Part shown: positions 1-64,000 of the stretch, one piece after another
Layout of the letters: every line of letters starts with the position of its first letter
How positions within the stretch are numbered: position 1 is the first letter of the stretch
Position numbers and translations under genes: made by a program
Notes under the pieces: model-generated
Seen by the model: the letters and a program-made list of their open reading frames with translations, nothing else
Databases searched by the model: none
What the model was told of the DNA's origin: nothing
Source: Ancylobacter sonchi
Lineage (GTDB): Bacteria; Pseudomonadota; Alphaproteobacteria; Rhizobiales; Xanthobacteraceae
NCBI RefSeq assembly: GCF_018390695.1
Contig: NZ_JAHBGF010000028.1
Span: 124,001 to 188,000 of the forward strand
Direction of reading: 5' to 3'
DNA: 64,000 bases

Positions 1-631
1 CCGCGCCGTCGGACACCAGGAGGATCGCCCGCGATGCCTCGTCCTCGTCGTCTGCGAAGGAAGAAAGCGCCAGCGCCAATCCGCGCCCGACATCGGTGAA
101 GGCGAGGCCGGGCCGGTCGATGGCGGCGATGGCGGCGCGCACCACCTCGTGGTGGTCGGTCAGCGGCAGCACCGGCATCGGCGAGGTGGAGAACGCCGCC
201 ACCCCGATGCGATCGCGTGCGCGGCGGGCAACGAAATCGTCCAGAAGTCGTTTGGCCACAACGGATTTTGCCTCCTGGTCACCGCTCGGCGCGCGGTCGG
301 CGAAGCTGTTGTCCATGCTGGAGGAACGGTCGAGCAGCAGCACGAGATGCGCGCCGGTGCCCTGCCGCGCGATCATCTGCTCGCGCCGGTGCAGGCCGGC
401 TAGTCCCAGCACGATGGCGAGGATCGCAACGCTGCCGGCGAGGCGCAGGCTCAAGCTCACCGCGCGCGAGAGGCCATCCGCCGGTGCGAGGAAAACGGAA
501 GGAATACCTTGTCGAATCAACGGGCTAGCGGCGAGGGGGAGGGCGGCGAGAACGAGGAGGCCGAGCAGCAGGGGATGGTCCACGCCCCAGCTGCCCGTCA
601 GGCTCTGCCACGCTCCCGCCACCCAGCTCAT
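1..631 (-). CDS. mxaC: MxaC, VWA-domain protein of methanol dehydrogenase maturation (3' end outside window)
   Basis: Translating the minus strand from the ATG at 631 gives an N-terminal membrane segment, a second hydrophobic stretch near residues 55-75, then a von Willebrand A domain whose MIDAS motif DRSSS is visible near residue 95. MxaC is one of the accessory proteins thought to help insert calcium into, or otherwise assemble, methanol dehydrogenase at the membrane. Its start overlaps the mxaA stop as ATGA, so the two are translationally coupled. The reading frame is open to the left edge, so the C-terminus is not seen. The assignment rests on the MIDAS motif plus its place after mxaR-S-A, the usual mxa order; another VWA protein of the BatA type is the only alternative. 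Confidence 0.88.
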   Translation of the reverse strand, partial: MSWVAGAWQSLTGSWGVDHPLLLGLLVLAALPLAASPLIRQGIPSVFLAPADGLSRAVSLSLRLAGSVAILAIVLGLAGLHRREQMIARQGTGAHLVLLLDRSSSMDNSFADRAPSGDQEAKSVVAKRLLDDFVARRARDRIGVAAFSTSPMPVLPLTDHHEVVRAAIAAIDRPGLAFTDVGRGLALALSSFADDEDEASRAILLVSDGA

Positions 632-1602
632 GCGCCGCCCCGTTCGCCAGCCCGGAGCCGGCGCGCCAGGGCGACGAGCTCGGCGGGAGGAAATTCTCGG
701 GCGGATTCAATGGGATCGTCGCCGAAGAACAGGCGGCGCGAGGCGGCGAACAGGCGCCGCACCTCGGCCTCCGTGGTGGCGAAGGCGGGATGGGCGCGGA
801 AGAAATCCGGCAGGTCCTCGGCGAACACGCCCTGTCCGGCGGTCGCGTCGAAGGCGCGGTGCAGGGCGAGCAGGGCCGCGCGATGGCCCGGAGCCGAGGC
901 CGGTGAGGTGGACGATGCGGCCGGTTTGGCCGATGAGGCCAGCGCGGCGCGGACTTCGCGCGCTGCGTGGGCGAAGGGGCGGTCGCGGCGTCGGCTGAAC
1001 GGCCACCAGCCCATCTGCCAGGCGAGCAGCCCGAGGCCGGCTACGACGCCGGCGAGCGCGGCGAGGAGGCCGTACCGCGTGCCGGTGGTCGCGACCGGGC
1101 GCGGGGCGATGTCGGGCCGCAGCGCCATGGTGGTGCCTTCCCCGATCGCGACGATCTCCCGCAAGGGCGACATCAGGAACGACCAGGGCGGGACGGTGAT
1201 CGCCACCTGCCGCGCGCCGTCGGTGGCGGTGAGCGGCACGGCGGGGATGGCGAGCCGCTTTGGCTCCAGCGGTGCGTAGAAGGTCTGGTAGGTGAGCTCG
1301 AGCGTGTAGCGCTGCGCGCCGTCGCGTGTGCCGCCATCGGTCAGTCGGACGTCGGTGAGCTCCAGCCAGTAATCGAGCGAGCGCGGGCGCGGCAGCGAGG
1401 CCGGATCGAGCCGGAACGGCGCCTCGAGAACGATGTCGGCCGAGAGCGCCAGCGTGTCGCCGATGACATGGCCGAAGGGCCGGGGCGCGTAGAGCTCCAC
1501 CGAACGCAGCTGCGCGCCGGCCGGTGGGGCGGCGAGCAGTACGACGGCCATCGGCAGCAGGCCGGCGAGGCAAAGGACGAGGTGTCGGACGGTCCTCCTC
1601 AT
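628..1602 (-). CDS. mxaA: MxaA, methanol dehydrogenase assembly protein
   Basis: The 324-residue product has a Sec signal peptide (cleavage around residue 30), a periplasmic beta-rich domain, one transmembrane helix near residues 175-195 (GLLAALAGVVAGLGLLAWQ) and a cytoplasmic C-terminal helical region. In methylotrophs MxaA is required for calcium insertion into, or maturation of, the MxaFI enzyme. It lies between mxaS (1-nt gap) and mxaC (ATGA overlap) in a tightly packed mxaRSAC segment. The family is poorly conserved in sequence, so the call leans on topology, size and gene order. Confidence 0.85.
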   Translation of the reverse strand: MRRTVRHLVLCLAGLLPMAVVLLAAPPAGAQLRSVELYAPRPFGHVIGDTLALSADIVLEAPFRLDPASLPRPRSLDYWLELTDVRLTDGGTRDGAQRYTLELTYQTFYAPLEPKRLAIPAVPLTATDGARQVAITVPPWSFLMSPLREIVAIGEGTTMALRPDIAPRPVATTGTRYGLLAALAGVVAGLGLLAWQMGWWPFSRRRDRPFAHAAREVRAALASSAKPAASSTSPASAPGHRAALLALHRAFDATAGQGVFAEDLPDFFRAHPAFATTEAEVRRLFAASRRLFFGDDPIESAREFPPAELVALARRLRAGERGGA

Positions 1603-1603
1603 C

Positions 1604-2473
1604 TCAGCCCTCCATCAGCCGGCGGGCCAGCGCCTCGGTGTCGAGCGGGTCGGTGAGCGCGAAAGGACGCAGACCGCGCTCGGCGAACAGCTTCTCGCGG
1701 GCCTCCCGGCGGGCGCGGGTCTCGCGGCGCCATCGCTCGCGCAAAGCGGGGCGCATGAAGACGAGGCGGACGGCGCCGGTTTCGAGATCGGCGACCTCGA
1801 CCAGCCCCCAGCGCGGCAGCGCGACATCCAGCAGGCCATCCTCGACAACGACCGGCACCACATCGTGCCGCCACAGCGCATCGATGAGACGGGCGACCTC
1901 CGATGCCGGCATGAGGAAGTCGGAGATCAGGAACACCAGCGCGCGGCGCGCCGGCAGGCGTTCCGCCGCCTCGATCAACCCCTCGACCGCCTGCCCACCC
2001 GTCGGGCGCACGCCCGCGAGCCGGCGCCGCACATCCTCCTCCTGCCCCCGGCGCCGCGCGAAGGGCAGGCACTTCTCCTCGCGCAGATGCGCATCGGCGC
2101 CGAACAGCGCGAAAGGATCGCCGGCCCGCTGCGCCGAGACGGCGATCAGCGCGCAGAGGTCGGCGACGCGGCCGGCGACCGCCTCGCCGAAGCGCATCGA
2201 GCCGGAAAGATCGACCAGCGCCGCCACCGGCACGGCACGGCGCGGGGCGTATTGCCGGACATGCAGCTCGCCGAACGGATCGCGCAGCGAGGCGCGCAGA
2301 TCGAGCCGCCGCGGATCGGGATGGCGCAGCAGCGAGACGTGGCGGCGGAACTCGCCCTCCGTCCCCTCGCCATGGCCGGGATGCGCACCGGGGACGATGC
2401 CGTGCGGGCGCCAGCGCAGCCGGTAGGCGAGCGGCTGGAGCGGCGGTCCGTCACCGGCCGGGTCGGCGCTCAT
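1604..2473 (-). CDS. mxaS: MxaS, DUF58-family protein of the mxa operon
   Basis: The 289-residue protein has the DUF58 fold and a VWA-like segment with VDLSGSMRFGEA, a degenerate MIDAS. DUF58 proteins accompany MoxR AAA+ ATPases, and MxaS is their representative in methanol dehydrogenase operons; the pair is thought to act as a chaperone in enzyme activation. The start ATG at 2473 overlaps the mxaR stop as ATGA. There is no signal peptide, so the protein is probably cytoplasmic or peripheral. Confidence 0.88.
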   Translation of the reverse strand: MSADPAGDGPPLQPLAYRLRWRPHGIVPGAHPGHGEGTEGEFRRHVSLLRHPDPRRLDLRASLRDPFGELHVRQYAPRRAVPVAALVDLSGSMRFGEAVAGRVADLCALIAVSAQRAGDPFALFGADAHLREEKCLPFARRRGQEEDVRRRLAGVRPTGGQAVEGLIEAAERLPARRALVFLISDFLMPASEVARLIDALWRHDVVPVVVEDGLLDVALPRWGLVEVADLETGAVRLVFMRPALRERWRRETRARREAREKLFAERGLRPFALTDPLDTEALARRLMEG

Positions 2474-3501
2474 GGCGCCGGCACCCGCGCGAAGATGCCG
2501 GCGATGAGTTCGCCGACCAGCTTCTCGCGGCGCAGCTCATAGACCGGATCGACGAAGATCCGGTGCGTCATCACCTCCGGGAACACCGCGCGGAGATCCT
2601 CCGGCACGATCATGTCGCGGCCTTCCAGCCAGGCGCGCACCCGCGCGGCCCGCACGAGATAGCTGAGGCCGCGCGGGCTGGCGCCGCCCTGGACGAAGCG
2701 CGCCATGTCGACGCTCTCCACGCTCACACCGTGGCTGTGCGGCGCACGCACCGCCTCCCACAAAGCGAGGACATAGGCCTCCAGCGCCGGGCTCGCGTGG
2801 ACGCCGAGCTGGATCACGCGCGCCACCGTCTCCAGCGCCTGCGGGTCCAGCACGCCCGGCTCGACCTCCGTCAGCAGCGCATCGACATTGTGGAAGCGCG
2901 GATCGAACACCAGCCGGCGGCGCGCCTCCTCGCCGGCCGGCATCGCCACCTGCACCTCCATGAGGAAGCGGTCGCGGGCGGCGGCGGGCAGCTCGAAGGT
3001 TTCCTCGCGCTCGACCCGGTTGCGGTCGGCGAAGACCTGCACATGCGGGAAGCGGTATTCGCGGTTGAAGGCGGACACCGAGCGCTCCGCCATCAGGCGC
3101 AGCAGCAGCGAATGCACCTGCGGGCGGGCGCGGTTGATCTCGTTGAAGAAGAACACGGACAGAGCCTCGCCCTGCCTGAGCAGCGGGCCGGGATCGATGC
3201 GCGGCTTGCCGTCCTCGCCGAGATGGGCGTGGTAGACGAGGTCTGCCGGCATGAGGTCGATGGTGCCCTCGATACGCTCGAAGGCACCGCCGATGGCGCG
3301 GGCCATGGCGCGCAGCAAGGTGGTCTTGCCGACGCCGACATCGCCTTCCAGGAGGACGTGCCCGCGCGCGAAGGTGGCGATGGTCAGCAGGCGGATGACC
3401 CGCTGCTGGCCGAGCACCACCTTGCCGATCTCCGCCTCGAAACGGAGCGCGCGGTCGCGCCAGTCCGACAGGATGGAGTCGGTTTCGCGTGCGAGGCGCA
3501 T
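2470..3501 (-). CDS. mxaR: MxaR, MoxR-type AAA+ ATPase
   Basis: The 343-residue protein carries a Walker A motif GDVGVGKTT near residue 45, a Walker B region FFNEINRA and the C-terminal AAA lid typical of MoxR. MoxR ATPases act with DUF58/VWA partners, here MxaS and MxaC, in maturation of methanol dehydrogenase. I chose ATG 3501 because the family begins close to RETDSILSDWRDRALRFE; a longer frame reaching back to 3636 would run through a hairpin and has no family support. About 330 bp of repeat-rich DNA separates it from mxaI, unusual spacing in this operon. Confidence 0.92.
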   Translation of the reverse strand: MRLARETDSILSDWRDRALRFEAEIGKVVLGQQRVIRLLTIATFARGHVLLEGDVGVGKTTLLRAMARAIGGAFERIEGTIDLMPADLVYHAHLGEDGKPRIDPGPLLRQGEALSVFFFNEINRARPQVHSLLLRLMAERSVSAFNREYRFPHVQVFADRNRVEREETFELPAAARDRFLMEVQVAMPAGEEARRRLVFDPRFHNVDALLTEVEPGVLDPQALETVARVIQLGVHASPALEAYVLALWEAVRAPHSHGVSVESVDMARFVQGGASPRGLSYLVRAARVRAWLEGRDMIVPEDLRAVFPEVMTHRIFVDPVYELRREKLVGELIAGIFARVPAP

Positions 3502-3582
3502 ATCGCAAACCCTTATTCGCGGTGGGACGCGGTCCGACGGCCGATCATCCGCCCGCCCCGCGCGGCGGAACGGCGAAGAGGA

Positions 3583-3622
3583 CACGACCGGCGTCCGCGA
3601 GGTTCGCGCGCCGCCGGTCGTG
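3583..3622. terminator. GC-rich stem-loop between mxaI and mxaR
   Basis: Two perfect 11-bp inverted arms (CACGACCGGCG at 3583-3593 and its complement at 3612-3622) enclose an 18-nt loop. The structure lies about 80 bp upstream of the mxaR start. There is no clear U-tract on the minus strand, so it may act as an attenuator or mRNA stabiliser rather than a classical terminator. Confidence 0.5.
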
Positions 3623-3727
3623 CAAGGTGCCCACAACCGACAAATGCCGGAGGAACGCGGACGGGAAGGAGATTAGGCTTCCGCCCACATGTGGGTTCGT
3701 GAAGGGCCGTCGCCCGGGAAGGGGCCA

Positions 3728-3827
3728 GAGCAATTCCGGGGGAACCGAAGTTCACCGGAATTGCTCCAAGTATCTGTCGATACGCATTTTCTTCACGCGA
3801 ACCGGTACCCGCTTCGCGCGAAAATGC
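3728..3827. repeat. Composite palindromic repeat directly after mxaI
   Basis: Two dyads stand side by side. The first has arms GAGCAATTCCGG (3728-3739) and CCGGAATTGCTC (3755-3766). The second runs from GCATTTTC (3784) through CGCGAA (3796) to TTCGCGCGAAAATGC (3813-3827). The architecture and the GCATTTTCGCGC core resemble short intergenic palindromic elements common in Rhizobiales genomes. The mxaI stop codon (3831-3829) abuts the element. I saw no second copy in this window. Confidence 0.7.
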
Positions 3828-3828
3828 T

Positions 3829-4146
3829 CTAGTTCGCGCTCGGGATCTTGCTGACGTCGTAGACGAACTTGCCGGTCTTCTTGAAATAGTCGACGCGCTG
3901 GGCGTTGCGGGCTTCCATTCCCTTGATGGATTCGGCCTGCTTGTTGACTTCCTTCGGGTCGTGCTTGGGATCGTATTTCGACCCCGCCACTTTGTCGGGA
4001 TAGCCGGGCTTCGGCTCCCAGCAATTGCCCGGCGCCTTGCAATTGGTGCCGTCATAGGCGGCCGCCCCGACCACCATGGCGAGGCCGAGCGCGCCGGCGC
4101 CGGCCAGGATGACACTGTATTTCACGCTGCGGTCGATGAAGCTCAT
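3829..4146 (-). CDS. mxaI: MxaI, methanol dehydrogenase small (beta) subunit
   Basis: The 105-residue precursor has a signal peptide of about 30 residues and a mature part starting YDGTNCKAPGNCWEPKPGYP, the hallmark of the methanol dehydrogenase beta subunit, with its two N-terminal cysteines and a lysine-rich helical tail. MxaI wraps around MxaF in the periplasmic alpha2beta2 enzyme. The start at 4146 is chosen because the upstream in-frame ATG at 4170 would prepend charged residues before the signal peptide. Its presence confirms a calcium MxaFI system, since XoxF enzymes lack this subunit. Confidence 0.97.
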   Translation of the reverse strand: MSFIDRSVKYSVILAGAGALGLAMVVGAAAYDGTNCKAPGNCWEPKPGYPDKVAGSKYDPKHDPKEVNKQAESIKGMEARNAQRVDYFKKTGKFVYDVSKIPSAN

Positions 4147-4189
4147 GGTCGGTCTCCTTTTCGTTTCCACCCTTTAGTCGCCGGCGGGT

Positions 4190-4768
4190 TCAGCCCGCCG
4201 GTCCGCCGCACTTCGGAGGCATCACCTCGGACGGCTCGATGTGCTTGGCGTTGGCGTCGAAGGGTTTGAAGCTGGCGCGCTGCTCGGCGGTGAGCCAGGT
4301 CGCTCCCTGCGGATCGTCCTTGTAGACATGGCGGACCCAGGCCATGACGAGCAGCATCTCGTTCATGTTGAGCGCACCGTACATCGGGCCCATCTGGCCC
4401 TGCGCGCCGCCGAAGATGGTCTCGAACAGGCCCTGGTCGGTCTCGTTCTTCGGATAGGTCCAGTAGCTGTCGTTCAGCCCCGGCCCGATCTTGCCCTCGG
4501 CATAATGGCCGTGGCAGCCCGAGCACATCGACAGGAACAGCTCGTGGCCCTTGGGCAGGCAGACCGGGTCCTCGTTGTAGATGTTGGTGCCGGTCTCGAG
4601 GAATTTCAGCACGGCCTGGGTGTCGCGGCCTTCCTCCGGTGCCTCGGAGAGCTCCAGCGGCTGGCCGGTCACGGTGTTGGTGAGCATGATCGCCGCGCGC
4701 GTGCCGAGCGCGAGGGCGCCAAGCGTGAGCAGCACGGTGGCCGTCCGGATGAGAAGTTTCTTTTTCAT
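4190..4768 (-). CDS. mxaG: MxaG, cytochrome cL, electron acceptor of methanol dehydrogenase
   Basis: This 192-residue exported c-type cytochrome has one haem-binding site, CSGCH (Cys82, Cys85, His86), after an N-terminal signal sequence. Cytochrome cL takes electrons from the PQQ of MxaF in the periplasm and passes them to cytochrome cH and the oxidase. The segment [21 protein letters not shown] and the axial-ligand region around [12 protein letters not shown] are typical of the family. It sits between mxaJ and mxaI in the canonical FJGI order. Confidence 0.96.
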
Positions 4769-4842
4769 CGAACCTTTTCGCAGAAGCGCGTCGCATGGCG
4801 ACCGCCGGCCGGGGAGGCGGCCGCCGGAGCGGGGGAGCGAGG

Positions 4843-5730
4843 TCAGGTATTGGGGTCGAGCAGCGGAATGCCCTCGTCGGTGAGGATCTGCTCGATCTGC
4901 GGCTTGGCCTTGTCGAGCGCCGCGTTGATCTCACCGAGCAGCGCGGCGTCGGTCTTCCGCACCCCGATCGACTGGTCGTAGTGCATGGGGATCGGCTTGT
5001 CGTTCGGCCGGTCGATGTCGGTGGAGATCACCGTCATGCGCAGCGGCGTCGCCGAGCCCTTCACATAGCGCGCGACTTCCGGCGCGAAGGCGATGGCGAC
5101 ATCGGCCTCGCCGCCGGCGACCTCGGTGACGAGGCGGTCGCCGGGCACCTGGGTCCACTGGTTGCGGCGCGAGACGAAGTTGACCAGCGAATACATGTAG
5201 GCGGCGTTGTCCTCGAAGCGTCCGATGCGCTTCAGCATGGTCTCGGCCGGCGAGTAGAACCGGACCGCGAAACGGGTCTGGTCCTTGATCTGCTGGTCCT
5301 GCCAGTCGCTGGCGGTGATGTTGCGGTCCGCCCTCGTCACCAGCACGTAGCTGGTGCGGTAATAGGGCTTCGAGGTGAGCACCCGCTCGTCGCCGGCATC
5401 GACGCCCATGACGACGTCGCAGCTGTTCTTGTCGAGCTGGTCGCGCACCAGATAGATGCCCGGCTTGTCGTTGCGCACGAACACCGGCTTGCGGCCCATG
5501 GCCTGCGCCAGCGCCTCGGCGATCTTGTCCTCGAAGCCGGTCGATTCCTTGTTGGAGAACGGCGCCTCGACATTGGAGGCGCAGATGCGCAGCTCGTCCT
5601 TGGCCGGGGTGGCCGGGGCGTCGGACTGCACGGTGGCGGCGCCGGCGGCGGTCGCGATGAGGGCGGCGAGGCCGGCCGACGCGGCGAGGCGGCTGAAAAG
5701 CGAGGCGGTCGATGTGGCGTATGTCGACAT
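4843..5730 (-). CDS. mxaJ: MxaJ, periplasmic solute-binding-like protein of methanol oxidation
   Basis: The 295-residue product has a signal peptide (cleavage near residue 32) and a family-3 solute-binding-protein fold. MxaJ is essential for methanol oxidation in several methylotrophs and is thought to chaperone or interact with MxaF rather than feed a transporter. A strong Shine-Dalgarno GGAGG precedes ATG 5730. It follows mxaF and precedes mxaG. Confidence 0.93.
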
Positions 5731-5848
5731 GGCGGTTCCTCCGTGCGGATGGACGGTGGGGGACGCGGACTGGGGTCAAGCTGGTGAAGGACGGCCGCCC
5801 GGGCGCGGGGAGCGCGGCGGGCGGCCGCGAAGACACGTCACCTCGGCG

Positions 5849-7753
5849 TCAGTTGGCGGCGCGGATGATTTCGGTCGAGTATTCGCCGACCTTCGGGTCG
5901 TCATAGGGACCCTTGCCGTCGAGCGAGAACACCATCACGCCGCCGCCCATCTGGGTGTAGTGCTGCAGCTGCTTGAAGGCGCCCACCGAGCCGAGGCCGG
6001 CGGTCGGGTCGTTGAGGTCGAACACCAGGCCGACGCCCGGCCAGCCGCCGACGCCGTAGTAGATGGCGACGTATTGGGTGCCGTTATGGGTGTAGGTCAT
6101 CGGGTGGCCGATCACGCCGGACGGCAGCTTGAACTTCCAGAGCAGTTCGCCGGTGTCGCTGTCGCGGGCCTTGATGAAGCCGTCCAGCGTTCCGTAGAAC
6201 ACCACGCCGCCGGCGGTGGCCAGCGTACCGCCCCAGGCGGCGAAGCGCTCCATCACTTCCCACTTGTACTTGTTGTTGATCGAGTCGTAGGCCTTCACCT
6301 GGCCGAGACCCTCATAGGTCTGCCGGTCGCCCTTGGGGCCGGGATACATGTTTAGCGTCGCGCCGACGAAGAACTGGCCGGCCCGGTAGGGCAGCATGAA
6401 GGGCTCCCAATCCATGCAGATGTGGTTGATGCCCATGAAGAACGACTTGCGCTCGGGGTCGTAGCTGTCGTGGCCCTGATTGTGGTAGCCCATGGCCGAG
6501 GGACAGATGTCGCGGCCCTTGTGGTCCATGCGGGTGGCGTATTCCGGGTCGCGCTGCGGCAGGCCGGTCTTGAGGTCGACCTGCTTCACCCAGTTGACGG
6601 TGTCGTCGATCTTGTCGGCCGAGATCAGGTCGCCGTTCTCGCGGTCGAGCGTGTAGACGATGCCGTTGCGGTCGGGATGGGTGAGCAGCTTGCGCGGCTT
6701 GCCGGTCTTGTCGGTCTGCTCGGAGAGCATCATGACGTTGACGCCGGCATAGTCCCACTCGTCATGTGGGGTCTTCTGGTAGCCGAACTTGGCCATGCCG
6801 GTATCGGCGTCGCGGCCCCAGATGGTCATGGTCCACTTGTTGTCGCCCGGACGCATGGTCTCGTTCCACGGTGCCGGGTTGCCCGAGCCGTAATAGAACA
6901 GGTTGGTGCCGGGGTCGTAGGCGTACCAGCCCCAATTGGTGCCGCCGCCGATCTTCCAGGCTTCGCCCTCCCACGTCGCCTGTCCCAGGCCCTTCTGGCC
7001 GTAATGCGGGTTGGCGCTGTTGAAGTCGTCGCCGAGGCGCACATCGGCGTCCGGCCCGGTGGCATAGGCGCGCCATTTCTGCTCGCCGGAGGCGATGTCG
7101 TAGGCGGTGACATAGCCGCGCACGCCGAGCTCGGCGCCCGAGGAGCCGATCAGCACGGTGTCCTTCACCACATAGGGCGCGATGGTGAGAGTCGAGCCGA
7201 CCTTGATGTCGGAGTTCTCCAGCTTCCAGTATTCCTCACCGGTCTTGGCGTTGAGGGCGACGACATGGCCGTCGAGCTGGGTCTTGATGATCAGCGGCCC
7301 GACCTTGTCATTGCCGGGCCAATAGGCGAGGCCGCGATTCACCACGTCGCAGCACGCCACCGCGCGGGCGGTGGGGTTCTGCTTCGGCTTGTGCTGCCAC
7401 AGGATCTTGCCGGGCTCGTCGAGCGAGACGGCGAAGGTGGTGTTGGGGAACGGCGCGTGGATGTACATCACGCCGTCGACCACCAGCGGCGTGCCTTCGT
7501 GGCCGGAGAGCACGCCGGTGGAGAACGACCAGGCGGCCTTGAGGTTCTTCACGTTCTCCTTGGTGACCTGGTTCGCCTCGCTGTAGTTGTTGGCGCTGTA
7601 GTTCTTGCCGGTCATCGGCCAGTTGTCGGTGCTCTTCGACAGCTCGTCGAGCTTGTCGTTGGCCACCGCCGGCGCCAGGGCGGCGAGGCTGACCGTGGCC
7701 ACCAGCGCGGCGGCAACGGTGAGCGCTGACACGGAAGAGTGCAGTCGGCTCAT
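5849..7753 (-). CDS. mxaF: MxaF, PQQ-dependent methanol dehydrogenase large subunit (calcium type)
   Basis: The 634-residue precursor has a signal peptide ending near AVAND and the eight-bladed PQQ propeller. The adjacent disulfide pair is Cys134-Cys135 (AVACCDVV). The catalytic base region reads DEWDYAGVN, with Asp334 followed two residues later by Ala336; lanthanide XoxF enzymes carry Asp there, so this is the calcium form. It oxidises methanol to formaldehyde in the periplasm. ATG 7753 is preferred over the frame's upstream ATG at 7867 because a GAGGG ribosome site precedes it and the signal peptide then begins normally. It is the first gene of mxaFJGI. Confidence 0.97.
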
Positions 7754-8205
7754 TGATCGTCCCTCACGTTTCCATTCCCAGATCGTTCTGCATCCGCCCC
7801 GGTTCGCTCCGGTGCGCCGCGAACTCTTGCTTTGTTTGCCGCACGCCTTCTGGCGACGGCATTTCAATTCCAGATTGCGGAAGACTGGTCGATATTCTTA
7901 AGAACTTCTGATTATTTGTGTCGACATGTGATAACTCTTCTCGCTACAGGTCGGCCGTGTCTTTAGGGCATTTGGAAAAATCGACCGGGAACTAGTTCCC
8001 GATCGCCCGGAGAATGCACCGGGTCGAGCCGGAAACCTTGCCGTCTCCCGAAGAAAGTGATTTCATTTCATAATGTTGACGAATGAGAGCGGAGTCGGCC
8101 CCGCGCCGGGAAGAGCCATCTTCAGACGCATAGTGAACGTCCCGAAGACAGAACATGCTGAGATGTCGCACGTCCCTGCGTGATCATAAGAAAGTAATAA
8201 TAGAA
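7754..8205. promoter_or_regulatory. Divergent mxaF / mxaZ control region with a 16-bp perfect palindrome
   Basis: This 452-bp gap separates the two divergent operons. At 7986-8001 lies the perfect dyad CGGGAACTAGTTCCCG, 232 bp upstream of the mxaF start and about 205 bp upstream of mxaZ. Its central position suits an operator serving both directions, for instance for the response regulator MxaX, but no binding site for MxaX is known to me for comparison. I could not pick out a convincing -35/-10 pair for either direction. Confidence 0.6.
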
Positions 8206-8754
8206 ATGGGAAACGCTCTCTTCTCGTTTACCCGCGCCATCGGGAGCGCCGGTCTCGCCCTTGCCCTCGCGGGCTGCCCGGGCGAGCCGCCCTCCGAGCC
8301 GCGCGAACGGGTGGCCGCTCCCTCCGGCACCACGCTGGCGGACAAGCAATGGCTGCAGCCGCTGGATGCCAGCGAGCCGGACGTCTGGCTGGCCAGCCGC
8401 TCGGCCGGGCGAGACCTCGCTGTCGGCGATCCGGCGGTGGCCGAGTGGCGCGCGATCCTCGCCGACGCCGATGCGCGATTCGGCGAGGACCAGCGGATGA
8501 TCGCCAACCGGGCGGTGCAGCTCGAGACCATGCTGCGCGAGATCGACATCAAGGAAGGCGTACGTGAACTCCTCGCCGGCTTCGCTCCCTTTGCCGGCAA
8601 GGGATCGCGCAGCGGCTTCAGCGACCTCTGCCAGCACTATTACAATCTGCGCTCCCAAGGGCTGACGCGCGTGGCGGCGCTCGACCTTCTCAGGCAGCAG
8701 GCGCCGCCGGGCACGCCGCCTGCCGCCGCCGGCCCGGCGGGGGCGCAGCCATGA
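8206..8754 (+). CDS. mxaZ: MxaZ-like small lipoprotein-type protein upstream of mxaYX
   Basis: The 182-residue product begins with a signal sequence ending in LALAGC (Cys23), a plausible lipobox, and the rest is soluble, helical and without a domain I recognise. In Paracoccus denitrificans the sensor-regulator pair MxaY/MxaX is preceded by a small gene, mxaZ (moxZ), in the same divergent arrangement, and the name is proposed on that basis. The start at 8206 is chosen because it gives the signal peptide its first residue; the ribosome site is weak. The gene overlaps mxaY as ATGA. Its biochemical role is unknown. Confidence 0.65.
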   Translation: MGNALFSFTRAIGSAGLALALAGCPGEPPSEPRERVAAPSGTTLADKQWLQPLDASEPDVWLASRSAGRDLAVGDPAVAEWRAILADADARFGEDQRMIANRAVQLETMLREIDIKEGVRELLAGFAPFAGKGSRSGFSDLCQHYYNLRSQGLTRVAALDLLRQQAPPGTPPAAAGPAGAQP

Positions 8755-10208
8755 GCGCGTTCGTCGGCGACACTACCCTCCGCACGGCCGAATTCAGCTT
8801 CTGGCGGCGGCGCTCGCTGCGCTGGCAGGTGATGGCGGCGGTGATCGTCATCAATCTCTGTGCCGCGCTGGTCGCCTTCGTGGTGGTCATCCTCAACGCG
8901 CAGCGCGCGACGCGGCTGGAAATGCTCTCCTCGGTCGCCATCGCCGAGCGCCTGGTGCAGGAAACCGCCGAGCGGCTGGCGGAGACCGCCGGCGGCGCGG
9001 TCTCGCTGACCCAGCTGCCGCTGCACATCACCAGCCTGCGGCATGTGCGGATCCACATCGAGGATCCCGACGGCCGGGTCATCGCCGAGGCCCCCTCTCC
9101 GGTGGCCGCCCGCGACGGAGCGGACGACGAAGCCGAGGAGGTGCCGGGCTGGTTCACCGCCCTCGTCACCGTCGAGCCCACCGGGACGACGATACCCGTC
9201 GTCGAGAACGGCCAGACCATCGGCCGCGTGCGCATCAGCGGCGAAGCCTCCGACGAGATCGCCGAGGTCTGGCAGGACATGTCCGATCTCGCTCTGCTGG
9301 CGGCGGTGGTGAACATCGTCATTCTTGCCGCGCTGTTCGTCGTGCTCGGCCGGCTGCTCCAGCCGCTGCACGCACTGTCGGCCGGGCTGCACGAACTGGA
9401 GGAAGGTCGCTTCGAGCACCGCCTGCCCCTGCCGCGGGTGCGCGAGCTGGCGCGGATCGTCGAGCGGTTCAATGCGCTCGGCACGGCGCTGCGCATGGCG
9501 CGGCAGGACAATCTCCGCCTCAACGAGCGGCTGGTGCGGGTGCAAGACGACGAGCGGCGGCAGATCGCCGCCGACCTGCATGACGAGCTGGGGCCCTGCC
9601 TATTTGGCCTGAGGGCCAATCTGGAATCGATCGGCCGGCTGCTGGCGCGGCTCGACGCCGATCCCGCCGGCCGCATCGGCGAGCGCGTCGCCACCATGGG
9701 CGAGATCCTCGACCGGGTGCAGGAGGGCAATCGCGGCCTGCTGCGACGCATAAGGCCGATGGCGCTCGGCCATGTGCCGCTTTCGGCGGTGATCGCCGAA
9801 CTTCTCGCCGATTTCGAGCGGCACGCGCCGGACCGGCGGTTCGACCTCTCGCTCGACGGGGTGGCCGAGCACTATGCCGACAGCATCGAGATCACCGTCT
9901 ATCGCTGCGTGCAGGAGGCGGTGACCAATGCCCTGCGCCACGGGCAGGCCGGCCGGATCGCCGTCTCGCTGCGCGAGGAGGTGAACGGCGAGCGCCTGAG
10001 CCTCGCCGTCGAGGATGACGGCCTCGGCCTGCAACCCGGCAGCACGGCCGGCTTCGGGCTGATCGGCATCGAGGAGCGTATCGGCGCGCTTGGCGGCAGC
10101 TGGCAGCTGGTGCCGGTCGCGCCGCGCGGCATGCGCATCGAGATCGGACTGCCGGTCCGCGCGCCCGAAACCCTTCCGCCAAAACGAGAAAGAGCGAACG
10201 CCTCATGA
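8751..10208 (+). CDS. mxaY: MxaY, membrane sensor histidine kinase of methanol oxidation
   Basis: The 485-residue protein has a first membrane helix at about residues 25-48, a periplasmic sensor segment, a second helix at about 180-202, a HAMP linker, a HisKA_3 dimerisation domain with DLHDELG (phospho-accepting His277) and a C-terminal HATPase with EAVTNALRH and DDGLGL. This NarL-type kinase layout matches its partner, a LuxR-output regulator encoded next with an ATGA overlap. In Paracoccus the orthologous system activates methanol dehydrogenase genes. Confidence 0.88.
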   Translation: MSAFVGDTTLRTAEFSFWRRRSLRWQVMAAVIVINLCAALVAFVVVILNAQRATRLEMLSSVAIAERLVQETAERLAETAGGAVSLTQLPLHITSLRHVRIHIEDPDGRVIAEAPSPVAARDGADDEAEEVPGWFTALVTVEPTGTTIPVVENGQTIGRVRISGEASDEIAEVWQDMSDLALLAAVVNIVILAALFVVLGRLLQPLHALSAGLHELEEGRFEHRLPLPRVRELARIVERFNALGTALRMARQDNLRLNERLVRVQDDERRQIAADLHDELGPCLFGLRANLESIGRLLARLDADPAGRIGERVATMGEILDRVQEGNRGLLRRIRPMALGHVPLSAVIAELLADFERHAPDRRFDLSLDGVAEHYADSIEITVYRCVQEAVTNALRHGQAGRIAVSLREEVNGERLSLAVEDDGLGLQPGSTAGFGLIGIEERIGALGGSWQLVPVAPRGMRIEIGLPVRAPETLPPKRERANAS

Positions 10209-10867
10209 CCAGCGTCCTGGTGATCGACGACCATCCCATCGTGCTGCAGGGCTGCCGCTGCCTGCTTCAGGACTGGGGGGTCGAGCGGGTGCTGGAGGCC
10301 AGCACCATGCTGTCCGGCTACCGGCTGTTCCGCCGCGAGAAGCCGGACATGGTGATCGTCGACCTCGCGCTGAACGGCAACGGCCTCAGCGGGCTTTTGC
10401 TGGTGCGCCGGCTGCGGGCGCAGGACGGCCGCCTGCCCATTCTCGTGCTGTCGATGCATGGCGACCCGGTGATCGCCAGCCGGGCGCTGGAGGCCGGCGC
10501 TGACGGCTATGTGCAGAAGGACACCTCGTCGGGCGCGCTGTTCGAGGCGTTCGAGCGGGTGCGGCGCGGCCAGCCCTATATCAGCCACGAGCTCGCCATG
10601 CAGGTTGCGCTGCTCGGCGCGCGCCGGGATACCCCGCTCGGCGACGTCACCCCGCGCGAATTGCAGATGCTGGCGCTGCTGGCCGACGGGCGCGACTACA
10701 CCCAGATCGCCGACGAGCTGGGGGTCAGCTACAAGACGGTGGCCAATACCTGCTCGCAGCTCAAGACCAAGCTCGGCGCGGCCTCGCTGCCGGAGCTGGT
10801 GCGGCGGGCGATCCAGTATGTGTCGACGTCGCCGGGCATGACGGGACGTTCGGGGCGCGGCAACTAA
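10205..10867 (+). CDS. mxaX: MxaX, NarL-type response regulator
   Basis: The 220-residue protein has a receiver domain with the acidic pocket DDH, phospho-acceptor Asp53 (VIVDLAL) and the conserved Lys in YVQKDTS, followed by a LuxR helix-turn-helix (TPRELQMLALLADGRDYTQ). It is the cognate regulator of MxaY and the likely activator of mxaFJGI across the divergent control region. A degraded copy of its DNA-binding domain lies at 17029-17162. 113 bp without a clear terminator hairpin separate it from the convergent efflux operon. Confidence 0.88.
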   Translation: MTSVLVIDDHPIVLQGCRCLLQDWGVERVLEASTMLSGYRLFRREKPDMVIVDLALNGNGLSGLLLVRRLRAQDGRLPILVLSMHGDPVIASRALEAGADGYVQKDTSSGALFEAFERVRRGQPYISHELAMQVALLGARRDTPLGDVTPRELQMLALLADGRDYTQIADELGVSYKTVANTCSQLKTKLGAASLPELVRRAIQYVSTSPGMTGRSGRGN

Positions 10868-10980
10868 CCCCGCACGATGGCGAGCGAGCGGATCTCGGAT
10901 GCTTCCGACCATATGGCCGTGCGCGGTCCGCCGGCCTCCGGTCCGTCTCTGTCGGTCTCGACGCCTGTCGGCCCAAGTGC

Positions 10981-12498
10981 CTAGGGAACGGCATCGCGCG
11001 AGGTCATGGCGCCGACCACGAAGGCGAGGTTGGCCGCGCCGATCAGCGCGGCAGCATGGGCGTCGGCCTGCGCCTGCCGCGCATCGAGCAGCCCGGAATC
11101 GGCAGCGGTCGCCACCGTCACCGTGCCGACGCCGTTGCGATAGGCCTCCAGCGCGGCGTCATAGGTGATGGACGCGGCCGAGGCGAGCGCGGTGGCCGCC
11201 CGATAGGATTCGAGCGCGGTGCGCAGCGCGTTGTTGGCCGCGACGATCTCGGTCACGGTCAGCGTCTGGGTGCGCTGGAAGGTACTCTCTGCCGCCGCCG
11301 CCCGCGATTGCGCCTGCTTGAGCTGGGCGGCGCGCAGGCCGGCGTCGTAGAGCGGCACCGTGGCGCCGATCAGCACGCCCGATCCGGTCGCCTGCTGGCC
11401 GATGGTCGGCAGGCCGGTGGCGTTGAAGTTTCCCTGCCCGGTGGCAACCGCGCCGGAGATGAACACCTTGGGCAGGTATTCGGCCTCCGCCGCCTTGATG
11501 CCGGCCCGGCTCGCCTGCATCGCCGAATAGCTGGCGACGACATCCGGTCGCTGCGACAAGGCGAGCTTGATCATCTGGTCGAGCGGCACGTTGCCGGCAT
11601 CCGGCAGGCGGCGCTTTCCATCGTCGCCGACATGGATGCGCAGCGTGGCGTTGACGCCCATCGCGGCGATCAGCACCTGATAGGCGTCGCGCTCCTGCCC
11701 CTCCGCCTGCACGCGCCGCAGCTCCGACTGGGCGACCTGCTGGCGCGCCTGCGCTACCTCCACCGTGGTGGCGAGGCCGTGGCCGAGCCGCTCCTCGGCG
11801 GCGCTGCGAATGGCGAGGCTGTTGCGCAGCGTGTCGCGGGCGATGCGCGCGTTCGTCACCGCCGCGCCATAGCTGTAATAGCTGCGCGTGACGTCGAAGA
11901 TCAGCTTCTGGTGCTCGCCATTGAACAGCACATTGGCGGCGACCGCCCCCTGCTTGGCGGCATCGGCGACGGCGGCACGCTGGCCAAAGTCGAACACCAG
12001 CCATTGCAACGCGACGGCGGAGGACACGCCCTCCGCCGTGGTCTCGAAATAGCGCTGGGTGCCGACCGGGATCGGCAGGGGCTGCTCGACGCTTTGCCGA
12101 CCGCCGATGACGCTGGCGGTGATCAGCGGCAGGTAGGTTGCCTCGACCATGCCGACCGCCAGTGCCGTCTCGCGCGCCCGCTCCCAAGCCGCGCGGGTCG
12201 ACGGGTTGTTGCGCTGGGCGATGTCGATGAGCTCCGGCAGCCGGTAGGTGCGCTTGGGATCGAGCTCGGTCGAGGACGGCAGCACGGCAAGCGCGGGATT
12301 GGCCGGCACGCGGAAGTCCGGCGCGCCGGTCGACGTCGCCGGAGGCGGGGGCGCAGGCTCGCCTTGCGCGCTCCACACGCCATCTTCGTTGCCGTTCGGC
12401 GCCCATGGTGTGTCGGCGCTGCGCGACGCCATGTGGGCGGCGTTCGGCGCGCAGGCGGCGACGCCGAGCAAGGCGCCGATCAGTAGCAGGCGCCTCAT
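10981..12498 (-). CDS. TolC/NodT-family outer-membrane efflux lipoprotein
   Basis: The 505-residue product starts with a lipoprotein signal peptide (LGVAAC) and contains two repeats of the outer-membrane efflux helical-barrel fold, with long coiled-coil helices rich in Ala, Arg and Glu. It should form the outer-membrane duct of a tripartite pump with the HlyD-type and FUSC-type proteins encoded just upstream. Its ATG overlaps the stop of the FUSC gene (ATGA), showing one operon of four genes. The substrate is not readable from sequence; fusaric or p-hydroxybenzoic acid-like compounds are typical of this pump class. Confidence 0.88.
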   Translation of the reverse strand: MRRLLLIGALLGVAACAPNAAHMASRSADTPWAPNGNEDGVWSAQGEPAPPPPATSTGAPDFRVPANPALAVLPSSTELDPKRTYRLPELIDIAQRNNPSTRAAWERARETALAVGMVEATYLPLITASVIGGRQSVEQPLPIPVGTQRYFETTAEGVSSAVALQWLVFDFGQRAAVADAAKQGAVAANVLFNGEHQKLIFDVTRSYYSYGAAVTNARIARDTLRNSLAIRSAAEERLGHGLATTVEVAQARQQVAQSELRRVQAEGQERDAYQVLIAAMGVNATLRIHVGDDGKRRLPDAGNVPLDQMIKLALSQRPDVVASYSAMQASRAGIKAAEAEYLPKVFISGAVATGQGNFNATGLPTIGQQATGSGVLIGATVPLYDAGLRAAQLKQAQSRAAAAESTFQRTQTLTVTEIVAANNALRTALESYRAATALASAASITYDAALEAYRNGVGTVTVATAADSGLLDARQAQADAHAAALIGAANLAFVVGAMTSRDAVP

Positions 12499-14306
12499 GT
12501 CGTCACCGTCGCATCGAGACGGGCGAGCGACGTCTCCACGGCGGTGGCCGGGACTCGGGCGAGATAGACGTCGCGGACGAGCTGGCCGATCTCCGCCGTC
12601 GTCTCGCGCAGCATGGCCTCGACCTGAGGTGCGGCGCGTATCGCCGGCGGTTCGAAGGGGACGAGCGCCACCAGCTCGGCCGCCTTGCCGATCTCGCTGC
12701 CGACCAGGGCGGCATCCTGCACGGCGTGCGGGCGCAGCTCCGGGGCGAGAGCGGCGATGCGCTTCACGCCGGCAAGCGCGGCCTTGAGATGCGCGCGCAC
12801 GGCGCTCTCGATCGACATCGGCCAGAGATGGGTGAAGATGAGGTAGATGACGACATTGCCGAGCAGGATGCCGACCACCCGGTCCCAGGCGGTATCGAGC
12901 GACGTGGTCGGTCCGAAGCCCTGGATCACGGTGAGAAGGAAGGCGAGCGCAACCTGCACCCCGCCATAGGCGATGCGCTCCGGCCCGGTCGAGACCCAGG
13001 CGCCGACCAGCACGCCGGCGAACACCAGCACCATCAGCCCGCCGACCGTCTCCAGCTGCGGCATGACGAACAGGATCGCCGCCATCCCCATCGCGGCGCC
13101 GATGAGGCAGCCGAGGATGCGCAGGCCGAGCTTGTGCACGGTCTCGCCGGTGGTGCCGAGCGCGGCGACGTAGCAGGTGATCATCGCCGTGTGGATGCCC
13201 GACCAGTCGAGCCCGGTATAGATCAGATAGCAGATCACCGCCGCGGCGGTGGTCTTCAGCGCGAAGCGCTGATAGGCGGGATTGGAGAAGGCGTCCGGGA
13301 AGAAGAACGGCGCCTTCGGTGCCGCGACGACCTCGCCCTCCGGCGCGCCGGCAATGATCGCCAGCGCGGCGAAAGCCTCGCGCTCGGCGGCGCCGGCCGC
13401 CATGTCCGGGGCCGGCGGCATCGGTGGCTGCTCGCCGGCGTCGAGCGCGGCAATGGTGGCGTGCAGCGCGGTCCGCATGTCCGTCCGCCGCGCCGGATCG
13501 AGATCGTCGGGCAGGCCGGAGGTCGCCAGCATCAGCCGGTAGGACGCCCGTACGTCGCGGGCGATCTGCGCGGCGTTCTCGCGCCGCACGAGGTTCAGCA
13601 GCCCGACGAAACCGGCCTGCTTCTCCAGGGCCGCGTTGTCGGCGTGCAGGAGTTCGGCCAGCGCCTCGTGGCGCGCCGGGGCGCCGCCGTCGATGGCATC
13701 GGCGCAGGTCTCCAGCCGCTCGCGCAGGGTGGCGCGCAGCAGGCGCACCGGCGACAGGCCGAGCACGAGGTTGAACGCGATCATCCACGCCATCGGCATC
13801 ATCGCCATATAGGCGGCGTAGCGCAGGCCGAAAGTCACGGCATCGGCGACCGGCGCCATGTTCACCAGCGTCAGCAGGAAGGCGAACACCAGCCCGATCA
13901 CCCCGCCGATCTCGCCGAGCTGGCTCGCCGCACCGATGAACAGGAAGACGAACGACACCAGCGCGATGGCCAGCAAGCGCAGCAGCGGCGTCTCCACCGT
14001 CGCATTGATGATGGGGATCAGGGCGAGGACGACGAGCGCCACAAGCACGATGAGGCCGATGGCGGTGCCGATGTTCTGCACCGCATCCGGTTTCATCAGG
14101 AAGATGATGAGATAACAGCTGATCGCCGCTTCCGGTGTCTGGAACAGCATCGCCGTGGCGGAGACCAGCGCGCACAGAAGCGCGATGCGCCATGTCAGCG
14201 CCGCGCGGCCGGGAAACGGCGCCAGATCGCCAATGGCCTGCGAGAGCAGCGAGCGCGGCGCCGGCAATGGCCGATCTGGCGCCTCCGAGGCGCCTGCCAT
14301 CGCCAT
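12495..14306 (-). CDS. FUSC-family inner-membrane aromatic-acid exporter
   Basis: The 603-residue protein has two blocks of about six transmembrane helices (roughly residues 25-190 and 330-480), each followed by a cytoplasmic helical domain, as in AaeB and the fusaric acid resistance family. It is the inner-membrane energised component of the efflux pump. The start at 14306 overlaps the hlyD stop; a longer upstream frame is antisense-like and is not used. It lies between the periplasmic adaptor and the outer-membrane factor genes. Confidence 0.88.
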   Translation of the reverse strand: MAMAGASEAPDRPLPAPRSLLSQAIGDLAPFPGRAALTWRIALLCALVSATAMLFQTPEAAISCYLIIFLMKPDAVQNIGTAIGLIVLVALVVLALIPIINATVETPLLRLLAIALVSFVFLFIGAASQLGEIGGVIGLVFAFLLTLVNMAPVADAVTFGLRYAAYMAMMPMAWMIAFNLVLGLSPVRLLRATLRERLETCADAIDGGAPARHEALAELLHADNAALEKQAGFVGLLNLVRRENAAQIARDVRASYRLMLATSGLPDDLDPARRTDMRTALHATIAALDAGEQPPMPPAPDMAAGAAEREAFAALAIIAGAPEGEVVAAPKAPFFFPDAFSNPAYQRFALKTTAAAVICYLIYTGLDWSGIHTAMITCYVAALGTTGETVHKLGLRILGCLIGAAMGMAAILFVMPQLETVGGLMVLVFAGVLVGAWVSTGPERIAYGGVQVALAFLLTVIQGFGPTTSLDTAWDRVVGILLGNVVIYLIFTHLWPMSIESAVRAHLKAALAGVKRIAALAPELRPHAVQDAALVGSEIGKAAELVALVPFEPPAIRAAPQVEAMLRETTAEIGQLVRDVYLARVPATAVETSLARLDATVTT

Positions 14307-15355
14307 CAGCAGCGCTCGCCATGGTGCACGATGGCGACCGCCGAGGCGCCGATGCGCATGAGGTCTTCGGGCGGATCGATCAGCCGGATGCGCACCGGGA
14401 AGCGCTGCTGGATGCGCACCCAGTTCAGCGATTTCGGCACGTAGGGGAGGGCGCGCGGCAGGTTGAGGACGTCCTCGGAGATGACGCCCCAGCTGATGCC
14501 CTGCACCGTGCCGGCGATGGAGACGGAACGGTCCGCCAATGCAAAGACGCGGGCGCAATCGCCCACGGCGATGGCGGGCAGCTCGGTCTCGCGGAAGGAG
14601 GCGGAGGCGTACCAGTTGCTGGTGTCGATCAGCGTGAACACCGACTGGCCGGGGGCGACGATCTGCCCGGTGGTCGTGGTGAGCCCGACCACGCGGCCGT
14701 CATGCGGCGCCCGCACCTCGGTATTGGCGAGGCTGCGTTCGGCGATGGCCAGCGCGGCGCGCCGCGCCTCCACCAGTGCCTCGGAGGCATCGAGCGTGCT
14801 GACGAGGCTGTCCGCCGCCTCCGCCTGCTTCACCGCCTGCGCGAGGCTGGTGCGGGCGTCGTCGCGGGCGGTGCGGGCGTCGTCGACCTGCTGCGCGGTG
14901 ACGTAGCCCTTGGGCAGCAGCGGCGTCAGCCGGGCCAATGTCTGCTCGGCCAGCGCCAGATTGGTGCGGGCGCGGTTGATCTGCTCGCCGGCGATGGCGG
15001 CATTGGACTGCTCGGCCGCGATGGTGCGGCGCTGCCCGTCGCGGGTCGCCTCGGCGATCTTCAGATCGGCGCGCGCCTGATCGGCGGCGAGGCGATAGGG
15101 CTCGGGATCGACGGTGAAAAGCAGGTCGCCTTTCGCCACCTTCTGGTTTTCGGCGACCGCCAGCGTGACGATGCGCCCGGGCACGGTCGAGGCGATGTTC
15201 ACGATGTTGGCGGTAAGGACGGCGTCCTCCGACAGCGGCCGGTCTTCCGCCATGTCCAGATAGCGCCAGCCGGCGAAGACGGCGCCGACGATGATCAGCG
15301 CGGCGACGCTCGACCCGAAAAGGCTGCGGCGATGGGAATAGGCGGAGGCTGCCAT
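14306..15355 (-). CDS. HlyD/EmrA-family periplasmic adaptor (membrane fusion protein)
   Basis: The 349-residue protein has one N-terminal membrane anchor (residues 12-30), a lipoyl/barrel-sandwich domain opening with ADIVNIASTVPGRIVTLAVAENQKV and split by a long coiled-coil hairpin (residues 85-200), and a C-terminal beta-barrel. It bridges the FUSC exporter and the TolC-type duct. Three bases separate it from the upstream small gene and its stop overlaps the next start, supporting one operon. Confidence 0.9.
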   Translation of the reverse strand: MAASAYSHRRSLFGSSVAALIIVGAVFAGWRYLDMAEDRPLSEDAVLTANIVNIASTVPGRIVTLAVAENQKVAKGDLLFTVDPEPYRLAADQARADLKIAEATRDGQRRTIAAEQSNAAIAGEQINRARTNLALAEQTLARLTPLLPKGYVTAQQVDDARTARDDARTSLAQAVKQAEAADSLVSTLDASEALVEARRAALAIAERSLANTEVRAPHDGRVVGLTTTTGQIVAPGQSVFTLIDTSNWYASASFRETELPAIAVGDCARVFALADRSVSIAGTVQGISWGVISEDVLNLPRALPYVPKSLNWVRIQQRFPVRIRLIDPPEDLMRIGASAVAIVHHGERC

Positions 15356-15358
15356 CGC

Positions 15359-15661
15359 TCAGCGCCCGTACACGGTAAGGGCGAGCAGGAAGCCGATGGC
15401 GGCGGCGAGGCTCGCATAGACGGCGAGCCGCCAGGGCAGCACGTCGTCGAGGCCGATGCGGATGAACAGCCCGCGCAACACCACCGCCCCGATCACGCCG
15501 GCGGCGGTGCAGACCAGCCAGGACGGGAAATAGGCGCCGAACAGCGGCACCGACGGCGCCAGCCGGGCATCGCACCCGCCAAGCATCAGGGCGCCAAGCA
15601 CCAGGCACGCCGGCGCGATTACGCCGGCAAGACGATCCCATTCAACGCGTCGCAGCGGCAT
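15359..15661 (-). CDS. YtcA-like small membrane lipoprotein, first gene of the efflux operon
   Basis: The 100-residue product has a lipobox-like LGALMLGGC, then two transmembrane helices (about residues 45-62 and 78-97). Small YtcA-family proteins of this form often head AaeAB/FUSC efflux operons. Its function is not known; its close spacing (3 bp) to the adaptor gene suggests a role in pump assembly. No regulator gene is adjacent. Confidence 0.7.
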   Translation of the reverse strand: MPLRRVEWDRLAGVIAPACLVLGALMLGGCDARLAPSVPLFGAYFPSWLVCTAAGVIGAVVLRGLFIRIGLDDVLPWRLAVYASLAAAIGFLLALTVYGR

Positions 15662-15773
15662 TCGTCGCGTCGGCCCCCGCCTGTACCTTTCAGTGTGTTA
15701 ACAGTCGCGACCGGGCAAACCAAGCCGGCGGCCGCGCCTTCCCACAAGCCACCCGGCGGCGGCGCGGAAGGTG

Positions 15774-16889
15774 TCACGCGGCGGCAACGGCCTTGAGCGT
15801 TTCGCTGGCGTCGGTCGCGCCGCCATTGAGCGCCTTCAGCGGCAGCACCTTCGGTACGGCGAGGGAGGCCAGCGCCCCGATATCGAAGCTGGTGAAGTTC
15901 AGGCTCTGGTAGTCGCGGATGAAGAACAGCTTACGGTCGAGGTCCGACAGGCTGGTCCAGGAGGTGAACTCGGTCGCGTAGGTGACGCCCTTTTCCGGCT
16001 CCAGACCGGCGACTTCCATATGGCCGCCCCCGGCGTTCGGGTAGTCGATGCTGACGCCACGGGCGCGGTCGAAATTGTTCATCACATGCGCCAGCGTGCG
16101 CACGGCAATATCGGGCGTGGCCGCCTTCTCAGTGAAGTGCGCGAAAAACGCGGCGCGGACGAAGCGGCCCACCGACGTGTTGGAGGCCGGCAGCGCGGCG
16201 GTGGCGATGCCCGAATCCGGCTGCATCGCCCGGTAGCCGCCGAAGCTCGCCACCGGCGCGTCGACATTGGTGAGGTGGGTGTAGTTGTTCAGGTTCGTCA
16301 GGTGCCAGGGGAACTCCGGCCCGTTGGTCATCACCCCGACCGGATTGTCGTAGACCGACATCTCGCCGCGGTTGAACTCGATGACCACGGCCGCGCCGGT
16401 GGCGTCGTGCACCACATAGTGGAACGGCGATTCCACGCCGCCGAGAATGGCGAGCGGCTGCAGGAGAATCGGCTGCCCGGCCAGCGCCGTCTTGACCTCG
16501 GCGACGGTGGCGAACTGCCCGAGGATCCAGGCGCCGAGATCGGAGGCGGACAGCACGGCCTGCGTGGCGGCGAGCGCCCGCTGCGTCCCGGCGGCGGCCG
16601 GATAGGACAGCAGGCTGAAGGTCAGGCCCTTGTCGTTGAGGCCTTCCAGCACCTTGAAGTCGTCGATGCCGAGCGGCGCCTCGGCGGTGGGCACGCGGCA
16701 CGGCATGGTGACGGTGAGCATGCCGTAGCGGGCACGGAATTCGAGCGGCGCATGTCCCGCGATTTCGGATCGGGCCGGGAAACCGGCCGGGAACCAGACG
16801 ATCTGGTAGGGCAGGTCGATGGTCAATTCGAGCGTCCGCCCGAAATAGACCTTACCCGCGCCGTCGCGGTAGCTCAGGGATGTGCACAT
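15774..16889 (-). CDS. Choloylglycine hydrolase-family linear amide hydrolase (Ntn-hydrolase)
   Basis: The 371-residue protein starts Met-Cys-Thr-Ser, placing the nucleophile at Cys2 after Met removal, as required in penicillin V acylase and bile-salt hydrolase relatives. Supporting motifs are YFGRTLEL near residue 15, the NGPEFPWHLTNLNNY segment and a conserved Asn/Arg near the C-terminus. There is no signal peptide visible. In environmental alphaproteobacteria such enzymes may cleave N-acyl homoserine lactones or penicillin-type amides; the true substrate cannot be told here. It stands alone, convergent with nothing and 110 bp from the efflux operon. Confidence 0.85.
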   Translation of the reverse strand: MCTSLSYRDGAGKVYFGRTLELTIDLPYQIVWFPAGFPARSEIAGHAPLEFRARYGMLTVTMPCRVPTAEAPLGIDDFKVLEGLNDKGLTFSLLSYPAAAGTQRALAATQAVLSASDLGAWILGQFATVAEVKTALAGQPILLQPLAILGGVESPFHYVVHDATGAAVVIEFNRGEMSVYDNPVGVMTNGPEFPWHLTNLNNYTHLTNVDAPVASFGGYRAMQPDSGIATAALPASNTSVGRFVRAAFFAHFTEKAATPDIAVRTLAHVMNNFDRARGVSIDYPNAGGGHMEVAGLEPEKGVTYATEFTSWTSLSDLDRKLFFIRDYQSLNFTSFDIGALASLAVPKVLPLKALNGGATDASETLKAVAAA

Positions 16890-17028
16890 GTCGTCGCTGT
16901 CGCCTGCGGTGAGCCTGGAACGGAAAGTCGTCGTCAGCCTTTACGCGATCGTCGAGGCTGCTGCCAAGCGCTACCGCCGCATGGAAGTGGGGCCTGCCAA
17001 CGAGCCGCACTCCAGCGCCATCCGGCGT

Positions 17029-17162
17029 GACGGACGAGCGCTGCGACACGCAGATCGCCGGTGAGGTCGGGCTGAGCGGCCAGATGGCGGCGATACCGGC
17101 TCGCAGCTCAGGACCAGGCTCGGCGCGGCCCTGCTGCCGGAGCTGGCGCGGCGGGCGATCCA
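17029..17162 (+). pseudogene. Decayed fragment of an mxaX-like LuxR DNA-binding domain
   Basis: The stretch 17101-17162 matches mxaX 10754-10815 at about 57 of 62 bases by eye and would encode SQLRTRLGAALLPELARRAI, against SQLKTKLGAASLPELVRRAI in MxaX. The preceding 70 bases (17029-17100) also align (TQIAGEVG against TQIADELG) but in a different frame, so a frameshift separates the halves. No receiver domain is present. It is a remnant of a second mxaX-type regulator gene in the gap between the Ntn-hydrolase and the GGDEF gene; the rest of that 417-bp gap shows nothing recognisable. Confidence 0.7.
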
Positions 17163-17306
17163 TCCGACCTCACGCGCGATCCTCGGTCGGAGCGGTTCCC
17201 GATCCTTCAGCCCCGCTGCCGGCGACCGGCGCGATCGGCGCACGGTATCGGCTTCCGCCCTGCTCGTGCATGCGCTAAGCCTGTCGGACAGGCTGGATCG
17301 AGAGCC

Positions 17307-18686
17307 ATGACGAATGCTGCAGGCGGCCGGGCGGCAAGCTTCGGCGAAGGGCCGGAGCCGACGGCTGCGGAGGCCGGGTTCATGCTCGCCCTCGAGGGTC
17401 TGTGCCGCCTTGCGCGCAAGATTTTCGACGTGCCGGCCGCCTCGTTGTGCCTGTCGGATGGCAGCGCCCAGTGGATCGACCTCGACGTCACGGCTGATCC
17501 GGCGGCCTGGGCGTTCGCCATGTCGCTCGATGGACGGCCCGACGCCACCGGCGGGCCCATGATCATCGAGGATGCCGCGCGGCATCCGGTCCTTGCCGGT
17601 CTTCCCTTTGCGAGTAGAGCGCCGTCGGTGCGGTTCCTTGCCAGCGTCCCCGTCGACGGCGCCGGCAGCGGGCGGCTGGCGGTGTTCGATACGCGGGCGC
17701 GCGAGCCGGGCGCCGAGGCGATCGCCCGGCTCGGCGAGATTGCCGCGCTGGCCGGCCAGTGCCTCGCCTTGCAGCGGCGGGCGCGGGAGGCGGAGCAGCG
17801 CGAGGCGGAGTTCCGCCTGCTCGCCGAGACCTCGACCGACACCATCGTGCGCGGCAATCTCGACGGCATCCGCCTGTACATCTCGCCCTCGGTGCGTTCG
17901 CTGCTCGGCTACGAACCGGAGGAACTGATCGGGCGCCGGGCGATGGAGATCGTCCATCCCGACGATCTCCCCGGCTTCGGCGCACTCATGCAGCGCATCC
18001 GCGCCGGCCACCTGGATGTCGGCACCATCGAGGTGCGCCAGCTCCATCGCGACGGCGGCTGGATCTGGATGGAGGCCTCGATCCGTCTCACCTACGACCG
18101 GGCGACCGGAGCACCCACCGGCTATGTCGCCTCGGTGCGCGGCATCGACCGCCGCAAGCGCGAGGAGGCGCGGCTCGAACATCTCGCGACCCACGATGCG
18201 CTTACCGGGCTCGCCAATCGCGCATTGTTCGGCGAACATCTCGTGCAGGCGACGGAGCGGTTGCGGCAGGGGGGACGGCGCTTCGCGGTGCTCTACATCG
18301 ACGTCGACCACTTCAAGCGGATCAATGACGGCTTCGGCCACCGGGCGGGGGATGTGGTGCTGCGCGAGGTCGCGGCGCGCTTCCGCGCGGCGCTCAATCC
18401 GGAGGACATCGTTGCCCGCCTCGGCGGCGACGAGTTCGCGATGATCCGCATGCTGGAGGCCGACCTCGCCGAGGCCGGCGCGCTGGCGCGGCGCCTCATC
18501 GCAGCGATGGCCGAGCCGATGAGCTTCGCGGGCACGACGATCCCGCTCGGGCTCAGCATCGGCATCGCCAGCGCGCCGGAGGGCGGTGGCGATGCCGATG
18601 CGCTGATCGCCCGCGCCGACGGCGCGCTCTACGAAGCGAAGCTGGCCGGGCGCAACACCTTCCGCTTCGCTTCCGGCACCGTCTAG
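17307..18686 (+). CDS. GAF-PAS-GGDEF diguanylate cyclase
   Basis: The 459-residue cytoplasmic protein has a GAF domain (about 25-160), a PAS domain with PAC tail (about 175-290) and a C-terminal GGDEF domain with an intact active site GGDEF at 373-377 and the downstream YEAKLAGRNTF ending. It should make cyclic di-GMP in response to a small ligand or redox cue. The inhibitory I-site normally reads RxxD five residues before GGDEF; here it is NPED, so product inhibition is probably absent. No EAL domain is present. Confidence 0.9.
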   Translation: MTNAAGGRAASFGEGPEPTAAEAGFMLALEGLCRLARKIFDVPAASLCLSDGSAQWIDLDVTADPAAWAFAMSLDGRPDATGGPMIIEDAARHPVLAGLPFASRAPSVRFLASVPVDGAGSGRLAVFDTRAREPGAEAIARLGEIAALAGQCLALQRRAREAEQREAEFRLLAETSTDTIVRGNLDGIRLYISPSVRSLLGYEPEELIGRRAMEIVHPDDLPGFGALMQRIRAGHLDVGTIEVRQLHRDGGWIWMEASIRLTYDRATGAPTGYVASVRGIDRRKREEARLEHLATHDALTGLANRALFGEHLVQATERLRQGGRRFAVLYIDVDHFKRINDGFGHRAGDVVLREVAARFRAALNPEDIVARLGGDEFAMIRMLEADLAEAGALARRLIAAMAEPMSFAGTTIPLGLSIGIASAPEGGGDADALIARADGALYEAKLAGRNTFRFASGTV

Positions 18687-18721
18687 CCCCGGTACCATCT
18701 GGCCCGGCGCGGGCGAGGCGG

Positions 18722-19933
18722 CTAGGCGGTCGCTTCCCATGCCGGGAACGGATCCGGCAGATGTTTCAGCTGTTCAGGGTCGAACAGCGTGGGCTTGAGC
18801 GGGCCGACGAGGCAGTCGTCGAGCGCGGCACGGATCGCGGCCTCGTCCATGTTCACGCCGATGAAGACCAGTTCCTGCCGACGGTCGCCATAGCCGGGCG
18901 TCCAGTGGGAGCGGAGCCACGAACGCCAGTCTTCCTGGGTGGGCCAGTGCGCGTGCGGGATCGCCGCCCACCACTGGCCGATCGAGCCGGTGCGGCAGAT
19001 GGCGCCGGCGAGCGACATCTCGCCCACGCGGCGCGGGCGGGTAGCCAGCCAGAAGAGACCCTTCGCCCGTATGAGGCCCGGCCAGGTGCGGGCGAGGAAG
19101 GCGTTGAACCTTTCCGGATGGAACGGCCGCCGCGCCCGGTAGACGAAGCTCGTCACGCCGTATTCATCGCTCTCCGGCACATGGTCGCGGAAACCGTTGA
19201 GCTCCTTGAACCAGGTCGGGTGCTCATGCGCCGCCTCGAAGTCGAAGCGGCCGGTACCGAGAATGTCCTTCAGCGGCACATGGGCCTGGTCGGTCTCGAC
19301 GATCAGCGCATCGGGATTGAGGGCCTTCACCACCGCGCGCACCTCCGCCCGCCGGGCGGGAGCGACATCGGACACCTTGTTGAGCACGATGACGTCGGCG
19401 AATTCGATCTGGTCGGTGAGCAGGTCGACCAGCGTGCGCCCGTCCTCCTCGCCGGCGGTCTCGCCGCGGTCGCGCAGGAAGTCGCGGCTGCCGAAATCCT
19501 TCAGGAGATTGGCGGCGTCGACCACCGTCACCATGGTGTCGAGCCGGGCGACGTCGGAGAGCGAGAAGCCGCCCTCGTCACGGAATTCGAAGGTGGCGGC
19601 GACCGGCAGCGGCTCGGCGATGCCGGTTGATTCAATCAGCAGGTAGTCGAAGCGCCCCTCGCCGGCGAGGCGCCGGACCTCGGCGAGCAGGTCGTCGCGC
19701 AGGGTGCAGCAGATGCAGCCATTGGTCATCTCGACCAGCTTCTCCTCGGTCTGCGAGAGATCGGCGCCGCCCGAGCGCACCAGCTCGGCGTCGATGTTCA
19801 CCTCCGACATGTCGTTGACGATCACCGCGACCCTCAGGCCCTCGCGATTGGCGAGGACATGGTTGAGCAGGGTGGTCTTTCCGGCGCCGAGGAAGCCGGA
19901 AAGCACGGTAACCGGAAGGCGAGGATCAGGCAT
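18722..19933 (-). CDS. CobW/COG0523-family metal-chaperone GTPase
   Basis: The 403-residue protein opens with [17 protein letters not shown] (Walker A), has the metal-binding [11 protein letters not shown] (CxCC) at about residues 72-82, ESTGIAEP, the guanine-specificity NKVSD motif and the CobW C-terminal domain. COG0523 GTPases insert or traffic zinc or cobalt. The start at 19933 is chosen for the GGAG ribosome site and because the P-loop normally lies within 10-20 residues of the N-terminus. A metalloregulator-like palindrome lies just upstream, favouring a zinc role (ZigA/YeiR type) over cobalamin synthesis; no cobalamin biosynthesis gene is nearby. Confidence 0.88.
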
Positions 19934-19947
19934 GAAACGCGCTCCGC

Positions 19948-19977
19948 GTGTTAAGTGATACAATGTATCATTTACAC
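19948..19977. promoter_or_regulatory. Near-perfect 30-bp palindrome upstream of the CobW-type gene
   Basis: The element runs from GTGTTAAGTGATACA to TGTATCATTTACAC, with only two mismatched pairs apart from the centre; the core TGATACA-A-TGTATCA is perfect. It ends 14 bp before the start codon, so a bound repressor would block transcription. Size and position fit a Zur/Fur-family operator. I infer Zur from the COG0523 target; the sequence itself does not prove it. Confidence 0.6.
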
Positions 19978-20018
19978 GAAGAGGGCGCGCGATCAACCCT
20001 GGCCCGGCCGGTGGCGGC

Positions 20019-20861
20019 TCAGCCGGCCGGATCGGTCGTCCCGGCCCGCGCGACGGTGCGGGACGAGCGCAGGAAGGCGGCGAGGAAGAGGGCGCTCATC
20101 ACCAGCACGATGGTCGGCGCCGGCGCGCTGTCGAGGAAGAACGACAGGTAGACGCCGAGCAGCGAGGCGCCGACGCCGATCACCACCGACACCAGCAGCA
20201 TGGCGCGGAAGGTACGGGCGAGCAGGAAGGCGATGGCGCCCGGCGCGATCAGCAGGGCGATGGCGAGGATCAGCCCGACCGCCTTCAGCGCGCCGACAAT
20301 GGCCAGCGAGATCAGGCAGAGCAGCCCGTAATGCAGCACGCCGACGCGCAGCCCGATCGCCCGCGCCTGGGCGGGATCGAAGGCGTGCAGCAGCAGGTCC
20401 TTCCATTTCACCGCGATGATGCCGCCGACGACGAGGGCGACGAGGGCGCTCTCGCCGATGTCCCGCCACGCGACGCCGAGCATGTCGCCGAACAGGATGT
20501 GGTCGAGATGCACTTCGGACTGGATCTTGACGTAGAGCACCAGCCCGGCGCCGAACATGCCGGAGAACACGATGCCCATCACCGTGTCCTGCTTGATGCG
20601 GCTATTGTCCTTGAGATAGCCGGTGGCCACCGCGCAGGCCATGCCGGCGGCGAAGGCGCCGAGCGCGTAGGGCAGGCCGACGATGTAGGACAGCACCACG
20701 CCGGGGAACACCGCGTGGGAGATGGCGTCGCCCATCAGCGACCAGCCCTTCAGCACCAGGAAGCAGGACAGCAATGCCATCGGCATCGCCACCAGCGCCG
20801 AGATGACGAGGGCGTTGATCATGAAGTCGAACTGGAACGGGGCGAGCAGGGTGGCGGCCAT
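20019..20861 (-). CDS. sitD: SitD-like Mn/Fe ABC transporter permease
   Basis: The 280-residue integral membrane protein belongs to the ABC-3 permease family, with about eight helices and the cytoplasmic coupling region around [18 protein letters not shown]. It pairs with the neighbouring SitC-like permease to form the channel of a manganese/iron importer. It is the last gene of the operon, beginning 2 bp after the sitC stop. Zinc (ZnuB) is the alternative, but two distinct permease genes are characteristic of SitABCD. Confidence 0.88.
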
Positions 20862-20863
20862 GG

Positions 20864-21724
20864 TCACGGCTCCATCGTCACGGCCCGCGCCGCCCGGCGC
20901 CGCGCCGCCAGCATGCCGTGCTTGGGGGCGAAGACGAAGGCGGCGAGGAAGACGAGCGTCTGCAGCACCACGATGATGCCGCCGGTGGCGCCGTCGAGGA
21001 AATAGCTGGCATAGGCGCCCGCCGCGCTGGTGAGCGCGCCGATGGCGACGGCGATCGCGAGCAGGCGCGGGAAGCGGTCGGTGAGCAGGTAGGCGGTGGC
21101 GCCGGGCGTCACCACCAGGCAGATGACCAGGAAGGCGCCGACCGTCTGCAGCGCGGCGACGGTGGAGGCGGAGAGCAGGGTGAAGAACATGATCTTCAGC
21201 GCGGTCGGCCGCAGTCCGATCGAGCGGGCATGCGCCTCGTCGAAGAACACCGCCATCAGGTCCTTCCATTTCAGCATCAGCAGCGCCAGCGACACCACGC
21301 CGATGATCGCGAGCTGCAGCGTGTCCTCCGGGGTGATGGCGAGGATGTTGCCGAGCACGATAGTCTGGATGTTCACCGAGGTCGGCGACAGCGACACCAT
21401 GAACAGGCCGAGCCCGAAGAAGGAGGAGAAGATCAGCCCGATGATGGCGTCCTCTTTCAGCCGGGTGCGCTGGTTGAGGAACAGCATGGCGGCGGCGGCC
21501 AGCCCGCCGGAGAAGAAGGCGCCCACCGCGAAGGGCAGGCCGAGCATGTAGGCTCCGGCGACGCCGGGGACGATGGCGTGGGAGAGCGCGTCGCCGATCA
21601 GCGACCAGCCCTTCAGCATGAGGTAGCAGGACAGGAAGGCGCAGACCGCCCCCACCAGCGCCGAGACCCAGATCGCGTTGCGCATATATTCGTAGCCGAA
21701 CGGCTCGGTGAAGAGCGCGATCAC
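20864..21724 (-). CDS. sitC: SitC-like Mn/Fe ABC transporter permease
   Basis: The 286-residue ABC-3 family permease has about eight membrane helices with the coupling stretch [18 protein letters not shown], parallel to that in SitD. Its ATG overlaps the sitB stop (ATGA). With SitD it should form a heterodimeric channel in the inner membrane for manganese or ferrous iron. Confidence 0.88.
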
Positions 21725-22704
21725 GGCGTGCCCTCCCGCTCCGGGCGCCCGTTCTCCGATCGCTCGCTTGCCGGCCCTTCGCCTTCCTGCATTTCCCTGG
21801 CCGACTCCGTCTCGTCGGCGGTCTGGGGATGCATCGCGCCCTTCTCGCCATAGAGCACCAGCGGGCGTTCGTCATCGCTGAGCAAAGCGAGCTGGCGGCG
21901 GTCGTCGTCGGCGTGCAGCCCGGCGCCGCCGAGCACGAAATGCCTGAGCACGCCGCCGAAGGTCTTCTCCAGATTGGCCTCGGTGAAGATCTCGGTGGTG
22001 GGGCCGTGGGCGAGCACGGTGCCCTTGACCAACACGGTGCGGTCGCAGAATTCCGGCACGCTGCCGAGATTATGGGTCGAGACCAGCATCACCCGCCCTT
22101 CGTCGCGCAGCGCCCTGAGCAGCGCGATGATGGCCTCCTCGGTCTTCACGTCGACGCCGGTGAACGGCTCGTCGAGCAGGATGACGCGGGCGTCCTGCGC
22201 CAGTGCCCGGGCCAGGAACACCCGCTTCTTCTGCCCGCCGGACAATTCGCCGATCTGCCGGTGGCGGAAGGCCTCCATGCCGACGCGGCCCAGCGCGTCG
22301 CTCACCGCCTGCCGGTCGGCGGCGCGGGGAATGCGCATCATGCCCATATGGCCGTAGCGGCCCATCATCACCACGTCCTCGACCAGCACCGGGAAGCTCC
22401 AGTCGACCTCCTCGGCCTGCGGCACATAGGCGACGAGATTGCGCCGCAGCGCCTGCTCGACGCCTTCGCCGAGAATGGCGATGCTGCCGCTCGCCAGCCG
22501 CACGAAGCCCATGATCGCCTTGAACAGCGTCGACTTGCCGGAGCCGTTGACGCCGACCAGCGCGGTGATGGTGCCGGTGGGGATGGCGAAGCTGGCGTCG
22601 CGCAGTGCGGTGTGGCCGTTGCGATAGGTGACGGTGACGCTGCTGACGGCGAGGCCGGCGCCCGCTCCCACTCCCGCACCCGCTATAGGCGTCCGCGCGT
22701 TCAT
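21721..22704 (-). CDS. sitB: SitB-like Mn/Fe ABC transporter ATPase with long C-terminal tail
   Basis: The 327-residue ATPase shows Walker [11 protein letters not shown]-loop PQAEEVDW, signature LSGGQKKR, Walker B VILLDEPF and the H-loop STHN. It powers metal import through SitC/SitD. It is about 50 residues longer than usual: the last 45 or so residues are hydrophilic and rich in Glu, Ser and Arg, probably disordered. It overlaps sitA by ATGA and sitC likewise. Confidence 0.9.
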
Positions 22705-23660
22705 TGCGACAGCCCGTCGGCCAAGCCCTTGACCAGGGTGTCGGTGGTGACGCTGAGCAGGTCGACATAGGTCGGCACCGGGCCGTCGGCCTCGCTGAGC
22801 GAGTCGACATAGAGCACGCCGCCATAATGCGCGCCGGTCTCGCGCGCCACCTGCCGGGCCGGCTTGTCGGAGACGGTGCTCTCGCTGAACACGGCGGGAA
22901 TGGCGTTCTTGCGCACCGCGTCGATCACCTTGCGCACCTGCTGCGGCGTGCCCTGCTGATCGGCGTTGATCGGCCAGAGATAGAGCTCCTTCAGGCCGAA
23001 ATCGCGGGCGAGGTAGGAGAAGGCGCCCTCGCTCGACACCAGCCAGCGCTTGTCGGCGGGAATGGTGTCGAGCCTTGAGCGGATCGGCGCGATGGCAGCC
23101 TGGATCTTCGCCTTGTAGGTCTCGGCATTGGCCCGATAGGTGGCGGCGTTGGCCGGGTCGTGCGCGGCGAGGGCGTCGCGGATGTTGTCGACATAGATCA
23201 GCGCGTTCTGCGGCGACATCCACGCATGCGGGTTCGGCTTGCCGCTATACGGCCCCTCGGCGATGCCCATCGGGTCGACGCCCTGCGACACCACCGCGCT
23301 CGGCACGTTCTTGAGGTTCTGGAAGAATTTCTCGAACCACAATTCGAGATTCAGCCCGTTCCACAGGATGAGCTGCGCGCCCTGCGCGCGCTGGATGTCG
23401 CCGGGGGTCGGCGCGTAATTGTGGATCTCGGCGCCCGGCTTGGTGATCGATTCCACGATCGCGGCGTCGCCGGCGACGTTGCGGGCCATGTCGGCGATGA
23501 CGGTGAAGGTGGTCACCGCCTTGAATTTCGGCGTCGCCCCGTCCTGTGCCGAGACGCTGGCTATGCCCGCGCCGCCCATGAGGCCGACCGCGAAAGCCGC
23601 CGTCGCGAACCCTGCCGCCATGAAACCGGCCAGAACCATGCGCCTCGACCCATCGAGCAT
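22701..23660 (-). CDS. sitA: SitA-like periplasmic Mn/Fe-binding protein
   Basis: The 319-residue cluster-9 solute-binding protein has a signal peptide (cleavage after SVSA) and the metal ligands expected in this class: a His in [11 protein letters not shown], a His in NPHAWMSP, a Glu in SEGAFSY and an Asp in [10 protein letters not shown]. It lacks the His-rich loop of zinc-specific ZnuA, which supports Mn/Fe. Ribosome site AGGAGG precedes the ATG. It is the first gene of the sit operon and lies under a promoter flanked by two identical-type dyads. Confidence 0.9.
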
Positions 23661-23673
23661 CCCTGCCTCCTTT

Positions 23674-23739
23674 TGCGAATGACTTGCAAAATCATATTAC
23701 GCAAAGTCAGCTTCATTGTGCAACTGCGAATGATTTGCA
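23674..23739 (-). promoter_or_regulatory. sitA promoter bracketed by two Mur/Fur-like operators
   Basis: Two 15-bp imperfect dyads of the form TGCGAATGAYTTGCA stand at 23674-23688 and 23725-23739, 51 bp apart. Between them, reading leftward, lie TTGCAC (-35, 23723-23718) and TAATAT (-10, 23699-23694) with an 18-bp spacer. One box abuts the -35 and the other covers the likely start of transcription. This matches the known twin-site repression of rhizobial sitABCD by the manganese-responsive Fur relative Mur. Confidence 0.78.
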
Positions 23740-23769
23740 TATCAAAGAGCGTCGCTGATTATCTATTGA

Positions 23770-23799
23770 TTGACACGTTCGGGCATTGCGCCCCAACAT
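23770..23799 (+). promoter_or_regulatory. Candidate promoter of the nrdAB leader
   Basis: TTGACA at 23770-23775 is followed after 18 bp by CAACAT at 23794-23799. Transcription would then begin close to the 5' end of the cobalamin riboswitch. The -10 is weak. No NrdR boxes were recognised around it. Confidence 0.45.
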
Positions 23800-23805
23800 C
23801 TAGTC

Positions 23806-23992
23806 GTCACGGTCCCCCGCGTTGCGAGATTCGGGGGCTAAGAGGGAAGCCGGTGCGCCTTTCGGGGCAAGGCCGGCGCTGCCCCCGCAACTGTAAGCGG
23901 CGAGCCTTTGTCCATTCCGCGTCACTGGGGCGATGAGCCTCGGGAAGGCCCGGCAAAGGCGACGACCCGCGAGCCAGGAGACCTGCCGCGAC
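23806..23992 (+). ncRNA. Cobalamin (B12) riboswitch upstream of nrdAB
   Basis: The leader shows the conserved parts in order: GGGAAGCCGGTGCG near 23845, the GCCCCCGCAACTGTAAG core (23879-23896), the paired stem regions and the B12 box AGCCAGGAGACCTGCC at 23972-23987. Adenosylcobalamin binding normally turns off expression. It therefore should repress the B12-independent ribonucleotide reductase when B12 is available. Downstream, the CCCC at 24090-24093 can pair with GGGG at 24102-24105, the likely Shine-Dalgarno of nrdA, suggesting translational control. Almost the same leader precedes metE. Confidence 0.95.
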
Positions 23993-24115
23993 ATCATGAT
24001 CGTCCTCGGGCGGGGTGCCCCGGTGGAACGCTGCGACGCGTCGCCGGGCTGTCCTGCCTATTGGTGCGTCCACGTCCCGCTCGGCGCCTCCCCATCGCAA
24101 CGGGGTTTGCAGCCG

Positions 24116-26983
24116 ATGTCTCTCAATATCGAAGCCGAACGCATTGGCGTAAGCACGCCACCGCCGCGCTCCGTCATGTCCTCGCCCGCCGCGACGCCCG
24201 GCTACCAGGTGATCCGTCGCAACGGCGCGGTGACGCCGTTTGACGGCTCGAAGATCGCGGTGGCGCTGACCAAGGCGTTCCTCGCGGTGGAGGGCTCAAG
24301 CGCCGCCGCCTCGCGCCGTGTGCACGACATTGTTGCCGGCCTGACCGAGCAGATCGTCGCCGGGCTGACGCGCCGCGCCGATGCCGGCCGCACCTTCCAC
24401 ATCGAGGATGTGCAGGATCAGGTCGAACTCGCGCTGATGCGCGGCGAGCACCACAAGGTCGCCCGCGCCTATGTGCTCTATCGCGAGGAGCGGGCGCGGG
24501 AGCGCGCCGCGGGCAAGGCGGCGCCGGCCGCCGCCTCCGCCCTGCGCATGAAGGCCGCAGACGGCACGCTGGTGCCGCTCGACGAGACGCGTCTTTCCAC
24601 GCTGATCGCCGAGGCTGTCGCTGGCCTCGCCGACGTCTCCGCCGAGGCCGTCCTCACCGAGACCCGGCGCAACCTCTATGACGGCATCAGCGCGGGCGAA
24701 CTGGCGCTGGCGCCCATTCTCGCCGCCCGGACGCTGATCGAGACCGAGCCGAACTACACCCGCGTCTCCGCCCGGCTGCTGCTCGACAAGCTGCGCCGCG
24801 AGGCGCTGAGCTTTCTCGCCGGCGTTGCTGAACAGGCGACACAGCAAGAAATGTCCGTGCATTACGCCGACTATTTCACAAGCTACATCAAGCGGGGCAT
24901 CGAGGAAGAGCTGATCGATCCCGAGCTGGGCCGCTTCGATCTCGACCGGCTGGCGGCCGCCCTGCTGCCCGAGCGCGACCTCGCCTTCGACTATCTCGGC
25001 TTGCAGACGCTGTATGACCGCTATTTCCTGCATGCGCGCGGCACGCGCTTCGAGCTGCCGCAGGCCTTCTTCATGCGCGTCGCCATGGGGCTGGCGCTGC
25101 GCGAGGTCGACCGCGAGGCGCGGACCATCGAGTTTTACCGGCTCTTGTCCTCCTTCGACTTCATGGCCTCGACGCCGACCCTGTTCAATTCCGGCACGCC
25201 GCGCGCGCAGCTCGCCTCCTGCTTCCTCACCACGGTTCCGGACGATCTCGACGGCATCTTCAAGTCGATCAAGGACAATGCGCTGCTGTCGAAATATGCC
25301 GGTGGCCTCGGCAATGACTGGACGCGCGTGCGCGGCCTCGGCGCCCACATCAAGGGCACCAATGGCGAGAGCCAGGGCGTGGTGCCGTTCCTGAAGGTGG
25401 CGAACGACACCGCCATCGCGGTCAACCAGGGCGGCAAGCGCAAGGGCGCGGTCTGCGCCTATCTCGAAACCTGGCACGTCGACATCGAGGAGTTCCTCGA
25501 CCTGCGCAAGAACACCGGCGACGACCGGCGGCGCACCCACGACATGAACACCTGTAACTGGGTGCCGGACCTGTTCATGGAGCGCGTCGAGGCGGATGGC
25601 CCATGGACGCTGTTCTCGCCGGACGAGGTTCCCGACCTGCACGATCTTTATGGGGCGGCTTTCAAGACCGCCTATCTAAGCTATGAGGCGAAGGCCGCGC
25701 GCGGCGAGATGAAGGTGTCGAAGCCGCTGCGCGCCGTCGATCTGTGGCGTCGCATGCTGACCATGCTGTTCGAGACCGGCCACCCGTGGATCACCTTCAA
25801 GGACCCCTGCAACCTCCGCTCGCCGCAACGCCATGCCGGCGTGGTGCACTCCTCGAACCTGTGCACCGAGATCACGCTGAACACCTCGAATGACGAGGTG
25901 GCGGTGTGCAATCTCGGCTCGGTGAACCTGCTCGCCCACGTCACGCCGGACGGGCTCGACCAGGCGCATCTCGCCCGCACGGTGGCGACCGCCATGCGCA
26001 TGCTCGACAACGTGGTCGACATCAATTTTTACACCATCCCGGAATCCCGCCGCTCGAACCTGCGCCACCGGCCCATCGGCCTCGGCATCATGGGCTTCCA
26101 GGACGCGCTGCACGCGCTGCGCATCCCCTATGGCTCGGATGCCGCCGTGCGCTTCGCCGATGAGAGCATGGAGGTGGTGAGCTTCCACGCTATCGAAGCC
26201 TCCACCGATCTCGCCGCCGAACGTGGGCGCTATTCCAGCTATGACGGCTCGCTGTGGTCGCAGGGCGTCCTGCCGATCGACAGCATCGAATTGCTGGCGG
26301 AAACCCGCGGCGGACTGGACCTTGACCGCTCCACGACGCTCGACTGGGACGGGCTGCGCGAGCGGGTGAAGCGTGTCGGCATGCGCCATTCCAACACCAT
26401 GGCCATCGCGCCGACCGCGACGATCTCCAACATCTGCGGCGTGTCGCAGTCGATCGAGCCCGCCTATCAGAACCTCTTCGTCAAATCGAACATGTCCGGC
26501 GACTTTACGGTGGTGAACGGGTTCCTCGTCCGCGACCTTAAAAGCCGCGGCCTGTGGGACGAGGTGATGGTCTCCGACCTCAAATATTACGACGGCAGCG
26601 TCGGCCGGATCGACCGCATCCCCGACGAGCTCAAGGCGCTCTACGCCACCGCCTTCGAGATCGACGCCCAATGGCTGATCGAGGCGGCGGCACGCCGGCA
26701 GAAATGGATTGATCAGTCGCAGTCGCTCAATCTCTACGTCGGCAATCCCTCGGGACGGAAGCTCGACGAGACCTACCGGCTGGCATGGAAGCGCGGGCTG
26801 AAGACCACCTATTATTTGCGGTCGCGCTCGGCCACCCATGTCGAGAAATCGACGCTGAAGGGCACCGACGGCAAGCTCAACGCCGTGTCCGCCACCGTCA
26901 TGGCCGCGCCGATCAGCGTGCCGGAAACCGTGTTCGGCAAGGCCTGCGCCATCGACGATCCCGACTGCGAAGCCTGCCAGTGA
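24116..26983 (+). CDS. nrdA: NrdA, class I ribonucleotide reductase catalytic subunit with two ATP-cones
   Basis: The 955-residue protein has two N-terminal ATP-cone regions (about 25-115 and 140-235), then the catalytic barrel with [19 protein letters not shown] and the radical-transfer tyrosine pair in [13 protein letters not shown], and the mobile C-terminal CEAC. It reduces ribonucleoside diphosphates to deoxyribonucleotides together with NrdB. I start at 24116, downstream of the riboswitch hairpin; the upstream ATG at 23933 lies inside the riboswitch. Multiple ATP-cones are also seen in Chlamydia NrdA, agreeing with the class Ic features of NrdB. Confidence 0.95.
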
Positions 26984-27006
26984 GCGGCGAAGAAGGAAAT
27001 ACGAGC

Positions 27007-28128
27007 ATGCTCGACTGGTCCGACACCAAGACCGTACCCGCTCCGATCCATCCCGCCTTCGTCCCGCCGTCCGGCGATGCGACGGGTCTCGGCGCCATCG
27101 AACGCGGTGCCGCCCGCGTCACCGTCGACGAGAAGCGGATGATCAACGCGCGCGCCGACGTGAACCAGCTGCTGCCGCTCAAATACGGATGGGCGTGGGA
27201 GAAGTACCTCTCCGGCTGCAACAATCACTGGATGCCGACCGAGGTGTCGATGCAGGCCGACATCGCGCTGTGGAAGTCGCGCGACGGCCTCACCGAGGAC
27301 GAGCGGCGCATGCTGAAGCGCAATCTCGGCTTCTTCGCCGCCTCGGAATCGCTGGTGGCCAACAACATCGTGCTGGCGATCTACCGCCATCTCACCAACC
27401 CGGAATGCCGGCAGTATTTGTTGCGGCAGGCCTTCGAGGAGGCGGTGCACACCCACACCTTCCAGTACATCGTCGAAAGCCTCGGCCTGGACGAGGGCGA
27501 ACTGTTCAACATGTATCGCGAGGTGCCCTCGATCACCGACAAGGCGGCGTGGGCGCTGAAGCATACCCAGAGCCTCGACGACCCGGCGTTCCAGACCGGC
27601 ACGCCGGAAGCGGACCAAAGCTTCCTGCGCGACCTCGTGGCGTTCTACGTCGTGTTCGAGGGGATGTGGTTCTACACCGGCTTCGCGCAGATCCTGTCGC
27701 TCGGCCGGCGCAACAAGATGGTCGGCATCGCCGAGCAGTATCAGTACATCCTGCGCGACGAGAGCATCCACCTGAACTTCGGCATCGACGTGATCAACCA
27801 GATCAAGATCGAGAACCCGCATCTGTGGACGCCCGCCTTCCAAGACGAGGTGCGGTCCATGCTGAAGGACGCCGCCGAGCTGGAGGCCGCCTATGGGCGG
27901 GACACCATGCCGAGGGGTTTCCTCGGGCTGAACGCGGCGCTGTGCGAGGAGTACATGCACTTCATCGCCAACCGCCGCTGCGCCCAGCTTGGCCTCGCCC
28001 CGGTGTTCGCGGAAGCCGACAACCCGTTCCCGTGGATGAGCGAGGCGATGGACCTGAAGAAGGAGAAGAACTTCTTCGAGACCCGCGTCATCGAGTACCA
28101 GAATGGCGGCGCGCTCGCCTGGGATTGA
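27007..28128 (+). CDS. nrdB: NrdB, class Ic-like ribonucleotide reductase radical subunit (Phe in place of Tyr)
   Basis: The 373-residue ferritin-fold subunit shows [12 protein letters not shown] with Glu114 as first metal ligand (Asp84 in E. coli), then EEAVHTHTF with Glu145, His148 and Phe152. Phe152 stands where E. coli has the radical Tyr122. Later ligands lie in VFEGMWFY and [10 protein letters not shown]. Glu plus Phe at these two places is diagnostic of class Ic, whose Chlamydia member uses a Mn(IV)/Fe(III) cofactor instead of a tyrosyl radical. A good ribosome site AGAAGGAA precedes ATG 27007. Its neighbour is a Mn/Fe importer, which fits. Confidence 0.93.
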
Positions 28129-28155
28129 GCGCGCCGCGCATTCAGCGGGCGCGGG

Positions 28156-28929
28156 TCAGGCGCCGGAAGCGGCGAGGGCGACCGGCCGCTGCCGCTCATC
28201 GACCGCGACCATGACGAACTCGCCCGACCCGCACGGATGACGGGCGCCGGAGGCCAGGTCTTCCGACCAGAGCCTGACGGCTACCGTCATCGAGCTGCGG
28301 CCGGTGCTCTCGACCCAGGCCTCCACCTCCGCCATGTCGCCAGGGCGGATCTGGTGCACGAAGTCCACCCGGCGCGTCGAGGCCATCACCACGGCGCGGC
28401 GCGACTGCCGGGTGGCGACGACGAAGGCTGCCTTGCCCAGCATGGCGAGCGCGCTGCCGCCATAGAGGCTGCCATAGTGGCTGGTCTGCTCCGGCAGGAC
28501 GAGATCGGCCATGCGGAACGGGCCGTCGTCCGCCGCCGGCTCCGGCACCGGCGGTAGGACGGCGGGCGTGCCCACCGCCACCATGTTGAACACGCCGCGC
28601 GTGCAGTGCCGGCGCTCGCCGGTCAACGGCGCCTCGGCGATAAGCTCGACCTCGACGCCGAGCGAGCGCCGCCCGACCCGCACCACCCGGCCGGTCGCCT
28701 CGATGATCTCGCCGAGCCGCGCCGGGGCGAGGAAGTCGATCCGCTCGCAGGAGGCCGTGACGAAATCCGCCTGCGCATGCCGGGCCGCCGCGAGGAAGGC
28801 GACCCGGTCCATATGCGCGAGGCCGGCACCCCCGAACAGGGTGCCGTGATGGTTGGTCGCGCCCGGAAAGACGATGTCGACGAGACGCGTCGTCTTCCGG
28901 CTCGTCGCTGCCGGACCCGGCCGCTCCAT
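28156..28929 (-). CDS. Double hot-dog acyl-CoA thioesterase
   Basis: The 257-residue protein contains two hot-dog domains (about 10-120 and 140-245), each with the cytosolic acyl-CoA hydrolase signature: NHHGTLFGGAGLAHMD in the first and SHYGSLYGGSALAMLG in the second. It should hydrolyse acyl-CoA thioesters. The start overlaps the metE stop (TGATG), so it is co-transcribed with metE and would inherit the B12 riboswitch control, although no functional link to methionine is obvious. It converges with nrdB 27 bp away. Confidence 0.88.
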   Translation of the reverse strand: MERPGPAATSRKTTRLVDIVFPGATNHHGTLFGGAGLAHMDRVAFLAAARHAQADFVTASCERIDFLAPARLGEIIEATGRVVRVGRRSLGVEVELIAEAPLTGERRHCTRGVFNMVAVGTPAVLPPVPEPAADDGPFRMADLVLPEQTSHYGSLYGGSALAMLGKAAFVVATRQSRRAVVMASTRRVDFVHQIRPGDMAEVEAWVESTGRSSMTVAVRLWSEDLASGARHPCGSGEFVMVAVDERQRPVALAASGA

Positions 28930-31310
28930 CACTCGGCCGCCCGCGCGAGATCGCCGCGCAGGCGATGGGCCGCCGCCACCATGTTGACCAGCGCCGGGCG
29001 GACCTCCTCCCATTTGCGGGTCTTCAGGCCGCAATCGGGATTGACCCAGATCTGCTCGGGCACCAGACGCTGCGTCGCCTTCGCCAGCAGCTCCGCCATC
29101 TCCTCCACCGTCGGCACGCGCGGCGAATGGATGTCGTAGACTCCCGGCCCGATCTCGTTCGGGTAGCGATAGGAGACGAAGGCGTCGAGCAGCTCCATCT
29201 TCGAGCGCGAGGTCTCGATGGAGATCACGTCGGCATCCATCGCCCCGATCGCGGCGATGATGTCGTTGAATTCCGAGTAGCACATATGGGTGTGGATCTG
29301 CGTGGCATTGGAAACGCCCGAGGCGCACAGCCGGAAGCTCTCCACCGCCCAGTCGAGATAGGCGTCCCAGTCGGCACGGCGCAGCGGCAGGCCCTCGCGG
29401 ATCGCCGCCTCGTCGATCTGGATCATCGCCGCGCCAGCGGCTTCGAGATCGGCCACCTCGTCGCGGATGGCGAGCGCGATCTGCCGGCAGGCGAGGCTGC
29501 GCGGCACGTCATCGCGCACGAAGGACCAGTTGAGGATGGTCACCGGCCCGGTCAGCATGCCCTTGATCGGCCTGTCGGTGCAGTCCTGCGCGTAGCGCCA
29601 CCATTCCACTGTCATCGGCGCCGGGCGCGCGACGTCGCCGAACAGGATCGGTGGGCGGACATAGCGCGAGCCGTAGCTCTGCACCCAGCCATGCCGGGTG
29701 AAGGCGAAGCCCGCGAGCTGCTCGCCGAAATACTGCACCATGTCGTTGCGCTCGAACTCGCCGTGAACGAGCACATCCAGGCCGATTTCCTCCTGCCAGC
29801 GGATGGTCGCCGCCGTCTCCTCGCGCAGGAAGTCCTCATAGGCCCTGTCGCTCAGCTCGCCCCTGCCATGGGCGGCGCGGGCCTTGCGCACCTCGCTCGT
29901 CTGCGGGAACGAGCCGATGGTGGTGGTCGGGAAGGCCGGCAGGCCGAACCGCTGGCGCTGCACCGCTGCGCGTTGGGCGAAGGGGCTGCCGCGGCGTGTC
30001 ATCTCCGGCGTCACCGCGGCCATTCGCGCGGCAACGACCGGATTGTGCACCTTCGCCGAGGTGCGGCGGGCTTGGGCCGCTGCGCCGGAGGCCGCCAGCC
30101 TGTCGGCCACCGCCTCGCTGTTGCCCGCCAGTGCCGTGGCCAGCGTCGTCAGCTCCTCCATCTTCTGCACCGCGAAGGCCAGCCAGCTCTTCACGTCGGC
30201 ATCGAGCGCGGTTTCCTGTGCCAGATCGATCGGCACGTGCAGCAGCGAGCAGGACGGTGCGATCTGGACGTGATCAATGCCGCGCCGGCGCACCACCGGC
30301 GCCAGTGCGTCGACGAGCTTCGGCAGGTCGGCGCGCCAGACATTGCGGCCGTCGATCACGCCGAGCGACAGCACCAGCCCCGCCCGCGCCTTCGCCGACA
30401 CCTCCGCCAGCTGTTCCGGTGCCCGCACCAGGTCGAGATGCAGCCCGGCGACCGGCAGCGCGAGCGCGGTGTCGAGATTGGCGCTCAGCCCGCCGAAATA
30501 GCTCGTGAGCATGATCTTCAGCTTCGGCAGCGCATGGGCGAAGAAGCCGTAGGTCTCGCGCAGCGCCGCCCGCGTCGGCTCGTCGAGGTCGAGCACCAGG
30601 CAGGGCTCGTCCATCTGCACCCATTCGGCGCCGCTGGCCGAGAGCCGGCGCAGCACTTCGACATAGACCGGCAGCAGGTCGCCGAGCAGCGATAGCGGGT
30701 CGAGGCCGGGCTGCTTGGCCTTGCCGAGCTTGAGAAACGTCACCGGCCCGAGCAGCACCGGACGCGTGTCGTAGCCAAGCGCCTTCGCCTCGCGGTACTC
30801 ATCGACCGCCTTGCTGGAGGCGAGCGTGAAGCGCTGCCCGGTAACGAATTCCGGCACCATGTAGTGGTAGTTGGTGTCGAACCATTTGGTCATCTCCAGC
30901 GCCGGCACGCCGGTGTGGCGACCATGGTCGTGACCGTGTGCGCAAATGGCGGGCGCGCAGCTGGCGGGCTCGTCGCCCTCGCTGCCCCGTGCCATGGCGA
31001 AATAGGTGTCGAGCGGCACCGGCCCGCCGGTCCAGCCATAGGCCTCCGGGATGGCGCCGACCATCACCGCCGTGTCGAGCACATGGTCGTAGAGCGAGAA
31101 GTCGTTGGACGGGATGTTGGTCACCCCGAGCGCCTTCTGCCGCGCCCAGTTGGCGGCGCGCAGCCGGGCGGCGATATCGAGCAGCGCGGACTGATCGGTC
31201 CTGCCGGACCAGTAGCTTTCGAGCGCGGCCTTGAGCTCGCGGCGCGGTCCGATCCGCGGCGTGCCGAGGGTGGAAACCGGCACCATGCCGGCGGAAGAGG
31301 AGACATTCAT
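28929..31310 (-). CDS. metE: MetE, cobalamin-independent methionine synthase
   Basis: The 793-residue protein has the duplicated barrel of MetE. Zinc ligands are visible in HTHMCYSEF (His and Cys) and NPDCGLKTRKWEE (Cys), with a Glu between them. It transfers a methyl group from 5-methyltetrahydrofolate triglutamate to homocysteine without B12. Expression is controlled by a cobalamin riboswitch at 31436-31615, implying that a B12-dependent MetH exists elsewhere. A possible SahR-type operator lies upstream of the promoter. Confidence 0.97.
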   Translation of the reverse strand: MNVSSSAGMVPVSTLGTPRIGPRRELKAALESYWSGRTDQSALLDIAARLRAANWARQKALGVTNIPSNDFSLYDHVLDTAVMVGAIPEAYGWTGGPVPLDTYFAMARGSEGDEPASCAPAICAHGHDHGRHTGVPALEMTKWFDTNYHYMVPEFVTGQRFTLASSKAVDEYREAKALGYDTRPVLLGPVTFLKLGKAKQPGLDPLSLLGDLLPVYVEVLRRLSASGAEWVQMDEPCLVLDLDEPTRAALRETYGFFAHALPKLKIMLTSYFGGLSANLDTALALPVAGLHLDLVRAPEQLAEVSAKARAGLVLSLGVIDGRNVWRADLPKLVDALAPVVRRRGIDHVQIAPSCSLLHVPIDLAQETALDADVKSWLAFAVQKMEELTTLATALAGNSEAVADRLAASGAAAQARRTSAKVHNPVVAARMAAVTPEMTRRGSPFAQRAAVQRQRFGLPAFPTTTIGSFPQTSEVRKARAAHGRGELSDRAYEDFLREETAATIRWQEEIGLDVLVHGEFERNDMVQYFGEQLAGFAFTRHGWVQSYGSRYVRPPILFGDVARPAPMTVEWWRYAQDCTDRPIKGMLTGPVTILNWSFVRDDVPRSLACRQIALAIRDEVADLEAAGAAMIQIDEAAIREGLPLRRADWDAYLDWAVESFRLCASGVSNATQIHTHMCYSEFNDIIAAIGAMDADVISIETSRSKMELLDAFVSYRYPNEIGPGVYDIHSPRVPTVEEMAELLAKATQRLVPEQIWVNPDCGLKTRKWEEVRPALVNMVAAAHRLRGDLARAAE

Positions 31311-31435
31311 CGGCTAACCCCAAATGATTGGGGGCAAAGGCCGAGCGGACGCATAGGCGCGTAACGGCGGCCAGCGCCGGCGGACGCGCGAACGCACCAC
31401 CGGGACACCCCGCCCAGGGACGATTAGGCTGTCGA

Positions 31436-31615
31436 GGCAGGTCTCCTGGCTCGCGGGTCGTCACCTTGGTCCGGCCTTCCCGGGGCTCGTCGCCCCAGTG
31501 ACGCGGAATGGACAAAGGCTCGCCGCTTACAGTTGCGGGGGCAGCTCCGGCATGGCCCGAAAGCGCACCGGATTCCCTCTTAGCTCCGGCCAGCGCCGGA
31601 GAACCACGACGAGGG
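31436..31615 (-). ncRNA. Cobalamin (B12) riboswitch upstream of metE
   Basis: Reading leftward, the element has GGGAATCCGGTGCG, the CCCCCGCAACTGTAAG core near 31535 and the B12 box at 31451-31436 (AGCCAGGAGACCTGCC). Downstream, CCCCC (31334-31330) can pair with GGGG (31321-31318), the likely Shine-Dalgarno seven bases before the metE ATG. Long stretches are identical to the nrdAB leader, including sequence beyond the aptamer. Confidence 0.95.
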
Positions 31616-31616
31616 G

Positions 31617-31671
31617 AGAATGGGCAGCTGCCCGCCGAATGTCAATCGCGATATAAGGACATCTTTATATC
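31617..31671 (-). promoter_or_regulatory. metE promoter with upstream SahR-like dyad
   Basis: A consensus -35 TTGACA (31645-31640) and a -10 CATTCT (31622-31617) are spaced by 17 bp and place the start of transcription at the 5' edge of the riboswitch. Directly upstream at 31650-31671 is a 22-bp dyad with arms GATATAA and TTATATC around a GACATC-like centre. This resembles the AT-rich AAAGATATCTTT-centred operators described for SahR-type regulators of methionine genes in Proteobacteria. The remaining gap to the transglycosylase gene shows nothing else. Confidence 0.65.
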
Positions 31672-31751
31672 GGCATATGATTGGGGCGAGGCTGTCGCCG
31701 ACACGATGACGCGGGCTTCTTCAGCGCTCGATGCGGCGGCACGCCGGTGGG

Positions 31752-32843
31752 TTACTCCTCGGCGGCGGCGGTGCGGATCAGCGAGCCGAGCATGCCCTTG
31801 CGCTTGGCCTCGTAGTAATAGCCGCTGGCATAGAGCGTCACCGCCCGCCTCTCGTCGCGGCCGGCGACCCGGTAGGCGTTGGCGAGATAAGCGACCGCGT
31901 AGGCCATGTTGGTCTCGGCGTCGAGCAGATCGCGCGGCGCGCCGCGGAAGCCGAGCGCCCGCGCGGTATCGACGCGGATCTGCATCAATCCCCAATAGGG
32001 GCCGTGGCGCCTGCTCGGGTCGAATTTGCTCTCCCGCCAGGCAACGCGGCGCACCAGCGCCACGGGTACATTGAAGCGCCCGGCGTAGCGCTCGATCAGC
32101 ACCTCGATCTGCCGGGGCGCCCGGTCCGACGTGGCCCGGCTGGCGACCGACTCGGGATCGTCGTCGATGGGCCGCGCGGCATCCTCGGTGGGGGCAGGGA
32201 CCTCCTCGCCGGCCGTGTCGTCGCGTGGCGGCGTCGCGTCATCCGGTGCGGCCTCCTCGAGCGCGGCCTTCTCGGGCATGGCCAGCGTCTGCGGAGCGTA
32301 GGACATCGGCGCGACGGGGCGCCGGGGCGGCAGCGGCGCCAGCGATGCCAGTACGATGCCGGGCAAGGCGGCGAGGCGCTTGGGCGGCAGCGGAACGGGG
32401 GCAGGGGCGGGCGCCGAGGCAATCGCCGCGGACGGGATCGACGTGGACGGGATCGGCTCGCCGGATGGGGGCGTCTGCGGCGGAACCGCGATCTCCCGCT
32501 GGAAGACCGCGACCTCGAAGGCGGCCTGCCTGCGGGCAACAAACCTCCCGCCGGGCAGTGTCCCGTGCGGCGGGTCGGTCAGCCATCCGGCGTAGGACGG
32601 AGCGACCAGACCTGCGGGATCGTAGGCGACCGATGCGGGAAGCATGACCGACACGGCCACGTCGAAGGACACCCAGACGAGCTGAGGCGCCGACGTGGAC
32701 GGCGTCGCCGAGGCGGTGTTGGCCGGTGGTGGAGACGGTTGGGGATCCGTCGCGGCCCAGACCCGCGATGCGCCGGAAAATGGGCTACAGGCGACCGATC
32801 CTGCCAGCGCGAACATCGCGACCGCAAGAGGCCTTCTGCCCAT
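31752..32843 (-). CDS. Lytic transglycosylase (SLT domain) lipoprotein
   Basis: The product of about 363 residues has an N-terminal signal sequence with a possible lipobox (GSVAC), a long Pro/Ala-rich low-complexity middle (about 40-245) and a C-terminal SLT domain. The catalytic Glu lies in RVAWRESKFDP, followed by GLMQIR, AETNMAYAVAYLA and a Tyr-rich end. It should cleave peptidoglycan glycan strands in the periplasm. I prefer the start at 32843 to the ATG at 32885 because it puts the signal peptide at the N-terminus. Confidence 0.85.
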   Translation of the reverse strand: MGRRPLAVAMFALAGSVACSPFSGASRVWAATDPQPSPPPANTASATPSTSAPQLVWVSFDVAVSVMLPASVAYDPAGLVAPSYAGWLTDPPHGTLPGGRFVARRQAAFEVAVFQREIAVPPQTPPSGEPIPSTSIPSAAIASAPAPAPVPLPPKRLAALPGIVLASLAPLPPRRPVAPMSYAPQTLAMPEKAALEEAAPDDATPPRDDTAGEEVPAPTEDAARPIDDDPESVASRATSDRAPRQIEVLIERYAGRFNVPVALVRRVAWRESKFDPSRRHGPYWGLMQIRVDTARALGFRGAPRDLLDAETNMAYAVAYLANAYRVAGRDERRAVTLYASGYYYEAKRKGMLGSLIRTAAAEE

Positions 32844-33326
32844 CCATCGCTGTGTTGCTTGCCATTCCACGCCGCTGCCTAGCACAATTCGGCAAAGGTT
32901 GAAACGCGGTGCTCGCCATCCCGCCCCGGCCGGCCGGCGCGCAGGGGATCCGGTCTTTCCGACGCCATCGAGCCTCGGCGGCGCCAGCTATTCGCTCCCC
33001 GGTCCGATCCCGGCCGTCGACCTCCGCACGTACGTCCGAGGAGATCGGTTGTCGGGAATGGTGCCGGTGGTCCCGCAGCCGAAAACTTAATCAGGGGGAT
33101 CAATGTCTTATGGGGAAGATGGCGGAGACAGAGTCCGTAATACCTATCTACTCGCTTCTCCCAAGCCATCTCATGAATCCATTGTTATGATTGATTTTTC
33201 GTGACCATTTGTCTGCCCCTCTCCCACAATATCCAATAAAATCTCACGCATTAAGTGGGGCCGATAGTGGGGCCGTTCGCTCCGTGATTGCGGTCAATCG
33301 GGTAGGTCGATCTGGGCGGAGACGGC
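32844..33326. other. Left boundary region of the integrated element, no gene seen
   Basis: This 480-bp gap precedes the integrase. The right half (about 33080-33270) is visibly AT-richer than the surroundings, which suggests that the element begins here. A short segment near 33114-33127 (GATGGCGGAGACAG) recalls the 3' end of some serine tRNA genes, a common integration target, but no tRNA gene is present and I found no matching repeat at the other end. Confidence 0.4.
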
Positions 33327-34436
33327 ATGGCACGTACACGCAACCGGCTGACCGCGAAGGGCGCGGCGGCACTTCTGGAGCCAGGCCGGCACGCCGATGG
33401 CGGTGGCCTGTATCTCGTCATCGATGGCGATGGACGCAGTGCCGATCGGCGTCGGTGGCTGTACCTGTTTCAGTGGCGCGGGAAACGGCGGGAGATGGGA
33501 CTGGGTGGTTATCCGACCATCTCCCTCGCCGAAGCCCGTAAGGCGCGCGACGAGGCCGAGCTGGTCCTGCGGGATGGGCGCGATCCGATCCTCGCCCGCG
33601 AAGAGATGCGCCGTGGGCGCGAACGCACGCCCACCTTCGGGGAGGCGGCGGAATCGCTAATCGAGACGATGCAAAGCGGCTGGCGGAATGCCAAGCACCG
33701 GGCGCAATGGGGCACCACCCTGCGCACCTATTGCAAGTCGTTCTGGTCCTCTCCTGTCGATGAGGTCGGGACCGACGCCATCCTCGGCGCCCTGAAGCCG
33801 ATCTGGATTGCGAAGGCCGAGACCGCATCACGCCTGCGCGGCCGGATCGAAGCGGTGATCGACGCGGCCCGCGCGGCAGGCCATATCCCGCCGAACGAGG
33901 CCAATCCCGCCGGCCGGCGCGGCCACCTCGACAAGCTGCTGCCGAGGAAGCAGAAGCTGCAGCGCGGGCACCATCGCGCCATGCACCATGACGCGCTGTC
34001 CACCTTCATCAGCGATCTGCGTGATCGTCAGGCCACGGCGGCGCTCGCCCTAGAATTCCTGATCCTCACCGCTGCCCGTTCCGGCGAGGTGCGGGACATG
34101 CGGTGGAGCGAAGTCCACCTTGGTGATCGCCTGTGGAGCGTGCCGGCCGCGCGGATGAAGGCCGGTCGGGTGCACCACGTGCCATTGTCCAATCGGGCGG
34201 TCGAGGTCCTCGAAGCTGTGAGGCCACTGTCTGACGGTGAGGCCGACGCGCTGGTGTTTCCCGGCCACAAGCCGGGCAAGCCTCTCTCCATCATGGCGAT
34301 GACCATGCTGCTGCGACGGATGGGGACGGATGTCACGGTGCACGGCTTCCGCTCCGCGTTCCGCGATTTTGCCGGCGACGAGACCGGCTTTGCCCGAGAG
34401 GTCGCCGAGGCGGCGCTCTGTACGAAGCGCCTCTGA
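33327..34436 (+). pseudogene. Tyrosine recombinase (phage/island integrase), truncated before the catalytic Tyr
   Basis: The 369-residue frame has the P4-type N-terminal DUF4102 arm-binding domain, a core-binding domain and the catalytic Arg (TAARSGEVRDM) and HxxR (His339, Arg342 in HGFRSAFRDFAGDE). Homologous integrases continue from EAAL into a segment carrying the nucleophilic Tyr about 38 residues after that His. Here the sequence departs at about 34420 and stops five codons later, so the Tyr is missing. The following frame starts inside foreign sequence, consistent with a deletion that removed the integrase 3' end. The element is probably immobile. Confidence 0.85.
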
Positions 34437-35011
34437 ATCCTGAAGTAAAGTCTCTCGTCCGCGCCGATCTCGAACGAGCCATGGGAGGTCCTCTGCAGTG
34501 GCATAAGGTGCCAGATGACACTTGGGCCGAGCTGGCACGGGCAGAAATCGCTTTGGACGACACCATCGAGGCGGCAGAAACAGAAGAGTTTCGCGAAGCC
34601 CTTATGGCCGAGCGGGATGCATTGGCCAAGGACCTCGACGAGGCCGCGGTTAACACGGTCCGGCTTGGCGAAGTGATGGATGGGGTACGCCGGATCGCGT
34701 TTTATGCGGGCGACGTGGTGAAGAACCTTGAGGACGAGCCCACCTTCGTCGACGGCTCGGCTCGGGACAGGTGGATCATCGATCTCACCGGGTTCTGCAA
34801 GCGGTCAGGATTGCCGATCGGTGCAGGTCGGGAGTTGCGTGCGAATGGAGAACCTGCCGAGTTTATCGCGTTGGTGGCAGCCTTGACCGACACGCTGCCC
34901 CCCGATTGTTCCCGGCACGCGACCACGCCGGCCGCGCTCGCCAAGGCGATCGGCGAGGCACGACGGAAGGCCGCCGCCCTCAGGAAGGCCAGCCAAGCCG
35001 CCGAGGCGTAG
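34421..35011 (+). CDS. Protein of unknown function, probably 5'-truncated
   Basis: From ATG 34481 the frame encodes 176 residues, helical and soluble, with no domain I recognise. The same frame is open further upstream through the integrase junction and reads plausibly as protein (EVKSLVRADLERA), so the original start may have been lost by the deletion that also cut the integrase. Upstream of ATG 34481 the ribosome site is weak. It lies between the integrase and the AlpA-like gene of the island. Confidence 0.6.
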   Translation, partial: YEAPLNPEVKSLVRADLERAMGGPLQWHKVPDDTWAELARAEIALDDTIEAAETEEFREALMAERDALAKDLDEAAVNTVRLGEVMDGVRRIAFYAGDVVKNLEDEPTFVDGSARDRWIIDLTGFCKRSGLPIGAGRELRANGEPAEFIALVAALTDTLPPDCSRHATTPAALAKAIGEARRKAAALRKASQAAEA

Positions 35012-35138
35012 TCATCGCCGATCCCCGGCTGAGCAAGGCAGGGACGCGAATAGCGGACCATGCCCTTCCTTCGCGTCCCGAACCTTCGGGACAAGCTGGT
35101 CTAACTGGGAAGCCTCTCGAAGAACCGGGGAGGCTCCC

Positions 35139-35363
35139 ATGCCTGTCGATCCGGCTGCCGCGAACGCCAAAGCCGAGGAACTCCGCAAGGAAGTCTTCAC
35201 GCTCAGGCAATTGCACCATGTCTTCGCCATCCCACCCTCAAGTGCCTATCGCTACATCGCCGAGGGCCAACTCCAGTCGATCAAGATCGGCGGTCGGCGT
35301 CTGATCCGCCGTGTGGATGTCGAGGCTTTCCTGGCCGCGAAGGCCCGGGAAGACCGGCGATGA
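35139..35363 (+). CDS. AlpA/excisionase-like MerR-type helix-turn-helix protein
   Basis: The 74-residue protein has the small winged-helix pattern of Xis/AlpA: FTLRQLHHVFAIPPSSAYRYIAEGQL followed by IKIGGRRLIRRVDVEAFLAA. Such proteins direct excision or activate integrase genes in phage satellites. It overlaps the start of the primase-helicase gene (ATGA), so the two form an operon. Confidence 0.8.
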   Translation: MPVDPAAANAKAEELRKEVFTLRQLHHVFAIPPSSAYRYIAEGQLQSIKIGGRRLIRRVDVEAFLAAKAREDRR

Positions 35364-37408
35364 GTGTCGAGCTTGATGCGCGCACCGCCGCGCCGAACGA
35401 ACCGGATCAAGCGTCAAGCGCACGCCCCGACCCTGGCAATAAAGCTTCGCGCGAACCCACATCGCAGCCCGCCGCAGAAGAACTGCTCCGCGATCCTGAG
35501 GGGCGGCCGTTTACTCCCGCTCTTCGTGAGCTTCGCGCACTCGGCCGCCGCTGGGTGGCGTGGCGGCTGGAATATCGGAACGGGCCAGACAAGAAGCCGA
35601 CCAAGCCTCCGGTGAACCCGCACACGGGTGGGATGGCGAGCCACTCCAACCCGGCGACGTGGGGCACCTATGAGGAGGCGGTCACCTGTCAGCGGCAGCG
35701 CAACCTGGCTGGAATCGGTTTCGTACTGACCGATGATGACGATATTGCCGGCTTCGACCTCGACGATTGCCGCGACAAGGAAACGGGCGAGATCGCGCCG
35801 TGGGCGCAGGCGATCCTTGATCTCGCCGAGACCTACGCCGAGGTGAGCCCGTCCGGCACCGGCATCCGCATGTTCTCGCGCGGCAAGCCGCCAAAGGCGA
35901 CCAAGGTCGACGCGGCCGGCATCGAGATCTACGCCACCAAGCGCTATCTCACGATCACCGGCGACCATGTGCCCGGCACGCCGGACAGGATCGAAAAAGC
36001 GCCACGCACCTACGATGCTCTCCTGGCCCGAGCTGCGGAATTCAATGCGCGCAAGGCTGACGAGGCCCGCGCCGCCGAGCTGCCGCGCCACGCCGCGCAG
36101 GAGATCAGCCGGACGCGGACCACGGCCGCCGACGGTCGGCCCGGCGACTGCTTCCGCGCCGTGAACGATGCGGCTCTCGCCAACCTGTCGTCATGGGTGC
36201 CCTCGATATTCCCTAGCGCACGCACATCGGCCGGCACGAGCGGTTATCGCATCATGTCCCGGATGCTCGGGCGTGATCTGCAGGAGGATCTATCGATCAC
36301 TCCGCAGGGCATCACCGACTACGGCGTCCACGACATGGGCGATCCGCGTGAGGGCTGCCGCACCGCGATTGATACCGCCATGGAGTTCGGCGGCGCCAGC
36401 TCGGCCATCGACGGCGCTTTCTGGCTTTGCGAGAAGCTGGGCCACTCGCCCGAAAGCTTCGGTTGGCAGGATGATCGTGACGATCCCGAACTGGCGGTGC
36501 TGGGCAACAAGATCGCCGACAACCTCGACTACTACGTGAAAGACGAGGACGGCGTCGGCTACGACGCCCAGACTAGTGAGGCGGTAACAGTTTCGGTATC
36601 TCCGCCCCCTGCCGACGTCGACAGCCTCACTGGTTTTAAGTTTGACGGCATGGTTCCCACCGCGCCGCCGTCTATGCTCGTCAAGTCTCTCATCCCCTTC
36701 GAAGGCATTGTGTTCATCGGTGGCCAGTCGGGTGCCGGCAAGACCTTTATCGCCGTCGACCTCGCGGCCAGCCTGGCCAGCGGCACGCCGTTCTTCGGCC
36801 TTAAGGTGCGGGAGCGGGTCGGTGTGGTGATCCTCGCAGTAGAGGGAAGCGGTACGCTCGCCTCGCGCGTCCATGTGGCCCGAGAGCATAGGATGACGGC
36901 TACAGCGCTTCCTATCTCGTGGCTCGCGGACGTCCCGGACCTTGCGAAGCCGAAAGAAGTCCGCGCTCTGATCGAGGGGTTCCGCGAGGTCGGTGCGCAC
37001 TTCCATCGCGAACATGGTGTTCGGCTTGGGGCCGTCATCATCGATACCCTCTCCGCCGCCTTCTCGATCGAGGACGAGAACAGCAATGCCGAAGCCGCTA
37101 AGGCCATCCGGCTCATGAATCTTATGGCCAATAAGCTCGGTGTCGTGGTGATTCCGGTCCCTCATTACGGCAAGGGTCCCGAAACGGGTTTGCGCGGAGC
37201 CAGCGCGTGGCGGGCGGGAGCCGACGCGGTGCTCTCGGTTTCTGCGGACCGTGATCAGACGACGGGCAACTGCCGTGACCGTCATCTGGTGCTCACCAAG
37301 TCTCGCGTCGGGCTCGAGGGCTGGTCCATGGTGTTCGACTTTCTTTCGTGCCGATCAGTCTGGACGAGGACGGCGAGGCCTATGGTGCCTGCTACGTTCT
37401 GCCGTTGA
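35360..37408 (+). pseudogene. Primase-polymerase/RepA-like helicase of the island, frameshifted near its 3' end
   Basis: The frame of 682 residues has an N-terminal primase-polymerase-like domain (about 60-225; acidic motif GFDLDDC, then SPSGTGIR) and a RecA/RepA-like ATPase domain (Walker A GGQSGAGKT from residue 454, Walker B VIIDTLSA near 559, then PHYGKG and LRGASAWRAGADAVL). It would start replication of the excised element. After GLEGWSMVFDFL the frame runs into about 18 unlikely residues and stops, while the true C-terminus continues in the minus-one frame at 37350-37797. One inserted base restores continuity, so it is a mutation, a sequencing error or a rare recoding event. Confidence 0.8.
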
Positions 37409-37797
37409 CCGGTTCGGAGATCAGGCTGGCCAGCATGCCAAGGGAACACAAGGAAAGGGTGCCTCAACACGCGAAGGTCTATCTGCATGCCATCGGGATC
37501 GTCCTTGGTGAGAAGGGCGTGAAGATCCGCCCCTTCGGCTCCGAGGGCCCGGAGCTCAGAGCGGTGGATTGCACGGACATCCGGAAGGAGTTCGATCTTT
37601 CCTATCCTGCCGATGGCGACATGGCAGAGAAGAAGAAGGATGCCCGTCGCAAGGCGTTCGCCCGCGGCGAGGCTTGGGCGCTTGACAAAGCACAGGTAGC
37701 GACTCGGGAGGTCAATGGCCGCCAGATGGTTTGGCTGGTCAGGGAGACGGTCGATGATCCTAACCTTGGGGAATATGCCGGACGGGCCGGACAGTAG
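37350..37797 (+). pseudogene. C-terminal part of the primase-helicase in the shifted frame
   Basis: The frame begins VPISLDEDGEAYGACYVLP, a segment that normally follows the last helicase strand in this family, and runs about 148 residues to a stop at 37797. Residues around 85-140 are charged and helical. The ATG at 37348 is not a natural start in my view, since it lies within the conserved core and has no ribosome site. Read together with the preceding frame it completes one protein of roughly 810 residues. Confidence 0.65.
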
Positions 37798-37972
37798 GAC
37801 AGGCTGGACAATCTCCGAAATGTCCGAGGCGTCCGGGTGGCTTGCCTGCCAATAATGACCAGAAGCCAATTATTCGTCGTCGATCCAACTGCTTGATGTC
37901 AGGTCTGGTGAAAGCCAGATTGGCAGGGTGTGACCATCAACGGCACCGCCTACACCTCCCGTCAGAATGTTT

Positions 37973-38806
37973 TCATGCGATTGCAACTGATCGACCGCCA
38001 TCCATCCCGATCCACCGGCGAAGAAGTGCATTAGCCTCTTCCTCTGCCCCAAACGTAGACCTGTTCCGTTCTTGGCCAAGAAGACGGGTCGCCGCATCGA
38101 ACTCGGTATCGACAAAGCACGAGATTGCCTCCGGCAAGATCATTGTGCCAAGTTCGTGCGTGCGCGCCTTTTCCGCGATGAGCGCAGCGACCAGCTCCCG
38201 GATTTCCGGCGGAGGCGACGTTTCGGCCATCAAGGTCGGGAAGTGCATCGGCGGCACATTGCCCTGCGGATGTAGGCGCAGCCACCGCAGCGCCGCTGCT
38301 GGCCGGAGGGCATAGAAAAGCCTCTTAAGCGGAACCGACGCTCTATCGCTGAAACAGGCACGCCGCTGCCGCAGACCGAGGTACAGGTAGTGACGCGCGA
38401 CCAGGTCGCGGCTCGTATGGCGTCGGGCGAATGCGAGGAGTTCGTCCCGGAAATGCTCCGACCCGGCGTAGTTGATGGGGCTCTGCAGCCATTCGAGGGC
38501 GGTGACGTTCCCTTTGAGCATCAGCTTCAGGGTTTTGGCCAGATCCCAGCCATTGATGTCAAAGACGCCATCTGTAGGCAGTTCGATGACATCGCGAGGT
38601 GGAGAAAGGCTGAGATAGCGCTCTATTCGTCGGACGAAGATGAAGCGGCAATCAAAATCACTGTCCGGTGACGCGAAACCCCACGCGCGGCTGCCGGACT
38701 CGACAGCGAGAAGCAGCGTGGCGTCCTCCTGGCACTCAAGATCAGTCAGCCTTCGATCGATCTCACGGAGCGATTCAGCGGAAAAGTCAGGCGGGATGTG
38801 TCTCAG
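37973..38806 (-). CDS. COG3541-type predicted nucleotidyltransferase with no standard start codon
   Basis: Reading leftward, the frame is open from 38893 to 37973. The nucleotidyltransferase signature is intact: ESGSRAWGFASPDSDFDCRF, then RYLSLSPP, FDINGWDLAKTLKL and NVTALEWLQSPI, typical of this DNA polymerase-beta-like family. Between the upstream in-frame stop (38896-38894) and the signature there is no ATG, GTG or TTG; the only usual near-cognate codon at a sensible place is CTG at 38806. Starting at the internal ATG 38521 would delete the catalytic motif. It may use CTG or be broken at the 5' end. It sits antisense to its island neighbours, as cargo often does; substrate unknown. Confidence 0.75.
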   Translation of the reverse strand: MRHIPPDFSAESLREIDRRLTDLECQEDATLLLAVESGSRAWGFASPDSDFDCRFIFVRRIERYLSLSPPRDVIELPTDGVFDINGWDLAKTLKLMLKGNVTALEWLQSPINYAGSEHFRDELLAFARRHTSRDLVARHYLYLGLRQRRACFSDRASVPLKRLFYALRPAAALRWLRLHPQGNVPPMHFPTLMAETSPPPEIRELVAALIAEKARTHELGTMILPEAISCFVDTEFDAATRLLGQERNRSTFGAEEEANALLRRWIGMDGGRSVAIA

Positions 38807-39028
38807 GCTGGTGTTGGCAAGCGCCTCCCTTGGTAGAAATCTCTGCGCGAGCCCTGTAGCACGGCGTTCAAGACAGGGAGGAAGAATTCCTGTTCACCGC
38901 GCCACGGGCCTTGCTACTCCGGCGTCGTCGGAGGTCGGGGGAATGAATTCGTATTATGTCGACGCAATATAGACCTTTGATGTCCAGGATCGTGATCGTC
39001 GGATACGCTCTTGCCATCGGAGGTAGCT
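38807..39028. other. Intergenic, no gene seen
   Basis: This 220-bp stretch lies between the divergent nucleotidyltransferase and terminase genes and presumably holds their promoters. I see no clear -35/-10 pair and no repeat. Confidence 0.4.
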
Positions 39029-39823
39029 ATGGGCCGGGTCGGAGACAATCGCACCGAACTCGCCCGCGTCGATCGGGAGCGGCTCGATCCGTTCGAGCGG
39101 GCGCTCGACAGGCTCACCCAACGCGAGCAGAGCTTCGTTCATCATTACCTGCTGGATCTCAGCGCGTCTGAAGCTGCCCGGCGGGCCGGCTATGCCGAGC
39201 ATACCGCCCGCTTCTTGGCATCGCGGATCCTGCGCAATCCCGATGTCGCCGCCGCCATCCGCATCGCCATGGCAGAGCGCGCCCGACGTACCCAGATCGA
39301 TGCCGATGCCGTGCTCTGCCGCTGGTGGGCGACGGCGACCGCCAACCCCAACGACATCATCCAACACATCCTTGGTGCCTGCCGCTATTGCCACGGCACG
39401 GACCATACCTATCAGTGGCGGGATCGCCGGGAGTTCCGCGCCGCCCTCGCCCGTGCAAAAGCCAACAACGAACCCGATGATCTCCTGCCCAGCGAGGAAG
39501 GAGGCTTCAGCTACAATGCGCTGTCGGAGCCCGATCCCGACTGCCCGCGCTGCGATGGCATCGGCGAAAGCATGGTCGTCGTCCACGACACCAGCTCACC
39601 TCTCGCTGCACCGCTCTACGATGGTTTGAAGAAGACCAGGGACGGCGTCGAGTTCCACCTCGCCGACCGGGCGAAGGCTCTGGAGATGGTCGCGCGCCAC
39701 CTCGGTATGTTCAACGACAAGCTGAAGCTCCAGGGCGATGCGGAGAACCCGCTAACCGTTCTGATCCGCGAGCTGCAAGGCACTTCGCTTCAACCCGTCG
39801 CCAATCCCACTGATGATGACTGA
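39029..39823 (+). CDS. Phage terminase small subunit
   Basis: The 264-residue protein has the terminase small-subunit N-terminal helix-turn-helix: LTQREQSFVHHYLLDLSASEAARRAGY, then ASRILRNPDVAAAIRIAMAE. In the middle is a potential zinc knuckle formed by CRYCHG and, 55 residues later, CPRCDG, uncommon in the core family. A ribosome site GGAGG six bases before ATG 39029 decides that start over ATG 39011. No large terminase, portal or capsid gene follows, so the gene stands alone as in phage satellites that redirect packaging of a helper phage. Confidence 0.82.
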   Translation: MGRVGDNRTELARVDRERLDPFERALDRLTQREQSFVHHYLLDLSASEAARRAGYAEHTARFLASRILRNPDVAAAIRIAMAERARRTQIDADAVLCRWWATATANPNDIIQHILGACRYCHGTDHTYQWRDRREFRAALARAKANNEPDDLLPSEEGGFSYNALSEPDPDCPRCDGIGESMVVVHDTSSPLAAPLYDGLKKTRDGVEFHLADRAKALEMVARHLGMFNDKLKLQGDAENPLTVLIRELQGTSLQPVANPTDDD

Positions 39824-40124
39824 GATGCTTGGATGACTGGGCGTGCCGATCTGTTGGCCGCGGCCTCGATCGTCGGCTTCTGACCCATAGGCGACATCGA
39901 GAACGTCTACTCTCAGTGTCGACGGGCCGGCGGGATTGCTTCGCCACTCCGTTTAGGTTTTTCGTGCCTTTACCCGTGCCTTGGACGCCGCTTTCGTGGC
40001 CTCGACAGCTGCTTGAAGCATCGCATCATCGAACCAAGGGGTCAAATGCCTACGTCGATATTGACGATATGATATGTATATTTTTCTGAGAACATTTAAA
40101 TTTCTCGTGATTTTTCACATTTTA
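39824..40124. other. Right boundary of the island, AT-rich, possible gene remnant
   Basis: The 300-bp gap contains no complete gene. On the minus strand at about 40062-39954 a frame reads RRRHLTPWFDDAML and ends with an Ala/Lys-rich tail and a stop, which may be the 3' end of a lost gene; I do not recognise it. From about 40055 to 40140 the DNA is strikingly AT-rich compared with everything around it, marking a likely junction. No repeat of the left boundary was found. Confidence 0.4.
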
Positions 40125-40463
40125 TTATGGTTTTACTTTATCATCTTCGAACATCCGATAGCTGGTATCCTTGTGTGTGCCTTTTGGGCGGGAGCGATCC
40201 CAGCCCATCCTTTGACGGAAGCTCCCGAGGAGGCCTCGGGCAGCAAGCTCTTCTTCCGAAACGATTTCGTCGCGATCGCGCAGAGGTGATACATAGAGGG
40301 CGTCAACAGGGCAGTAGAGTTCGCACAGGAAGCAGGTCTGGCAGTCTTCCTTGCGCGCAATCACGGGAATGTCGTTCTCGACCGCCTCGAACACATGGTC
40401 AGGACAGGCCTTGACGCAAAGATTGCAGGCGATGCAGCGGGTCGGGGAGAGAAGCTCGATCAT
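40125..40463 (-). CDS. Two-cluster 4Fe-4S ferredoxin (AprB-like), last gene of operon 1
   Basis: The 112-residue protein has two complete cluster motifs, CIACNLCVKACP and CQTCFLCELYCP, predicting two [4Fe-4S] centres, and a C-terminal extension including GLLGSFRQRMGWDRSRP. It overlaps the stop of the adjacent flavoprotein gene (ATGA), so the pair is made together. The arrangement recalls AprA/AprB of adenylylsulfate reductase, in which the ferredoxin subunit wires the flavin. The same extension is found in the two other ferredoxins of this region, showing common descent. Confidence 0.88.
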   Translation of the reverse strand: MIELLSPTRCIACNLCVKACPDHVFEAVENDIPVIARKEDCQTCFLCELYCPVDALYVSPLRDRDEIVSEEELAARGLLGSFRQRMGWDRSRPKGTHKDTSYRMFEDDKVKP

Positions 40464-42052
40464 TCGGCGGCCAGGCTTTCGGGGGTTGAATGGTCGGCGG
40501 CATGAGACCACCGCGACCAGACGCGTCCGACGCCTCCGGAATGTATTCGCCGGGGCGCCTCTCCGGTCGATGCGGCGTCCTCACGACGATGGATGCCTCG
40601 GCTCTCCGGACGGGCCTGCGCACTCGCGACGATCCAGCGCGCGGTGGCGGTCATGGCGGCGGCTTCATACGATTTCTCCTGTCCCGGCAGGCGCACGTCG
40701 AACCGGCGAACCGCCTGCCACAGAGTGTCGAGCCGCTGCGCCGAGACGGCGAGGCGGTCTCCAGAACGGTAGAAGCTGCGGTCGAGCGGCAGTACTTCGC
40801 CCTGCACGGCTCGGATTATGTCGGCGAGTTCCGCCCGCGCATCGGCATGCGCGACGGTCGTCCCGGTTATCCCGGTAGCGGCGCGTGCCGGTCGGCGAAC
40901 GGCGAGGGGGCCGAGCGAACCGGCGAAGCGGGCCGCGGCGCCGCCGGCCCACACGCCGGTTGCCAGCGCCCAGGAGGCATTCGGCCCGCCGCCGCCCGAG
41001 GTGGCCCCGCTCATCGGTTCGCGTGCCGCGGCATCACCGGCGGCATAAAGACCGGGCAGGTCGGTTGCTCCATCCTGGCCGATCAGGATGCCACCCACCC
41101 CACGCACTGTACCTTCATAGAGCAGCGTCACCTCGAAGGGCTGGGTGAAGGGATCGATGCCCTGCCGGTCGAAGGGCAGAAAGATATTGGGCTGACCGTG
41201 TCGCATGCCCTCGCGGAGCCGCTCGGGGGCCTTGTCGAGCACCGCGCGCACCGAGCCACGGAGGAGATGGCGGGCGACGATCTCCTGCCGGTCGCCGGTC
41301 TCCTCGATACGATTGCCGTCGACGTCGAAGAGAGTTGCCCAGAAATAGACGATGCCCTTGGTCACCGAGGACCCCTTGGGGGCGATGCCGTACTGCCCGG
41401 TGAAGTCCATGCCTGAGAGGCGGGCGCCCAGCTCGGCGGCCATCAGATAGCCGTCGCCGGTGAGGTTATTGGTACCGAGGGCGCCGCTGAGGAATGCACA
41501 GCCACCCGACGCGATCACGACGGCGCCAGCGTGCACCGTCCAGCGTTCGCCCGAGGCGCGCCACCGACCGGAAACGCCGGCCGCCACGCCCTCGTGAGCA
41601 AGCAAGGTGTCGGCCGGAGCGTGGTCCAGGATGGTCACGCCTGCCTTCAGCAGCTTCCGGCGCATGAAATAGAGATAGTCGACACCGCGCATCGAGCCGC
41701 GGAACAGCAGGCCGGTATCTGAGGTGGGAAAGCCGTAGCCCCAGTCCGCCAGGCGGCCGAGCTGGCGGTAGGTCTCATCCAGCACACGCGTGACCACGTC
41801 TTCCTCGACGAGACCGGCGCCACGCGCGCGTCGCCGCTTCACCGCCTCGGATTGCGCCACAGAACCAGGTGCCGCGTCGATGATGGTGGTGTTGCCGGCG
41901 GCAGTGGCACCGGAGGTGCCGACATAGCCCTTCTCGACCACGATCACCCGCGCGCCTTGCTCGGCGGCGGCGAGCGCCGCCCAGCAGCCGGCTGGCCCGC
42001 CGCCCATCACGACGACGTCCGCTTCCAGTTTCGTACCCGTCTGCGCTGTCAT
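40460..42052 (-). CDS. AprA/SdhA-like flavoprotein, operon 1 (copy A)
   Basis: The 530-residue protein opens with an FAD-binding motif (VVVMGGGPAGCWAA), EKGYVGTSGA, a second FAD motif near the C-terminus (GLYAAGDAAA) and the helical ending with ESRGIHRRED, the RGxHxR signature of the succinate dehydrogenase/fumarate reductase/AprA superfamily. The histidine used for covalent FAD in SdhA is absent, so FAD is probably noncovalent as in AprA. No signal peptide, so it acts in the cytoplasm. It is coupled to the ferredoxin downstream. Substrate unknown. Confidence 0.85.
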   Translation of the reverse strand: MTAQTGTKLEADVVVMGGGPAGCWAALAAAEQGARVIVVEKGYVGTSGATAAGNTTIIDAAPGSVAQSEAVKRRRARGAGLVEEDVVTRVLDETYRQLGRLADWGYGFPTSDTGLLFRGSMRGVDYLYFMRRKLLKAGVTILDHAPADTLLAHEGVAAGVSGRWRASGERWTVHAGAVVIASGGCAFLSGALGTNNLTGDGYLMAAELGARLSGMDFTGQYGIAPKGSSVTKGIVYFWATLFDVDGNRIEETGDRQEIVARHLLRGSVRAVLDKAPERLREGMRHGQPNIFLPFDRQGIDPFTQPFEVTLLYEGTVRGVGGILIGQDGATDLPGLYAAGDAAAREPMSGATSGGGGPNASWALATGVWAGGAAARFAGSLGPLAVRRPARAATGITGTTVAHADARAELADIIRAVQGEVLPLDRSFYRSGDRLAVSAQRLDTLWQAVRRFDVRLPGQEKSYEAAAMTATARWIVASAQARPESRGIHRREDAASTGEAPRRIHSGGVGRVWSRWSHAADHSTPESLAAE

Positions 42053-42060
42053 GGTGCGTC

Positions 42061-42864
42061 TCAGCCTGCCGTCTTCCAGGAATCGAGCCGGCGGCTCAGT
42101 GCGTAGAGGCCGCGATCCATCGCGATGCCGAACAGCGCGATGAGGAACACCCCGACGAACACCACGTCGATGCGGAAGGTCGCGCCTGCATATTCGATGA
42201 GATAGCCGATGCCTTCCGAGCCGCCGAACACCTCGGCCGCCACGACACCGAGCAAGCCGCGGCCCATCGCCAGCCGGAGGCCCGTAAGCAGGAACGGCAC
42301 TGAGGCCGGCAGGGCGATGGTACGGAAGAGTTGCCATTGGCTGGCGCCATAGGCGTCGCCCACGCGCTTCAGGTCGCGGTCGATGTTCTGCATCGCCACC
42401 TGCATGTTGACGATCAGCGGAAACACCGCGCTGAGAAACACCAGCGCCACCTTCGAGCCGAGCCCGAGTCCGAACCAGATGATGAACAGCGGCATCATCG
42501 CGATGCGCGGGGTGGTGTAGAAGGCGGAAACCAGCGGGCTGAAGGCGCGGTTCGCCCAGCCATACCAGCCAATGAACACGCCGATCGGCACGCCCGCCAC
42601 GATGGCGAGGCCGAAGCCGACGAAGAAGGTGTATCCGCTGGAGAGCAGATGCCGGGCAAGAGAGCCGTCGCGGGCGATGTCGATCCCCGCTACCAGAATG
42701 CGCGAGGGCGAGGAGGAGAACATCGGGTTGACCGTGCCCGAGCGTACGGCCAGCTCCCACGCCAGTAGCAGTCCGAGGATGACCGCAGCGCCGGTGCCAT
42801 AGTCGAGAAACCAGCGCCACACACGTCGTCCAGGCGGCAGGCGGATGGCAGGCGTGGCGCTCAT
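42061..42864 (-). CDS. SsuC/TauC-type ABC transporter permease, operon 1
   Basis: The 267-residue protein has six transmembrane helices and the binding-protein-dependent transport loop around DLKRVGDAYGASQWQLFRTIALP. It belongs to the nitrate/sulfonate/taurine permease family. Its start overlaps the ATPase stop (ATGA). It is the only permease gene in operon 1 and probably acts as a homodimer. Confidence 0.88.
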   Translation of the reverse strand: MSATPAIRLPPGRRVWRWFLDYGTGAAVILGLLLAWELAVRSGTVNPMFSSSPSRILVAGIDIARDGSLARHLLSSGYTFFVGFGLAIVAGVPIGVFIGWYGWANRAFSPLVSAFYTTPRIAMMPLFIIWFGLGLGSKVALVFLSAVFPLIVNMQVAMQNIDRDLKRVGDAYGASQWQLFRTIALPASVPFLLTGLRLAMGRGLLGVVAAEVFGGSEGIGYLIEYAGATFRIDVVFVGVFLIALFGIAMDRGLYALSRRLDSWKTAG

Positions 42865-43802
42865 AGCCGGCCCCTCCCGCGGGCAGTTTCCTGGATGAGT
42901 TCCCAGATCCGCGTCTCCAGGCGGGTGAAGGCGGGAAGTGCCTTCACATTGGCCGGGCGCGGCCGGGGCAGCTCGACGACGATCTCGGCGAGGATGCGGG
43001 CCGGCCTGTCGGAGAAGACGAGGATGCGGTCGGACAGCAGAATGGCCTCGTCGATCTGGTGGGTGACCATCAGCACCGTCTTGCGCGTTGTCTCCCAGAT
43101 GCCGAGCAACTCCTTCTGCATGGTCTCGCGGGTGATGGCGTCCAGCGCGCCGAAGGGCTCGTCGAGCAGCAGGATGTCGGGATCGCAGACCAGTGCGCGG
43201 GCGAGGTTGACGCGCTGCTGCATGCCGCCCGACAGCGCCGCCGGGTAGAAATGCTCCACGCCGCCGAGCTGCACGAGATCGATATAGGCCGCCGCCCGCC
43301 GATGTGCTTCGCGCTTCGGTATGCCCTGCAGCTCCAGCCCGTAGATCACGTTGCCGAGCACGGTACGCCAGGGCAGCAGCGAGGGGCGCTGGAACACCAC
43401 CGCGCGGTCCGGCCCAGGTCGGGTGATCGGCACGCCACCTGCCACCAGCGTGCCGCCGCTGATCGCGGTGAGGCCGGCGACTGCGTTGAGGAAGCTCGAC
43501 TTGCCGCAGCCACTGAGGCCGACGATGGAGACGAACTCGCCTTTGGCGACCGTCAGGTCGATCTGCGAGACCGCCGGCGTCACCTCGCCGGTGCTGGAGT
43601 TGGTATAGGCGATGGAGACGCCGGTGGCAGCGAGCGCCCCATTGCTGCGCGACGCGCCGGCCGGTGCCGGCTCGCCGCCCTGCCGCTGGAACGGCAAGGC
43701 GTGCGACGTACCGGCGACGGGCGGCCGATACAACCCGCTCGCTCCGGCCGTAGCCGCGGCGGGAACCGCGAAGTCGAGGCGGGCTTTCAGCGATCGGAAC
43801 AT
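42861..43802 (-). CDS. SsuB/TauB-type ABC transporter ATPase, operon 1
   Basis: The 313-residue ATPase shows Walker A GLSGCGKSS, Q-loop VFQRPSLLPW, signature LSGGMQQRV, Walker B ILLLDEPFGALD and an H-loop THQIDEA. About 60 extra residues precede the core, without a domain I recognise. It drives the permease encoded next. Family members take up sulfonates, taurine, nitrate or related anions. Confidence 0.88.
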   Translation of the reverse strand: MFRSLKARLDFAVPAAATAGASGLYRPPVAGTSHALPFQRQGGEPAPAGASRSNGALAATGVSIAYTNSSTGEVTPAVSQIDLTVAKGEFVSIVGLSGCGKSSFLNAVAGLTAISGGTLVAGGVPITRPGPDRAVVFQRPSLLPWRTVLGNVIYGLELQGIPKREAHRRAAAYIDLVQLGGVEHFYPAALSGGMQQRVNLARALVCDPDILLLDEPFGALDAITRETMQKELLGIWETTRKTVLMVTHQIDEAILLSDRILVFSDRPARILAEIVVELPRPRPANVKALPAFTRLETRIWELIQETARGRGRL

Positions 43803-43823
43803 GAAGGAACTCCTGTCTCGCGC

Positions 43824-45353
43824 TCAGGCCACCCGCGCGCGATCCTGTCCATGCGTCCAGCGCGGCAGGCCTGCCGCCTGCGTGCCGGCGATGCGGCCGC
43901 TGATCACGATCTCGCTGAGATTTCCGCCCAGCAGATAGAGGTGGGCGAAGAAGGAGCCGAGCTCGCCGGCGGCGAACAGGCGCGGGATCGGCTCGCCATA
44001 GGGGTCGACCACACGCTGATGCTCGTCATGTTCGGGGCCGCCCTGGGTATTGGTGAGCAGCGGCCAGACCGGCACGACGTAGAAGGGCGGCGTCCCGATG
44101 GGGAACAGCGTGCCGGCCGGTCGTCTATGGTCGTCGTCGGAGCCGGAGCGGACGATCTCGTCCCAGCGCGCCAGCGTCGCCTTGAGCACGGCAGGCTCCC
44201 AGCCTTGCGCGGCAGCGAGCTCCTCCACCGTGTCGTAGCGTTTGATCCAGCCGCGCGCGACCTCGGCGGAATTGTCCTCGCTCCACACATAGCGATGCTC
44301 GGGATGCGAGGTGAGCGGATTGGCGATCCGCCCCAGCTTGCGCCCTTCCTCATCGAAGACGAGATAGGCGGGAATGCGGGTATAGCCGGGCACATCGGCA
44401 TCGTAGAGGCCGAGCGGGCGGGCGGCGGTGTCCTGCGTCGCGGGGTGCAACTCGTTCATGAACCGCTTGCCGAACGTGTCGAGGATGATCCACGAAATGG
44501 GGCGGTTCGGATTGCGGGCCCCTCCGGGTGCGATGCGGAAGGCGGTGTCGTAGTCGTCGAATTTGAAGCCGTAGGAACCGTGGAAATGCCACATGTGCCA
44601 GAGGGCGGCGCCGACCTTCTGCGCCATGAGAATGCCGTCGCCGGTATTGCCGGGATTGCCCATGGCATAGACCGGCAGCGCCTCGAAATACTCCCGCTTC
44701 AGCTTCTCGTTGAACTCGAAGCCCCCGGAGGCCAGCACCACCGCGCGATTGGCGCGCACCGCCACCTTGCGGCCCTCGATTTCCGCCCATACGCCGATTA
44801 CCTCGCCGTCGGCGGTGATCAGCGAGCGCACCGGCGCGCCAGTGTGGACCGGGATGTTGCGCGCGAGCACATTGTCGAGCAGCACCTTGAAGAAGCGCTG
44901 CCCGGCGAGGTTCTTGCCGGTATAGGTCCAGTCATAGCCGGCGAAGCCGGAAATATCGGTGACGGTGAGCGAATAGAGCGTGTCGGCGCCCGGGAAGGGA
45001 TAGATGCCCTCATGCGTGTCGGCGCGCTCGCCGATCTCGGCGCCGTTGACCTGCGCGAGGCCGCGCAGATAGTCCGGCAGCTCGACAAGCCCCTGGGCGA
45101 AGGCGTCGATCAGGCGGTCTGACACCCGGCCGCCCTGTGTCTCGGTCAGATAGGAGACGGCCTTGCCGTGATCGCGCGCCGCCTTGATGCCGCCGCCGGC
45201 GAGGATGGTGATGCCGCCGACATGCGGCATCTTCTCCAGAACCAGCACCGAGCTGCCGGCGTCATGCGCGTTGATGGCCGAAACCAGGCCGGCCCCGCCG
45301 GCGCCGACGACGACCACGTCGGCATCGAGCGCCCATTCGATGTTGCGGGTCAT
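43824..45353 (-). CDS. Flavocytochrome c/ketosteroid-dehydrogenase-like FAD oxidoreductase, operon 1 (copy B)
   Basis: The 509-residue flavoprotein has the FAD-binding start VVVVGAGGAGLVSAINA, LEKMPHVGGITILAGGGI and the C-terminal GELGSFFAHLYLLGGNLSEIVISGRIAG. This is the fumarate reductase flavoprotein/KstD branch, distinct from copies A and C. It has no signal peptide or haem motif and no ferredoxin of its own. It lies 2 bp after the binding-protein gene and 21 bp before the ATPase gene, inside the same transcription unit, so a linked redox step on the imported compound is likely. Confidence 0.82.
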   Translation of the reverse strand: MTRNIEWALDADVVVVGAGGAGLVSAINAHDAGSSVLVLEKMPHVGGITILAGGGIKAARDHGKAVSYLTETQGGRVSDRLIDAFAQGLVELPDYLRGLAQVNGAEIGERADTHEGIYPFPGADTLYSLTVTDISGFAGYDWTYTGKNLAGQRFFKVLLDNVLARNIPVHTGAPVRSLITADGEVIGVWAEIEGRKVAVRANRAVVLASGGFEFNEKLKREYFEALPVYAMGNPGNTGDGILMAQKVGAALWHMWHFHGSYGFKFDDYDTAFRIAPGGARNPNRPISWIILDTFGKRFMNELHPATQDTAARPLGLYDADVPGYTRIPAYLVFDEEGRKLGRIANPLTSHPEHRYVWSEDNSAEVARGWIKRYDTVEELAAAQGWEPAVLKATLARWDEIVRSGSDDDHRRPAGTLFPIGTPPFYVVPVWPLLTNTQGGPEHDEHQRVVDPYGEPIPRLFAAGELGSFFAHLYLLGGNLSEIVISGRIAGTQAAGLPRWTHGQDRARVA

Positions 45354-45355
45354 GC

Positions 45356-46390
45356 TCAGCTCGCCGGACGGGTGAAGCGGGGATCGACGATCTTGTCTAT
45401 GTCGGGTGTGTAGTCCTTGGAGATGTCACCGACCTGCTGGACGATCTTGATGGCGTTCAAGAGCCCTTCGGTATCGACGGCCTGTGTTTCGTCCCAGCCG
45501 GGGATCTGCTCGTCATAGATCTTGTTGAGCAGCTTTTCGTCGAGATTGAGCAGTTTCTTCGAATAGGAAACCAGCTCGGCGCGGTTGTCCTTGGCGTATT
45601 GGATCGCCTCCCGGCTCGCTTCGAAGAATTTGCGGATCGTCTCCGGGCTCGCGGCGATGAATTTGTCGGATGCGAAGACGTAGCTGTGCTGGTAGCGGCC
45701 GTAGTAATCCGCCGCCTTGGCGAGGATGTGCCCATCGCCATCGTTCACCAGCTTGGTGATGTTGGGCTCCTGCAGCACCGCCGCAGCAATCTGGCCAGAC
45801 TTGAAGGCGACGTAGCCATTGCCGCCGCTGCCATAGGCGATTTCCTGCACATCGGCGGCTTCGAGCTTCTTAGCCGTGAGGATGAAGCGCAGCGCCTGCG
45901 ACTGGCCGCCACCCACCGAGGAGACGCCGATCTGCTTGCCCTTCAGGTCCTCGACGCTCTTGACCTCGTTCTGGCCGACCAGGACGAATTCCTGTCCCTT
46001 CACCGCCGGAGAACCGACTACCTTGATCGGGATGCCGCGGCTGATGCCGACGAGGATCGGCGTGCCGAGTGTGCCGATATCGAGCTGGCCGCTGGCAGCG
46101 GCGGCGATCACCTCCGGCCCGCCTTTCTGGAACACGATCGGCTGCAGGTCGATGCCGTGCTTCTTGTAGATGCCCTTCTCGGCGCCGAGGAAGAAATAGA
46201 CCGTCGAGGCCGAGGGGCTGAGGATGCCGAAGCGTACGGGAACCGTCGTGGCTTCCTGCGCGTGACCGGTGGCCGCCGACAGGCTCGCGCCTAGGGCGGC
46301 TGCCAGCAGGACGATGGCGGCCGATGTCAGCGCGTGGCGCCGCAGCCGCGAGCGGAGGGAGGCACCGGAAAGGCCAGGGAAGGGGGACAT
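45356..46390 (-). CDS. SsuA/TauA-like periplasmic binding protein, operon 1
   Basis: The 344-residue precursor has a Sec signal peptide (cleavage near GHAQE) and an NMT1/SsuA-type fold with GQLDIGTLGTPILVGISRGIPIKVV. It delivers the substrate to the operon 1 transporter. The start at 46390 gives a typical signal peptide; the ribosome site is weak. The ligand cannot be read from sequence, but the family favours sulfonates, nitrate or aromatic acids. Confidence 0.87.
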   Translation of the reverse strand: MSPFPGLSGASLRSRLRRHALTSAAIVLLAAALGASLSAATGHAQEATTVPVRFGILSPSASTVYFFLGAEKGIYKKHGIDLQPIVFQKGGPEVIAAAASGQLDIGTLGTPILVGISRGIPIKVVGSPAVKGQEFVLVGQNEVKSVEDLKGKQIGVSSVGGGQSQALRFILTAKKLEAADVQEIAYGSGGNGYVAFKSGQIAAAVLQEPNITKLVNDGDGHILAKAADYYGRYQHSYVFASDKFIAASPETIRKFFEASREAIQYAKDNRAELVSYSKKLLNLDEKLLNKIYDEQIPGWDETQAVDTEGLLNAIKIVQQVGDISKDYTPDIDKIVDPRFTRPAS

Positions 46391-46424
46391 GGAGGTGATC
46401 TCGCTGTGTTTCCGGCGATCCGGG

Positions 46425-46811
46425 TCAGATGTATTTGCGGAGCGACAGGTCGTGCAGCTTGGTGCGGACCTTGTCGTCGGGGTCGGGCTTGCGCTGGAAG
46501 CGCAGCAGGACGCCGGGGTCGTCGTCACTGCCGCCCGGCCGGGCGCGGTTCCAGCCCAGCGCGCGCTGGTAGCTGCCGAGAAGGCCCGAACGGACGATCT
46601 CGTCCTTGTCGACGGGATCGGGGACGCCACGGGGCGACACATAAAGCGCGTCGACCGGGCAATGCAGTTCGCAGGACATGCAGGTATGGCAATCTTCCTG
46701 CCTGGCGATCGCTGGAATACCGCTCTCCGTCGCCTCGAACACATTGGTCGGGCAGATGGCGATGCAGCGATCGCACTTGATGCAGAGTTCGTCGACGACG
46801 AGTTCGATCAT
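46425..46811 (-). CDS. Two-cluster 4Fe-4S ferredoxin (AprB-like), operon 1 (copy C)
   Basis: The 128-residue ferredoxin carries CIKCDRCIAICP and CHTCMSCELHCP and the shared C-terminal extension GLLGSYQRALGWNRARPGG, followed by a unique basic tail ending LSLRKYI. It overlaps the stop of flavoprotein C (ATGA). It should pass electrons to or from that flavoprotein. Confidence 0.88.
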   Translation of the reverse strand: MIELVVDELCIKCDRCIAICPTNVFEATESGIPAIARQEDCHTCMSCELHCPVDALYVSPRGVPDPVDKDEIVRSGLLGSYQRALGWNRARPGGSDDDPGVLLRFQRKPDPDDKVRTKLHDLSLRKYI

Positions 46812-48424
46812 GATGCCAGCGCCCGCTGTTCGGTATGAAGGGACGGTGACGCCGGTTGCCGTTCGACCCAGATGCGGTCGAGGCCCCCGGAGATGAGGTG
46901 ATGGGTCTGCGAGGGGTCGAGATCGGGGAAGTCGCTGCGCCGGTGCAGGCCACGGGTTTCGGTGCGCTCCAGCGCACTCAGATTGATCCAGCGCGCTGTC
47001 GCCAGCATCGCCGCCGTTTCTCGGGCGCGCAGGAGGTCCCGCGGCGTTGGCCCACCATCTCCGGCCGACGGGGGCGCAAGGCCGTCGCGCACGGCGTTCC
47101 ACTCGCTCCCGAACCGCTTCAGCGAGGCTTCGAGATAAGGGCCGAACCGCCAGTAATTGCGGTCGAAAGGCAACATCTCCGCCTGGATGCCGGCGAGCAA
47201 CTCCTGCGGAATCAGCGCCGGATCGGCCGTGTGGCGGGGCCGCAGGCCGGCCTCGCCAAGCGGTTCTGTCCGTCGCCCGGCGACATTGCCGATCCGGCGC
47301 GCGAAGGTGACCGCGGATCGTCCTGCCCATGAGCCGGAGGCGAAGGCCCAGGCGGCGGCAGGGCCGCCACCGGGAGGGCCTGCACCCGTGACCTTCTCGC
47401 GGGTGGCGAGGTCGCCGGCAACGAAGAGGCCGGGCACGTCGCTCGACAGGTCGTCGTCGATGAGAACGCCGCCGGCGGCGCGAATGGTACCCTCGCTGCG
47501 GAAGTCGATGCGGAACTTCTGGGTGAACGGATCGATGCCGAGTCGTTCCAGATGCAGGATGATGTGTGCGTGCGTCTTGCGCACCATCGCCCGCGTGTCT
47601 TCGTCCTTCGCCTTGTCGAGAATGGCCCAGGCGGCGCCGGTCTGGAGGATCGCGTCGACCGTCTGGCGCCCGCGGGTGATCGGCTTGCCGTTGTTGTCGT
47701 AGAGCGAGCCGTAATCGAGATGGGCGCCCCGGCTCAGCACGCCGTCGAAGGCGGTCGGCGCATACTGGCTGGAGAATTCCATGCCGGAGAAACGTACCCC
47801 GGCTTCGGCCGCCATGAGATAGCCGTCACCGGTATTGCCCTTCACGCCCGCGACGTCGGAGAGGAACGAGGTGCCGCCGGTCGCCAGCACCACCGCGCCG
47901 GCATCGACGCGCCACGCCTCGCCCGACTGACGGTTGATGCCCTGCGCGCCGGCCACCGTGCCATTGCTGGCCAGCAACTCGAGCGCCGGGCTGTGATCGA
48001 GGATGCGTACCTGCAGCTTTTGCAGCCGCCGGCGCAGGAAGATCAACACGTCCGGCCCGCGCAGGCGGCCGCGATATTCCTTGCCTTCCTCGTTGCGTGG
48101 CCATTTGTAGCCCCAGCGGGCCATGGCCTCGAGATTGGCGTAGCTCTGGTCGAAGGTACGCTCGATCCAAAGCTTGTCCGCGAGATCGAAGGCGAGAGGC
48201 AGGCGCGCTTCGACGGTGCCCTCGCGGTGAACGGGATCGTCCGGCTTGATGTAGTAGATGCCGGTATTGGCGCTGCTGAAAGGCCCGGAGGTACCGACAT
48301 AGCCCTTCTCGGCGATCACCACCCGCGCGCCGGCTTCGGCGGCGCTGATCGCCGCCCACATGCCGGCCGGCCCTCCACCGATGACCAGCACGTCTGCGTC
48401 GAGGCGAATCTGCGAAGTTGCCAT
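46808..48424 (-). CDS. AprA/SdhA-like flavoprotein, first gene of operon 1 (copy C)
   Basis: The 538-residue protein has LVIGGGPAGMWAAISAAEAGA, AEKGYVGTSGPFSSANTG, GLFVAGDLATREKV and the ending ETRGLHRRSDFP (RGxHxR). It is a paralogue of copies A and D but differs in the segment after GTSG, where A and D have GAT and this one has GPF; this lies near the flavin and may reflect a different substrate. It forms a coupled pair with its ferredoxin and heads the eight-gene operon. Confidence 0.85.
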   Translation of the reverse strand: MATSQIRLDADVLVIGGGPAGMWAAISAAEAGARVVIAEKGYVGTSGPFSSANTGIYYIKPDDPVHREGTVEARLPLAFDLADKLWIERTFDQSYANLEAMARWGYKWPRNEEGKEYRGRLRGPDVLIFLRRRLQKLQVRILDHSPALELLASNGTVAGAQGINRQSGEAWRVDAGAVVLATGGTSFLSDVAGVKGNTGDGYLMAAEAGVRFSGMEFSSQYAPTAFDGVLSRGAHLDYGSLYDNNGKPITRGRQTVDAILQTGAAWAILDKAKDEDTRAMVRKTHAHIILHLERLGIDPFTQKFRIDFRSEGTIRAAGGVLIDDDLSSDVPGLFVAGDLATREKVTGAGPPGGGPAAAWAFASGSWAGRSAVTFARRIGNVAGRRTEPLGEAGLRPRHTADPALIPQELLAGIQAEMLPFDRNYWRFGPYLEASLKRFGSEWNAVRDGLAPPSAGDGGPTPRDLLRARETAAMLATARWINLSALERTETRGLHRRSDFPDLDPSQTHHLISGGLDRIWVERQPASPSLHTEQRALAS

Positions 48425-48696
48425 AGCCGCGCTCTAAATTTATATAAATACGATAGATAATATAATTTATTGGCGTCAACTCCTTCATTGGTAAAATGTC
48501 AGGATACAGATTGGACCCTCGAAAACCCTTGGCACGGCACGGCCGGGCCATCGTGCCGGGCCGCGCGCCGCGTCTCAGGCCTTCCCTCCGGTTCGGTCTC
48601 GGCGCGCCATGCGGGACCGAGCTGCGGGAACCTCCCAAACGGGGAGTGATCGCAGCTCGTCAGTACCTGCCGTCGGAACGATGGGCTGCCATTGTG
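48425..48696 (-). promoter_or_regulatory. Operon 1 upstream region with AT-rich dyad
   Basis: Just upstream of the first gene is an AT-rich block with inverted arms TAAATTTATAT (48435-48445) and ATATAATTTA (48460-48469). A candidate -35 TTGACG lies at 48479-48474 on the minus strand. The motif TATAATTTATTGGC (48461-48474) recurs almost unchanged upstream of operon 2. The rest of the 272-bp gap shows no gene. Confidence 0.5.
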
Positions 48697-49107
48697 CTAG
48701 CTCTCGATAAGGAAGGCGGTATCCACCGGCACCTGCAGCGCGGTAACGAGGGCGTTGGTCTGCGCCGCCATGCCGATGATCGCGGTCAGATGGTGATGCT
48801 GCGCGTCGGTCATGCCCTTCGCCCGCGCGGCGGCGGTGTGCGAGTGAATGCAATAGGAGCAGCCATTGGCGGTCGAGACGGCGATGTAGATCAGCTCGCG
48901 GGTCAGAGGATCGAGGGGGCCATCTGCCAGCATCACCGCCTTGAGGCTGTCCCATGTCCGCGCCAGCGCCGCCGGATCGTTGGCGAGCGCCCGCCAGAAA
49001 TTGTTGATGAAGTCGGACCTGCGCGTCGCGCGGATATCGTCAAACACCGCCTTCACGGCGGGATGCCCTTCCACCTCGGCGTCGCTCCATAGCCGAACCG
49101 TCGTCAT
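48697..49107 (-). CDS. AhpD/carboxymuconolactone decarboxylase-family protein
   Basis: The 136-residue protein has the AhpD core with the redox pair CSYC followed by IHSH, in the order expected for thiol-disulfide activity with a proton-relay His. Family members act as alkylhydroperoxidases or as gamma-carboxymuconolactone decarboxylases; the CxxCxxxH form favours peroxidase or thiol-redox function. It has its own frame upstream of operon 1 on the same strand and could protect against oxidative by-products, but this is inference. Confidence 0.8.
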   Translation of the reverse strand: MTTVRLWSDAEVEGHPAVKAVFDDIRATRRSDFINNFWRALANDPAALARTWDSLKAVMLADGPLDPLTRELIYIAVSTANGCSYCIHSHTAAARAKGMTDAQHHHLTAIIGMAAQTNALVTALQVPVDTAFLIES

Positions 49108-49247
49108 GCCTTCGCCTCCTCTTTCCTCGCGCCGCGCGCTTCCCGCCTGGCGCCTTCCCTTGTACCGCCGCGATCCGCGGGCTGCCGGCCCGACATGGTT
49201 GCGGCGTGCGTGTCTCACCATGCCGAGCCTATGAACGGAACCTACCC

Positions 49248-50492
49248 ATGCCTGACCCAGGGCGGACAACGCCGGCCACATCCAGCCGGCCCTTCATTCT
49301 CTACGCCGCCGGACAGGCCGTCTCCTCCACCGGCAGCTGGATGCAGCGCATGGCGATCGGCTGGCTGGCCTGGGAACTGACCCAGTCGGTCGCCTGGATC
49401 GGTGCCATCGCGCTCACCGAGCTGGTGGCGGCGCTATGGGTGGCGCCGCTTGCCGGCGTCATTACCGACCGCAGCAACCCCTACCGGCTGAATCTCCTTT
49501 TCCAGTGCTGCGGCATGGTGGTGACGCTGACGTTGTTCGCCGTCACCGTGACCGGGGCGATGACCATCGAGCTACTCTGGCTGCTGGCGCTGGCGGATGC
49601 CAGCTGGCAGGGGCTGAGCCAGCCGGCCCGAGCCGTCGCCATCGGGTTCCTAGCCGACCGTCGACACATGGCGCGGGCCGTGGCGGCCAATTCCATCGCC
49701 TTCAACATTGCGCGTGCTGCTGGTCCGGCGCTCGGGGGCTTCGTCATCGTCCATGCCGGAACGGCGGTAGTGTTCCTCGTCGACGGCGCCAGCTTCGCGG
49801 TGCTGATCCTCGTTCTCGCTCGCCTGCGCGCCGCTCTCGACCGCCCCGGCGCCGCCAGTGGTCGCAGTGTGCTGCAGGATTTCGTCGGCGGTTATCGCTA
49901 TATCGCCCGCACCCCGGCGGTCGCCACGGTCTTCCTGCTTGCCATGGCGTTCTCGGTGCTCGGCCGGCCCTTCACCGAGCTGTTCCCTGCCATCGCCGGC
50001 GACATGCTGGGCGGTGGGCCGGGCGTGCTTTCGACGCTGATGAGCCTGCAGGGCGTCGGCGCCCTCGTCGGTGGCAGCTGGATGCTGCGTCGGCGCTCCA
50101 CCGACCGACTGGTAACCGTGACCTATCTCGCCGGCATCGGCATGGCCGGCGCGCTCGTCGCCTTCTGCCTCGTCGGGGATCGGACGGCGGCATTCGTCCT
50201 GGTCGCCCTGGCCGGCCTCTGCCATGTGATGTGCAATATCGGCATGCAGTCGCTGGCGCAGCTGTTCTCCGACTCCATGTTCCGTGGCCGTACCATGGCG
50301 CTCTACGGCTTGATTTTCCGTACCGGTCCAGCCGCCAGCGCCGCGCTCATTGGCATCGCCGCCGGCTGGCTCGGCCTGCCGCTGCTGATCGGCATCGCCG
50401 CGGCGCTGTGCGCGGCCAGCCTCGTGGCTATCGGTCTCGTCCGGCGCCATGCCTTCGCCGACGGACCGGCCGAGGCCGGGCAGAAGGCATGA
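49248..50492 (+). CDS. MFS transporter (DHA3/EntS-type exporter)
   Basis: The 414-residue protein has about twelve transmembrane helices and the MFS loop motif GVITDRSNPYRLN between helices 2 and 3. The N-terminal half resembles the DHA3 group (EntS, macrolide exporters). I start at 49248; ATG 49206 in the same frame would add a non-membrane, Arg-rich prefix. It lies between the two flavoprotein operons on the opposite strand, and could export a product of that pathway. Confidence 0.82.
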   Translation: MPDPGRTTPATSSRPFILYAAGQAVSSTGSWMQRMAIGWLAWELTQSVAWIGAIALTELVAALWVAPLAGVITDRSNPYRLNLLFQCCGMVVTLTLFAVTVTGAMTIELLWLLALADASWQGLSQPARAVAIGFLADRRHMARAVAANSIAFNIARAAGPALGGFVIVHAGTAVVFLVDGASFAVLILVLARLRAALDRPGAASGRSVLQDFVGGYRYIARTPAVATVFLLAMAFSVLGRPFTELFPAIAGDMLGGGPGVLSTLMSLQGVGALVGGSWMLRRRSTDRLVTVTYLAGIGMAGALVAFCLVGDRTAAFVLVALAGLCHVMCNIGMQSLAQLFSDSMFRGRTMALYGLIFRTGPAASAALIGIAAGWLGLPLLIGIAAALCAASLVAIGLVRRHAFADGPAEAGQKA

Positions 50493-50529
50493 CGGGGGTG
50501 AAGGGCCGCGTCTGGCGAGGGCGGCCGGC

Positions 50530-51339
50530 TCAGGCGGCGTGCCGGTGGAGGTGAAGCAGATCGAGGATGTCCTGCTTCACTTCCACGAAGGCGCGCTCCG
50601 TCCGTTGGCGTGGCCGTGCACCGGCAATGTCGAAGATCTGCCGCACCCGCCCGGGGCGCGGGTCCATGACCACCACGCGGTTGGAGAGGAACACCGCTTC
50701 CTCGACATCGTGCGTCACCATCACCATGGCGATGCCTTCGTGCTCCCACAGGCGCAGCAATTCCTCCTGGAGATAGCCGCGCGTGAGCGAATCGAGAGCG
50801 CCGAGCGGCTCGTCGAGCAGCAGCAGGCGCGGGCGCGGCGCCAGCGCCCGGGCGATGGCGGCGCGCTGCGACATGCCGCCGGAAAGCTGGTGCGGCAAGG
50901 CTTTCTCGAAGCCGGAGAGGCCGACGAGGCGGATCAGTTCGGCGACGCGGGTGCGCTTTTCCTCCGCGGCGCCGGCCACGCTGTTGAGGCTGAGCAGCAC
51001 ATTGGCCTCCACGCTCAACCAGGGCAGCAGGCGATGATCCTGGAAGACGATGCCGCGGGTAAGGCTGGGCTTCGTCACCTTCTGGCCATCCACCGCCACG
51101 GTGCCGCTGTCGGGCACGTCGAGCCCGGCGATGAGGCGCAGAAGGGTCGACTTGCCGCAGCCGCTTGGTCCGACGAGGCTGATGAACTCGCCCGGCCGCA
51201 CGGCAAGCGAGACATCCGCCAGCGCCTGCACCGTGCCGCCATCGACGGCGAAGGTCTTCGACACGTTGCGGATGTCGATGTCGCTGCGATGCGAGGCAGC
51301 GACCGGAGCGGCATGCGGGGCGTCTAGTGTCTGGACCAT
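50530..51339 (-). CDS. SsuB/TauB-type ABC transporter ATPase, operon 2
   Basis: The 269-residue ATPase shows Walker A GPSGCGKST, Q-loop VFQDHRLLPW, signature LSGGMSQRA, Walker B LLLLDEPLGALD and H-loop THDVEEA. It powers the two permeases encoded upstream and overlaps the second by 16 bp. It is the last gene of operon 2, converging with the MFS gene. Confidence 0.9.
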   Translation of the reverse strand: MVQTLDAPHAAPVAASHRSDIDIRNVSKTFAVDGGTVQALADVSLAVRPGEFISLVGPSGCGKSTLLRLIAGLDVPDSGTVAVDGQKVTKPSLTRGIVFQDHRLLPWLSVEANVLLSLNSVAGAAEEKRTRVAELIRLVGLSGFEKALPHQLSGGMSQRAAIARALAPRPRLLLLDEPLGALDSLTRGYLQEELLRLWEHEGIAMVMVTHDVEEAVFLSNRVVVMDPRPGRVRQIFDIAGARPRQRTERAFVEVKQDILDLLHLHRHAA

Positions 51340-52160
51340 GGCAGGGCCCTCCGTGAAAGCAGCACAACGGCGCGGTCGAGCGCCAGCCCGACCACTGCCA
51401 GCGAGACGACGCCGACGATCACCCGGTCCATCCGGGCAAATTCGCGGGCGGCGGCGAGATAGGCGCCGAGCCCGTCGCCCATGCCGTTGATGTAGCCGGT
51501 GCCGATCAGGTACTCGGCGCCGAAGGTGCCGAGCCAGGCGATGTTGAGCGACAGTTCCAGGCCGGCGAGCAATGCCGGGGTGGCTGCCGGCAGCACGATA
51601 CGGCGCAGCGTGGTGAGCCGGTCGAGCTCCAGCACGCGGCCGATCTCGCGATAGGGAACGGGCACGTTGCGGCAGCCGGCTTCCGCCGCCAGCGCCATGG
51701 GGAAGAAGGCGCCGAGTGCGATCAGCGTGATCTTCATCAATTCGCCGTTGCCGAACCAGGCGCTGAGCAGCGGAATCCAGGCGAAGAGCGCAATCTGCCG
51801 GGCGCTGTTGATCGTCGGGTCGCCGATGCGCCGGGCGATGCCGGAGAGGCCGAGCAACGTGCCGACGAGGAACCCGGCGGAAATGCCGATGGCCGAACCG
51901 ATCAGTGCCCGCAGCAGTGTCGCGGCCAGGGCGAAGGGCACCGCGCCCGAGGCAAAATCCTCGATGGCGGTGTGCAGCACGATCTGCGGCGGGCTGAACA
52001 GCTCGGGGTTGACGAGACCGGCGGCGCTGACCGCCGCCCATATCGCGATCAACGCGATCGGCAGCAAGGCCCCGCGCCAGAGGCGGCCGAGACGGGTGAG
52101 GGCCGGACGCACAGGAGAAGACGTTTGGGCGGGGGACGACGTGGGGGCGGCGGTGCTCAT
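51324..52160 (-). CDS. SsuC/TauC-type ABC transporter permease 2, operon 2
   Basis: The 278-residue permease has six helices and the coupling loop around YREIGRVLELDRLTTLRRIVLP. Together with the preceding permease it would form a heterodimeric channel, unlike the single permease of operon 1. Only 4 bp separate the two genes. Confidence 0.88.
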   Translation of the reverse strand: MSTAAPTSSPAQTSSPVRPALTRLGRLWRGALLPIALIAIWAAVSAAGLVNPELFSPPQIVLHTAIEDFASGAVPFALAATLLRALIGSAIGISAGFLVGTLLGLSGIARRIGDPTINSARQIALFAWIPLLSAWFGNGELMKITLIALGAFFPMALAAEAGCRNVPVPYREIGRVLELDRLTTLRRIVLPAATPALLAGLELSLNIAWLGTFGAEYLIGTGYINGMGDGLGAYLAAAREFARMDRVIVGVVSLAVVGLALDRAVVLLSRRALPWSRH

Positions 52161-52164
52161 CGCC

Positions 52165-53040
52165 TCACCGTGCGCTATGGAACGACCAGCGAGTGGTCCG
52201 GTTCTGCAGCTTCAGCAGCCCATGGTCGAGCGCCCAGCCCACGAGGCCGATGACGATCATCGTGGCGAAGACCACGTCGAGCTGGAACGACTTACGCCCC
52301 CACATCATGAGGTAGCCAATGCCGGCCGCCGAGGCGAGCATTTCGACGAGGATGAGCGCTTTCCATCCTTTGGATAGCGAGAGGCGGAAGCCGGTGGCGA
52401 TGGCCGGCAGCACCGCCGGCAGCACGATATGGCGTAGCCGGGCGCGACGATCGAGCTCCAGTGCCCGTGCGACGTCGTCATATTTTGCCGGCATCGAGCG
52501 GATGGCTTCGAACACCCCGACCATCAGCGGCAGGAAGGCGGTCTTGGCGATCAGGACGATCTTCAGCGTCTCTCCGATGCCCAGCATCAGCATGAAGAAG
52601 GGCAGCCAGCCAAGCGAGGGTACCAGGAAGAAGGCGCGTACGGTCGGGGCGGCATAGGTTTCCAGTGTCCGCGACAGGCCGAACGCGACACCGACGACCA
52701 GTCCGGCAAGGCCGCCAAGCAGTACGCCGGTCATCACCCGCGCGAGACTGACCGCGAGTTCGTGTGCGAGCTGGCCGGACGCGGCGAGCTCCAGACCGGT
52801 CTGCCAGACAAGGCTTGGCGCCGGCAGGATCTGCGGCGCCAGCCATTCCTGGTGGACCGCTACCGACCAGATAAGCACCAGCACCGCCGGCAACGACAAG
52901 CCGAGCAGGACGGTGACGGCGAAGCTGCCGCCGCGCCGCCAGGCACGCGAGACGGCGCGCGGGGCATCCCAGCTGGTGATGTCGGGCGCCAGGTCACCCG
53001 GCACCAAACCCTGGGAACGCTGGATTCCGATATCGGACAT
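52165..53040 (-). CDS. SsuC/TauC-type ABC transporter permease 1, operon 2
   Basis: The 291-residue permease has six transmembrane helices after a hydrophilic N-terminus and the coupling loop KYDDVARALELDRRARLRHIVLP. The start at 53040 is supported by GGAGAG eight bases upstream, against the alternative ATG at 53055. It follows the ferredoxin gene by 30 bp. Confidence 0.88.
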   Translation of the reverse strand: MSDIGIQRSQGLVPGDLAPDITSWDAPRAVSRAWRRGGSFAVTVLLGLSLPAVLVLIWSVAVHQEWLAPQILPAPSLVWQTGLELAASGQLAHELAVSLARVMTGVLLGGLAGLVVGVAFGLSRTLETYAAPTVRAFFLVPSLGWLPFFMLMLGIGETLKIVLIAKTAFLPLMVGVFEAIRSMPAKYDDVARALELDRRARLRHIVLPAVLPAIATGFRLSLSKGWKALILVEMLASAAGIGYLMMWGRKSFQLDVVFATMIVIGLVGWALDHGLLKLQNRTTRWSFHSAR

Positions 53041-53070
53041 GGCTGCTCTCCTCACGGTGGCGGGGTGAAA

Positions 53071-53397
53071 TCAAAGAAAGGCGCGCAATTCGAAGGTGGG
53101 GTCGTTCTCGGCGCCGGCCGCCTTGCCCCGCTTCCAGCCGAGGGCGCGGGCATAGCTGCCAAACAGCCCGCGCGCGGTGATTTCCGCTTCGGCGATGCCG
53201 GTCGGCGCTTCGGCATTCGGATGGACGAACAGTGCGTCGGCGGGACAGTAGATCTCGCAGAGAAAGCACGTCTGGCAGTCCTGTTGCCGGGCGATCACCG
53301 GCACCTTGCCCGGCCCACCGTCGAACACATTGGCCGGGCAGGCCTTCACGCAGATGTCGCAGGCGATGCAGCGCGCCGCGGATACGACCTCGATCAT
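53071..53397 (-). CDS. Two-cluster 4Fe-4S ferredoxin (AprB-like), operon 2 (copy D)
   Basis: The 108-residue ferredoxin has CIACDICVKACP and CQTCFLCEIYCP and the shared extension GLFGSYARALGWKRGKAAG. It overlaps the flavoprotein D stop (ATGA). Its first motif is closest to copy A, as is its flavoprotein partner. Confidence 0.88.
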   Translation of the reverse strand: MIEVVSAARCIACDICVKACPANVFDGGPGKVPVIARQQDCQTCFLCEIYCPADALFVHPNAEAPTGIAEAEITARGLFGSYARALGWKRGKAAGAENDPTFELRAFL

Positions 53398-55019
53398 GAC
53401 CGCGCCACCTGCAGCGGCGCGGCATGGATCGCGCGATCGAGAGCCACGCCGATTTCGTCGAGGCCGAAGGTGCGGACGCGATGGGCGAAGTTCGGATCGG
53501 ACTCCGGAGCGTCGCTGCGTCGGTGAAGGCCACGGCTTTCATTGCGAAACACGGCGCCGGCGAGCGCCCAGCGCGAGGAGGCGAGCAGTGCACCGGCTTC
53601 GCGGGTGCGAATGGCGGCGGCGCCTTCGCCCGCAAGGTAGGCCCGGGCGTCGCGCCAAAGCCCGTCCAGCCGGCTCAGGCTGCATCGTAGCTTCGGGCCG
53701 GTGCGGAAAAAGTTGCGGTCGATGGAAAGCATCTCCTCGCGCACGGCCGCGACGACATCGATACTCGCTTCCGCTTCGGGACGGGCACTGTGAGCGACCA
53801 GCCCGATGCCGCCGAGCCGACGAAGCTTTCCCGCCACGTCTCGCCTCGAACTCAACGCTGTGCGGGCCGCCGCCGCACCCGCCCAGCGGCCGGAGGCGAT
53901 GGCCCAGGACGCGTTGGGACCGCCGCCGCCGGAGACCGCGCCGGCGATATCCTCACGGCTTGCGGCATCGCCGGCGGCGTAGAGGCCGGGAATGCCGGTC
54001 CAGCCGCCCTCGTCGACAAGGCGGATCCCGCCAACGCCGCGCACCGTGCCTTCACCGCGCAACGTGATCTCGAAGCGCTGCGTGAACGGATTGAGGCCGA
54101 TGCGGTCAAACGGCAGGAAACAGTTCGGCTGGCCGCGCCGCAGCCAGTCCTGAATCTCCGGCCCTGCCTTGTCGAGGCTGGCAAAGACGGGGCCGCGCAG
54201 CAGCCCTTTCGCCACCGCGACGTGCCGGTCGCCGGCGCTCATGTCGAGCGGTTCGCCATCGACATCGAAGAAGCTCGCCCAGCGATAGGGAAGGCCCTTG
54301 TTGAGCGAGGTGCCGGCGGGCGCGACGCCATACTGGCCGCAGAATTCCATGCCGGAGAGGCTGGCACCCGCCTCGGCGGCCATGAGATAGCCGTCGCCCG
54401 TCAGACCGGTGGCGCCGAGCATACGTTCGCCGAAGGCGCAGCCCCCGGTCGCCAGCACCACCGCGCCGGCCGTCACCTGCCAGGGACGGTGCTGCTGCCG
54501 ATCCCAACCCGCAGCGCCGACGATGGCGTCATCCGCGCCGAGTAGCTCCAGCGCCGGATGATGGTCCAGCACGGTGACGCCTCGCTTCAGGGCGAGGCGG
54601 CGCATGTGGCGCATGTAGTCGGGGCCGCGCAGATTGGCGATGTAGAGTTCGCCATCGGACTGGCGCGGAAAGGGATAGCCGTCGTTCCCAAGCGTGCGCA
54701 GCGCCTCATGGGCGGTATCGAGCATGCGCAGCATGACATGCGGATCGGCGAGCCCGAACGCGCGGGCGGCGCGCCGCTCCACCTGGGCGGCGCGGGCCTC
54801 GCCCGGTGGCACGCACCACGTGCCGGTGTTCGATGGTGCCGTGGCGCCGCTGGTGCCGAAATAGCCCTTGTCGGCCAATACCACTCGACGGCCATTCTCG
54901 GCCGCCGTCACCGCCGCCCATGCGCCCGCGGGGCCACCACCGAGGACGAGGACATCGGCTTCTAGGTTGAGCGGCGCGGTCCGGTCAGCCGACTTCCGGC
55001 GAAGTGAGGTCTGCGGCAT
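53394..55019 (-). CDS. AprA/SdhA-like flavoprotein, operon 2 (copy D)
   Basis: The 541-residue protein has LVLGGGPAGAWAAVTAAENG, ADKGYFGTSGATAPSNTG, GLYAAGDAASREDI and the ending ESRGLHRRSDAP. Like copies A and C it lacks a covalent-FAD histidine and a signal peptide. It is coupled to its ferredoxin and lies 76 bp after the binding-protein gene. It is most like copy A through the N-terminal half. Confidence 0.85.
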   Translation of the reverse strand: MPQTSLRRKSADRTAPLNLEADVLVLGGGPAGAWAAVTAAENGRRVVLADKGYFGTSGATAPSNTGTWCVPPGEARAAQVERRAARAFGLADPHVMLRMLDTAHEALRTLGNDGYPFPRQSDGELYIANLRGPDYMRHMRRLALKRGVTVLDHHPALELLGADDAIVGAAGWDRQQHRPWQVTAGAVVLATGGCAFGERMLGATGLTGDGYLMAAEAGASLSGMEFCGQYGVAPAGTSLNKGLPYRWASFFDVDGEPLDMSAGDRHVAVAKGLLRGPVFASLDKAGPEIQDWLRRGQPNCFLPFDRIGLNPFTQRFEITLRGEGTVRGVGGIRLVDEGGWTGIPGLYAAGDAASREDIAGAVSGGGGPNASWAIASGRWAGAAAARTALSSRRDVAGKLRRLGGIGLVAHSARPEAEASIDVVAAVREEMLSIDRNFFRTGPKLRCSLSRLDGLWRDARAYLAGEGAAAIRTREAGALLASSRWALAGAVFRNESRGLHRRSDAPESDPNFAHRVRTFGLDEIGVALDRAIHAAPLQVARS

Positions 55020-55095
55020 GTGGCGACTGTTCCAGTAGCGGGGAAGGCGCGTCCGGCCCTTGAGCCGAACGCGCCTTGCTTCTCTGTTTCGGCGA

Positions 55096-56172
55096 TCAGC
55101 TCTGCGGCTCGCCCTTGGCGTTGCGCGCCGTCCAGGCCTTCTCAACGCCGAGTTCCTTGATGGCGGCGTTCAGATAGGTCGGGTCGATCCACTGGTTGAC
55201 GTCGAACGACGTCTTGATGAGCTTGTTCTCCAGGGCGAAGGTCACGCCGTTGGTGATGTTGGTCTTGTAGAAGTCGTCCAGCAGCGGGCTCAGCCGGTCG
55301 GCGAGCTTGTCGCCCGCGAAGTCGTTGGCGAGTGCCTCGCGCGGCACGCCGGTCAGCGCCCAGATGTCGAGCACGGCGTCGCGGTTCTTCTCGTCGGAAG
55401 CGAAGGCGGCGGCTTCGACGAAGGCCTTCACCACTCGCTTGGTGGTTTCGGGATATTTGCTGGCGAAGGCCTCGGTGACGATGAAGGAGCCGAACAGGCT
55501 GCCGGGCGCCGGGCTGCCCTTGGTGGAGTACACGGTCTTCACCGTGCCCTTCTCGACCAGCGGCAGCAGATTGTTGCCGCCGAGCACGGCATCGACGTCG
55601 CCGGTGGTGACTGCGGCGACCTGATCAGCCGACTGCAGGTCGAAGATGGTGACGTCCTTTTCTGTCAGGCCGCCTTGCGCGAGGACGCGATTGAGCGCCA
55701 GCTCGTTGATGGTGCCGCGCGAGACGGCGATCTTCTTACCCTTCAGATCGGCGATCTTCTCGACGCCGCGGTCGGGACGGGCGACGAGATAGGAGGGGTT
55801 GGTGCCGTAGGACGCCAGCACCTTGGTCTTCAGTCCGGCGCCACGGCCGACGATGTTCGGCAGGCCGCCATAATTGGCGAAATCGGCCTGTCCGTTCGCC
55901 AGCGCCTCGTTGATGGCGGGACCGGTGCCGCGCGGAAACTGCCACTCGATCTTCACGCCGTCCTTGGCGAATTCCTTTTCGAGATATTCCTTGGCGCGCA
56001 CCACGCCGATGACCGCCGAGCCATAGGGCTTGCCCGCCGCATTCCCCTGGCCGGCGAGGCGAATGACATCGGGCGGCGTTTCCGCGCGTGCCGGTATGGC
56101 AACGAAGGCGGCGAGCGCAGCGGCGGCGATCAGAAGGCGGCGGCCGAATGTCCGGGAGATGGGGTGCGACAT
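55096..56172 (-). CDS. SsuA-like periplasmic binding protein, first gene of operon 2
   Basis: The 358-residue precursor has a signal peptide (cleavage after IPARA) and the NMT1/SsuA-like fold: LANGQADFANYGGLPNIVGRGAGLKTKVLAS, then GKKIAVSRGTINELALNRVL. It feeds the operon 2 transporter. It is only distantly similar to the operon 1 binding protein, which suggests different ligands. The start at 56172 avoids an in-frame non-signal prefix. Confidence 0.87.
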   Translation of the reverse strand: MSHPISRTFGRRLLIAAAALAAFVAIPARAETPPDVIRLAGQGNAAGKPYGSAVIGVVRAKEYLEKEFAKDGVKIEWQFPRGTGPAINEALANGQADFANYGGLPNIVGRGAGLKTKVLASYGTNPSYLVARPDRGVEKIADLKGKKIAVSRGTINELALNRVLAQGGLTEKDVTIFDLQSADQVAAVTTGDVDAVLGGNNLLPLVEKGTVKTVYSTKGSPAPGSLFGSFIVTEAFASKYPETTKRVVKAFVEAAAFASDEKNRDAVLDIWALTGVPREALANDFAGDKLADRLSPLLDDFYKTNITNGVTFALENKLIKTSFDVNQWIDPTYLNAAIKELGVEKAWTARNAKGEPQS

Positions 56173-56382
56173 GGCAAGATTCCGATGAGATGGAAGCCCG
56201 GCGCGTAGCGGCACGAACGCGTCTACGGACCAGATGGGCATCCCATCGTGCCGCGAAATCGATGAATGTCAATAAATTCTATAAATTAAATATACCATAG
56301 GACCGAGCGTGACTCCCGAGCGTGTCGCCGGCGGCATTCGCCCGCTGTCTCTCTGGTCGGGGCCAAGCGCCACGATGGCGAG
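56173..56382 (-). promoter_or_regulatory. Operon 2 upstream region sharing a motif with operon 1
   Basis: An AT-rich block at about 56262-56300 contains, on the minus strand, TAGAATTTATTGAC (56281-56268), matching TATAATTTATTGGC upstream of operon 1 at 12 of 14 places. A perfect -35-like TTGACA overlaps its end; the -10 is unclear. The orientation relative to the operon is opposite in the two cases. Confidence 0.5.
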
Positions 56383-57390
56383 CTACCGGTGTCGTGCGGC
56401 CGTTCGGCCCCGAGCTGGCGATGTGTCGTGCATCCGCTTCCACACGCGGCGAAATTGGCGGCTGGAGGCGAACCCCGCCCTTTCGGCGATGCTTTCCATG
56501 TCGAGCCGCGAGCCGATGATCAATTCGCGGGCCAGGGCGATTCTCACGCGATTCACGTAATCGGTGACGCTCATACCCGCATGTTCGTTGAACAGTCGCG
56601 ACAGGTTGCGGGGGCTCGCTCCGGCGCTTCGTGCGATCTCCTCCACCGACCAGTTTCGAGTGGGATCGGAGGTGATGCCGTCTTGCGCGCGATGAATGGC
56701 CGGATGGATGTGGTTGCGACCTTCGAGCCACGGCGACAGTTGCGGATCGGCGCCGCCGCGCCGGAGATAGACGACGAGGTAGCGGGCGACGGCAAGAGCC
56801 GTCGCGGGTCCAGCTTCCTGTGCGATGACATGCAGCATGAGGTCGATGCCGGCGGTGATCCCGGCGCTGGTCAGCCGGTTACCATCCTCGACGAAGAGAC
56901 GATTCTCGCATATGCGGGCTAACGGCGCGAGGCGCCTGAGCTCGGGTAGCGCGCCGTGATGGGTGGTGCAGTCATGGCCGTCGAGCAGACCGGCGCGTGC
57001 GGCCAGCAAGGCGCCGGAACAGATGGTGATGAGCCGGACGGATTTGCCGACGGAGCGCGCCAGCCACGTCGTGATCGCCTCCTCCAACTCACGGTCTTCC
57101 AACCGAGGCGGGTGGCTTTCGCCAAGCGGCAGGTCGACGGCTCCGGCGACAATGACCAGCGCATCGTCCGGAAGGCCGTCGGGCAGGGGAACGATGCCCG
57201 ACAGGCCAAGCCCTATGGAGCTGCCGATAGCGGCCGCTGGTCCGATATAGGTGACGTCGAAGCGCACATCCGCCTGTTGCAGATTGGCCTTGCGGAGCGC
57301 TTCCATCGGACCGGCAATGTCTAGGAGCAGCGCGCGCGGAGGCACGACCACGAAAACCGGGATCGCTCTCGACGCCGGCTCGCTGGTCAT
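56383..57390 (-). CDS. GlxA-type transcriptional regulator (DJ-1/PfpI domain plus AraC helix-turn-helix)
   Basis: The 335-residue protein has an N-terminal class I glutamine-amidotransferase-like domain with the nucleophile-elbow region ITICSGALLAARAGLL and a C-terminal AraC domain with two helix-turn-helices (SVEEIARSAGASPRNLSRLF and SIAERAGFASSRQFRRVW). Such proteins regulate amine, amide or acid catabolism genes. The start overlaps the stop of the cysteine hydrolase gene (ATGA). It lies directly upstream of operon 2 and is a candidate regulator of it. Confidence 0.88.
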   Translation of the reverse strand: MTSEPASRAIPVFVVVPPRALLLDIAGPMEALRKANLQQADVRFDVTYIGPAAAIGSSIGLGLSGIVPLPDGLPDDALVIVAGAVDLPLGESHPPRLEDRELEEAITTWLARSVGKSVRLITICSGALLAARAGLLDGHDCTTHHGALPELRRLAPLARICENRLFVEDGNRLTSAGITAGIDLMLHVIAQEAGPATALAVARYLVVYLRRGGADPQLSPWLEGRNHIHPAIHRAQDGITSDPTRNWSVEEIARSAGASPRNLSRLFNEHAGMSVTDYVNRVRIALARELIIGSRLDMESIAERAGFASSRQFRRVWKRMHDTSPARGRTAARHR

Positions 57391-57950
57391 GCCGCGTTTC
57401 GCTCGGCCGTGGAGGCGAGGGCTTCCTCCACCGTGGCAATGCGGGCAAAGCGCCCGGCCAGGACCAGTTCGGTTCGCGCGCGAATCTCGGCGGCGCTCCA
57501 TTCGCGCCCCGTGGTATCGGTCATCGGGAAGGTCAGTGTGGCCTCGCCCACATAGTCGACGCCGTAGCCGAGATCAGAAGCGTGACGGGTCGTGGTCTCG
57601 CAGCATTGTTCGGTACGGATGCCGGAGACGATGATCCGGCGAATGCCGTTCCTGGTCAGCCACACGTCGAGACCGGAGCCGATCAGCGCGCTGTGGCGCC
57701 GCTTCCGGAAGATGGCGTCGGCGTCGAGGCGCAGCGGTGCGAGGGCGGTCAGTAAACCAGATGCCTCGGAAAATGGGCCGGTTTCTTCGACATGGAAGAT
57801 CTGCACCACCGGGATCCCCACGGCTGTCGCGCCATCGATGAGCGTCTGCTGGCGTTCGATGTAGGTCGGCAGGCCATCCTCGCGGAAATAGGGGCGGTGG
57901 CGAAACGATTCCTGCGCGTCGATCACGAGCAAAGCGGTCTGATCGGACAT
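57387..57950 (-). CDS. Isochorismatase-family cysteine hydrolase
   Basis: The 187-residue protein has the catalytic Asp in LLVIDAQESF, the Lys in FRKRRHSAL and the nucleophilic Cys in GIRTEQCCETTTRHASDLGY. Members hydrolyse amides such as nicotinamide or N-carbamoyl compounds. I prefer ATG 57950, with GGAG nine bases upstream, over 57968. It is in an operon with the GlxA-type regulator. The paired cysteines at the active site are unusual. Confidence 0.85.
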   Translation of the reverse strand: MSDQTALLVIDAQESFRHRPYFREDGLPTYIERQQTLIDGATAVGIPVVQIFHVEETGPFSEASGLLTALAPLRLDADAIFRKRRHSALIGSGLDVWLTRNGIRRIIVSGIRTEQCCETTTRHASDLGYGVDYVGEATLTFPMTDTTGREWSAAEIRARTELVLAGRFARIATVEEALASTAERNAA

Positions 57951-58206
57951 TCCTGTTGTCTCCATCATCGATCACATGGAGGCATAATGGCTTGGTTTTC
58001 ATTATTGAAAACGGCGCTTTCGGACAATCGCCGGACAGTTCGCGCCATACCGATACTGCACCCGGGCAGGGGTTGGAGTAGCCGCGCCATCGGTGGGCTG
58101 CTGCCGGGCCGGGAGCATCGTTTCCGCTGCGGAGTTCGCGTCGAAGGAGTTGTGGTCCAGGGCAATGAAGATGATACCCAATATCCGCCGAGGGAGGCGG
58201 GCCGCC
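57951..58206. other. Intergenic, no gene seen
   Basis: About 256 bp between the cysteine hydrolase and the truncated Rrf2 gene. No promoter, repeat or convincing coding segment was recognised. Confidence 0.35.
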
Positions 58207-58591
58207 TCAGATATTGTACATCAGATCGGGGTGCCGGATCTGGCCATACGACACCATTTCTTCCAGGGTCATCGCGTCGAGGACATCGGACATCGCGTCA
58301 CGAACTTTCGACATGACGAGACGAACCTCGCAGCGTTCGAGATTCTGACAGTCCTGGTAGGCTTCATAGGAGCTTTTGCTTGCGCAATTCAATGGCGCGA
58401 GCGGGCCGGCGAGCGTGCCTATGATGAAGCCGACACGGATCTGCTGGGGTGTCTGAGCGAGTGAATAGCCACTGCCCGGCCCCTTCTTGGCGCGCAGCAA
58501 CCCGGCGTTGCGAAGCTCGAGAAGAATGGTGTCGAGAAACTTCTTCGGAATGTTCTCGGCCGTCGCGATTTCATTGCCCAGTGCCGTCTTG
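58207..58591 (-). pseudogene. Rrf2-family regulator lacking its N-terminus
   Basis: Reading leftward the frame carries the second half of the Rrf2 winged helix (ALGNEIATAENIPKKFLDTI, then GLLRAKKGPGSGYSLAQ) and the sensor part with three cysteines (NCASK, then CQNLERC), a pattern used for Fe-S binding. The first 30 or so residues, including the start of the helix-turn-helix, are missing: upstream of about 58590 the DNA instead encodes, on the other strand, an ABC ATPase. The frame continues to 58812 without homology. It is therefore a truncated gene at a rearrangement junction. Confidence 0.75.
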
Positions 58592-59242
58592 CCGGGCTCC
58601 GAGGTCTCCGGCCTCAGCCTGTCGCGTGGCATCGTGTTCCAGCAATATGCCTTGCTGCCTTGGCGCACCGCGCTGGCCAATATCGAGTTTTCGCTGGAAG
58701 CGGCCGGAGGGCTGTCCCGCCGCGAGCGGCGCGGCAAGGCGCAGGCGGCGCTGGAACTGGTCGGCCTCAAGGGGTTCGAGGACCGGTTCCCGCACGAATT
58801 GTCGGGCGGCATGAAGCAGCGCGTGGCGATCGCCCGCAGCCTCGTCTACGAGCCGGACATCCTCCTGATGGACGAGCCCTTCGGCGCGCTCGACGCCCAG
58901 ACGCGCGAACTGCTGCAGCAGGAACTGCTGTCGCTCTGGCAGCGCACCCGGACCACCGTCGTCTTCATCACCCATTCCATCGATGAGGCGGTCTATCTCG
59001 GCCAGCGGGTGGCGGTGATGACCTCGCGGCCGGGGCGCATCAAGGCGATGGTCGATGTCGACCTGCCGCGCGCCGATCTCGACGCCGACATCCGCTCGCA
59101 TCCCGACTTCGCCCGCTACCGGCACGAGATCTGGGATCTCATGCGCAGCGAGATCGCCCGCGCCCGCGCGCCCGTGGCCCCGACATTCTGGTCCGACCCG
59201 ACGCCTCCGCGCGAGCGTCCGCAGACCGCCTCCTCCAACTGA
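58592..59242 (+). pseudogene. SsuB/TauB-type ABC ATPase lacking its N-terminus and Walker A
   Basis: Homology begins at about EVSGLSLSRGIVFQQYALLPW (Q-loop) and continues with LSGGMKQRVAIARSL, ILLMDEPFGALDAQ and THSIDEAVYL to a normal C-terminus. The Walker A motif and everything before it are absent; the frame's upstream ATG (58487) lies in sequence antisense to the Rrf2 gene. It cannot bind ATP normally. It is the remains of another sulfonate-type transporter like those of operons 1 and 2, followed 11 bp later by its binding-protein gene. Confidence 0.8.
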
Positions 59243-59253
59243 AAGCACCAACG

Positions 59254-59770
59254 ATGCGCTTCACCCAAAGCCGCCGCCTCTTCCTCGCGGCGAGCGCCAC
59301 GGCACTGCTCACGGCGTCGGCCGCCCTCTCCATCGCGCCGGCCAGAGCGGCGGACGGGCTCGAAACCAAGGTGATCCGCTATCAGTCGTCGACGGGCGCG
59401 GACATCAGCCCGCTGGAGCTCGCCGATGCGCTCGGCTATCTCGCGCCGATCACGCTGGAGCGGGTCGGCGACGTGCAGGGCGGGCCGGCCAATCTGCAGG
59501 CAGCGGCCACCGGCCAGGTCGACATCGCCTCGGCGTTCAACGGCGCGGTGCTCAACATCGTCGCCGCCGGCGCGCCGCTGACCTCGGTGGTGAGCTGGCG
59601 CGGCACCAACGAGCTGACCTCGCCCGGCCTCTACGCGCTCGACGACGGCAAGATCAACAATGCCCGCGACCTGATCGGCAAGAAGATCGGCGTGAACACG
59701 CTCGGCGCCAACCAGGAGGCGGTGAGCAGCATCTATCTCGCCAAGGGCGGCCTCTCCCCGGAGGAAGCCA
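59254..59770 (+). pseudogene. SsuA/TauA-type binding protein, truncated at its C-terminus
   Basis: The frame starts with a good signal peptide (ending APARA) and the family fold up to GVNTLGANQEAVSSIYLAKGGLSPEEA. After about residue 172 the homology ends and the frame runs through unrelated DNA to 60186. The normal length is about 320 residues, so nearly half is lost. The break coincides with the start of an antisense dipeptide-transporter ATPase scrap. Confidence 0.8.
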
Positions 59771-59925
59771 AGGAGCGCCAGCACGGAGGCCTGCATGGAG
59801 ACGTCGAGGGCGGACATGATCTCATCGCACAGAAGGAGCCGTGGCCGGGCGGCGAGGGCGCAGGCGAGCGCAACCCTCTGGCGCTCGCCGCCGCTGATCT
59901 GTGCCGGATAGCGCCACGCCGGGGC
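59768..59925 (-). pseudogene. Fragment of a dipeptide/oligopeptide ABC ATPase (DppD/F type)
   Basis: On the minus strand the fragment encodes YPAQISGGERQRVALACALA, then RPRLLLCDEIMSALDVSMQASVLALL: signature motif, Walker B and D-loop of the peptide-transport ATPase family. Both ends are missing. It abuts the truncated binding-protein gene, with a few bases (GCCAAGGAGCGCCAGCACGG region, 59767-59786) fitting either gene. 59926-60054 contains nothing recognisable. Confidence 0.75.
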
Positions 59926-60054
59926 CGTAGTGGTGAGTACGCCGGCTCCCGTGTGGCGCCCTGCGACCGCGTCCATGACAAGTCGAGCCCCAACATGCCG
60001 CGGGATGCCCATAGACCAAGACGGTATGTTGCCCCACGCTATCCCCGAGATCAG

Positions 60055-60945
60055 CTATCCCCTCGAAAAGCCGCTCTGAAACCAGCTACGGAGTGCCGCA
60101 ATGTCAGGGCGCTGCTCCAGTCCTGTGGCGCATGCGAAATGATAGGCATCGCCGGCAAGCGTCTGCGAGAACGGCGCTTCCAGTAGCCTCGCGCCGAGAG
60201 CATCGGCGACCAGGACCCGACTGACGAGGACAACGCCGTGGCCGGCAATGGCTGCCTGCACCGCCAGCATGCTATCGGGAAACCGGGGCCCAGCAGCTGT
60301 ATCTATTCCTGTTAGCCCGGCTTTGGCGCACCAGCGTGACCAATCCGGTTTCGGTTTCGGGCGGCTTCGTCCATCGATGTGGATCAACGTGGCATCCAGC
60401 AGATCATCCGGAGACGATAGGCCGAGACCGGGGCGGCAGACGGGTATCAGTTCATCGACGCAAAGTTGCACGCTGACGACGCCGGGGAATGGACCGCGTC
60501 CATAACGTATGGCGGTTTCGATGCCGCCGGGCACAAGTTGCTCCACGGCATTCGATGTATGAAGCCGGATATCGACAGCCGGCAGCGCCTGACGAAGCAT
60601 TCCCATCCGCGGCACCAGCCAGTGGCTCAGGAATGCGACCGTGGAGGTCAAGGTGACAGTGGACGGCGCCGTGTCCGCTCGCAATGTGGTGACGGCCTTC
60701 TGGATTTCCCCGAACCCCGCGGCTGTCGCCTCGTACAGGATTTTGCCGGAAGGGGTCAGCGTCACCGCTCTGGGCGTCCGGTCCAGGACTCGAAAACCCA
60801 AATGGTCCTCAAGTTGTCTGATCTGATGACTGATGGCCGTCGGCGTGACCAGAAGCTCTTCGGCCGCAGCCTTGAAACTCGCCCGGCGGGCGACAGCCTC
60901 GAATGCGCGCAGCGAAGATAGCGGCGGCAGGTGCGAGAGGGCCAT
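60055..60945 (-). CDS. LysR-family regulator (GcvA-like), divergent from the PhzF-family gene
   Basis: The 296-residue protein has an N-terminal winged helix (LRAFEAVARRASFKAAAEEL, then TAISHQIRQLEDHLGFRVLDR) and a LysR substrate domain. It is divergent from the PhzF-family gene with 120 bp between them that contain two palindromes, so it probably controls that gene and itself. Confidence 0.9.
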   Translation of the reverse strand: MALSHLPPLSSLRAFEAVARRASFKAAAEELLVTPTAISHQIRQLEDHLGFRVLDRTPRAVTLTPSGKILYEATAAGFGEIQKAVTTLRADTAPSTVTLTSTVAFLSHWLVPRMGMLRQALPAVDIRLHTSNAVEQLVPGGIETAIRYGRGPFPGVVSVQLCVDELIPVCRPGLGLSSPDDLLDATLIHIDGRSRPKPKPDWSRWCAKAGLTGIDTAAGPRFPDSMLAVQAAIAGHGVVLVSRVLVADALGARLLEAPFSQTLAGDAYHFACATGLEQRPDIAALRSWFQSGFSRG

Positions 60946-60957
60946 GATGAACTCAAT

Positions 60958-61046
60958 TCACCTTCAAGGTGAGATGTTTGATTTTTTCTCCGAGACATGA
61001 AGCGATTATGGTGTCCGGACGTCAAGACATCATGAGATTTTCTCAT
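60958..61046. promoter_or_regulatory. Two palindromes in the LysR/PhzF divergent promoter
   Basis: TCACCTTCAAGGTGA at 60958-60972 is a perfect dyad 12 bp from the LysR start, suited to autoregulation. ATGAGATTTTCTCAT at 61032-61046 is a second dyad 20 bp before the PhzF start. The two differ in sequence, so they may bind different proteins or the second may be a hairpin. Confidence 0.6.
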
Positions 61047-61065
61047 TTTAGGAAGTCAGGCAACA

Positions 61066-61938
61066 ATGGTTGAGCTGGTCGCCGGCATCATCGACGTCTT
61101 TGCGGAATCGCCATTGACGGGCAACTCGCTTGCCGTGGTGCAAGGCGCCGATGTTCTGACTGACAAGCAGATGCAGCAGATCGCCGGTGAGTTCAATCAG
61201 GCCGAGACGACGTTCATCCTTTCCAGCACCCTCGCAGACCGGAAATTGCGTTCGTTCACGGCAAGCGGAGCGGAAGTCTTCGGTGCCGGTCACAATGCGC
61301 TTGGGGCGTGGCTCTGGCTCGGTGAACGTGGCGATCTCGGTCCGCTCGCGAACGCTCAGACATTTTCCCAGGAGATCGGCTCGGATGTCCTTCCCATCGA
61401 GCTCGTGTCGATCAATGGCCGCGTCCATGGTCGGATGCGCCAGGGACCATTGCGATTGTTGGAGCCGTTAGAAAATTTGGGGCCGTTGGCGACTGCACTT
61501 GGCCTCGATGACGGCGATATACTGCTTGGGCCGAAACCGCGTCCTGCGGACACGGGCGCCGCACATCTTTTGGTGCGAGTTCGTGATGCCGGGACGGTCG
61601 ACAAGGCAACTCCCGACGCAGCGAAGTTGCTCGCAGTTCTGAGCCAAACGCCCGCGGAAGGTTGTTATATCTACGCTTTCGACCCCGATGCGCCCGAGAC
61701 CGCTTACGCCCGTTTCTTCAATCCAACGGTGGGCCTTTGGGAGGACGCGGCGACCGGGACAGCAGCCGGTCCGCTTGCAGGCTATCTCGGAGCAGTCGGA
61801 CTTCTGAGCGATGACCGTATCGAGATTGAGCAAGGCACAAAATTGGGACGCCGCAGTATTCTCCGAGTCCGCCTCACGCCCGAACCGGAAATCTTCGGAG
61901 CGGGTGTCGTTGTCTTGAACGGAATTATTCGACTTTAG
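61066..61938 (+). CDS. PhzF-family isomerase
   Basis: The 290-residue protein has the PhzF double hot-dog-like fold with the catalytic Glu in FNQAETTFIL (about residue 47), FTASGAEVFGAGHNALGA and the C-terminal WEDAATGTAAGPLAGYL. PhzF enzymes act on phenazine precursors, but most relatives in genomes without phenazine genes are of unknown role. No phenazine gene is nearby. The codon use appears less GC-biased than that of its neighbours, hinting at acquisition. Confidence 0.87.
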   Translation: MVELVAGIIDVFAESPLTGNSLAVVQGADVLTDKQMQQIAGEFNQAETTFILSSTLADRKLRSFTASGAEVFGAGHNALGAWLWLGERGDLGPLANAQTFSQEIGSDVLPIELVSINGRVHGRMRQGPLRLLEPLENLGPLATALGLDDGDILLGPKPRPADTGAAHLLVRVRDAGTVDKATPDAAKLLAVLSQTPAEGCYIYAFDPDAPETAYARFFNPTVGLWEDAATGTAAGPLAGYLGAVGLLSDDRIEIEQGTKLGRRSILRVRLTPEPEIFGAGVVVLNGIIRL

Positions 61939-61949
61939 TTTTAGATGCA

Positions 61950-62128
61950 GAGTGGAAGTCTTCATAAGGCACATTTGTGAAAGCAGGCCGACCACGAGCA
62001 GCAGGGCGAACATCTGCCGGATGCGTGCAACGTGCCTCTGGAAGAAGCCAAGCCGCCGCACCGGCCCGCCCGCCGAAGATCATGCCTGCCATGGACAGGA
62101 CCGTGCCGAGCGCGAATGCACCAACCAT
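61950..62128 (-). pseudogene. Remnant of a small membrane protein, frameshifted
   Basis: From ATG 62128 leftward the frame reads as membrane protein (MVGAFALGTVLSMAGMIFGG), then loses sense; in the next frame it resumes as RLGFFQRHVARIRQMFALLL and VVGLLSQM. A one-base shift near 62055 links the two. I do not recognise the family. The remainder of the 370-bp gap to the next gene shows nothing. Confidence 0.4.
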
Positions 62129-62309
62129 GTCTGCTCTCTGGCGAGACGCCAAGGTCCGGTACGGGAGCTCAGGAAGCAAGGCGGCCTTATCGTGCCGTCC
62201 CCGTCGTCAAGAGGCGCGTCCTCTTCCTCAAAGGCGGAGCCTAGGTAGATGACGGACCGCGCCCGGCGAAGGGAGTGGACGCGCAGGTCGCGGGGCCGAG
62301 CGTGCGAGG

Positions 62310-63230
62310 TCAGCCCCTGCGCGGCACAGGTGGCGGGTCGGCAAAGAGCGTCTTGGCCATGAAGGCGACGAAGGCCGCGATCTTGGGCGAGGTATGGCGG
62401 CTCGCCGGCCAGAGGATGTGGAAGGCGCCGACATCGGCGATGTACGCGTCGAGCACGCTGACCAGCGTTCCCCGCTCCAGCTGCCGGCGCACGGCGAACA
62501 GCGGTAGGCAGGCGAGGCCGAAGCCTTCCTCAGCCAGGTAGATTTGCGGTTCCAGCGTGCTGGCAACGCTGGTGACGGGCAGTTCGATCGCGAGTTCGCC
62601 TCCGTCCCGCCGCAACGGCCAACGCTCCAGCTTTCCTGTCGAGGGGAAACGGTGATGGTGGCAAGCGTGCTGCGCCAGATCCTCCGGGTTGAGCGGCGTA
62701 CCCCTGGCGGCGAGATAGTCCGGAGACGCGACGATACGGTGCGAGAAAGTGCCGAGCTTGCGCATCATCAGGCGGGAATCCTGCGCCTCGCCTGTGCGGA
62801 TCACGGCATCGAAGCCCTCGTCGATCACGTCGACCAGCCTGTCGGTGAAGTCGAGATCGAGCTCGATCTCGGGGTATGCACGCATGAAGGCCATCACCGC
62901 CGGCATCATCAGCATGCCGATCAAGGGCAGGCTCACCCGCAGCTTGCCGCGCGGCACCTCATGTGTCTGCGAAAGTTCCAGCTCGGCGGCCTCGATCTCG
63001 CAGACGATCTTGCGACAGCGGTCGCGGAACAGGCTGCCCTCGGGGGTCAGCGTGATCGAGCGGGTCGAGCGGTGAAACAGCCTGACACCGAGCCGTTCCT
63101 CCAGCCGCGCCACTGCCTTGCCGATCGCCGAAGCCGAAACACCGAGCTGGCGCCCGGCCGCCACGAAGCTGCGCGTCTCGGCAGCCTGCAGGAAGGCACT
63201 GAGCCCCGCCATCTTGTCGATCATCGTCAT
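62310..63230 (-). CDS. LysR-family regulator (AaeR/DhcR-like), divergent from an MFS gene
   Basis: The 306-residue protein has a LysR helix-turn-helix (LSAFLQAAETRSFVAAGRQL, then SASAIGKAVARLEERLG) and a LysR ligand domain ending with LWPASRHTSPKIAAFVAFM. The HTH and the domain ending are of the CrgA/PecT subgroup. It is divergent from an MFS drug-transporter gene, the usual regulator-target layout. Confidence 0.9.
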   Translation of the reverse strand: MTMIDKMAGLSAFLQAAETRSFVAAGRQLGVSASAIGKAVARLEERLGVRLFHRSTRSITLTPEGSLFRDRCRKIVCEIEAAELELSQTHEVPRGKLRVSLPLIGMLMMPAVMAFMRAYPEIELDLDFTDRLVDVIDEGFDAVIRTGEAQDSRLMMRKLGTFSHRIVASPDYLAARGTPLNPEDLAQHACHHHRFPSTGKLERWPLRRDGGELAIELPVTSVASTLEPQIYLAEEGFGLACLPLFAVRRQLERGTLVSVLDAYIADVGAFHILWPASRHTSPKIAAFVAFMAKTLFADPPPVPRRG

Positions 63231-63341
63231 GCCTCCGATTGCGGATCATTAAGTCCTTAAAGAACGGAACTCCAGAGTATTTCTCCGCCGCGCACGAGCG
63301 CCTAGCGTTCGTCTCGTTCGAACCGAGGGTTGGCGGGAAAC
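63231..63341. promoter_or_regulatory. Divergent LysR/MFS promoter region
   Basis: The 111-bp gap contains the dyad TTAAGTCCTTAA (63249-63260), 19 bp upstream of the LysR start, a plausible LysR-type operator half. Confidence 0.4.
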
Positions 63342-64000
63342 ATGACGACCGAGACGATTGCTTGCACTGATACGGCACCCGGCTCGCACGCCGCCGCAAC
63401 GTTGCCGATTTCGGGCCTGCTGGCGCTGGCGACGGCGGCCTTCATCACCATACTGACCGAGGCGCTCCCGGCCGGACTCCTGCCGCAGATGAGCGCTGGT
63501 CTCGATGTATCGCCCGCGCTCGTCGGCCAGCTCGTCACCGCCTATGCGGTCGGCTCGCTCCTGGCGGCGATCCCACTGACGGCCGCGACGCAAGGCTTAC
63601 GTCGGCGCCCGCTGCTGCTCTGCGCGATCGCGGGCTTCGCCGTAGCGAATACGGTGACGGCGCTGTCGACGGACTACACGCTGACGCTCGTCGCCCGCTT
63701 CATCGCTGGTGTCTCGGCTGGGCTGCTCTGGGCCCTGGTCGCGGGCTATGCCGCACGCATGGCGCCGGAGCATCTCAAGGGCCGTGCTATTGCGATCGCC
63801 ATGGTGGGCACACCGCTGGCGCTGTCCCTCGGCATTCCAGCCGGAACCTTCATCGGCGCCGTGCTGGGTTGGCGAATGACCTTCCTCGGCATGAGCTTCA
63901 TGACGCTGTTGCTGATCGGATGGGTGCTTTGGCAGGTGCCGGGTTTCGCCGGTCAACCCGCCGAACGGCGGGCCGGGTTTCGTCAGGTCTTCCGGCTGCC
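63342..64000 (+). CDS. MFS transporter (DHA1 family, AraJ/YdhP-like), 3' end outside window
   Basis: From ATG 63342 the frame is open to the right edge. The first 219 residues contain six transmembrane helices: TEALPAGLLPQMSAGLDVS, the RRPLLL loop, ARFIAGVSAGLLWALVAGYAARM and GTPLALSLGIPAGTFIG. These are typical of DHA1 sugar/drug exporters. It is divergent from the LysR gene. Confidence 0.88.
   Translation, partial: MTTETIACTDTAPGSHAAATLPISGLLALATAAFITILTEALPAGLLPQMSAGLDVSPALVGQLVTAYAVGSLLAAIPLTAATQGLRRRPLLLCAIAGFAVANTVTALSTDYTLTLVARFIAGVSAGLLWALVAGYAARMAPEHLKGRAIAIAMVGTPLALSLGIPAGTFIGAVLGWRMTFLGMSFMTLLLIGWVLWQVPGFAGQPAERRAGFRQVFRL

Follow-up and report, generated by a model that had tools for sequence, protein, structure and literature searches.

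Three gene pairs, each coding for a flavoprotein (Fp) and a ferredoxin (Fd) and each lying beside a sulfonate-type importer, raise the question of what reaction they serve. The pairs lie in the window, a 64,000-nucleotide stretch of the Ancylobacter sonchi genome. Here we surveyed their relatives, neighbors, predicted fold and active-site residues, and we conclude that Fp/Fd is an uncharacterised organosulfur-acquisition enzyme, similar in plan to AprBA and PAPS reductase (PAPSR), with its own clade and its own active site. The pair is widespread and apparently unstudied, and its most likely role is to liberate sulfur from organic molecules under sulfate shortage.

Gene layout and predicted proteins

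The open reading frames and their translations place the three Fp/Fd pairs on the minus strand, in two operons with SsuABC-type importers, and an ATGA overlap couples Fp to Fd in each pair; the initial annotation had described the same arrangement. The order in operon A is SBP2-Fp3-Fd3-permease-permease-ATPase, SBP being the substrate-binding protein. In operon B it is Fp2-Fd2-SBP1-flavocytochrome-c-like FAD protein-ATPase-permease-Fp1-Fd1, a layout in which one importer is common to two of the three pairs (Fp2/Fd2 and Fp1/Fd1). The features are as follows:

55096..56172, minus: SBP2, SsuA-like substrate-binding protein, operon A (Pfam NMT1; NCBIfam SsuA_fam below cut-off)
53394..55019, minus: Fp3, FAD flavoprotein, proposed alpha subunit, operon A (FAD_binding_2 and Succ_DH_flav_C; model)
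53071..53397, minus: Fd3, two-cluster [4Fe-4S] ferredoxin, proposed beta subunit, operon A (8 Cys; ATGA overlap with Fp3)
52165..53055, minus: ABC permease, operon A (ORF; aligned as permease seed)
51324..52160, minus: ABC permease, operon A (BPD_transp_1)
50530..51339, minus: ABC ATPase, operon A (ORF, start taken from translation; ATPase seed)
48697..49107, minus: AhpD/CMD-like small protein between the operons, putative link to the system (Pfam CMD 1.7e-20)
46808..48424, minus: Fp2, FAD flavoprotein, operon B (ORF; Pfam; identity to Fp1)
46425..46811, minus: Fd2, two-cluster ferredoxin, operon B (Pfam; alignment with Fd1)
45356..46390, minus: SBP1, NMT1/SsuA-like binding protein, operon B (Pfam; NCBIfam below cut-off)
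43824..45353, minus: flavocytochrome-c/ketosteroid-dehydrogenase-like FAD protein, operon B (NCBIfam flavo_cyto_c 186.4 bits, cut-off 285.45)
42861..43802, minus: ABC ATPase, operon B (ORF; ATPase seed)
42061..42864, minus: ABC permease, operon B (BPD_transp_1)
40460..42052, minus: Fp1, FAD flavoprotein, operon B (ORF; Pfam)
40125..40463, minus: Fd1, two-cluster ferredoxin, operon B (Pfam; alignment)

Fp2 and Fp3 share 44% and 51% identity with Fp1, and Fd2 and Fd3 share 52% and 50% with Fd1. Each ferredoxin has eight cysteines in two CxxCxxCxxxCP motifs, and the shared extension noticed earlier was found as a GLxGS(Y/F)...GW tail. FAD_binding_2 and Succ_DH_flav_C exceed the Pfam gathering scores in Fp1-3, which places these proteins in the complex-II-type flavoprotein superfamily. 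The predicted structure of Fp3 (pLDDT 91.4) has the complex-II flavoprotein fold; a fold search with it matched FrdA, NadB, PAPSR alpha and AprA, and with FrdA it aligned over 488-506 residues, including the capping and C-terminal parts.

Conservation of the pair and its sulfur neighborhood

At least 225 homologous loci were confirmed, and the counts given here describe the best 79 of them and not the whole family. Fd lies downstream of Fp in 77 of these best 79 loci, across six phyla, so that a FAD alpha gene adjoining a 2x[4Fe-4S] beta gene is the general plan among them; the phyla include Pseudomonadota, Actinomycetota, Cyanobacteriota (where L035, whose title is Rhodococcus, was tallied) and Bacillota. 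SBP, permease and ATPase genes occur together in 46 of the best 79 loci as against 2 of 20 control regions, and the co-occurrence with importers, which had been proposed as a check, is conserved across phyla. The same three genes accompany 10 of 11 Fp/Fd loci in matching other Pseudomonadota genomes, where at least one locus (G249) is the same as L087; the controls were 20-kb regions of nine such genomes, chosen arbitrarily at round coordinates and not randomly. Counting against the importer link, 27 of the best 79 loci have no same-strand SBP or permease within 6 kb, and 14 are without a profiled importer SBP/permease or sulfur gene; some loci reach contig ends. A minimal operon, Fp-Fd-ATPase-permease-SBP, is present in S. 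meliloti Ak57. When the neighbors were clustered without supervision, many clusters consisted of antisense ORFs, and outside the profiled families nothing firm emerged. Two further homologue regions lie on plasmids, without annotation.

Among the best 79 loci the neighbors include LLM monooxygenases (30), SfnB (15), TauD (14) and MetI (5), and the same families number 0, 1, 0 and 0 in the 20 control regions. Six LLM neighbors were tested, of which three scored above the NtaA/DmoA cut-off and two were SsuD-like below cut-off. The SfnB and TauD labels come from small seed profiles; two of each were tested, and in each case one matched its NCBIfam family at a score below cut-off and one gave nothing at 1e-60. 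A complete same-strand importer within 6 kb is present in 35 of the best 79 loci, and 19 of these 35 have no LLM, SfnB or TauD by profiles. In those 19 the Fp/Fd pair is the sole profile-detected candidate for a sulfur-releasing enzyme, with the proviso that unprofiled enzymes would escape.

These loci bear on an oxidative alternative, in which Fp/Fd would act on the imported organosulfur compound as a dehydrogenase (of an alcohol, an amine or the alpha carbon) with ferredoxin as electron acceptor, desulfonation taking place elsewhere or spontaneously. SdhA and NadB of the same complex-II-type superfamily are oxidising enzymes, in 6 of the best 79 loci a same-strand ORF close to Fp resembles D-2-hydroxyacid dehydrogenase, and such an ORF immediately precedes Fp in Nostoc edaphicum; however, the 19 loci offer no second known desulfurising enzyme type detectable by the profiles, and we consider this alternative rather unlikely. 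The frequency of LLM monooxygenases would also suit a pair that, as a redox partner, only supplies flavin or electrons to neighboring FMN-dependent monooxygenases and is not the enzyme acting on the substrate. This is improbable, since the same 19 loci and the S. meliloti Ak57 operon do without these monooxygenases and the predicted Fp3 structure retains the capping and C-terminal parts in its alignment with FrdA.

Proteins of sulfur starvation tend to be poor in Cys and Met. SBP1 and SBP2 have no Cys and no Met after the start (Cys+Met 0% in both), and among neighboring same-strand SBPs the content is at most 1% in 45 of 56, from several phyla. Elsewhere in the host genome, LLM/SfnB genes occur in all four other loci whose NMT1-type SBP has at most 0.4% Cys+Met, as against three of the ten remaining loci. 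The Fps are not clearly Cys/Met-poor: their content of 2.81% against 3.29% in control genes (one-sided p 0.057) is a weak depletion, far from the SBPs (0.58%) and LLMs (0.76%). The window values are 1.89, 1.30 and 2.59% for Fp1-3, and that of the 86 relatives is 2.84%. The Cys/Met-free binding proteins and the sulfur-scavenging monooxygenase neighbors are independent evidence for sulfur, and in view of them the catabolic role put forward in the initial annotation is less likely than sulfur acquisition. We regard a role of Fp/Fd in organosulfur acquisition as very probable.

The best NCBIfam match of each SBP is SsuA TIGR01728, with 125.0 bits for SBP1 and 147.3 for SBP2 against a cut-off of 163.5, and both are therefore called only SsuA-like. 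The best solved relative of SBP2 is SsuA 3uif (E 1.9e-40), and SBP1 has uniformly weak matches to sulfonate, taurine, nitrate-named and thiamine-precursor proteins. Homology below the SsuA cut-off thus suggests a sulfonate-type specificity of the importer. As NMT1-type importers carry many different solutes, the weak matches of SBP1 would also fit a sulfur-free substrate (nitrate, a pyrimidine or an aromatic acid) with incidental sulfur neighbors, but the low Cys and Met content of SBPs from several phyla and the recurring sulfur neighborhood speak against it, and we give it little credence.

Clade and active-site residues

Residues were aligned in 89 Fps (86 relatives and the three window Fps), and the tree took 32 of these rows (29 relatives and the three window Fps). 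L079 lacks an intact Fp ORF, which leaves 78 of the best 79 loci for trees and alignments; the rows L134 and L174, the latter near a contig end, were also left out. All 32 Fp rows form one clade with support 100/100, to which no AprA, PAPS-reductase-like, SdhA/FrdA/NadB or PRK08275 row belongs. The phylogeny asked for earlier therefore puts the Fps in no characterised clade among the groups compared, and the suggestion of a redox enzyme without a characterised counterpart holds up against each of them. Because Fp1, Fp2 and Fp3 group with different relatives in the tree, a recent tandem triplication was rejected.

Identities with known families were rejected by score. Fp1-3 reach 63.3, 51.6 and 45.4 bits with NF005331 (PAPSR-like/PRK06854; cut-off 557) and 74.6, 77.8 and 66.7 bits with NF006131 (PRK08275; cut-off 587), both of which also form separate clades, and 100.6, 95.1 and 66.3 bits with TIGR00551 (NadB, L-aspartate oxidase; cut-off 452.75). 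For AprA (TIGR02061, cut-off 641.75) the best match of the host genome, on another contig, has 34.1 bits, Fp1 has 22.3, and Fp2 and Fp3 were not listed. Profile search of the whole host genome gave no AprA or DsrA match above the family cut-off, which extends the absence of dsr beyond the window. Among the papers listed by literature searches none deals with this gene pair, and the available text of PMC8557817, PMC10708946 and PMC7661421 names no recognisable family member.

The position of the covalent-FAD His is Gly in 89/89 Fps, as the lack of this His had been read from the window; of the RGxHxR end reported with it, the Arg is kept in 88/89 and the His in 68/89 only. At the dicarboxylate positions His is replaced by Tyr (86/89), Glu by Lys/Arg (89/89), His by Glu/Asp (89/89) and the Arg399-type residue by Thr/Ser (87/89), and at the Arg286-type position Arg is still present in 59/89. 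In Fp3, Arg140, Arg327 and Arg355 are conserved residues. An SdhA/FrdA (succinate dehydrogenase/fumarate reductase) identity was rejected on these changes and the missing covalent-FAD His. Four residues, N, W, R and H, which allowing for a numbering offset we take to be N74, W234, R265 and H398 of A. fulgidus, are common to AprA rows (11/11) and PAPSR-like rows (at least 8/9); in one MAFFT alignment the Fps have a gap (89/89), Leu (77/89), a gap (89/89) and Thr (75/89) there. Because these four are missing, the sulfur-adduct chemistry of AprA/PAPSR is not transferable residue by residue. The Trp of CWxC in the second cluster motif is replaced in the aligned Fds by Gln (10/11) or His (1/11); the 22 AprA/PRK06854 loci gave 21 beta subunits (none from L134), and these have CWxC. 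The same alpha/beta gene plan, and Tyr and Lys/Arg where two dicarboxylate residues used to be (matching Tyr and Lys of AprA), would recall an enzyme of the APS/PAPS-reductase type that acts on sulfite or adenylylsulfate. With the four shared residues absent, a separate clade and scores far under the aprA and PRK06854 cut-offs, such an identity is highly improbable; the initial annotation had already argued against adenylylsulfate reductase.

Proposed mechanism and comparison with known systems

Each Fp/Fd pair would form an alpha-beta FAD and 2x[4Fe-4S] oxidoreductase of a distinct clade in the complex-II/AprA superfamily, one that helps the cell to acquire sulfur when it is starved of sulfate. 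The SsuABC-type importer would take up a sulfonate-type anion and Fp/Fd would perform the redox step which frees its sulfur: electrons would enter through the ferredoxin, the FAD would then be reduced, and the reduced FAD would cleave the bond that joins the sulfo group to the substrate and yield sulfite for assimilation. The paralogues may differ in substrate or, where one importer is common to two pairs, act in successive steps. Complex formation, reaction direction, substrate and product are thus what we infer; reductive cleavage to sulfite is the best mechanism at hand, put forward tentatively. The whole explanation, with the distinct clade, sulfur acquisition, reductive desulfonation and paralogue roles, is on balance slightly favored as the best one. 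It is more speculative that the pairs are a widespread oxygen-independent class of FAD/2x[4Fe-4S] reductive desulfonases beside SsuD/TauD, acting on sulfonates or sulfate esters, with substrate-tuned paralogues and two-enzyme modules for multi-step cleavage.

In aerobes, the assimilation of sulfonate sulfur is generally attributed to O2-dependent enzymes, SsuD and TauD among them. If the proposal is true, a flavin/Fe-S alternative would be an additional enzymatic route in the sulfur cycle, and many genes whose present names go no further than 'FAD-binding protein' or 'ferredoxin family protein' would gain a function. It would also give candidates for gaps such as the aerobic isethionate enzyme of Rhodobacter capsulatus, noted as unidentified in the available text of PMC11423573; this strain may possibly have a member. 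As far as the available text goes, its rcc02232 ('FAD-dependent oxidoreductase') is induced about 4000-fold on isethionate and the mutant still grows.

Compared with fumarate reductase, succinate dehydrogenase and L-aspartate oxidase, the Fps have altered dicarboxylate His, Glu, His and Arg positions and no covalent-FAD His; from dissimilatory APS reductase AprAB they differ by hundreds of bits below the aprA cut-off and by the gapped or replaced N, W, R and H positions. PRK08275 (NF006131) resembles Fp/Fd in that genes for a two-cluster ferredoxin, an SBP, a permease and an ATPase lie close by (4/4 loci examined), but belongs to another clade, nearer to the AprA/PAPSR-like rows (98/93), and its Fd of 75-80 aa has CWxC. 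SsuD and TauD systems join an importer to a desulfonating enzyme under sulfate starvation; an importer and a candidate desulfonating enzyme are common to both kinds of system, and the O2-dependent monooxygenase or dioxygenase stands where Fp/Fd systems have the FAD/Fe-S protein. PAPSR and APS reductase have the FAD-alpha/2x[4Fe-4S]-beta plan proposed here for Fp/Fd, and nucleophilic attack by FAD N5 has been proposed for them (PMC10322725, available text). The PAPS reductase of Methanothermococcus thermolithotrophicus (8a8o) has the beta Trp and the AprA/PAPSR-shared residues missing in Fp/Fd, and the PRK06854 rows, taken as its relatives, are a clade separate from the Fps. There is a functional likeness to isethionate reductase IsrBHDK with SsuCAB, where an importer is joined to a proposed assimilatory reductive C-S cleavage that releases sulfite from a sulfonate, although IsrBHDK is nitrogenase-like, anaerobic and made of unrelated proteins (PMC11423573, available text).

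Operons, gene pairs and flanking genes

The three pairs of an FAD flavoprotein (Fp1-3) and a two-cluster ferredoxin (Fd1-3) lie, all on the minus strand, exactly where the initial annotation had placed them, and its ATGA coupling was also recovered, the stop of each Fp overlapping the start of its Fd. Identity to Fp1 is 44% for Fp2 and 51% for Fp3, and to Fd1 it is 52% for Fd2 and 50% for Fd3. The features of the two operons (SBP, substrate-binding protein) and their surroundings are as follows.

Operon A (about 56172-50530), minus: SBP2, Fp3, Fd3, permease, permease, ATPase
Operon B (about 48424-40125), minus: Fp2, Fd2, SBP1, flavocytochrome-c-like FAD protein, ATPase, permease, Fp1, Fd1
35360-37408, plus: AAA_25 ATPase ORF (Pfam)
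39011-39823, plus: phage terminase small-subunit ORF (Pfam)
58487-59242, plus: ABC ATPase ORF (partial Pfam model match)
59254-60186, plus: NMT1 binding-protein ORF (partial Pfam model match)
58812-58207, minus: Rrf2-family regulator adjoining the preceding two ORFs (Pfam)

The gene order of operon B indicates that one importer is common to two Fp/Fd pairs. Its flavocytochrome-c/ketosteroid-dehydrogenase-like FAD protein (43824-45353, minus) has a Cys+Met content of only 0.98%. The AAA_25 and terminase ORFs directly adjoin the sulfur operons, and their region is possibly an island or prophage remnant; the ORFs at 58487-60186 are perhaps a further importer locus that has decayed.

The 5.8-Mb genome holds no close Fp copies beyond these three (three of eight matches; the remaining five at E 9e-6 or weaker). 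The six proteins each matched 26-76 NCBIfam families, and none of the best 25 matches listed per protein reaches its cut-off. No paper on the gene pair was found in the open-access literature, and prior work may exist, since subscription journals were mostly outside the search. The fold and subunit plan are already known; what sets the family apart is that it forms a clade of its own, that its active site has changed, and that no description of its genomic role was found in the open-access literature.

Conservation and importer linkage

Genomes were scanned by contig with an 11-row alignment, and the best 79 of 225 confirmed loci were analyzed, which come from Pseudomonadota, Actinomycetota, Cyanobacteriota, Bacillota and one record each of Myxococcota and Armatimonadota. 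Downstream of Fp, 77 of these 79 carry the same type of ferredoxin, the exceptions being L030, where the sequence stops 121 bases past the Fp match, and L049, where an Fd-like ORF lies directly upstream. Among the same 79 of 225, the final four bases of the Fp ORF are ATGA or GTGA in 62 of the 78 loci with intact Fp, and an ATG start at the exact overlap was confirmed in 29 of 41 loci with a script-placed start. In a Caballeronia megalochromosomata record (L079) the Fp gene is not a single intact ORF. Distribution is patchy, with a match at 1e-60 in 12 of 398 sampled Pseudomonadota genomes, Ancylobacter sonchi included.

The proposed association with importer genes was found to extend beyond this genome: SBP, permease and ATPase occur together in 46 of the best 79 of 225 loci and in 10/11 Fp loci of other matching Pseudomonadota genomes (one of which, G249, is the Caballeronia locus L087 of the best-79 set), against 2/20 control regions. 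On pSymB of Sinorhizobium meliloti Ak57 the annotated genes are a thioredoxin-family protein, Fp, Fd, ATPase, permease and aliphatic-sulfonate binding protein.

A second full-length Fp accompanies the first in 11 of the best 79 of 225 loci, as it does at one plasmid locus of Paenibacillus, and the same arrangement is seen in operon B (Fp2 and Fp1). The partners belong to different family subclades in Paenibacillaceae, Actinomycetota and Bradyrhizobium, and such modules suggest successive steps or complementary specificities.

Sulfur genes and Cys/Met content

Sulfur-scavenging genes are found near Fp in the best 79 of 225 loci, namely LLM monooxygenases (30/79 vs 0/20 controls), SfnB (15/79 vs 1/20), TauD (14/79 vs 0/20) and the methionine importer MetI (5/79 vs 0/20). 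Of six LLM neighbours tested, three score above the cut-off for NtaA/DmoA, two resemble SsuD without reaching its cut-off, and the sixth gave nothing at 1e-60; for SfnB and for TauD, one of two tested proteins matches its family below cut-off and the other gave nothing at 1e-60. In Nostoc and Rhizobium etli the plasmid homologues lie near methionine-importer genes, together with SsuD in the former and SfnB in the latter; in Paracoccus the neighbour is CysDN.

Sulfur-acquisition proteins tend to be without Cys and Met, according to PMC7661421. SBP1 and SBP2 have no Cys and, past the start codon, no Met. Mean Cys+Met is 0.58% for 11 SBPs from ten Pseudomonadota loci and 3.29% for the 167 genes, called by codon bias, that served as controls (one-sided p 2.9e-8), and 45 of 56 same-strand SBPs among the best 79 of 225 loci have at most 1% in the last 270 residues, a count taken without other SBPs of those phyla as comparison. 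Depletion in the Fps themselves is only weak (2.81%, p 0.057 against control genes) and speaks against viewing the enzyme simply as a starvation protein.

The NMT1-type SBPs of Ancylobacter sonchi range from 0 to 4.83% Cys+Met (19 matches), and LLM or SfnB genes accompany 4/4 of its other SBP loci at or below 0.4% vs 3/10 of the remaining loci. Further NMT1-type SBPs of this genome that almost lack Cys and Met stand beside LLM/SfnB genes (L209-L212), and loci for organosulfur scavenging seem to be numerous in it.

Proposed reaction and related systems

Of the 35 loci among the best 79 of 225 in which a complete importer lies on the same strand within 6 kb, 19 showed no LLM, SfnB or TauD by profile; in these, Fp/Fd is therefore the candidate enzyme for sulfur release. 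In the favoured scheme the substrate would be imported, electrons would enter via the two ferredoxin clusters, FAD would be reduced, and the bond to the sulfo group would be cleaved reductively to give sulfite. An oxidative variant, in which Fp/Fd would oxidise an imported organosulfur compound, is a less likely alternative.

Reductive cleavage is favoured because PAPS reductase has the same subunit architecture as Fp/Fd and because the isethionate reductase IsrBHDK with SsuCAB offers a proposed precedent. For PAPS reductase, PMC10322725 proposes nucleophilic attack by FAD N5. IsrBHDK, whose proteins are unrelated to Fp/Fd, works with an importer in an assimilatory desulfonation that PMC11423573 proposes to be reductive.

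A second system is formed by the flavoprotein family PRK08275, where in 4/4 loci examined (of seven matches) the AprA-like flavoprotein has as neighbours a short ferredoxin with two clusters and genes for an SBP, a permease and an ATPase. In some genomes this system (L166-L169) lies inside a reading frame of at least 900 codons. It resembles Fp/Fd in combining flavoprotein, two-cluster ferredoxin and importer genes and differs in its clade, which is separate from that of Fp and nearer AprA. Because a separate clade has the same gene set, the theme of an AprA-like enzyme with a ferredoxin and an NMT1-type importer has arisen or persisted at least twice.
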